This document shows, piece after piece, positions 1-33,322 of a DNA stretch of 33,322 nt. Below the pieces are notes generated by a model. The model had not been told where the DNA came from. It saw only the letters and a program-made list of their open reading frames with translations, and did not search any database. The stretch spans positions 1-33,322 of IMG/VR virus record IMGVR_UViG_3300031999_000119. One strand, given 5' to 3'. Both the position numbers and the translations under genes were made by a program. The DNA comes from a virus. Position 1 is the first letter of the stretch; each line of letters starts with the position of its first letter.

Positions 1-6704: not shown

Positions 6705-6916
6705 TAATCCTCCAATCTCCTACTTGCCATATCTTCTTTCATTTTTTTTATTTCTTCTCTAATTTTCTTTTCTGCTTCTTCTTTATTGTTGCACTCCCAA
6801 GGTCCATATACTTGCTTTACAAATGGACTTGCTTGAGCTTCTGTAATATCTTCATTGCTAAAGAACCGTTTGGTATGTATAGTTCCTTCTGTATGTAAAT
6901 AGCCCCACCATTTCAT
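6704..6916 (-). CDS. Hypothetical phage protein
   Basis: 70 residues. The start at 6916 is chosen because AAGGAG lies 8 bases before it; the frame is open further upstream without an SD. Contains W-W-G-Y-L-H and Y-G-P-W-E-C-N-N-K-E-E-A-E, a YGPF-x-x-x-N-x-E-E-A pattern common in short phage proteins of unknown role, then a long charged helix. Overlaps the RNase H start by one base. Confidence 0.6.
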   Translation of the reverse strand: MKWWGYLHTEGTIHTKRFFSNEDITEAQASPFVKQVYGPWECNNKEEAEKKIREEIKKMKEDMASRRLED

Positions 6917-6920
6917 TTTA

Positions 6921-7124
6921 TCATCTCCTTTCTTTTTTGTAAAAACACATTCTAAAAAGGTGTTGTGGATATAATACAGGATTTTTTCTTTTGAATTCTT
7001 GCCAAGCAAGAATTTTACTTTTAATATGTGTTTTTATAGTCATAAATTCTTCTCCATTTGCATTTAGCACTTTCCAATAATAAATTACTGGTTTATTAAA
7101 GTATTTGCTAAGTCTATTTTTCAT
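6921..7124 (-). CDS. Hypothetical small basic protein
   Basis: 67 residues, basic and aromatic. Preceded by the same 14-base leader (AAGGAGATGATAAA) as the next gene downstream, suggesting a recently copied ribosome site. Its ATG overlaps the TGA of an upstream frame (see 7121-7237). No domain recognised. Confidence 0.5.
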   Translation of the reverse strand: MKNRLSKYFNKPVIYYWKVLNANGEEFMTIKTHIKSKILAWQEFKRKNPVLYPQHLFRMCFYKKERR

Positions 7125-7237
7125 TTTATCATCTCCTTCGGCACTTTGCCTTTTGTCCCGGAAGCAAGCATTACCTTGATAATCTCATCTTTCTTATCCT
7201 TGAATACAAGGCTGCCGACTTTTAACTTCAGTTCCTT
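7121..7237 (-). CDS. Start-less downstream frame, possible +1 frameshift extension
   Basis: The frame is open from 7261 to a TGA overlapping the next ATG (ATGA), encoding K-E-L-K-L-K-V-G-S-L-V-F-K and ending K-V-P-K-E-M-I-K. No ATG, GTG or TTG with an SD precedes it. The upstream repeat protein ends in CCC TAA, and a +1 slip on CCC-T would continue into this frame and add 38 residues. Alternatives are a non-standard start (CTG) or a frameshift mutation. The coupling overlap suggests the 3' end is really translated. Confidence 0.35.
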   Translation of the reverse strand, partial: KELKLKVGSLVFKDKKDEIIKVMLASGTKGKVPKEMIK

Positions 7238-7595
7238 AGGGTTTAAAAATTTCCCCAGTTTCTAAATGGCATTCGTAAGAGCACTTTTCTTCGTTCCAAT
7301 TTTTCCATTCTAATTTGATATTACCATAAACTTCAATAATGGCTTCTGCCCAAAGCTTGTCGCCTTCTGCACGAAGCTTGCTGCCTTCTGCATAAAGCTT
7401 GTTGCCTTCTGCATAAAGCTTGTTGCCTTCTGCATGAAGCTTGCTGCCTTCTGCAGAAAGCTTGCTGCCTTCTGCCCAAAGCTTGCTGCCTTCTGCAGAA
7501 AGCTTGTTGCCTTCTGCACGAAGCTTGTCGCCTTCTGCACGAAGTTGTAATCTGATTTTCCAGATAAATTCTAAACCTAACTGTTTTTTCTTCAT
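7236..7595 (-). CDS. Heptad-repeat protein (nine AEGxKLx units)
   Basis: 119 residues. After K-K-K-Q-L-G-L-E-F-I-W, residues 20-82 are nine heptads of the form A-E-G-[DNS]-K-L-x, predicted to form a long amphipathic helix or coiled coil; the C-terminal 35 residues are mixed and contain two cysteines. Proteins with AEGxKL or AEAxKL repeats are widespread in phages and metagenomes, without known function. Position 7 of each heptad is the most variable. Coupled to the upstream gene (one base between stop and start). Confidence 0.75.
   Translation of the reverse strand: MKKKQLGLEFIWKIRLQLRAEGDKLRAEGNKLSAEGSKLWAEGSKLSAEGSKLHAEGNKLYAEGNKLYAEGSKLRAEGDKLWAEAIIEVYGNIKLEWKNWNEEKCSYECHLETGEIFKP
7350..7538 (-). 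repeat. Nine tandem 21-bp coding repeats
   Basis: Nearly all copies contain AAGCTT and the core GCCTTCTGCA on the plus strand. The array is in frame with the protein and shows very little DNA divergence, so it is probably length-variable between strains. Confidence 0.9.
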
Positions 7596-7596
7596 C

Positions 7597-7779
7597 TTAT
7601 CCTCCTGACGTAAAAGTTAATGTTATTTTTGGCAGATTTGTTTTCATCTCATTCTTACTGAGATAAACCTTTCCGGGATAAAATAATTCTTTCTCGGCTT
7701 CGGCTATCTTATAGACATAGAATTGCTTGGTTTCTCTTGCGTAAGAGAAATGTAAAGTTAATATCTCGGATTTCTTCAT
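7597..7779 (-). CDS. Hypothetical small protein
   Basis: 60 residues; N-terminal strand-rich (I-L-T-L-H-F-S-Y), central L-F-Y-P-G-K-V-Y-L-S, C-terminal I-T-L-T-F-T. An AGGAGGTGATACTAA leader lies upstream. Not assigned to a family. Confidence 0.5.
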   Translation of the reverse strand: MKKSEILTLHFSYARETKQFYVYKIAEAEKELFYPGKVYLSKNEMKTNLPKITLTFTSGG

Positions 7780-7799
7780 TTAGTATCACCTCCTTTTTT

Positions 7800-8036
7800 T
7801 TATATTTCGTCAGTGCAATCTGGTTTAATCCCTGTAATAAGTTTTCCGTTTATCGCACCAATATAGACTTTATCTCCACAATTAAAAAACATAATAGTAT
7901 TTGATTTTATTCCATTACTTATCCCACATTTTAATTCGTGAGGTGAGTTGCAGTTAGGACATAAAATCAATGACTCCTCTTTAACTTCTTGTAATTTATT
8001 CAGTGTATCGTTTCCAAAACCTATATATCCTGTCAT
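7800..8036 (-). CDS. Hypothetical protein with zinc-binding cysteines
   Basis: 78 residues. Start at 8036 selected because GGAGG lies 5 bases before it; a longer open frame to 8072 has no SD. L-C-P-N-C-N-S-P-H (about 25-33), a further C and F-F-N-C-G-D give four cysteines plus histidine in zinc-ribbon spacing. Role unknown. Confidence 0.55.
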   Translation of the reverse strand: MTGYIGFGNDTLNKLQEVKEESLILCPNCNSPHELKCGISNGIKSNTIMFFNCGDKVYIGAINGKLITGIKPDCTDEI

Positions 8037-8049
8037 CTTCACCTCCAAT

Positions 8050-8319
8050 TTACGCCTCAAATTCAATATCAAAATCTTCTCTTACTGGCAGTATCGCGAT
8101 AGTATCAAACTTAAACTGCTGATATTTTGTTAAAGCAATTCTCTGCGGATATAACTCAAGCATTATCGCTAAAGCGAGTTGAGCAGGGCCTGAGCCAGCA
8201 TATCCATGGGAAAATCCTGTCGGAGAGTGATTCTTTACTTTTAGACTTTTTTCTAAAGATAGTTCTACTTCATCTAAAAGATAATGCCCTTCGCTTAATC
8301 TCTTTAATCTGTGTATCAT
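8050..8319 (-). CDS. DUF6166 family protein
   Basis: 89 residues from the ATG at 8319 (AGAGG 8 bases upstream). The core S-H-G-Y-A-G-S-G-P-A-Q-L-A-L-A-I followed by Y-Q-Q-F-K-F-D-T-I-A-I-L-P is the signature of DUF6166, a short domain frequent in phages and mobile elements; its biochemical role is unknown. The upstream HNH gene ends 50 bases inside this gene. A near-copy of this gene's ribosome site and first codons lies on the far side of the HNH gene at 8935-8965. Confidence 0.8.
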   Translation of the reverse strand: MIHRLKRLSEGHYLLDEVELSLEKSLKVKNHSPTGFSHGYAGSGPAQLALAIMLELYPQRIALTKYQQFKFDTIAILPVREDFDIEFEA

Positions 8320-8842
8320 TTCTATCACCTCTTTTCTTTCTATTTATAATCACTTCTTTTTCTCGATGACATCTATTACAGAGCAATTCAAACTTCTCTG
8401 GATGTTTAAGGACTTCCTTCAAAAAATGTTTATTCTCATTTTCTTTTTTATTAAGGTGGTGAAATTCCAAACACTCTTGAAATTTATCATATCCGCATTT
8501 TTTACATCCTCCGCCAAATTTTTTTACAAGTTGCTTTTTTAATTCTCTTTCTTTCTGTCTTTGAATTATTTTGCCGCACCTCCCACAAATTTTAGAATAT
8601 CTTTCCCAGCCTTTATAGTGAAGTTTTTTATTACATATTTCACAACGACGATTCTTTTTTAAATCAACACTTCTGCATTGATGTTTTTCTTGTTTAGATA
8701 AAAATGAAGCACATTTTTTACATCTAGGGATAGTAGTAGGTTTTCCTTTATTCCAAGACACAGTCTTCTTTTTAAAACTACCAGCATTCGTATAACCTTT
8801 TATCCCTGTGTTAAATGGCTTATATCCTTTCTTAAATGGCAT
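8270..8842 (-). CDS. Free-standing HNH endonuclease
   Basis: 190 residues. The N-terminus has W-N-K-G-K (30-34), typical of the DNA-binding modules of phage homing endonucleases, then several C-x-x-C pairs (C41/C44, C67/C70, C86/C89). The nuclease core has C113-x-x-C116, E-F-H-H-L-N (126-131) and C155-N-R-C-H-R (to 160): a zinc-bound HNH site that nicks or cuts DNA with a metal ion. It has the same strand as its neighbours but overlaps DUF6166 by 50 bases, consistent with insertion as a mobile gene. Its target is unknown. Confidence 0.9.
   Translation of the reverse strand: MPFKKGYKPFNTGIKGYTNAGSFKKKTVSWNKGKPTTIPRCKKCASFLSKQEKHQCRSVDLKKNRRCEICNKKLHYKGWERYSKICGRCGKIIQRQKERELKKQLVKKFGGGCKKCGYDKFQECLEFHHLNKKENENKHFLKEVLKHPEKFELLCNRCHREKEVIINRKKRGDRNDTQIKEIKRRALSFR
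8304..8334. repeat. 31-bp direct repeat, copy 1 (DUF6166 start)
   Basis: Covers the ribosome site and first codons of the DUF6166 gene. Matches 8935-8965 at 27 of 31 positions, all four differences being transitions. The two copies bracket the HNH gene. Confidence 0.75.
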
Positions 8843-8908
8843 TTTATACTCCTTTCGGTTATGTTTCTTTAAATAAGATTATAATCCATCAGGAGTATAA
8901 GTCAAGGT

Positions 8909-8950
8909 CTATCTTCCTGAGGCAGATTCGCCTCTTAATCTGTGCATCAT
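8909..8950 (-). pseudogene. 13-codon remnant resembling the DUF6166 start
   Basis: AGGAGG plus ATG-ATG opens M-M-H-R-L-R-G-E-S-A-S-G-R and stops. The first codons and their ribosome site match the start of the DUF6166 gene (M-I-H-R-L-K-R). It is best read as the severed 5' end of the gene left behind when the HNH element entered, with the rest now driven by a second copy of the start. Confidence 0.5.
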
Positions 8951-8965
8951 CTTTATCACCTCCTT
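8935..8965. repeat. 31-bp direct repeat, copy 2
   Basis: Partner of 8304-8334, on the upstream side of the HNH gene. Confidence 0.75.
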
Positions 8966-9242
8966 AATATCTGTATCTTTTAAACGCTTCATCATCACAA
9001 GGAACGCACATTTTTATATTGCGTTCAGAACAGACTTTATCTCCTTGATTTCTAATCCATTCTTGACTTCTATCGGCAAAATGGCAATAGATACACCAAT
9101 CACCTATTTCACCTGTTACCGCTACCCATCGGAGTTCTTTGCCTGTATTAGCCATAAATAACCCGAGCTCATTATCCATAGCAGTGCCAGTGGCAAAGAT
9201 AGCATGTTTTTGAATTCCTTTTAACTTTTCTAAAGTTAACAT
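8964..9242 (-). CDS. Conserved phage hypothetical protein
   Basis: 92 residues from the ATG at 9242 (GGAGG 8 bases upstream). Contains I-F-A-T-G-T-A-M-D-N-E-L-G-L-F-M, W-V-A-V-T-G-E-I-G-D-W-C-I-Y-C-H, and M-C-V-P-C-D-D-E-A-F-K-R-Y-R-Y at the end. I recognise this pattern from unnamed proteins of many siphophages. Cysteines in C-x-x-C and C-x-x-C spacing suggest a metal site. Function unknown. Confidence 0.7.
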   Translation of the reverse strand: MLTLEKLKGIQKHAIFATGTAMDNELGLFMANTGKELRWVAVTGEIGDWCIYCHFADRSQEWIRNQGDKVCSERNIKMCVPCDDEAFKRYRY

Positions 9243-9286
9243 TTGCTTCACCTCCTCTCTCTTCAGTCCTTGCTTATACAAGGAGA

Positions 9287-9304
9287 CTGCCGGTTGCCCG
9301 GCAG
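9287..9304 (-). terminator. GC-rich hairpin between two genes
   Basis: CTGCCGG, loop TTGC, CCGGCAG: seven perfect pairs with a 4-nt loop, starting 8 bases after the stop codon of the 9522 gene. No U-tract follows, so termination is uncertain; it may protect the upstream mRNA end. Confidence 0.4.
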
Positions 9305-9312
9305 TTTCGAGA

Positions 9313-9522
9313 TTAAAGACTTACATTTACTTCCACCGGTGTAACTGAAATGGCCTTTAAGTTTTCTTGAATTTCAGCAATCTTAGCTGAAGCCTGAGCG
9401 ATAATATCCTGTTGCTTTATTATTTCCTTTATCGCGAATTTTATCGCGCTCTTTGCTTGGTCTTCTCTTTCAAAATTTAATTCACCTATTACTTCTTTTA
9501 CAACTTCTGATTTATTAAACAT
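9313..9522 (-). CDS. Hypothetical coiled-coil protein
   Basis: 69 residues, nearly all predicted helix with heptad-like spacing (V-I-G-E-L-N-F...I-K-F-A-I-K-E-I-I-K-Q-Q-D-I-I-A-Q), then a short strand-like end. AAGGAGG before the ATG. It may oligomerise; no function assigned. Confidence 0.6.
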   Translation of the reverse strand: MFNKSEVVKEVIGELNFEREDQAKSAIKFAIKEIIKQQDIIAQASAKIAEIQENLKAISVTPVEVNVSL

Positions 9523-9532
9523 TGAATCCTCC

Positions 9533-9775
9533 TTATTCTCCTAAAACTGTTTGAGATATTTCTTTCTTGACTCCGGCCAAAAAAGCGTTGAGATGAGATA
9601 ATGTTTCAGCGGAAAAATTGACTTTAATATCGCTATATCCATTAAAGCCTTGCTTTGCTAAAACTGTATCATTAACGGATATTAAGTTATAGCGGCCTTC
9701 AATTTTTTGCTGACCTTCATTGTCTTTACTGATAGAGATACTTTCAACTGTTATCCCTTGAATCATTACGTTCAT
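9533..9775 (-). CDS. Hypothetical phage protein
   Basis: 80 residues, beta-rich in the first 55 (V-E-S-I-S-I-S-K, I-E-G-R-Y-N-L-I-S), helical end with H-L-N-A-F-L-A-G-V-K-K. AAAGGAGG before the ATG. It has the feel of small early phage proteins of unknown role adjacent to the coiled-coil protein. No family assigned. Confidence 0.6.
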   Translation of the reverse strand: MNVMIQGITVESISISKDNEGQQKIEGRYNLISVNDTVLAKQGFNGYSDIKVNFSAETLSHLNAFLAGVKKEISQTVLGE

Positions 9776-9911
9776 GTTTCACCTCCTTTCTAAAATAATT
9801 TGTGCCTGAGATAAGTAAGCCCGGCAGGAATAATTATCCAGCTACACTTACACTTATGAGGCCCCGTAGGGTTCTAAAAGCCGCTAAAAAGCGTTATCTC
9901 CGGCGAAAAAG

Positions 9912-10076
9912 TTACTCAGCTATGTCTTTCAGCCTTACCAACACTTCATTACTAAAGCTGTTTGGCGGGTCTTTCTCGTTGATAATAACCCGGTAAATAG
10001 TTTCCTTTGCAGAGATGATAATCTCTTTGATCTTACCGTGAAGCATTACATCATCGCCGGCTTTAATGTCTTGCAT
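9912..10076 (-). CDS. 54-residue small beta-barrel-like protein
   Basis: AAAAGGAGG lies 7 bases before ATG 10076. D-I-K-A-G-D-D-V-M-L-H-G-K-I-K-E-I reads like the start of a KOW/SH3-like small barrel, followed by a strand-turn-strand and V-L-V-R-L-K-D. The 135 bases downstream (9776-9911) hold no convincing gene. Confidence 0.55.
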   Translation of the reverse strand: MQDIKAGDDVMLHGKIKEIIISAKETIYRVIINEKDPPNSFSNEVLVRLKDIAE

Positions 10077-10089
10077 CTTAATCCTCCTT

Positions 10090-10515
10090 TTAGTTTATCC
10101 TGTAAATAAAATATCCTCCTTCTTCGTTTTCCTCTCCGTCATAAGGAGACAAAAAATGCCCTCTGCCGTCTGCGGAGATTGCACTTTCAGTAAAATCCTC
10201 AATGCCGCATGTCTTTTCTATCAAGGCAAGAATAAAATCATTAGCGCCTTCGCAAGATTTTTCCTGCATTGATTTTAAACTTTCCGCTCCGGAAAATGGC
10301 AACCCACACTGCCCTAAGATAAAATCGGCATTAAAAGCCCACGCAGTATCTTTAATATATTCAGTACATACTTTGTCTGCTTCTTTATCATCTCCAATAG
10401 CATATTCTTTATCTCCTAAAGAATAAACTTCCAAGCCGTAGTGGTCGTAAGTCCTTAATTGCAAATCGTCTTCTTCTACTTCTAAAAACTTGGCTAAAGC
10501 CTTTCCTTTTGTCAT
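10090..10515 (-). CDS. Conserved phage hypothetical protein
   Basis: 141 residues. F-L-E-V-E-E-D-D-L near the start, N-A-D-F-I-L-G-Q-C-G-L-P in the middle, and I-S-A-D-G-R-G-H-F-L-S-P-Y-D-G-E-E-N near the end; this last segment recurs in unnamed early proteins of many phages. Acidic overall (possible DNA mimic, not shown). Function unknown. Confidence 0.7.
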   Translation of the reverse strand: MTKGKALAKFLEVEEDDLQLRTYDHYGLEVYSLGDKEYAIGDDKEADKVCTEYIKDTAWAFNADFILGQCGLPFSGAESLKSMQEKSCEGANDFILALIEKTCGIEDFTESAISADGRGHFLSPYDGEENEEGGYFIYRIN

Positions 10516-10581
10516 TTTTCTCCTTTCTTATCTTGATTAGCATAGAGCTGTATCAAGGAATAGTTTTAATCTGAAGCACCT

Positions 10582-10758
10582 CTATTCTTTTTGGACTTTT
10601 ATATGCTTTTCGCATATTCTTACAGGGCCTAATTCAGAATGCCCCAATAAAAGATAAGGGAATGTATGGATATTTTCCCCCAAGAAACTCCGGCCGCAGA
10701 TAACGCATTCTTCTTTAACTGAGCGGCATTGTAAAGTCTTTTTGAGATTGCTGTTCAT
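10582..10758 (-). CDS. 58-residue zinc-binding-like protein
   Basis: Strong GGAGGTGATAT site before ATG 10758. C18-V-I-C21-G-R, H31, H40 and C49-E-K-H52 give a plausible C2HC or C3H zinc site. Similar short proteins occur in phage early operons; role unknown. Confidence 0.55.
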   Translation of the reverse strand: MNSNLKKTLQCRSVKEECVICGRSFLGENIHTFPYLLLGHSELGPVRICEKHIKVQKE

Positions 10759-10771
10759 ATATCACCTCCTT

Positions 10772-10900
10772 TCAACAGTTATGCTTAAAAAATAATTTAA
10801 TCAGTTCTATCAATGCAGATAATTTAGAACTATCTTTTATCTCTTTAGTCTCAAGATAAACTACCTTTCCATTTGATTTTATGCCTAAGATAATTTTCAC
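10772..10900 (-). CDS. 42-residue hypothetical protein (GTG start)
   Basis: A GTG at 10900 with AGGA 7 bases before it opens K-I-I-L-G-I-K-S-N-G-K-V-V-Y-L and a helical end. The frame continues upstream to 10966 but without a start preceded by an SD. An AGCCGAG/CTCGGCT stem-loop (7 pairs) lies 15-35 bases upstream and may affect translation. Start is uncertain. Confidence 0.4.
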   Translation of the reverse strand: MKIILGIKSNGKVVYLETKEIKDSSKLSALIELIKLFFKHNC

Positions 10901-10978
10901 TTTCTTTTCCTCATCAGAGCCGAGTATCTCTCGGCTGACGCCTTCGCTTAAATATCTTTGTAGCAAAGGCGTTTCGGC

Positions 10979-11149
10979 TTATACTGTTACTAAATCAATA
11001 TCTGCTTCTTGATTTTCATCTGGTATCTCTGAACAAGAGGCGTGGCTTTCATAAATATCCAGACCTAATTCCTCTTTGGCTTTTCTTTCAGCTCCTTCCC
11101 TATCAGCGGCACGGATAGTAAAAGAAATGGTAAAATAGTATAGCGGCAT
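10979..11149 (-). CDS. 56-residue hypothetical protein
   Basis: AAAGGAGG lies 7 bases before ATG 11149. P-L-Y-Y-F-T-I-S-F-T-I-R-A-A-D-R-E-G-A-E-R-K-A-K is a strand followed by a helix of the type seen at the start of ferredoxin-fold small proteins; the end is acidic. No family assigned. Confidence 0.5.
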   Translation of the reverse strand: MPLYYFTISFTIRAADREGAERKAKEELGLDIYESHASCSEIPDENQEADIDLVTV

Positions 11150-11161
11150 CTTTAACCTCCT

Positions 11162-11404
11162 TTATTCTAATTTACAATAAGAAACATCTCTTGAGATAAG
11201 AAATTTCTCTGGTATCTTTTTTTCTGTTATTCTGTCTGCTTTTTTCTGTGCCTCTTCAAAATCCTTAGATAAACTTGAAATTCCGTATTGTATCGCCTCT
11301 CCGATAATCTCTATCAATTCTTTTTGTTGGTCATAAGAAGATAAGTTTTTAAGGAACTTCTTGTATCTTTCGTTAGTGTAGAAGCTTTGTCTTTTCTCTG
11401 CCAT
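11162..11404 (-). CDS. Hypothetical helical protein
   Basis: 80 residues. S-F-Y-T-N-E-R-Y-K-K-F-L-K-N-L then charged helices. GAGAGGAGGTG precedes the ATG. The short strand plus two helices could be a ribbon-helix-helix variant but the signature is weak. No function assigned. Confidence 0.5.
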   Translation of the reverse strand: MAEKRQSFYTNERYKKFLKNLSSYDQQKELIEIIGEAIQYGISSLSKDFEEAQKKADRITEKKIPEKFLISRDVSYCKLE

Positions 11405-11531
11405 AATCTTTCACCTCCTCTCGGTAATGTTTTAAGTTTGACTTATACTCTTTAACTATCCCAAAATGATAGCCGAAAGATAATAGGTGGCGCTGCACCC
11501 GGTTTAACTTCTGCTCTTTATAGCGTAACAT
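11373..11531 (-). CDS. 52-residue basic protein overlapping both neighbours
   Basis: ATG 11531 lies within the end of the upstream gene (14-base overlap) and the frame ends 32 bases inside the next gene. Weak SD (AGAGATGATAA). Very basic and aromatic (L-R-Y-K-E-Q-K-L-N-R-V-Q-R-H-L). It explains an otherwise empty 113-base gap, but overlap on both sides lowers certainty. Confidence 0.4.
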   Translation of the reverse strand: MLRYKEQKLNRVQRHLLSFGYHFGIVKEYKSNLKHYREEVKDYGREKTKLLH

Positions 11532-11670
11532 TTATCATCTCTTGAGATAAGTTTCTCATCTTTTCTTTTAACTCGTCGGTAAAATCTTGTTTGCCTAAAC
11601 ACTTCAGCGATGCAGATAATTCTTTAATCAGGAACTTTGCGTGTTTGATTATACTATTCTCGTCTTTCAT
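11518..11670 (-). CDS. 50-residue hypothetical protein
   Basis: GGAGG 7 bases before ATG 11670. Helical, charged: I-I-K-H-A-K-F-L-I-K-E-L-S-A-S-L-K-C and L-K-E-K-M-R-N-L-S-Q-E-M. No family recognised. Confidence 0.5.
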   Translation of the reverse strand: MKDENSIIKHAKFLIKELSASLKCLGKQDFTDELKEKMRNLSQEMINVTL

Positions 11671-11683
11671 TTCGCTGCCTCCT

Positions 11684-11884
11684 TCAATGAGTTAATGCCT
11701 TTATTATCTCTATGGCATCTTCTTCTCTTATGTTATATACAGCGACCATATCGCTAATTGTAGAGGACATTAAAGTAAAGTCTGCCATATTAGAAATGTG
11801 AAAATGGGCGTAGCCAAAATAATTATCCTCTCCAGAGATAATATCTTCTATTATCTTTTCTGTCAGAGATAATTCTTTTATCAT
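11684..11884 (-). CDS. Hypothetical small protein
   Basis: 66 residues from ATG 11884, 8 bases after GGAGG; the GTG three codons upstream lies within the SD and is less likely. Acidic, containing G-E-D-N-Y-F-G-Y-A-H-F-H-I-S. No known domain. Confidence 0.55.
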   Translation of the reverse strand: MIKELSLTEKIIEDIISGEDNYFGYAHFHISNMADFTLMSSTISDMVAVYNIREEDAIEIIKALTH

Positions 11885-11889
11885 CTTTC

Positions 11890-12246
11890 TCACCTCCTTT
11901 CTAAAAAGTGTTTGACATTCTTAACCCAGTTAGAGTTTAAGCGGTGCGCTTTTGGCGGGCAATAACGCAGCCCAATAAAGGTAATCAGGTCATAAGGCCT
12001 GCCTGCCTTGAGCCAGCGCCGCCTGCCGTTCCTTACGGAGTTAAAGCAGATCCGCCGGGCCTGGGCTTCGTCTTTGTAAGGAATGGAACGGATGCCGTAG
12101 AGATACTGCGCTTTATATCCGCCTTCAGCCAAAAAGACGGCGTTGACTATCTTCTCATCGCTGTAGTTGTGCCAATGAGCAAACGCTGAGGAGTGGAAGA
12201 TTAAAAGGAAAACTAATGCGAGATAATAACGCTTTGCTTTGGTCAT
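11890..12246 (-). CDS. Secreted lysozyme/transglycosylase-like protein (putative)
   Basis: 118 residues. Residues 1-23 form a signal peptide: basic start, hydrophobic core L-A-L-V-F-L-L-I-F, cleavage after A-F-A. The mature part opens with a helix and A-E-G-G-Y (40-44), like the catalytic Glu turn of soluble lytic transglycosylases, and has cysteines at 67 and 96 that could pair outside the membrane. R-Y-C-P and N-x-N-W-V-K-N-V-K-H-F-L close it. I recognise the pattern from phage proteins usually left unnamed. A role in wall degradation is inferred from E41 and export only. Confidence 0.5.
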   Translation of the reverse strand: MTKAKRYYLALVFLLIFHSSAFAHWHNYSDEKIVNAVFLAEGGYKAQYLYGIRSIPYKDEAQARRICFNSVRNGRRRWLKAGRPYDLITFIGLRYCPPKAHRLNSNWVKNVKHFLERR

Positions 12247-12650
12247 TGATATAACCTCTTTGTTTTAAAGATGTTAACCTATTTGAACTCTTGCTCTGTT
12301 AATATCCTGTTAATTACCTGTTAACAACTCCATAACTTATTGGTATATATATCTATACTAAAAATTATATTGCTGTAGCGTGGAGCGGTGGAGATACCGC
12401 CCTCCTCTCCTCATTCTTTCAACTCCTCTTATCCCCCTCTTATATATATATTATATATATATAATAAATAATATAATATATTATATATATATTTCCTCTG
12501 TATACTGCTTTGAAATAACTCTGGAGATAATAGCGCTGAGATAATTCAGGTCTTGGCAATGGTGCCTGAGTTGTTAACAGGTTATCCACTTTGTAAAAGA
12601 GTTTAGAAAGTCCTTTACCATTGTAGTTTGTCAATGAGCGATTACTGCCT
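12247..12650. other. AT-rich iteron region, candidate replication origin or control site
   Basis: No convincing gene. Three direct copies of CTGTTAAY start at 12296, 12307 and 12318, exactly one helical turn (11 bp) apart; a related ATGTTAACC lies at 12271. A 58-bp tract of only A and T (12438-12495) follows, and then an inverted copy GTTAACAGG (12573-12581) runs straight into TTATCCACT (12582-12590), 8 of 9 to a DnaA box. Iterons, AT tract and DnaA-like site together resemble a theta origin. A large regulatory site is the alternative. Confidence 0.45.
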
Positions 12651-12863
12651 TTAAAATATACTTACCTTCTGCAATAGTTGTTTTGCCATATCCAAACTGC
12701 GATCCAAATTGTCTTGCGACATCTCCACTTTATAACTTGCATCCGCCCGGTAATACCCATCGACATCATAAAAATCTTTATTTACCAATACCCGGCCATC
12801 CTTTAAGTTATGCCAAGTCCAGCAGGTATGGCCATCTTTAAAGTATAACCTTGCTATCCTCAT
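12651..12863 (-). CDS. Hypothetical small protein
   Basis: 70 residues. R-I-A-R-L-Y-F-K-D-G-H-T-C-W-T-W-H-N-L is a beta hairpin rich in aromatic residues; the end is a helix. GGAGG 9 bases upstream. It sits between the iteron region and the leftward promoter. No family assigned. Confidence 0.55.
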   Translation of the reverse strand: MRIARLYFKDGHTCWTWHNLKDGRVLVNKDFYDVDGYYRADASYKVEMSQDNLDRSLDMAKQLLQKVSIF

Positions 12864-12932
12864 TTTCTACCACCTCCTTCCGGCTCTGCATTCTTGCGGG
12901 CTGGCCACCGCCTTTATGGCTGCATTATGGGA

Positions 12933-12944
12933 CAAGCCGGCTTG
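12933..12944. repeat. CAAGCCGGCTTG perfect palindrome
   Basis: A 12-bp perfect palindrome in the gap between two leftward genes. Its right ten bases recur at 13244-13253, next to the leftward promoter. It may be a protein-binding site. Confidence 0.4.
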
Positions 12945-12969
12945 AGAGTGCGGTTAATGGGTTAAGGGA

Positions 12970-13158
12970 CTACTCTTTGACTTTTAATCCACAAGCGATA
13001 AAAAATGTATCGTAATTGAAACGGGGATTGTCATCTTTAAAGTAATCTGCTAAGTGGTTGCTAATATACAATGCTTCATTATCTAATTGATTCTTTTTTT
13101 TAAAGTCAATCGCCTCTTTTATTATTTTAGCAATAGCAACATAATTTTTCTTTGTCAT
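12970..13158 (-). CDS. Conserved phage hypothetical protein, first gene of the leftward arm
   Basis: 62 residues from ATG 13158 (GAGG 6-7 bases upstream; an ATG-like start eight codons earlier has no SD). T-K-K-N-Y-V-A-I-A-K-I-I-K-E-A at the start and A-D-Y-F-K-D-D-N-P-R-F-N-Y-D-T-F-F-I-A-C-G at the end form a pattern I recognise from many phage and plasmid early proteins; function unknown. It is the first gene after the leftward promoter at 13277-13305. Confidence 0.7.
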   Translation of the reverse strand: MTKKNYVAIAKIIKEAIDFKKKNQLDNEALYISNHLADYFKDDNPRFNYDTFFIACGLKVKE

Positions 13159-13276
13159 TTTTATCCTCTTTTCTGCACTCAATCGGGCTTACGGTTTTAA
13201 TTGCGGATTGACTTCTACTTCTCCGCTCCTTGCCATCTCGCCCAGCCGGCTTGTCAAAGAACCTTTGATTATTTAA

Positions 13277-13305
13277 ATTCTAACATATATATATATATAT
13301 GTCAA
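13277..13305 (-). promoter_or_regulatory. Leftward sigma-70-like promoter
   Basis: TTGACA (13305-13300), a 17-bp spacer made almost wholly of TA repeats, and TAGAAT (13282-13277). Same -35 and -10 hexamers as the promoter at 5750-5777. Start near 13270, giving a leader of about 110 nt before the 13158 gene. Confidence 0.7.
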
Positions 13306-13764
13306 GTCTTTTTTTATTCCGCAATGCTAAAATATCAAGTTAACATAACATTATTATGTAAGGCATTGTATATATTCCTAAACTTGGCAATGGAGCAAGG
13401 CCGGCAAGGCTGGAGTGGTTGGAGTTTCTGCAATGCTGCATTGTTATTATTGCCAGCGATGAGGATAAGTTAAAAATAAAGAAACGCGGCGGGGATGCGA
13501 ATAAGGGGAAAAGTTAGAAAAAAATAATATCCGGGCGCGCACCGCTTCCTCCCCTCATACCTTCGAACTCACGTTTTCACTCCTCTAAACTTCTTCTTTT
13601 CAGCATTTTCACGGCTAGGCTAATCTTTTTTTTCCAAATTCCCATAAATATTTTTATCTCTTAAAATCAATTCTCACCGTCTATCTGGTAAGGAAAAGTT
13701 CAAAGGAGAATAGTTCTAAACGAAATATGCCTTTTATAAAATAAAACGCATATAAATATTTCTC

Positions 13765-13793
13765 TTGACAAAAGTCCTTTTGTAGTTTATATT
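13765..13793 (+). promoter_or_regulatory. Rightward sigma-70-like promoter with internal palindrome
   Basis: TTGACA (13765-13770), 17-bp spacer, TATATT (13788-13793). A perfect palindrome ACAAAAG-TC-CTTTTGT (13768-13783) overlaps the -35 and most of the spacer, where a bound repressor would block polymerase. Confidence 0.7.
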
Positions 13794-13807
13794 TGTAGCA
13801 ATTACAG

Positions 13808-13821
13808 TGAAAACGCTTTCA
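13808..13821 (+). promoter_or_regulatory. cre-like palindrome TGAAAACGCTTTCA
   Basis: This 14-mer fits the catabolite-response (CcpA, LacI-family) consensus TGWAANCGNTNWCA at every fixed position and has the central CG typical of LacI-family operators. It sits about 8 bases after the expected transcription start, a roadblock position. Binding by a host or phage LacI-type protein is inferred. Confidence 0.4.
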
Positions 13822-13833
13822 AGGAGAATAAGC

Positions 13834-13905
13834 GTGGATAGAAATAATGGATATAAGGAAATCAATTCAGCCCTGAATTATTATCTATCAGGGCTTTTTT
13901 ATTGA
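13834..13905 (+). CDS. 23-residue leader peptide overlapping a terminator
   Basis: AAGGAG lies 7 bases before a GTG that opens D-R-N-N-G-Y-K-E-I-N-S-A-L-N-Y-Y-L-S-G-L and ends just past the U-tract of the terminator. A ribosome translating it would cover the terminator stem. Four Tyr and four Asn stand out. The position is that of an attenuator leader peptide; coincidence cannot be excluded for so short a frame. Confidence 0.4.
   Translation: MDRNNGYKEINSALNYYLSGLFY
13869..13900 (+). terminator. Rho-independent terminator or attenuator
   Basis: AGCCCTGA, 11-nt loop, TCAGGGCT (8 perfect pairs) followed by six T. It lies between the rightward promoter and groES, so complete termination would silence the arm; it must be leaky or controlled. 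Confidence 0.75.
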
Positions 13906-13954
13906 ATAAATATGATACAGCAGCCAAGAAGCTGCGAAAAGAAGAGGAGGCGGT

Positions 13955-14257
13955 ATGAACATCATCGTTCCGTTAAATAAAAGGGTTATTGTCGAACCGG
14001 AGGCAAAGGAAGAAATAACTAAAGGTGGAATAATCATCCCTGAGACTGCCAACCAGAAGGCGCCTACGAAAGGCAGGATTATAGCGATAGCGCAAGACAG
14101 CGATATTAACTTGAAAATTCAGCCGGGAGATATCGTTCTATTTTCTAAATTTTCCGGGACTGAGATAATCATACCAGCAAGCGAGGTAGGAAAGAAGGAC
14201 AGGCAGCTGCAGGTGATAAAAGATGAGGATATCTTGGCGGTAGTGAGGAATGAGTAA
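13955..14257 (+). CDS. groES: Co-chaperonin GroES (Cpn10)
   Basis: 100 residues, standard GroES length. P-L-N-K-R-V-I-V-E-P at the start, the mobile loop T-K-G-G-I-I-I-P-E-T (22-31; G-I-I-I-P is the GroEL-binding turn), then P-T-K-G-R-I-I-A-I-A and P-G-D-I-V-L-F-S-K-F-S-G-T-E. It caps the host GroEL and helps fold phage proteins. No groEL is in the window, as in T4 gp31 or CocO systems, where the phage supplies a cap suited to its own capsid protein. GAGGAGGCGG precedes the ATG. First gene after the attenuator. Confidence 0.95.
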   Translation: MNIIVPLNKRVIVEPEAKEEITKGGIIIPETANQKAPTKGRIIAIAQDSDINLKIQPGDIVLFSKFSGTEIIIPASEVGKKDRQLQVIKDEDILAVVRNE

Positions 14258-14795
14258 AAAATACCAGATAATCTATGCTGACCCGCCGTGGGAAGTTAAG
14301 GCTGGACCACCGTGGTCCAGTTCAGGCAAGTCGCAAGATTTGTTATATCCCACAATGAAATTAGAAGAAATAATGGCGTTACCCGTAATTGATATTGCTG
14401 AACAAAATTCGCACTTATATTTGTGGACTATAAACAAGTATTTAGAACAATCATATGAGGTGGCGAGAAGATGGGGTTTTAAGGTTTCTTGTGTGATAAC
14501 TTGGTGTAAGAAACCTCACGGTTTGGGCTTGGGCGGGGCATTTGTGCAAACTACTGAATACTTATTATTTTGTAGGCGAGGTAAATTACCCACAAATCAA
14601 AGAGTTGATACTACTTGGGTAGAACATAAAAGATTAAGACATTCAAAAAAACCACAAATATTTCGGGAGATGATATTAAAAGCAAGTGGCGACTTACCCC
14701 GCATAGAACTCTTCGCCCGACAAAAGACAGAAGGCTGGGATGTTTGGGGAAATGAAGTAGAAAGTGATATTGATTTAAATAAAGGAAATAAATGA
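14250..14795 (+). CDS. MT-A70 family adenine-N6 DNA methyltransferase (copy 2)
   Basis: 181 residues; the ATG overlaps the end of groES. I-I-Y-A-D-P-P-W (7-14) is the catalytic motif; L-Y-L-W-T-I-N and I-T-W-C-K-K are further MT-A70 blocks, and P-R-I-E-L-F-A-R closes the fold. Same enzyme class as the leftward copy at 1419-2003, with only moderate identity in the middle but DNA-identical first and last segments. Orphan enzyme, likely protecting or marking phage DNA; target unknown. Confidence 0.9.
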   Translation: MSKKYQIIYADPPWEVKAGPPWSSSGKSQDLLYPTMKLEEIMALPVIDIAEQNSHLYLWTINKYLEQSYEVARRWGFKVSCVITWCKKPHGLGLGGAFVQTTEYLLFCRRGKLPTNQRVDTTWVEHKRLRHSKKPQIFREMILKASGDLPRIELFARQKTEGWDVWGNEVESDIDLNKGNK

Positions 14796-14938
14796 TTATA
14801 CTCAAACTTATTGGAATGTGGCTTTTCTGCGATTCACTTTACTCTTTAAGAACTTACTGGGGCAAAGAGGACATCTTTAACCAAGGCATACGGGCAATCA
14901 GGTTAGTATGCGCGATAGTGATAATAATATTAGGATAG
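14792..14938 (+). CDS. 48-residue two-helix membrane protein
   Basis: Starts at an ATG overlapping the TGA of the methylase gene and ends with TAG directly before the next ATG. Hydrophobic segments near 2-14 (I-I-L-K-L-I-G-M-W-L-F) and 36-47 (I-R-L-V-C-A-I-V-I-I-I-L) flank a polar loop. Like the leftward methylase, this one is coupled to a tiny membrane protein. No function assigned. Confidence 0.6.
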   Translation: MIILKLIGMWLFCDSLYSLRTYWGKEDIFNQGIRAIRLVCAIVIIILG

Positions 14939-15133
14939 ATGAAAACAAAACTTAAGCTCATCAGGGCTGGAAGCAATATCGAAGAAGTGGATATAGTGGT
15001 GAATAGGTGGCTGGAGGCACAGGAGGATATTACGATATACAACTTTTATATCCTGCCGCTATTAATCCCTCCGGGCAGCAATAACATGGTTATCTATATT
15101 TCAATCCTTTATTCAAAGGAAGACTGGAGGTAA
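14939..15133 (+). CDS. Hypothetical small protein
   Basis: 64 residues; basic beta strand K-L-K-L-I-R-A-G, helix E-E-V-D-I-V-V-N-R-W-L, then hydrophobic strands (Y-I-L-P-L-L-I-P-P, V-I-Y-I-S-I-L-Y). The shape suggests a compact alpha-beta fold. It lies in a chain of coupled genes; no family assigned. Confidence 0.5.
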   Translation: MKTKLKLIRAGSNIEEVDIVVNRWLEAQEDITIYNFYILPLLIPPGSNNMVIYISILYSKEDWR

Positions 15134-15136
15134 GAG

Positions 15137-15352
15137 ATGGATCAGTTACAGTTAAAAGAACCGGTGTATATTATGTCAAGAAAGGACTATGCCACTGGAG
15201 AGCGGACTTTCGAGGGGTTGATACTTGACAACCAAGCGCAGAACTTGCAGTTGATATTGACTTTTAAAAATAAGGAAGATATAGGCAAGGATTTTCTTAA
15301 ACTTTCAAAAAGTTATTTTGTAACCTTAACTCCAGTAGAAAAGGAGGCATAG
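15137..15352 (+). CDS. Hypothetical small protein
   Basis: 71 residues, beta-rich (P-V-Y-I-M-S-R-K-D-Y, F-E-G-L-I-L-D-N, L-Q-L-I-L-T-F-K-N). Could be a small OB or SH3-like barrel. Its stop overlaps the GTG start of the next gene. Confidence 0.5.
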   Translation: MDQLQLKEPVYIMSRKDYATGERTFEGLILDNQAQNLQLILTFKNKEDIGKDFLKLSKSYFVTLTPVEKEA

Positions 15353-15759
15353 TGGAAGAACAAAAGTTAAATTCTATAAAAATGGAAATGCGGCAGAAAC
15401 AAATCTCTGTCATCAAAGAAGCGGTGCGCCTGACCTTCGAGAAATTAGAAGAGATAGAGAGGCAGAAGAACGCCCTGCAAAATCAGATTAAGATACTGAA
15501 GCACGACCTTTTTGACTTGAAGGACGGCCGGCTGGACAGGGTTCTTGAAAGACAGAGTATAAACGAGGAAACGAAGTCGATAAGCGTAATCTTTGTAAGT
15601 AAGGCAATACCTAACGGACAAAGCAATACTTCGCCTTGGTATGAAGAGTATGAATTTAAGGTATTGGATGGCGAGCCATATAAAATCAATAACTCTCTTG
15701 CCAAGACGCACGCCTCAGGGAGCTATAAGTTAAATGACGGAACGATAAGGTATTTATGA
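15352..15759 (+). CDS. Hypothetical coiled-coil protein
   Basis: 135 residues with a GTG start; AAAAGGAGG lies 5 bases upstream. Residues about 10-55 form a long charged helix with heptads (V-R-L-T-F-E-K-L-E-E-I-E-R-Q-K-N-A-L); the rest is beta-rich and polar. No family assigned. It ends 12 bases before the large fusion gene. Confidence 0.6.
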   Translation: MEEQKLNSIKMEMRQKQISVIKEAVRLTFEKLEEIERQKNALQNQIKILKHDLFDLKDGRLDRVLERQSINEETKSISVIFVSKAIPNGQSNTSPWYEEYEFKVLDGEPYKINNSLAKTHASGSYKLNDGTIRYL

Positions 15760-15771
15760 AAGGAGCTAAAA

Positions 15772-18285
15772 ATGCAAGAGCATAACCTCTTTAAACCGAA
15801 GAATCTAGAAGAAGGTAAAAATGCAGTAGTTGGAGATTGTAACGGTTTTACAATGGAACAAAGATGGGGAGCAGAGACTCCGGCATTTGCGGAGAAGATA
15901 TTGCGTTTCGCTAGGCGCGAGGCGGAGATATTAGATTATGGCTGTGGAGTAGGCCGAATCGCTAAAGAGATATTGGAACAAAACAATACTGTTTATATAA
16001 TTGGAATAGATACATCGTTAGAAATGGTGGATAAGGCATATGGTTATGTAGCTTCTGAAGATAGATTTATTCCTAGGGTTATTTCAGAGTTTGATGTAAA
16101 AGATAAAGAAAAAAAATTTGATATTGCCTACTGCGTCTATGTCCTCCAGCACGCCCCCGCAATAGAAATCCGCGAAATCTTATCCCGAATATACAGCCAT
16201 CTTAAAGACGATGGTTTTTTTATATACTGCTCTTCTGATTACAGGATGGCTATACGCTTTGACGGTAAGGGTTTCTTTGATGACAGATTTTTAGGAGTTA
16301 ATTTACAGGAAGAAATAGAACGCTTCTTTGACAAGATAGAACCGCTATTTAGCGAAGAAGATTTTAAGGATAACTATATCTTGAAGAAAATGATTACCGG
16401 CTGTGATAATGGCTTGGCGCATCCGGCATTTGTATATAAGAAGAAAAAAGAAGCTAAACCGATAAAAATAGCAAAAATAAGTGCCAAAAATGAGGAAATT
16501 CTGCAAAAAGTGAATCTATCCACACAAAAACTATTACTTATTAACCGCCTTTCTCCGGGTGATATTCTTGTAATGACTAATGCCATTAGGGACCTACATT
16601 TAGCACACCCTAATAAATTCATCACTGATGTGCGGACACCCTGCCCGGATATCTTTAAAAATAACCCTTATATCACTAAACTACAGTATGACGAAGCGGA
16701 ATACAATAATATCAACTCTTGGTTTGCTTCTAATGTCGGCAAGACTAAAATACTTGGCGATATTATATGTATTGATATGCAGTATCCTTTAATACATCAG
16801 TCTGGGGCTCGCGGCGCGCATTTCGCTGAAGGGCATCGGGAGTTCCTTGAGGAGACTTTAAAAATCAAGATACCACAGACAAAAATAAGGCCGGAACTAT
16901 ATCTTACTGAAACGGAAAAGAATAGTAGGATTATCAAAGATAAATACTGGGTTATCAATGCCGGCTCTAAAGGCGACTATACCTTGAAACAATACCCTTA
17001 TTATCAAGAAGTAGTCGACCTTTTAAAAGATAAAATTACTTTTGTGCAGATAGGCGTTAAGTCTCATAACCATAAGCCGCTTAAAGGCGTAATTGATATG
17101 GTTGGAAAGACTGATAATACAAGAGATTTATTCTCGCTTATCTACAATGCTGAAGGGGTTATTTCCTGTGTAGCCTTTCCTATGCACATCGCTGCTGCCC
17201 TTAAGAAGCCTTGCGTGGTAGTAGCAGGTGCCAGAGAAGGCACGCGCTGGGAGTTATATCCTAACCACCGCTTTATCTATGTCAATGGATGCCTGCCTTG
17301 CGCGGAATATGATGGATGCTGGCGGTCAAGAATAGAAGATTGCACTTACAAGAAAAACGGCGTTCCTATCTGCATGACTTTGATTAAGCCGGAAGAGGTG
17401 GCGCGAGAGATAGAGAGGTATTATGAGGGTGGAGTTTTAAAATATGACATAAAAGAACCGGTTATACTTAACCTAAAAGGAGAAGAAAAGATGATAACAG
17501 CAAAAGAAATACTAACTGGAGATGTAACACCTACAAAGAGAAAAGAAACTTTTGGATTTCCAAATAAAAGAATACCTTCTAAATCTATTGTAAATGAAGA
17601 AATAGTTTATGAGCCGTTTCCTTCAGACATTAACTCCCCCCAGGCAACTTCATCAATTTTTAATATCTTGCGTATTCTTAAACAACTCACTCCAACCGAT
17701 ACTTATCTTGAAGCATATCAGTGGCACTATGATAAAAGAAAAGATAAGTTTATGGATGTGTATCATTTTATGAATTATCTCGGCGCGACAGTCAGGCCTA
17801 AACGGATTTTAGAGATAGGCACGCGCACCGGAATTTCAATATGTCAGTTACTTTCTGCATATCTTAATTATAACGAGTTAGAAAGAGTGATACTTTGTGA
17901 TTTATTTAATGATGGGCTTTCAACTCCCGGGGTAGTCTTAAATGCTTTAAAATATCTGAATATCCCTGTTGATAAAGTGCAGTTCATTATAGGAAATTCG
18001 CTGGAAGAGATACCGAAGCTGATAAATGAAGATAGAGATTATGAAAGGTTTGATTTTATCCTTGTAGATGGCGGACATGAAAAAGATACCGCAAGGAAAG
18101 ATTTAGATAACGCAGTTCAACTGATAGAAAAAGGTGGATACATTACTATGGATGATTTAAGTCCTGATGGGTGTTCATTGCAAGACATTTGGGATAGTTT
18201 TAAAAATATGCATAAAGACAATTTTATATTTATGGAATCTTATGAAGGTAAGGGAATTGGAGTTGCTATAAAAAATGCCGGATAA
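15772..18285 (+). CDS. Trifunctional fusion: methyltransferase - GT9 glycosyltransferase - methyltransferase
   Basis: 837 residues. Domain 1 (about 1-225): class I methyltransferase with I-L-D-Y-G-C-G-V-G-R (53-62), G-I-D (78-80) and the post-motif Y-C-V-Y-V-L-Q-H. Domain 2 (about 250-555): GT9 (ADP-heptose transferase-like) GT-B fold with I-N-R-L-S-P-G-D-I-L (257-266), I-N-A-G-S-K (395-400), V-Q-I-G-V-K (425-430), and a C-rich insert C507-L-P-C510...C516...C524. Domain 3 (about 574-837): Methyltransf_24-type with I-L-E-I-G-T-R-T-G (679-687) and L-V-D-G-G-H (764-769). AAGGAG lies 8 bases before an internal ATG (residue 574, base 17491), so domain 3 may also be made alone. Likely builds and methylates a glycan; acceptor unknown. 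Confidence 0.88.
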   Translation: MQEHNLFKPKNLEEGKNAVVGDCNGFTMEQRWGAETPAFAEKILRFARREAEILDYGCGVGRIAKEILEQNNTVYIIGIDTSLEMVDKAYGYVASEDRFIPRVISEFDVKDKEKKFDIAYCVYVLQHAPAIEIREILSRIYSHLKDDGFFIYCSSDYRMAIRFDGKGFFDDRFLGVNLQEEIERFFDKIEPLFSEEDFKDNYILKKMITGCDNGLAHPAFVYKKKKEAKPIKIAKISAKNEEILQKVNLSTQKLLLINRLSPGDILVMTNAIRDLHLAHPNKFITDVRTPCPDIFKNNPYITKLQYDEAEYNNINSWFASNVGKTKILGDIICIDMQYPLIHQSGARGAHFAEGHREFLEETLKIKIPQTKIRPELYLTETEKNSRIIKDKYWVINAGSKGDYTLKQYPYYQEVVDLLKDKITFVQIGVKSHNHKPLKGVIDMVGKTDNTRDLFSLIYNAEGVISCVAFPMHIAAALKKPCVVVAGAREGTRWELYPNHRFIYVNGCLPCAEYDGCWRSRIEDCTYKKNGVPICMTLIKPEEVAREIERYYEGGVLKYDIKEPVILNLKGEEKMITAKEILTGDVTPTKRKETFGFPNKRIPSKSIVNEEIVYEPFPSDINSPQATSSIFNILRILKQLTPTDTYLEAYQWHYDKRKDKFMDVYHFMNYLGATVRPKRILEIGTRTGISICQLLSAYLNYNELERVILCDLFNDGLSTPGVVLNALKYLNIPVDKVQFIIGNSLEEIPKLINEDRDYERFDFILVDGGHEKDTARKDLDNAVQLIEKGGYITMDDLSPDGCSLQDIWDSFKNMHKDNFIFMESYEGKGIGVAIKNAG

Positions 18286-18499
18286 ACCTATACATATAGG
18301 CAAAGAAGAGTTATTTTGTAATGTTTGTAAAAAGTATATTGATAAATACACAGAAACTATAATTGATGAATATAATGATATAAGATGCCTATATTGCAAT
18401 AATTGGCTTTGTGGAAGTTATGACGCTTTTGGAGATTTATCTATAGAAAGTATTTCTATTCAACGCATTAAGATATTAAGTAGGGAATTCAATGGATAA
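18275..18499 (+). CDS. Small zinc-ribbon protein
   Basis: 74 residues; ATG overlaps the end of the fusion gene. C-N-V-C (15-18) and C-L-Y-C-N-N-W-L-C (38-46) give a four-cysteine zinc site. It is overlapped at its own end by the next methyltransferase gene. It may bind a partner enzyme; function unknown. Confidence 0.6.
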   Translation: MPDKPIHIGKEELFCNVCKKYIDKYTETIIDEYNDIRCLYCNNWLCGSYDAFGDLSIESISIQRIKILSREFNG

Positions 18500-19154
18500 A
18501 AAACTATATTTTAAACACGGCGTTATTGAACATCAAAAAGATATTGAATATTTTACTGAATTCCCTGCTCCAATTATGGAGTTAATTCATTCAGCGCATT
18601 TCATTAATATTAATTCGACAATAACCTTCTTTTCTCCTATGCTTTATTTCTTTGCTAGGGCTATTGAGACGCATAAGATTCTGGAAATCGGCCATGCTGA
18701 ATGTTACACGGCTTGGTATTTAGCCAATGCTGTTCAAGATAACGGCATTAGATATCAGGTAAAAGATGGGCAATATTATGGTATTGATATTGTGCAGACC
18801 GATTTGGCTATTGAAAGGTTAAAGGGCCTTCCGGTTACGATTATGAATTTAGATTCGGCTAATTTAACTAAAGATACATTTAAAGACATCACTTTTGATT
18901 TAATATTTCAAGACGGCGCTCATGATACCGAACATGTCTTATATGAATTAGAAACTCTATATCCGCAGTTAAAAGGTGAAGGTATGGGGTATTGGATATT
19001 TCATGATTCAGCTGGACCTGCGGAAGAAGCATGGCATAAAGTTATTAAAAATGATAAATATAAATTTGAATATGTAAGAATTCTTTCTCCTTATGGATTA
19101 AGTATTATGAGAAAAATAGAAGGTATAGATCCAGAAAAAAGGTATTGGATATAG
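18492..19154 (+). CDS. Class I SAM methyltransferase (Methyltransf_24-like)
   Basis: 220 residues. Motif I is I-L-E-I-G-H-A-E (63-70), G-I-D-I (97-100) is the acidic ribose-binding position, and F-Q-D-G-A-H-D (139-145) is the metal/catalytic block of the Methyltransf_24 class (cephalosporin hydroxylase/macrocin O-methyltransferase relatives), which usually methylate sugar or polyketide hydroxyls. H-D-S (170s) completes the block. Third such domain in this island after the fusion's two. Confidence 0.8.
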   Translation: MDKKLYFKHGVIEHQKDIEYFTEFPAPIMELIHSAHFININSTITFFSPMLYFFARAIETHKILEIGHAECYTAWYLANAVQDNGIRYQVKDGQYYGIDIVQTDLAIERLKGLPVTIMNLDSANLTKDTFKDITFDLIFQDGAHDTEHVLYELETLYPQLKGEGMGYWIFHDSAGPAEEAWHKVIKNDKYKFEYVRILSPYGLSIMRKIEGIDPEKRYWI

Positions 19155-20098
19155 TATTGATTTTGGAGAGATTGATAAAATATACTTTTGTAGTTACTTG
19201 CAGTAATGGATATCTTTTTGGTTTAAACGCTACAATGAACGCCGCGAAGTTTTTTGGAACTTCTGCTGAATTTACGATAATTTCTGATGATATTCCGGAA
19301 GATATTAGAAACATTTATAAAGATTCTTTTCCTTTTAAAGTTAACTGGGTTAATACTGAAGATGTCATAAAAGATTTAAAGATAACTTCAAAATATGCGC
19401 CTTTTAGATTTTGGATTCAGTCTTGGATTTTGGGTTCTCAAATTATTGATAGTTATGACTCTATATGTATTTTACAGGCAGATGAATTTCTTTGTACAGG
19501 AGTAAATAACTTATTTAAAATTGCTGCATTGACTGATATAGTTATTGCTACGGAATATACTAGTTCTTGGGTTGAATTCGAAGCGTTACCTTTTGGGACT
19601 AAACAATCTATATGGAACAGGTCGCAATATGCTTTATACGACCAGTTAGTATTTTTAAATAAAACTCATAAACAGATTTTAATCGATACTTATGAGCAGC
19701 AGTGTATTGATCCTTGGAGAGATGAGGCCCAGCAACCGATGTGTGCTTTAAATCAGGCATGCGCTACTCATTTAACCCGTGAACAAGTCATGGGTTTAGA
19801 CGCCCATACTTGGGCATGGGATTCAGATACTTGTGATTTCAAGTTATTATTTGACGAGCATAGAAGAAAATTCTATAACGAAAGGAAAACGATAGTAAGC
19901 GGAGTTCATAACAGGTGGTGGCAAAACGGAGTTGCTCATTCACAGTTAGATTTCCAGAGAGGCCGGGGAGAAGAAGGCAGAAGGCAGTACGAAATAGGGG
20001 CGCATAATTGTAATTTGATAAGGGATGTAATGGTTCAATTCAATGAAATGACTCCTGAAACTAAGAATACTAATTATTATCAAGGAGAAATTAAATGA
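19145..20098 (+). CDS. GT-A glycosyltransferase (GT8-like)
   Basis: 317 residues from a TTG at 19145; a second TTG at 19172 (giving M-I-K-Y-T-F-V-V-T-C) fits the paralogue at 21859 better and follows GGAG by 3 bases. The first strand V-V-T-C-S-N-G-Y, S-D-D-I (47-50), and L-Q-A-D-E-F (110-115; a DxD-like Q-A-D-E) identify a GT-A fold that transfers sugar from a nucleotide-sugar with a metal ion. The end is aromatic and rich in H/N (H-N-R-W-W-Q-N-G-V-A-H). Donor and acceptor unknown. Confidence 0.7.
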   Translation: MDIVLILERLIKYTFVVTCSNGYLFGLNATMNAAKFFGTSAEFTIISDDIPEDIRNIYKDSFPFKVNWVNTEDVIKDLKITSKYAPFRFWIQSWILGSQIIDSYDSICILQADEFLCTGVNNLFKIAALTDIVIATEYTSSWVEFEALPFGTKQSIWNRSQYALYDQLVFLNKTHKQILIDTYEQQCIDPWRDEAQQPMCALNQACATHLTREQVMGLDAHTWAWDSDTCDFKLLFDEHRRKFYNERKTIVSGVHNRWWQNGVAHSQLDFQRGRGEEGRRQYEIGAHNCNLIRDVMVQFNEMTPETKNTNYYQGEIK

Positions 20099-20739
20099 CA
20101 TTAGAAGAAATAGCCGCTACTTTGACACCTGAACTTCGCGTAAGAACAGATAAAGGAAGAGAGAGTTTAGGAGACCACAATTATTTAGTTAAATATGAAC
20201 AATACTTCAATCCTATAAGAAATACAGTCAAGAAGGTTGTAGAGTTGGGAGTAGATACAGGGAGTTCAATGGAACTATGGAGAAGATATTTTCTTAACGC
20301 TTTTATTTATGGTGTAGATGAAAATCCTCAATATATAAAGATTCCTTTTGATTTTACTCGGATGTCTATTTTAGTGGGGAATTATAATGATACTAACTTT
20401 ATGAATCACATTAAAAATATTATTTGTGAGAATTGGTATACCTTTTCTTATGCTTTGAGAAAACCAGAAGGCCAATGGGATTGCCCTGAATATTTTCGCC
20501 TTGTTGACATTATTATAGATGATGGAGATCATACATTACCTGGGCAAATCAACGCCATTAAATCTTTGGGAGAAATACTAAATAAGGATGGTTACTATTT
20601 CGTGGAAGACACAGATGGGCCTAATGTTCTAGAGATTAAGAAAATTCTTAATGAAACATGTCTTGAATTTGTAGAAGATTATGTGGATGAAGCTTATGGC
20701 AAGGGTTGCCACATGTGTGTTTTAAGGAGAAAGAGGTAA
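20095..20739 (+). CDS. Class I SAM methyltransferase (macrocin O-methyltransferase-like)
   Basis: 214 residues, ATGA overlap with the gene before. V-V-E-L-G-V-D-T-G-S (48-57) is motif I, followed by W-R-R-Y-F-L-N-A-F-I-Y-G-V-D; I-I-I-D-D-G-D-H (139-146) is the catalytic metal block. These features match the sugar O-methyltransferases near demethylmacrocin methyltransferase. Likely methylates a hydroxyl on the glycan built by neighbours. Confidence 0.8.
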   Translation: MTLEEIAATLTPELRVRTDKGRESLGDHNYLVKYEQYFNPIRNTVKKVVELGVDTGSSMELWRRYFLNAFIYGVDENPQYIKIPFDFTRMSILVGNYNDTNFMNHIKNIICENWYTFSYALRKPEGQWDCPEYFRLVDIIIDDGDHTLPGQINAIKSLGEILNKDGYYFVEDTDGPNVLEIKKILNETCLEFVEDYVDEAYGKGCHMCVLRRKR

Positions 20740-20745
20740 GATCCG

Positions 20746-21300
20746 ATGAGAGAAGCAGCACAGTTTGTTAAAGATAGAGGGACTAAAGACCTTATCGTAG
20801 CTGAAATAGGAGTAGAACGAGGTAAAAATGCTTATGATATGCTATATGAGATGGATATTAAGCGTTTATATTTAGTAGATCCTTATATAGATTATACTGA
20901 TGGTAGAGGTGGACATGTACCGCAAAATGTTCAAGATAATGTATATCGTGAAATGTTCAAAAGATTAGAAAATTATTTTGATAAGATTGTTTTGGTTAAT
21001 CAAACTTCTGAATTTGCTTCTACATTATTCCCTGATGAATTTTTTGATTTTGTTTATATAGATGCAAATCATGATTATGAATACATCAAACAAGATATTG
21101 CATTATGGTGGCCTAAAGTTAAAATAAATGGAATACTGGGTGGTCATGATTTTGATAGAGATCAAAGACTACTGGAGTTGCGTTTTGCTTTTTCTGTTTA
21201 TAGGGCTGTTTTAGAATTTGTTAAAGAAGATAATTTTAAACTAATGTCTTCGCAAGATCCATCTTTATTAATGGGCGCGGATTGGTGGATAGTCAAATGA
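20746..21300 (+). CDS. Class I SAM methyltransferase (Methyltransf_24)
   Basis: 184 residues. A-E-I-G-V-E-R-G (19-26), L-V-D-P-Y (43-47), V-Y-I-D-A-N-H-D-Y (103-111) and I-L-G-G-H-D-F (130-136). The last block, G-G-H-D, is shared with the next gene (21297), showing they are recent relatives. The SD is poor (GAGG 11 bases upstream). Confidence 0.8.
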   Translation: MREAAQFVKDRGTKDLIVAEIGVERGKNAYDMLYEMDIKRLYLVDPYIDYTDGRGGHVPQNVQDNVYREMFKRLENYFDKIVLVNQTSEFASTLFPDEFFDFVYIDANHDYEYIKQDIALWWPKVKINGILGGHDFDRDQRLLELRFAFSVYRAVLEFVKEDNFKLMSSQDPSLLMGADWWIVK

Positions 21301-21866
21301 TAAAATTATTTTTTCCTTTTTCTCCTTATTCCGGACCTAGGATGCAGAACAATTTCATGCCGGAAAATGTATATATACCTTATTTTGGCGCATTAGAAAG
21401 ACTAACTGGCGTAGAAATAGGTGTAGCTAGTGCTTCTGGAAGTGTTGCTATGCTTGATAGAATGCCTAATTTAACATTGTATTGTATTGATCCATGGAGG
21501 CATTTTGACGGTTTGGAATACGAAGCTTCTCATCCGCAAGATGAACATGAGGCTGGTTATGAAAACGCAAAGAATGGATTACAACCATACGGCATAAGAG
21601 TAACTATCTTAAGAAAAACAAGTGATGAAGCTGTCGTTGATGTTCCTAACGATATTGATTTTGTTTTTGTTGATGGTCATCATGAGTATAGCCAAGTTTT
21701 TAGAGATATTAAAAATTATTTTCAAAAAATCAAATTAGGCGGAATTATCGGAGGACATGATTATCGCCAAGTACCTGATGTAACCCGAGCAGTAAATGAA
21801 ATATTTAAAGTGAACGAAATCCATACTGGCGAAGATTTTACATGGTGGGTGTATAAAAATGGCTAA
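21297..21866 (+). CDS. Class I SAM methyltransferase (Methyltransf_24), paralogue of 20746
   Basis: 189 residues; the ATG at 21297 overlaps the TGA before it, and a longer reading to 21282 lies within the neighbour. V-E-I-G-V-A-S-A-S-G (39-48), C-I-D-P-W (63-67), V-F-V-D-G-H-H-E-Y (123-131), I-I-G-G-H-D-Y (150-156). Closely parallels the previous gene in layout, so the pair likely arose by duplication and now serves different positions or sugars. Confidence 0.8.
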   Translation: MIKLFFPFSPYSGPRMQNNFMPENVYIPYFGALERLTGVEIGVASASGSVAMLDRMPNLTLYCIDPWRHFDGLEYEASHPQDEHEAGYENAKNGLQPYGIRVTILRKTSDEAVVDVPNDIDFVFVDGHHEYSQVFRDIKNYFQKIKLGGIIGGHDYRQVPDVTRAVNEIFKVNEIHTGEDFTWWVYKNG

Positions 21867-22839
21867 ATACGCTGTTATTATTATAGCGGGGCAATCTTAC
21901 TTTGCTGGATTAAATGCCATACTTAACGCGTTGGATTACTATAAGATTAAAGATATTGATGTTCATTTTGGGTCTTCTAGGAATCTTATTGACGGATATT
22001 ATAAATATATAAAAGATAAGTTTTCATTTAATATTGAACCTCATTGCCTTGAGGATTTATGCGGAGTCGATAAACTCTATGACCATGAATTCATTGCTGC
22101 TAAATATGGAATAGCATTAAAGATAAAAGATAGATACGATGCAATTTTGCATCTTTCTGCCAGGTGTTGTCCTGTCGATGATATTTCTCAATATTTTATG
22201 ATAGCGGAAAAGACAGGTTATTTATTATGTCCTGAAAATCCTAGATATATAGCAAATAGCGCTGAGATGAAAAAACAGGAAGAAATAGGAAATTTAGATG
22301 GTGTTTGTCGTTCTGTACCAATAATTAATTTTGTATTCTTTCATAATCCTAAATATCACACTGATTTATTGGAGTATATTTGGGAAAGAAAATTTGAATT
22401 CAGAAAAATAATAGAAAGTAATGGCGATCCTCATGATTATAAACCTTCACCGATATACCTTGATGATACTCATTTATTTGTAAAAGCCGTATGGAAATTA
22501 AATAAATGGGAACAAGTTTTCTTATTGCCTAATATTTCATGGGTGCCTGATTATGGTATGTTGAGAGATAGGTTGACTTTAACTTCTACTAATTCTTTAT
22601 TATATAATGTAGGTGAAAGAATTAAAGTAACGTATGGCCGGTTTTATTATGATATTAGGTTCAATGTAGAATCTCCATTTCCAGAAACAGAGGAAGAAAA
22701 AAATAATAGCATTATTTATCAGAATGCAATGTTAAATATAGAACTATTTCGCTTTTTAAATTACCATTATAAAGTAACATTGGATGAAATTAGACAAATC
22801 CCGGGAGATTATTCTGCAGTTTTAAGTGGTATTCCATGA
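21859..22839 (+). CDS. GT-A-like glycosyltransferase without a clear DxD
   Basis: 326 residues. The N-terminus K-Y-A-V-I-I-I-A-G-Q-S-Y-F-A-G-L-N-A aligns with the start of the 19145 enzyme (K-Y-T-F-V-V-T-C-S-N-G-Y-L-F-G-L-N-A), so the fold is shared. At the position of the metal-binding DxD there is L-H-L-S-A-R-C-C-P-V-D-D (97-108), so the site is altered; the nearby D-D may compensate or activity may be lost. C-terminal region is specific. Overlaps the previous gene by 8 bases. Confidence 0.6.
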   Translation: MAKYAVIIIAGQSYFAGLNAILNALDYYKIKDIDVHFGSSRNLIDGYYKYIKDKFSFNIEPHCLEDLCGVDKLYDHEFIAAKYGIALKIKDRYDAILHLSARCCPVDDISQYFMIAEKTGYLLCPENPRYIANSAEMKKQEEIGNLDGVCRSVPIINFVFFHNPKYHTDLLEYIWERKFEFRKIIESNGDPHDYKPSPIYLDDTHLFVKAVWKLNKWEQVFLLPNISWVPDYGMLRDRLTLTSTNSLLYNVGERIKVTYGRFYYDIRFNVESPFPETEEEKNNSIIYQNAMLNIELFRFLNYHYKVTLDEIRQIPGDYSAVLSGIP

Positions 22840-23510
22840 TGAAAAAAATAAACTTAGGCGGTAAAAATTCTGAAAGACTATTTTTAGAATCATTATCCTT
22901 TTTTACAGGAGGTAATACTTTAATTAAGTTTACTCCTACCGAACTTGCTTGTGATATGCCGGGCCTGATTAATCGCCATAAAGCAAGATATCTACTGCCT
23001 ACTTTTTTATTTAAACAAAAAAGTAAAATATTAGATTTTCCTTGCGGCAGCGGTTATGCCTCTATGTTATGGAAAGATTTTGATATTATATATGAAGGCA
23101 GAGATAAGGATTATTATACTATTAAATATGCTAATAATATTTATAATAGATGTGGTAACAATCAATTTTTAGCTGATGATCTTTGTAATCCTAAACTTAA
23201 ACCAAAAACTTATGATGTTATCGTATGTGTTGAAGGATTAGAGCATATAGATAAAAAATCTCAAAAGAACTTAATTATGCATTTCTATAATGCATTAAAA
23301 CCAAAAGGCACTTTATACATTACTACTCCAGAAGCGCATATTTCGGGGCAGAACAAGAAAAATAAATATCATATATGGGAATTAACTGCATTGGACTTTA
23401 TTACTTTATTATACAGCAAATTTGAAAATATACAGTTATTAGAACATCAAGATATCGTTCATACTGGTGATTTAACAAATTGGTTATATGCTTTTTGTAA
23501 AAAGGAATAA
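22836..23510 (+). CDS. Class I SAM methyltransferase (Methyltransf_11/23-like)
   Basis: 224 residues; two adjacent ATG starts overlapping the preceding stop. I-L-D-F-P-C-G-S-G-Y-A-S (65-76) is motif I, D-V-I-V-C-V-E-G-L-E-H-I (127-138) is the post-motif strand of the UbiE/COQ5-like class, and G-T-L-Y-I-T-T-P follows. This is a different subfamily from the four Methyltransf_24-like proteins nearby. Substrate unknown. Confidence 0.82.
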   Translation: MMKKINLGGKNSERLFLESLSFFTGGNTLIKFTPTELACDMPGLINRHKARYLLPTFLFKQKSKILDFPCGSGYASMLWKDFDIIYEGRDKDYYTIKYANNIYNRCGNNQFLADDLCNPKLKPKTYDVIVCVEGLEHIDKKSQKNLIMHFYNALKPKGTLYITTPEAHISGQNKKNKYHIWELTALDFITLLYSKFENIQLLEHQDIVHTGDLTNWLYAFCKKE

Positions 23511-24848
23511 ATGCGAATACTCTTAATTATTTATGATAATTGTAGTTATATCCATCAATTCCCTATTGGCATGGCTTATATAGCCGCTGTCTTGAAGGGA
23601 AAAGGTTTTGATGTAGAAATATATAATCAAGATATCAACCATTATTCAGATGAACGCCTAACATATTATTTAGACCAATTTCATTTCGATATGGTTGGAA
23701 TTGGGACTGTAGCCGGTTATTATCCTTATAAAAAGCTTTTGAGTATTTCTAAGGCCATAAATCAATCGAAGAATAGGAAAGATTTTATTTATGTTATCGG
23801 GGGGCATATGGTTTCTGCAACTCCTGAATATTTTATGGAGAAAACCGGGGCAGATGTTATTATAGTTGGTGAAGGCGAAATAGCAATTTTAGATGTAATT
23901 GAATCTAAAAAGAAAGGTATCTATGAATCAACATTAATAAAAGATTTAGATTTGTTACCGCAACCTGCATATGAGTTATTTCCAATAGGATATTATCGGT
24001 TGATGAGATTTCCGAATTGCGTCAATAAAGATTTTACTATGTCTGTTATCTCTGGAAGAGGTTGCACTTTTAATTGCACCTTTTGTTATCGATTAATGAA
24101 AGGAATCAGATTAAGGAGTATTAAAAAGATAATACAGGAAATCAAATATCTAAAAAATAAATACGGAATAACATATATAGATTTCGCGGATGATTTGACT
24201 ATGACTTCAAAAGATAGAATGACTGAATTATGCGAATCTATTTTATCAGAAAATCTAAATATTAAATGGTTGTGTGAAGGCAGGTTGAATTTTGTAGATA
24301 AGAATATTTTAACCTTAATGAAAAAGGCTGGTTGCGTATTCATCAATTATGGCATTGAGGCATTGGATGATATTGTTTTGAAAACCATGAATAAGGCATT
24401 AACAGTTTCACAGATTTATACGGGAGTAACTGATACAAGAGATTCTGGTATAAGTATGGGCCTAAATATCATCTGGGGAAATATTGGGGATACCGTAGGA
24501 ACACTTAGACTCGCTGTAGATTTTTTAAAAGAATATAGCGATGGTAGTCAAATAAGGACTATACGTCCTGTAACTCCTTATCCCGGTTGCGAATTGTTTG
24601 ATACAGCTATAAAACTAGGGTTACTCAAAGATGCAGTCGATTTCTATGAATGTAAACATATTAATAGCGATTTATTGACAGTGAATTTTACTGGTATGAC
24701 TGATTATGAATTTTATCAAGAATTAAATTGGGCTAATACAGTTCTTTTAGAGGATTATTATCATAAACAGTTAGAAAAAAATAAGAAACAATTAAAACAA
24801 TTATATTTTGATAAAGATGTTTCTTTCAGAGGATTCCGGCAAACTTAA
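23511..24848 (+). CDS. B12-binding radical SAM enzyme
   Basis: 445 residues. Residues about 1-140 form a Rossmann-type cobalamin-binding domain (I-V-G-E-G-E near 118-123 is typical of the linker). The radical SAM core has C185-T-F-N-C189-T-F-C192, the cluster-binding CxxxCxxC, followed by Y-I-D-F-A-D-D. Members of this B12 class methylate unreactive carbons, form rings or epimerise; in sugar clusters they act on nucleotide-sugars or glycan. The ATG follows the stop of the previous gene directly. Confidence 0.9.
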   Translation: MRILLIIYDNCSYIHQFPIGMAYIAAVLKGKGFDVEIYNQDINHYSDERLTYYLDQFHFDMVGIGTVAGYYPYKKLLSISKAINQSKNRKDFIYVIGGHMVSATPEYFMEKTGADVIIVGEGEIAILDVIESKKKGIYESTLIKDLDLLPQPAYELFPIGYYRLMRFPNCVNKDFTMSVISGRGCTFNCTFCYRLMKGIRLRSIKKIIQEIKYLKNKYGITYIDFADDLTMTSKDRMTELCESILSENLNIKWLCEGRLNFVDKNILTLMKKAGCVFINYGIEALDDIVLKTMNKALTVSQIYTGVTDTRDSGISMGLNIIWGNIGDTVGTLRLAVDFLKEYSDGSQIRTIRPVTPYPGCELFDTAIKLGLLKDAVDFYECKHINSDLLTVNFTGMTDYEFYQELNWANTVLLEDYYHKQLEKNKKQLKQLYFDKDVSFRGFRQT

Positions 24849-25691
24849 ATGGAAAAGACTTTTATAATAGCAGAATGCGGGCTAAATCATAACGGAAATT
24901 TAGATATAGCCAAACAATTAATCTTAGGGGCTAAAGAAGCAGGCGCGGATATAGTAAAATTCCAAAAAAGAACTATTAACAAAGTTTATACAAAAGAAGA
25001 ACTTGATAAACCGCGAGAAAGTCCTTGGGGAAATACAAATAGAGAACAAAAAATAGGACTAGAATTTGGAGAAAAAGAATATAATGAAATAGACAAATTT
25101 TGTAGATTGTTAGAAATGGCGTGGTTTTCCTCCGCGTGGGATTTAGAAAGTGTTGAATTTTTGAAAAAATACAATCTTTCATTTAATAAGATACCTTCTG
25201 CACTCTTAGTTCATGAAGATTTATTAAATGCTATAGCTAAACAGAGAAAACATACTTTTATTTCTACCGGGATGTCAACGATAGAAGAAATAGGTAATGC
25301 CATAAATATTTTTAGAAAACAGGCCTGTTCGTTTGAAATCATGCACTGTAATAGTGTCTATCCCGCGAAAGATGAAGATTTGAATCTATTATGCATACAA
25401 ACATTAAAAAGGACTTTTAATTGTAAGATAGGATATAGTGGCCATTCTCCGGGCATTATGGATGCAGTAATAGCTGTTGTTTTAGGCGCTACATCAGTTG
25501 AAAAACATATCACTATTAATAGGACTATATATGGAACGGATCAACCTTCTTCTGTGGAGATACATGGTTTTAGGCGCATGGTAGGGTATATCAGGGCCGC
25601 AGAAGTATCTTTAGGGGATGGCGATAAGATAATAACTCCGGAAGAAGAAAAAATTAAAGCTAAATTAAGAAGATATTTAGATGTTATTTAA
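24849..25691 (+). CDS. neuB: NeuB-like nonulosonic acid synthase, lacking SAF domain
   Basis: 280 residues. N-H-N-G-N (13-17), K-F-Q-K-R (37-41), F-S-S-A-W-D (93-98), S-T-G-M-S-T (139-144), H-C-N-S-V-Y-P (167-173), G-Y-S-G-H-S (195-200) and S-V-E-K-H-I-T (216-222) trace the TIM-barrel of NeuB/PseI/LegI enzymes, which condense phosphoenolpyruvate with a hexosamine to make sialic-acid-type sugars; H199 and H220 match the metal-binding histidines. The usual C-terminal antifreeze-like SAF domain (roughly residues 285-345) is absent, which could change dimer contacts or activity. Pairs with the CMP-sugar gene next to it. Which nonulosonic acid is made cannot be told. Confidence 0.85.
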   Translation: MEKTFIIAECGLNHNGNLDIAKQLILGAKEAGADIVKFQKRTINKVYTKEELDKPRESPWGNTNREQKIGLEFGEKEYNEIDKFCRLLEMAWFSSAWDLESVEFLKKYNLSFNKIPSALLVHEDLLNAIAKQRKHTFISTGMSTIEEIGNAINIFRKQACSFEIMHCNSVYPAKDEDLNLLCIQTLKRTFNCKIGYSGHSPGIMDAVIAVVLGATSVEKHITINRTIYGTDQPSSVEIHGFRRMVGYIRAAEVSLGDGDKIITPEEEKIKAKLRRYLDVI

Positions 25692-26361
25692 AACCATAGT
25701 TATAATTCCAGCTAGGGGTGGTTCGAAGAGGATACCTAACAAGAATATTATTCTTTTAGGTGGCAAGCCATTGATAGAATATTCTATTCATACTGGTTTA
25801 GAATTAGGATATCCGGTTTATGTTTCTACTGATTCTTTAAAAATAACTGAGATAAGTTTATCTTTAGGTGCGGAAGTGATAATAAGGCCTCCTGAATTGG
25901 CACAAGACGATTCTTCAGTTGTGGATTGTATGGCTCATGCGTTAAAAATATTAAAAATAGAAAACTGTAAAATAATATTTTTAAGGCCGACTACTCCATT
26001 TAGGGATATTGATTTGATAAAAAAAGGAATTGAGTCATTTAAAGATACTTCTTCTAGCCTTCGGTCTATCGAACCACTGAGTGAATCATTAGAAAAACTG
26101 GTATTTATTAAAGAGGGATATGTTGAATCTATAAATCCGGGAATAGACTTATCAGTAATGCCTAACCAAAACTTAAAAGTTTCGTATAGGACTAATGGCT
26201 ATTTGGATATAGTCCGGCCTTATTTTATATTAGACCGGAAAGAATTATACGGAATGGCATCTCAACCTTTTATCACTCCGTTTTCACCGGAAATAGATAC
26301 CTTTGGTGATTTAGAATATGCGGAATACTATGGACGAAAGAATAATCTTTTTAAACGGTAA
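25681..26361 (+). CDS. neuA: NeuA-like CMP-nonulosonic acid cytidylyltransferase
   Basis: 226 residues; overlaps the NeuB gene by 11 bases. I-I-P-A-R-G-G-S-K-R-I-P-N-K-N-I (8-23) is the CTP-binding signature; L-R-P-T-T-P-F-R (101-108) and D-T-F-G-D-L-E near the end are also typical. It would activate the NeuB product to CMP-sugar, the donor form for transfer. PseF/LegF-like members look the same by motif. No dedicated transferase of a known sialyl family is seen; a GT-A protein here may do that. Confidence 0.88.
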   Translation: MLFKTIVIIPARGGSKRIPNKNIILLGGKPLIEYSIHTGLELGYPVYVSTDSLKITEISLSLGAEVIIRPPELAQDDSSVVDCMAHALKILKIENCKIIFLRPTTPFRDIDLIKKGIESFKDTSSSLRSIEPLSESLEKLVFIKEGYVESINPGIDLSVMPNQNLKVSYRTNGYLDIVRPYFILDRKELYGMASQPFITPFSPEIDTFGDLEYAEYYGRKNNLFKR

Positions 26362-27256
26362 ATTTTTATCGGAATCAGAAGCAAAAATATCAATCTATGA
26401 TTCTGCGTTAGTCTTTGGGGATATGGTATTTGAGATGACGCGTTCATTCAATAAAATACAGTTTAAATTAAGGGAACATTTAGAAAGGTTATTTTCAGGA
26501 ATAAAAATATTAAGGATACCTATACAATATACTATTAATGAGGTAGAAAAATATTGTTATGAAGTTATTGATATGAACGAAGAAGTGTTTTTATCTACTG
26601 ATGAACATAGACTGATGATAAATGTCAGCAGGGGGTTATTGCCAATGTATGCTAAAACTTCAGAGATGATTGAACCCACAGTATTAATATCCGATTTTCC
26701 TTTAAAATGGGCTGTGATGGGTATGGGGAAACTTTTTGATACCGGAATAAACGCAGTTATTCCTTCGCAACGGGCTATACCTGCATTTCTTTTAGAACCA
26801 AAGATAAAGAATAGAAGCCGTATTCATTACCAGATGGCTAATCTTGAAGTTGCTCAAATGAAAGGAGACAATAACTGGGCTTTATTGCTTGATCCGGATG
26901 GATTCATCGCTGAGGGCACTGGAAGCAATTTCTTTATTATTAAAGATACAAAGTTAATTACTCCTGAAGGCCATAATATCCTTCGCGGGATTTCTAGAGG
27001 ATGTATATTTGAATTGGCTAGAGAGTTAGGATTGGTTTGTTTTGAAAAGAATATAGAGGCATATGATGTCTATACTGCTGATGAGGCATTTATGACTGGA
27101 ACACCTTTCTGCATGCTTCCGGTAACAAGTCTTAATGGGATTAAGATAAGAAACGGTGAAGTAGGGAATATCACAAAAAGACTTATAGCTATTTGGGGGA
27201 TGAAAGTAGGAGTTGATATCGTTCAGCAGATTAAAGATTTTAATCAGGAGATGTAA
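26330..27256 (+). CDS. Class IV aminotransferase (IlvE/Dat-like)
   Basis: 308 residues, PLP-dependent fold type IV. I-F-L-N-G-K-F (6-12), D-S-A-L-V-F-G-D-M-V-F-E (24-35), K160 in P-K-I-K-N-R-S as the likely Schiff-base lysine, and A-E-G-T-G-S-N-F-F (194-202) are the family blocks. The start at 26330 matches the family; an earlier ATG at 26318 is possible. Members make branched-chain or D-amino acids or 4-amino-4-deoxychorismate. The gene overlaps neuA, so its job may be tied to that pathway, for example an amino-acid substituent on the glycan; nonulosonic pathways normally use DegT-type enzymes instead. Confidence 0.85.
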   Translation: MDERIIFLNGKFLSESEAKISIYDSALVFGDMVFEMTRSFNKIQFKLREHLERLFSGIKILRIPIQYTINEVEKYCYEVIDMNEEVFLSTDEHRLMINVSRGLLPMYAKTSEMIEPTVLISDFPLKWAVMGMGKLFDTGINAVIPSQRAIPAFLLEPKIKNRSRIHYQMANLEVAQMKGDNNWALLLDPDGFIAEGTGSNFFIIKDTKLITPEGHNILRGISRGCIFELARELGLVCFEKNIEAYDVYTADEAFMTGTPFCMLPVTSLNGIKIRNGEVGNITKRLIAIWGMKVGVDIVQQIKDFNQEM

Positions 27257-27904
27257 ATGCAAGGAATAATTTATAAAGTAGAAAATAAGACTAATGGAAA
27301 AATATATATTGGGCAGACAACATTATCTTTGAATAGAAGAAAGCGGTGCCATCTTAATGCAGAGCCGTATTATGTTTTTCATAGAGCATTACATAAATAT
27401 AAAAAGTCTAATTTTCTATGGTCTATTTTGGATATAGCTTATTCAAAAAAAGAATTATCTGATAAAGAAATTTACTATATTAAAACTTTAAAAACTAAAG
27501 TTCCTTTTGGTTATAATATGACAAATGGTGGTGAAAGTATGTTTGGTAAAAATAATCCTATGTTTGGAAGAATACAAAGTTTAAAATGTAAAGCTATTAA
27601 TAGACAACTACGATTAGGAACTACTTTATCTGCAACTGTTAGAAAAAAGATAGGAAAATCGTTAATAGGGAGGTCGTGCAGTGAAAAATCTAAAGAAAAA
27701 AGTAGACAGAGATGGCTAAAAAATAATCCTTCTATTAGATATTTTTTATTTATAAAAAAACCTAACGAAATAATAATTAAAATAAAAAATTTTAAGACTT
27801 TTTGTGATAAAGAATTATTAAATTACAATGCAGCTCGTAACGCGTTTTGTAAGTGGGGTTATCATAAAAAATATATTTTAATTAAAAAGGAATTAGTCGA
27901 ATGA
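27257..27904 (+). CDS. GIY-YIG homing endonuclease
   Basis: 215 residues. G-I-I-Y-K-V-E-N and G-K-I-Y-I-G-Q-T-T (3-22) are the GIY...YIG strands; R27/R28 (the catalytic Arg position), E72 region K-E-I-Y-Y-I follow. A NUMOD3-type segment N-P-M-F-G-R and a basic helix-rich tail make up the DNA-binding half. It is visibly richer in A/T than its neighbours and sits exactly between aminotransferase and radical SAM genes (start touching one stop, stop overlapping the next ATG): a mobile insertion that kept operon coupling. Confidence 0.9.
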   Translation: MQGIIYKVENKTNGKIYIGQTTLSLNRRKRCHLNAEPYYVFHRALHKYKKSNFLWSILDIAYSKKELSDKEIYYIKTLKTKVPFGYNMTNGGESMFGKNNPMFGRIQSLKCKAINRQLRLGTTLSATVRKKIGKSLIGRSCSEKSKEKSRQRWLKNNPSIRYFLFIKKPNEIIIKIKNFKTFCDKELLNYNAARNAFCKWGYHKKYILIKKELVE

Positions 27905-28686
27905 ACTCATTCAATGGTTTAAGCGTTGTAAATTTAGAGTTATCAAGTCGTTGCCAAAAAAAATGTTGGATGTGTGGCCGTAGGAAGTTAGAAAAGATGC
28001 AAATGACCGACTGGGGAGATATGCCTGTGGAAATGGCTATTAATTTAGCCTGTCAAATCCCCGATGGCATCATAGTGCAATTTCATTCAAATGGTGAACC
28101 TTTATTATATCCTTATTTAGGGGAAGTATTAGCCGTATATAAAGGAAAAATAAGAAACTTCGATACTAATGGTAAATTGCTTTTAGAAAAGGCAGATGAG
28201 ATTATAGATAGAATGGAAACAATCACCATATCTGTGGTGGAAAACGATCCGGAAGGAGATGAACAATATGAAATCGTTAAAAAATTTCTTAAACTTAAAC
28301 AGGATAGGAAACCATTCCCGGTCTTTCGATGTCTTGGCAATGTTGATATTAACCGTTGGGAGTCTCTTGGTCTTATTGCTACTAGAGTCTTACATAATCC
28401 TATGGGTAGCTTTGAATATACCAAAAAAGTAACTATACCGGAACACGGCGTCTGTCTTGATTTATTAAGTCATTTACTCATAGATAGGTACGGAGATGTA
28501 TATCCTTGTGTAAGATTTAATCCTTATAAATGTATGAAATTAGGGAATATATCAGAAAGTCCATTAATAGATTTATGGAATAATCCTTATAGATTAGCGA
28601 CTATTCAAGAACATATTAAAGGTAATAGAAATTGTACTGAATTATGTTCTAAATGCGAATTTTATGGATGCCCGACATCTAATTAA
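27901..28686 (+). CDS. Radical SAM enzyme with SPASM-type C-terminus
   Basis: 261 residues. C18-Q-K-K-C22-W-M-C25 is the radical SAM cluster motif, followed by F-H-S-N-G-E-P-L (81-88). The C-terminal part has Y-P-C-V-R-F, K-L-G-N-I, and C-S-K-C-E-F-Y-G-C-P, the auxiliary-cluster cysteines of SPASM/Twitch proteins. SPASM enzymes modify peptides or sugar alcohols (for example BtrN). Short for the class (typically 350 or more). Start overlaps the GIY-YIG stop (ATGA). Substrate unknown. Confidence 0.87.
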   Translation: MNSFNGLSVVNLELSSRCQKKCWMCGRRKLEKMQMTDWGDMPVEMAINLACQIPDGIIVQFHSNGEPLLYPYLGEVLAVYKGKIRNFDTNGKLLLEKADEIIDRMETITISVVENDPEGDEQYEIVKKFLKLKQDRKPFPVFRCLGNVDINRWESLGLIATRVLHNPMGSFEYTKKVTIPEHGVCLDLLSHLLIDRYGDVYPCVRFNPYKCMKLGNISESPLIDLWNNPYRLATIQEHIKGNRNCTELCSKCEFYGCPTSN

Positions 28687-28699
28687 AAAGGAGGTTTAA

Positions 28700-29056
28700 A
28701 TGAAACCGATAAAGTTCAAAGAATCAAATATTGTTTTCGCAAAAGACCAACCTGAATATCTACCTCTTCCGGCATATAGAAATGAAAAAGGAGATGTTAT
28801 TAGTCTTTGGCAATTCAACTTTTTTGAAAGGATAAAAGTGTTATTGACTGGTAAGATGTGGTTTCATGTTTTAACTTTTAATAATCCATTACAGCCACAG
28901 AGACCAACATTACAATACCCCTTTGAAAGAAAGAAATTAAAATTATGTGATAAACAAGGTTGGCCATTAGAACTTTTCATGAATAGACCTTTCAAAAGTG
29001 CATTTAGGATATTCTGTCAGTTAATAAGAGGAAATTTAAGGATAAGGAGAAAATAA
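28700..29056 (+). CDS. Conserved phage hypothetical protein
   Basis: 118 residues. K-F-K-E-S-N-I-V-F-A-K-D-Q-P-E-Y-L-P-L-P-A near the start and E-R-I-K-V-L-L-T-G-K-M-W, T-F-N-N-P-L-Q-P-Q in the middle match a small protein I recognise from many phage genomes; function is not known to me. AAAGGAGG precedes the ATG. The C-terminus (K-S-A-F-R-I-F-C-Q-L-I-R-G) is basic and not part of that pattern. It sits inside the sugar island. Confidence 0.7.
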   Translation: MKPIKFKESNIVFAKDQPEYLPLPAYRNEKGDVISLWQFNFFERIKVLLTGKMWFHVLTFNNPLQPQRPTLQYPFERKKLKLCDKQGWPLELFMNRPFKSAFRIFCQLIRGNLRIRRK

Positions 29057-30021
29057 TGAAATCAGATTATTGTTTCGTAGTTTGTGCAGACATTAGATAC
29101 CTTCCAGAATTTGTAGCTTTAGCCAATAGTCTTGACTTCGTTGACAATACTTCAGATGTGCATTTTTTTGGTTATCATATACCACAGGAAGTTATTAATC
29201 AATTTCCTTTGCTTGGATACAATGTCATCTTTCATGAAATCACTGATGAGGAGATATCATTGAATCATGGCTTAAGCGAAGTCGTCTGCCGGAAACGATA
29301 TTTTTATGCTAATGAAGTAGGCCGGGAATATGTAGCAGTTTGCGTCTTGGATGCTGATATGATTTTCACTAGAAATCCCTTTCAGTTTTTCGTTATTGCG
29401 GAAAAAACCGGATATGTATTAGGGGCATCTAAAGAGCAGAACAAAGTCTATGATGATGGTCATCATACTTGGCATGGCGAATTTATTATTCCTAAAGGAT
29501 ATTATAATCCGGTTGATCTGTGTAACTGCCCGCTTTTTGTAGATACGAAGATCTGGGGCAGAGCATTGGAAAAGTCATATCAGATATTTGTTGATGGATT
29601 TAATGAAATGAAAGGGGACAATTTCAAGGCGCCAGACATGGATGCGATGAATATCTGTCTGCTTGAGGCCGGCTCTGCTGATAAAACGATAGTACTTCCC
29701 GGTATACAATGGCTTGCTACTAATGAGCAACTTTTAAAGCCATATATCCGCGCTATTAATGATAAGGGATTAATTAAAACTGAGTGTGGTATTCCGGTAT
29801 TTTCTTATCATGGCCAATATTATCATAAGAAATGGCGCGACTGCCAAATAGATAACCGGCATAACTGCGCTCAAGGATATCTAAAGACTACTGAATGCCC
29901 TGATGATATGGCTAAGGGCGCGATGAATTTGCTTTATGGAAACTTTTTAAAAATGTTGGACTGGAAGATAAAAATACCAAAACTAAATTACAGACACCCA
30001 GAGGTAGAATACGAAGGATAA
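29056..30021 (+). CDS. GT-A glycosyltransferase (GT8-like) with intact DxD
   Basis: 321 residues. F-V-V-C-A-D-I-R-Y at the start, V-C-V-L-D-A-D-M-I-F (95-104) with a clean DAD (Mn-sugar-nucleotide site), A-P-D-M-D-A-M-N (position about 193-200) and I-P-V-F-S-Y-H-G-Q-Y-Y-H-K-K-W near 247-261 (late H motif). It resembles the 19145 enzyme in the late aromatic/H segment. Of the three GT-A proteins in the island, this has the most canonical active site. Donor unknown. Confidence 0.78.
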   Translation: MKSDYCFVVCADIRYLPEFVALANSLDFVDNTSDVHFFGYHIPQEVINQFPLLGYNVIFHEITDEEISLNHGLSEVVCRKRYFYANEVGREYVAVCVLDADMIFTRNPFQFFVIAEKTGYVLGASKEQNKVYDDGHHTWHGEFIIPKGYYNPVDLCNCPLFVDTKIWGRALEKSYQIFVDGFNEMKGDNFKAPDMDAMNICLLEAGSADKTIVLPGIQWLATNEQLLKPYIRAINDKGLIKTECGIPVFSYHGQYYHKKWRDCQIDNRHNCAQGYLKTTECPDDMAKGAMNLLYGNFLKMLDWKIKIPKLNYRHPEVEYEG

Positions 30022-30035
30022 AGGAGGTGATAGAT

Positions 30036-30200
30036 ATGGAAGGTTGGTCAGCAAAGTTAACATTGGAAGTGAAAGGGCCTAAAGAAGGTCCGGTAGTAGT
30101 TACCGTTGATTATCCTGATACCACTAAAGAAGTGGCTGTTGGATTGCAGAATAAGTTAGCTCAATTAGGCCTGCAATTAAACAAAGAAGGATTCAAATGA
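30036..30200 (+). CDS. 54-residue hypothetical protein
   Basis: AAAGGAGGTGATAGAT before the ATG at 30036. E-G-W-S-A-K-L-T-L-E-V-K-G-P, then V-V-V-T-V-D-Y-P-D-T-T-K-E-V and L-Q-N-K-L-A-Q-L-G-L-Q-L: two strands then a helix. The next gene's ATG overlaps its TGA. No family recognised. Confidence 0.55.
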   Translation: MEGWSAKLTLEVKGPKEGPVVVTVDYPDTTKEVAVGLQNKLAQLGLQLNKEGFK

Positions 30201-30286
30201 TTTTAGTTATCTTTTGGATAGTTATAACAGTAATAGCAGTGCTGTCTATATTGGAGTTATTGAAATGGCACAAATTTTTAAAATAG
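30197..30286 (+). CDS. 29-residue single-span membrane peptide
   Basis: ATG overlaps the previous stop (ATGA). Hydrophobic run I-L-V-I-F-W-I-V-I-T-V-I-A-V-L-S-I-L then K-W-H-K-F-L-K: one membrane helix with a positive tail, presumably facing the cytoplasm. Could anchor an enzyme complex; function unknown. Confidence 0.5.
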   Translation: MILVIFWIVITVIAVLSILELLKWHKFLK

Positions 30287-30486
30287 GGATGATTTGGCTG
30301 CAGAAAGACCGTAAATATTTAATGGAAGAATTAGACGGCACTGCTATTCAGGAATTTTGGAACTGTAAAAAAGTGCAAAAAAGATTTGAGAATATTTCAA
30401 AAGAAACACCCCAATTATATAAATTAACAATAGAACATTTAGGAGAATATCATGTTAAGACTACAAAGAATATGGGAAGGCGATAA
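30265..30486 (+). CDS. Hypothetical small protein
   Basis: 73 residues from the ATG at 30265, chosen because GGAG lies 8 bases before it; a longer frame from 30214 has no SD. Contains W-L-Q-K-D-R-K-Y-L-M-E-E-L-D and a basic end. Overlaps the peptide before it and the GT9 gene after it by about 30 bases. No family recognised. Confidence 0.45.
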   Translation: MAQIFKIGMIWLQKDRKYLMEELDGTAIQEFWNCKKVQKRFENISKETPQLYKLTIEHLGEYHVKTTKNMGRR

Positions 30487-31285
30487 ACCAAAACTATCAG
30501 AACATATAGAAAAAATCAAAGCTAAATCAGTTCTTTTAGTCTTTTGGCATGGTCTCGGAGATTTAATTATGTTTTTAAATCCATTTGAAGCATTGACAAA
30601 ACAATTCCCTGATGTTATATTTGATTTGGCAGTACAAAAAGGTTTGGGGTTTGAAGACATAACCGCCGATTTACAGGGAACAAAAATCCTGTTTATTGAC
30701 GGTTCTTTTTTTAAAGAGTTACCTTTAGAATACGATATTATCGCGGACATTGATTTCCCGATGTCTGAAGGCCAAACTGAATTGACAAAGGGAGAATGGT
30801 GTTGCGTTCACGAATTAGGAATAGAGCCTGTAAATAACCATAAGCTTTTAACTAAAGGAGTGAATAGATTAGTCGGAGTTCACTGGCAGATAACATGTTT
30901 GCCTGATAGCGCTAATGTGCCTTACGATATAGCAAAGAAAGTTTGGCAAGAAATTAAGGACGCTGGATATATTCCTATGGAAACTTTAATGAAACATCCA
31001 TTTCATAACCCCGTAAACGAAAAATATGATTTTATTGATAGACATATAAGGGATATTTCACCTAAAATTTCTACTCTTATAGGAATTATTAAAAACTGTT
31101 CACATTTTATATGTTGTGTTTCTGGAAATTTTCATGTTGCTTTAAGTATACTTCCTCCAGAAAGAATATGTTTATTAGAACGAGATTTTAAAACAGAATG
31201 TTTTACAAAGTTACCCATTAAAAGAATTAACATAAAGGAATATGTTGATGGAGAAATTTTGCAATGGCTTCAGAAGAGTATTTAG
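30452..31285 (+). CDS. GT9-like glycosyltransferase (heptosyltransferase family)
   Basis: 277 residues; TTAGGAGAATATC before the ATG. V-F-W-H-G-L-G-D-L-I-M-F-L-N (30-43) is the GT9 N-terminal G-x-G-D loop (acceptor/catalytic Asp). V-G-V-H-W-Q region and S-H-F-I-C-C-V-S-G-N-F-H-V-A-L-S-I correspond to the nucleotide-sugar site, although the usual N-D-S-G-P-x-H reads C-V-S-G-N-F-H. Shorter than most GT9 enzymes (about 340). Its last 59 bases are overlapped by an antisense HNH fragment, so its C-terminus may have been altered. Second GT9 domain in the island. Confidence 0.7.
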   Translation: MLRLQRIWEGDKPKLSEHIEKIKAKSVLLVFWHGLGDLIMFLNPFEALTKQFPDVIFDLAVQKGLGFEDITADLQGTKILFIDGSFFKELPLEYDIIADIDFPMSEGQTELTKGEWCCVHELGIEPVNNHKLLTKGVNRLVGVHWQITCLPDSANVPYDIAKKVWQEIKDAGYIPMETLMKHPFHNPVNEKYDFIDRHIRDISPKISTLIGIIKNCSHFICCVSGNFHVALSILPPERICLLERDFKTECFTKLPIKRINIKEYVDGEILQWLQKSI

Positions 31286-31430
31286 ACTTTTTACCGGTTC
31301 CGAGGCGAGGCAAATGAATACATGTATGTTTTCCAGCTGTAATAAGGTTAAGATTTTTTTTGTGGTTATCAGTTCTTACACCATTTTTATGGTGAACTAT
31401 ATCTTTAGGTTCAAGATATCTACCAATCAT
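31227..31430 (-). pseudogene. Antisense HNH endonuclease fragment
   Basis: 67 residues on the strand opposite to the island. I-V-H-H-K-N-G-V-R-T-D-N-H-K-K-N-L-N-L-I (11-30) is a good HNH_3 active site (H-H-x-N-G...D-N...N-L), followed by G-K-H-T. The usual N-terminal third is missing: the frame is closed just upstream, and no SD is seen. Likely a decayed mobile endonuclease that landed after the GT9 gene. It is the only leftward coding signal in the right arm. Confidence 0.6.
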
Positions 31431-31538
31431 TTTAATTTAACAGCATTGGTAGATACAAATTTAGACGATTACTTCAATCCAGATGGCTGGATAGCCTGCA
31501 GGATATGCCAGCAAAAAGTATGATAAGGAAAGAAAAAA
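31286..31538 (+). other. Disrupted interval between GT9 and tail genes
   Basis: About half is occupied by the antisense HNH fragment. On the plus strand, 31449-31523 still reads V-D-T-N-L-D-D-Y-F-N-P-D-G-W-I-A-C-R-I-C with a C-x-x-C end, resembling the C-terminus of a small zinc protein whose beginning is gone. No promoter or terminator is evident. Confidence 0.4.
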
Positions 31539-31943
31539 ATGGCTGAACTTTTAGTAAGAGCAAAACCTCATTGGCAAGATGAATGGGATGCAACTAAAGT
31601 CGCTTCTTTAACTCTTCAAGAATTGCGTTCCTATAATGCCCGCTCCCAGATAGGGGACATTATAGTAGTCCGTCCCGATGGTTGGTTATGGGGCAGAGAA
31701 GAATGTCTACCTAATTATGTGGTGATTAAAATACCAGACTTAAAAATAGAGGATGCAAAAAAATATGAGGAAAGTTTACAAGATACTACCGATAAGGAAA
31801 AATCTATTCTGCTTAAAGTCAGGAAATATCAAATACCTAAAACCATAATTGATAATGCCAAACGAATATCCCAAAGTTTTGTGAATGTGGAAAAATTACA
31901 AACAACTATTTTTATATCTAACATTATAGAAAAGGTAATTTAA
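31539..31943 (+). CDS. Phage tail-region conserved protein
   Basis: 134 residues. A-R-S-Q-I-G-D-I-I-V-V-R-P-D-G-W-L-W-G and E-C-L-P-N-Y-V-V-I-K-I-P-D-L form a pattern I know from unnamed proteins encoded next to tail or tail-fibre genes. The C-terminal 60 residues are charged and helical. Its stop overlaps the start of the beta-helix gene (TAATG), so the two are coupled; a role in virion or fibre assembly is inferred from position. Confidence 0.65.
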   Translation: MAELLVRAKPHWQDEWDATKVASLTLQELRSYNARSQIGDIIVVRPDGWLWGREECLPNYVVIKIPDLKIEDAKKYEESLQDTTDKEKSILLKVRKYQIPKTIIDNAKRISQSFVNVEKLQTTIFISNIIEKVI

Positions 31944-33322
31944 TGGCAACCCAACTCAAGAAAACTGTTATGCCCTCTGGCGGTGATTATACTTCTCTTG
32001 AAGCGTGCATGAACGCTAATGAGCAGAATTTAGTTACCGCAGATAAATACTTTGATGTCGAGATAGACGGAACTTGGTCAAGTGCGGATACGACTGCGGT
32101 TGACATTAATAACTATACTACCGACGCTACCCGATATATCAACATCTATACGACTGCGGCGGCGAGGCATATAGGAAAAGCTACTGGGAATAGGTATAGA
32201 GTAACTACTAATTATTATAGAACGGTTGGTATTTTTGATGATTATGTAACTTTAAATGGAATAGAGGTTATTTATGAAGGGGAAAGAACAGATACTGCAG
32301 CAATAGGGCATTATAACGCAACCGAAATAACCATTAAAAATTGTCTCATTCACGGAAGTTTAGGCGCAAGAGGAATTAGTTTATACAATGATAGTTCTGC
32401 AAAAACAGCTTATATTTATAATAATATTATTTATTTTACTCAAGGAAGAGGAATGTTCTTATTCAATAATTATGGCACAGGATTTTACGCCTATAATAAT
32501 ACTGTTTATGGTTGTGCTATTGGAATATATCTTTTGGGTAAGAATTCATTTTTATTAAAAAATAATATTTGTTACAATAATGATACTGATTATGTCGGGG
32601 AAGAATCTGATTGGGATGCCAATTGCACAAACAATTTGTCTAAAGATACTACTGCCATACCTAAAAATACCTACTACACAGAAAAAACTTTAACCTTTAC
32701 CAACACTTCCGCTGGCACAGAAGACTTCCATTTAGTTAGTAGTGACACCGACGCAATAGATAAAGGTGCTGATTTATCTGGAACTTTCACCGATGACATA
32801 GACGGCGTAACCCGCACAGGCACTTGGGACATCGGGGCGGATGAGTATGTGGCGGAAAGTTCTTCTAGTTCCAGCAGTTCATTCAGTTCTAGCAGTTCCA
32901 GTTCTTCCAGTTTTTCCAGTAGCTCAAGCAGTTCTAGCTTTTCCAGCAGTTCCAGTTCTTCAAGCAGTTCAGAAAGCTCAAGCAGTTCCAGCAGTTCATT
33001 CAGTTCAAGTAGTTCCAGTTCTTCCAGCTTTTCCAGTAGCTCAAGCAGTTCTAGTTTTTCCAGCAGTTCTAGTTCTTCAAGCAGTTCAGAAAGCTCAAGT
33101 AGTTCTAGCAGTTCATTCAGTTCAAGCAGTTCCAGTTCTTCCAGTTTTTCCAGTAGCTCAAGCAGTTCTAGTTTTTCCAGCAGTTCTAGTTCTTCAAGCA
33201 GTTCAGAAAGCTCAAGTAGTTCTAGCAGTTCATTCAGTTCAAGCAGTTCCAGTTCTTCCAGTTTTTCCAGTAGCTCAAGCAGTTCTAGTTTTTCCAGCAG
33301 TTCTAGTTCTTCAAGCAGTTCA
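31943..33322 (+). CDS. Beta-helix, serine-repeat tail-fibre/adhesin-like protein (3' end off window)
   Basis: At least 460 residues, continuing past the edge. Residues 1-305 carry repeated N-N-x-I/V-Y rungs (N-N-I-I-Y-F, N-N-T-V-Y-G-C, K-N-N-I-C-Y-N-N) and end in D-D-I-D-G-V-T-R-T-G-T-W-D-I-G-A-D-E-Y, the closing signature of right-handed parallel beta-helix proteins. From residue 306 the sequence is almost pure serine, in a 39-residue repeat. No signal peptide, which fits a virion protein rather than a host adhesin. A serine stretch of this kind next to glycosyltransferases is a likely O-glycosylation target. Tail-spike or fibre function is inferred. Confidence 0.8.
   Translation, partial: MATQLKKTVMPSGGDYTSLEACMNANEQNLVTADKYFDVEIDGTWSSADTTAVDINNYTTDATRYINIYTTAAARHIGKATGNRYRVTTNYYRTVGIFDDYVTLNGIEVIYEGERTDTAAIGHYNATEITIKNCLIHGSLGARGISLYNDSSAKTAYIYNNIIYFTQGRGMFLFNNYGTGFYAYNNTVYGCAIGIYLLGKNSFLLKNNICYNNDTDYVGEESDWDANCTNNLSKDTTAIPKNTYYTEKTLTFTNTSAGTEDFHLVSSDTDAIDKGADLSGTFTDDIDGVTRTGTWDIGADEYVAESSSSSSSSFSSSSSSSSSFSSSSSSSSFSSSSSSSSSSESSSSSSSSFSSSSSSSSSFSSSSSSSSFSSSSSSSSSSESSSSSSSSFSSSSSSSSSFSSSSSSSSFSSSSSSSSSSESSSSSSSSFSSSSSSSSSFSSSSSSSSFSSSSSSSSSS
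32882..33322 (+). repeat. 117-bp (39-codon) serine repeat array, truncated by the edge
   Basis: Units begin at TTC 32882, 32999, 33116 and 33233 (the last is cut). Each encodes F-S9-F-S8-F-S10-E-S8: 35 serines, 3 phenylalanines, 1 glutamate. Units 1 and 2 differ at seven codons and units 2 and 3 at two, every difference silent. Serine codons AGT, AGC, TCT, TCC and TCA are mixed; TCG is not used. Confidence 0.95.

Follow-up and report, generated by a model that had tools for sequence, protein, structure and literature searches.

A phage enzyme island with a cysteine-bearing GT9 domain and polyserine proteins as a candidate system for virion O-glycosylation

Long polyserine segments have been described mainly as linkers. 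Here we report their recurrent association with a GT9-fold domain, termed Agt9, that is encoded in an enzyme island of an uncultivated phage; because this pairing recurs in many phages and bacterial genomes, the likeliest role of the enzymes is to decorate the serine stretches with sugars. We consider it probable that the island is a phage-encoded O-glycosylation system for the phage's own virion proteins, with polyserine as a portable acceptor tag. A broader proposal, toward which the balance tips slightly, is that polyserine and the cysteine-bearing GT9 domain form a general mobile protein-O-glycosylation module of phages and several bacterial phyla, in which the tag could be joined genetically to virion or exported proteins of any kind, and its dedicated starter, the GT9 enzyme, would represent a new branch of protein glycosyltransferases. 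The transfer of sugar to serine, the order of the enzymes, the identity of the sugar and the benefit are what we infer.

The window, i.e. the whole stretch of DNA analyzed, is the IMG/VR virus record IMGVR_UViG_3300031999_000119 (33322 bp). The enzyme island spans 15772-31285, with all genes on one strand, and is followed by gene T, which codes for a beta-helix protein. Intergenic gaps range from -44 to +13 across 18492-30021, and are 206, 430 and 253 elsewhere. The enzyme inventory given in a preliminary description of this DNA was recovered in full by profile or fold matches, namely seven methyltransferase domains (two in gene A and one each in B, D, E, F and H), three GT-A (GT8-like) and two GT9 domains, NeuB- and NeuA-like (CMP-sugar) enzymes, two radical SAM enzymes and an aminotransferase. 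The features are:

15772..18285, plus strand: gene A, methyltransferase-GT9 (Agt9)-methyltransferase fusion of 837 aa (Pfam), candidate serine starter enzyme
16498..17490, plus strand: Agt9 domain of gene A, 331 aa, GT9 fold, four invariant Cys
18492..19154, plus strand: gene B, Methyltransf_24 (PF13578, E 8.5e-10), core gene
19145..20098, plus strand: gene C, GT-A (GT8-like) glycosyltransferase (hhalign probability 97.0 against the P profile)
20095..20739, plus strand: gene D, methyltransferase (phrog_21658, E 1.6e-11)
20746..21300, plus strand: gene E, Methyltransf_24 (PF13578)
21282..21866, plus strand: gene F, Methyltransf_24 (PF13578)
21859..22839, plus strand: gene G, GT-A (GT8-like) glycosyltransferase (hhalign probability 97.2 against the P profile)
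22836..23510, plus strand: gene H, Methyltransf_23-type methyltransferase (PF13489), cargo
23511..24848, plus strand: gene I, B12-binding radical SAM enzyme, cargo
24849..25691, plus strand: gene J, NeuB-family synthase (PF03102, E 1.5e-68), cargo
25681..26361, plus strand: gene K, CMP-sugar cytidylyltransferase (CTP_transf_3, E 3.3e-22), closest to PseF, cargo
26318..27256, plus strand: gene L, class IV aminotransferase, cargo
27257-27904: GIY-YIG endonuclease of group-I-intron type, rejected as a sugar gene since TIGR01453 scores above its cut-off
27901..28686, plus strand: gene N, radical SAM/SPASM enzyme, cargo
28700..29056, plus strand: gene O, 118 aa, with a 76% identical piece in the related locus L037
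29056..30021, plus strand: gene P, GT8-like glycosyltransferase by predicted fold, core gene
30452..31285, plus strand: gene R, second GT9-like protein by profile match to Agt9, core gene
31539..31943, plus strand: gene S, 134-aa protein, frequently encoded ahead of the beta-helix gene
31943..33322, plus strand: gene T, beta-helix protein with polyserine region, truncated by the record end, candidate acceptor
32858..33322, plus strand: polyserine repeat of T, 39-aa unit of 35 Ser, 3 Phe and 1 Glu

The beta-helix assignment of T rests on TIGR03804 (19.7 bits versus a cut-off of 19.45). Its tandem repeat comprises 3.9 copies of a 117-nt unit with a 97% match, and the earlier count of 35 serines per 39 residues is true of the three full units. 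The record ends within this repeat and hence lacks the C terminus of T along with the genes further downstream. Of 140 serine codons, 57% are AGY and 44% TCN (rounded values); with both codon boxes in use the repeat is no simple codon slip, ruling out a slippage artefact, and the mixed codons point to selection on the protein.

In gene A, methyltransferase domains at residues 38-157 and 680-795 lie on either side of the GT9 domain (residues 350-507; PF01075, E 2.4e-5, 24.2 bits versus a cut-off of 22). According to the accessible text of PMC4358343, TibC is a GT9-fold heptosyltransferase that modifies a serine of a surface protein and has an iron finger formed by four cysteines. The predicted Agt9 model (pLDDT 92.5) aligns to TibC (4rap) with Z 21.5 and rmsd 3.6 over 268 residues, and to other GT9 entries with Z 19.6-23.6; by structure comparison, its fold is as close to lipopolysaccharide (LPS) heptosyltransferases as to TibC. 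Four Agt9 cysteines (C268, C274, C282 and C292, segment numbering) are invariant in 41 of 41 sequences; in a weak match (E 0.027-0.048), three of them align to Cys342, Cys358 and Cys370 of TibC, leaving the fourth unaligned. Agt9 shares with the TibC/Aah family (BAHT) the GT9 catalytic fold, may have a counterpart of the iron finger in its four conserved C-lobe cysteines, and would share the serine target. It differs from that family in its cysteine spacing, in its candidate acceptor, polyserine, and in lacking the TibC-type N-terminal beta-barrel domain, the Agt9 domain of A being preceded by a methyltransferase instead. In bacterial copies (L423, L440, L443 and L473), no more than about 12 residues come before the GT9 core. 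Agt9 also falls under the TIGR04414 cut-off of 200 bits: the window domain gave no match listed at E 0.1, and among five Agt9-type proteins scanned L264 alone was listed, at 16.8 bits. TibC was likewise absent from the matches of the wider profile A6.

Judged by sequence comparison, the conserved core of the island is A, with its GT9 domain, together with B, P and R, and the sialic-acid genes are not part of it. All four core genes are present in every related phage locus whose DNA reaches far enough upstream (12 of 12, two being near-copies). Gene P has 25 relatives in IMG/VR; its model (pLDDT 84) displays a fold of the LgtC/LARGE1/GlyE/glycogenin type, closest to GT8, and a PDB sequence search with P gave no match. 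The hhalign matches listed above relate C and G to P, and gene R, with no Pfam match, is recovered by the Agt9 profile (hhalign probability 93.7, E 1.8e-7). No INPHARED phage matched P or T at E 1e-5. Of the cargo, gene J scores 238 bits against TIGR03569, under its cut-off of 400, and the best NCBIfam model for gene K is PseF, also under the model cut-off. NeuB was found in none of 50 related records, so that a central role for NeuB/NeuA was rejected, and no NeuB, NeuA, aminotransferase or radical SAM gene was found at E 1e-4 in the DNA examined for the 12 core-bearing loci; this set, which the preliminary description counted among the system's enzymes, does not belong to it generally. The cargo between A and B varies among relatives. 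A counterpart of gene N is also present in L007.

A gene-neighborhood survey bore out the anticipated recurrence of the pairing. Polyserine (60% Ser in 40 aa) was present in the locus DNA examined for 20 of the 25 P relatives; two further P relatives (L176 and L187) have polyserine elsewhere in their records, and L106, L108 and L110 have P with no polyserine in the locus DNA examined. Viral Agt9 loci contain polyserine in 37 of 78 cases (L116 omitted from 79), versus 3 of 79 beta-helix loci at 75% serine (Fisher 6e-11), these co-occurrence statistics ignoring kinship while many phage loci share ancestry. Two of those three beta-helix loci have P and R, and glycosyltransferase and methyltransferase profiles matched none of 20 other beta-helix records covered wholly or largely. 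When 68 of the 79 viral loci (ten copies of one 63.8-kb phage and L369 omitted) were clustered at 70% identity, 25 of 47 clusters had polyserine and 22 had none, L359 counting as a polyserine cluster solely via another part of its record. At the level of sequence, core and polyserine co-occur, and most beta-helix relatives have neither.

In the reverse direction, 50 records were picked with a serine-codon pattern, chosen because it is present in 9 of 12 known polyserine loci, mostly of island phages. They comprise 49 of at least 80 loci plus L029, selected for high serine and few duplicates, and include the phage copies G006 and G026; the core was already known in G006, G023 and G026. Agt9 was found in 12 of these 50 versus 1 of 50 beta-helix records (p 0.002), P in six and R in eight, four of each strongly. 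G095, a beta-helix record without polyserine, gave a weak Agt9 match. The preliminary description had counted occurrence of the repeat in relatives devoid of any glycosyltransferase as an argument against itself. That argument may apply: Agt9 is missing from 38 of the 50, many of which are fragments, and 74 pooled proteins from three Agt9-less records (G015, G027 and G033) include five GT2- and four GT4-type enzymes, a tally not made per record that leaves aside ORFs longer than 900 aa, those rich in serine and a single ORF out of 75. Control phages without polyserine (110 pooled proteins, five records) have two GT2 and two GT9 enzymes, as well as epimerase and O-antigen-ligase (Wzy-type ligase family) genes; sugar genes per se are thus not diagnostic, and the other glycosyltransferases of Agt9-less polyserine phages were not counted as evidence.

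Core-bearing phages place polyserine on several unrelated virion-module proteins, and in some relatives the tags are several hundred serines long. The near-complete relative G152 has three polyserine proteins, with sites beside the terminase, portal and head genes and between the tape-measure and tail-fibre J genes; its island directly precedes a polyserine gene and the terminase, portal and head genes. Its tail-module protein has polyserine tails in all relatives of at least 54% identity whose locus covers the end, although most of these loci came via the serine pattern (G006, G152, G153 and G159 also via P or Agt9). The counterpart in L053 has five residues in place of the tail.

The pairing extends to bacterial genome contigs, where relatives of Agt9 lie near polyserine genes in 26 of 80 loci, versus none of 40 control regions that surround a different GT9 gene and come from the same genome set (28 of 50 genomes searched, selected for long contigs; eight regions are shorter than 20 kb). 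The other 54 have no polyserine at 75% in the locus DNA examined. Agt9 abuts or overlaps the polyserine gene in some loci, by 4 bases in L473, and the bacterial polyserine genes near Agt9 show TAT- or lipoprotein-like signals. One candidate pair of a GT9 gene and an adjacent polyserine gene belongs to a cultured species, Chthoniobacter flavus Ellin428 (L464).

Virion self-glycosylation, as advanced in the preliminary description, thus gains from the enzyme-polyserine association, its recurrence in phages, the controls and the bacterial Agt9 genes, the attachment of sugar to serine being its conjectural part. A rather unlikely alternative is that the island remodels host surface polysaccharide, for superinfection exclusion or receptor change, and that polyserine is a mere flexible linker nearby by chance. 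NeuB and CMP-sugar genes are indeed typical of surface glycans, the Agt9 fold is equally near LPS heptosyltransferases, and the control phages carry the sugar genes listed above. However, no membrane glycosyltransferase, flippase or polymerase family is among the Pfam matches of the 20 ORFs scanned, nor any gtr-type GtrA/GtrB membrane flippase or glycosyltransferase among those of the 20 ORFs of this incomplete record; Agt9 tracks polyserine in both phages and bacteria, sometimes abutting or overlapping it; and the sugar genes of G152 directly precede its structural module.

Still less probable is a dual use, with shared enzymes building a glycan for both virion polyserine and the host surface. 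The many enzymes and variable cargo would fit it, and the presence of two GT9-type together with three GT8-like enzymes might permit more than one acceptor, but the matches of the 20 ORFs scanned include no lipid-carrier or export family. Comparably improbable is linkage alone, in which polyserine tails and glycan genes both gather in a hypervariable region around receptor-binding genes: beta-helix relatives bear many other hypervariable tails and the A-B cargo differs among relatives, yet the same GT9 domain occurs near bacterial polyserine genes with the signals and the overlap described above, none of the 40 control GT9 regions does so, and G152 also has polyserine in head- and tail-module proteins distant from its island.

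Under the preferred reading, glycosylation of the phage's own virion proteins, polyserine segments on several unrelated structural-module proteins, here T, would act as the acceptor tag. The Agt9 domain of gene A would add the first sugar to serine hydroxyls in the host cytoplasm before lysis, comparable to the action of TibC and Aah on autotransporters; R (GT9-like) and P, C and G (GT8-like) would lengthen the chain, and the methyltransferases would cap it or methylate its sugars. Exchangeable cargo, here NeuB, the CMP-transferase, the aminotransferase and the radical SAM enzymes, may make a lineage-specific sugar. Appendages of the tail and head would in this way come to bear a brush of hydrophilic glycans, with receptor contact, shielding or spacing as possible benefits. 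If so, the tails and heads of many uncultured phages would bear dense glycan brushes that are genetically encoded, a role would be found for long polyserine segments, which would become a sequence signature predicting glycosylated virion or surface proteins, and a small, testable enzyme-acceptor pair would be available for glycoprotein production.

Serine-rich acceptors encoded beside several glycosyltransferases are known from Gram-positive SRRP/PsrP glycosylation, which is started by the GT4 pair GtfA/GtfB, involves GlyE and includes an accessory Sec system. The phage island is similar in that a serine-rich candidate acceptor adjoins glycosyltransferases and the predicted fold of P resembles GlyE. 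In contrast, its putative starter is a GT9 enzyme and its acceptors lie in phage structural modules; Glycos_transf_1 (the GtfA/GtfB type) matched none of the 20 ORFs scanned, and no accessory Sec family was among the matches. Saccharophagus and Teredinibacter enzymes also have long polyserine segments in modular proteins, where they serve as linkers, and we know of no glycosyltransferase partner for them. Mycobacteriophage virion glycosylation was reportedly described by Freeman et al. in 2023. In the accessible parts of PMC12619734 and PMC13313380, mycobacteriophage glycosyltransferases are believed to act on proteins of the capsid and tail, and glycans are reported to sit at the C-terminal ends of the subunits of capsid and tail tube. 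In G152, too, phage-encoded glycosyltransferases are linked to virion genes. The system here differs in its candidate acceptors, dedicated polyserine tags, and in its GT9/GT8/methyltransferase core. The earlier remark that no such phage system had been described survives for the exact pairing of this GT9 with polyserine, of which we found no description in the open-access literature, preprints aside, and fails for virion glycosylation as such, published for mycobacteriophages (PMC12619734, as far as accessible).

At 60% serine, one extra beta-helix locus, L049, gives a block on the opposite strand that is spurious by eye, and on Agt9 records without nearby polyserine the serine-codon pattern was too unspecific to count. 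GT9-GT4 fusions exist in some distant relatives. Gene S has a tblastn match in 35 of 85 loci, a count that takes in the locus of the window itself and five retrieved with S as the query.

The window is the complete IMG/VR record, of 33322 bases and class linear, and its sugar-modification island comprises seventeen ORFs on the plus strand at 15772-31285 (genes A to P plus R), mostly spaced by -44 to +13 bases. The enzymes named for it in the preliminary description are borne out by Pfam, PHROGs and NCBIfam, and its domain counts hold as well, with seven methyltransferase, three GT-A and two GT9 domains, two of the three GT-A and one of the two GT9 assignments being profile comparisons. Two further features are:

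31943 to record end, plus strand: gene T, a beta-helix part followed by a poly-Ser repeat (TIGR03804 just above cut-off)
27257-27904, within the island: GIY-YIG endonuclease of the group-I-intron type (TIGR01453 above cut-off)

The repeat unit of T is 39 residues long; three units are complete, each containing 35 serines, and the record stops within the repeat. Both serine codon boxes are used, suggesting selection at the protein level. A 46% relative of the endonuclease lies between R and P in the phage locus L106. A GroES-like gene, recognized by eye (13955-14257), adjoins the island and has relatives (38-78% identity) upstream of A in related phages. Two short tandem repeats, 96-225 (33 nt, 93% match) and 7343-7548 (21 nt, 89% match), sit within two small minus-strand ORFs.

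The GT9 domain of A (Agt9) has the widest reach of the island parts, its profile recovering at least 79 viral loci and at least 80 loci in GTDB genomes. When poly-Ser is defined as a stretch of 40 residues, at least 75% of them Ser, and sought in the DNA of each locus, it is found in 37 of 78 viral Agt9 loci among the matches listed, versus 3/79 loci with relatives of the T beta-helix (the best 79 of 112 stretches from a search of IMG/VR). On bacterial genome contigs the corresponding figures are 26/80 Agt9 loci among the matches listed versus 0/40 regions surrounding other GT9 genes of the same genome set; at 60% and 85% Ser they become 30/80 and 19/80 (again among the matches listed), with 0/40 controls each. 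At 70% Ser, 24 of 29 bacterial loci have their nearest block on the Agt9 strand, and in 10 of the 29 it lies on that strand within 1.5 kb (both among the matches listed). The Agt9 and poly-Ser genes of L473 overlap by four bases, and starts judged by eye as twin-arginine or lipoprotein-like are seen on the poly-Ser proteins of L415, L440, L443, L447, L449, L451 and L473. Since about 12 of the 26 bacterial poly-Ser loci come from one Gemmatimonadota-like and one Acidobacteriota group, and some contigs may be prophages (the L479 protein is phage-like in look), the independent bacterial pairs number fewer than 26. Agt9 lacks nearby poly-Ser in 54/80 bacterial loci and 22/47 viral clusters among the matches listed.

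Several individual loci deserve mention. Pairs or near-pairs of Agt9 and poly-Ser were observed in Acidobacteria (L443, L447, L449, L451, L473) and in a set mostly from Gemmatimonadetes (L415, L423, L430, L438, L441, L445, L456). In some poly-Ser phages GT9 and GT4 are fused in one protein (L256:16567-18813, L264:15268-17958, L288:5872-7821). Directly after one bacterial GT9 comes a radical SAM/SPASM peptide-maturase-like protein (L440:2505-3716), and a poly-Ser protein is encoded about 4 kb further along. The GT9 phages G178 and G205 (L373, L404) are without poly-Ser near GT9 and have Ser/Cys- or Ser/Thr-rich coding repeats elsewhere, as judged by eye from pattern matches.

The reverse test took fifty records by serine-codon pattern, among the matches listed and including L029. 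Of these matches, 12 had Agt9, 6 had P and 8 had R, with four strong instances each of P and R; fifty beta-helix records yielded Agt9 once, weakly (G095, without poly-Ser), and R in four (strong in L007 and L037, weak in two). The Agt9 difference (12/50 versus 1/50) has a p of 0.002 with kinship among phages ignored, and the serine pattern was tuned on previously known loci, so that the sample is partly non-independent; among records of at least 40 kb it is 8/18 versus 1/23. Many of the loci in these co-occurrence counts are fragments, the phages share ancestry, and control phages have sugar genes too. Of the serine-picked records, 38/50 carry poly-Ser without Agt9 (among the matches listed).

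A search with P, the GT8-like enzyme, gave 25 loci, 20 with poly-Ser (60% serine) in the locus DNA; in L176 and L187 it lies in other parts of their records, and none was found in the locus DNA examined of L106, L108 and L110. Twelve of these loci seem to be duplicates or parts of a single 63.8-kb phage; in total the loci represent about 12 distinct phages, of which 9 have poly-Ser. The full set of A, B, P and R occurs in 12/12 related phage loci whose upstream DNA is long enough (L087, L088, L091, L099, L101-L104, L106, L107, L331 and L356, with L087 and L088 near-copies), where searches for D, H, I, J, K, L and N at E 1e-4 found nothing; the nearest relatives have other genes between A and B. 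NeuB (gene J) was found in 0/50 related records, many of these fragments. Hence the sialic-acid-like part of the island looks like cargo of the window record.

The Agt9 domain model (pLDDT 92.5) matches GT9 enzymes, namely 3tov (Z 23.6), TibC (21.5) and LPS heptosyltransferase II (21.4), and its four cysteines are invariant in 41/41 aligned relatives. In a weak Agt9-TibC alignment (E 0.027-0.048), three of the four fall on TibC Cys342, 358 and 370. According to PMC4358343, these residues and Cys339 bind a ferric ion required by TibC, which transfers heptose onto autotransporter serine. The wider profile A6 did not recover TibC; thus, Agt9 resembles TibC without family membership. The model of P is GT8-type, near LgtC, LARGE1, glycogenin and GlyE. 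The GT9/TibC likeness and the GT8-type P lead us to propose that Agt9 would start the sugar on poly-Ser, that GT8-like enzymes and the second GT9 (R) would extend the chain and that methyl groups would cap the sugars, with the cargo being variable; the donor, the enzyme order and the benefit of poly-Ser glycosylation we likewise infer. Glycosylation of serine-rich repeat proteins is a known precedent, as is that by BAHTs of the TibC type; no description of the GT9 and poly-Ser pairing was found in the open-access literature. Mycobacteriophage virion glycosylation has already been described, as cited in PMC12619734 and PMC13313380.

In the 60.5-kb viral record G152, whose GT9 domain is 87% identical, the order is GroES-like gene, A, cargo, B, P, R and a poly-Ser protein (882 aa), followed by terminase, portal and head-protease/major-head protein. 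The head gene is followed by a second poly-Ser protein. A third sits between a piece of the tape measure and central tail fibre J; this protein (phrog_2913, labelled glycoside hydrolase in PHROGs) is assigned to the tail module by its position. Its relatives (54-71% identity) have a poly-Ser tail in every locus covering that end, these phrog_2913-type loci being mostly fetched by serine content, with G006, G152, G153 and G159 also reached via P or Agt9. The L118 locus contains only the first 39 residues of such a protein. The tail of a 30% relative in L053, which is without the island, ends after five residues. The carriers of poly-Ser vary among phages, the tag and the enzymes being constant.

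Among the 79 beta-helix loci, P and R lie upstream only in L007 and L037, both poly-Ser carriers; the third poly-Ser locus, L029, has 138 bases of upstream DNA, and the remainder end C-terminally in other repeats or short tails. Twenty more beta-helix records (whole or large part) gave 0 matches to the island glycosyltransferase and methyltransferase profiles and one radical SAM match. Across L002-L080 the sequence downstream of the beta-helix domain varies greatly, with repeats of very different kinds (ETVSISETLIRRL-type, SPSAT, SSSSH, DTGSGAD and others) or no repeat at all, as if its tail were freely swapped.
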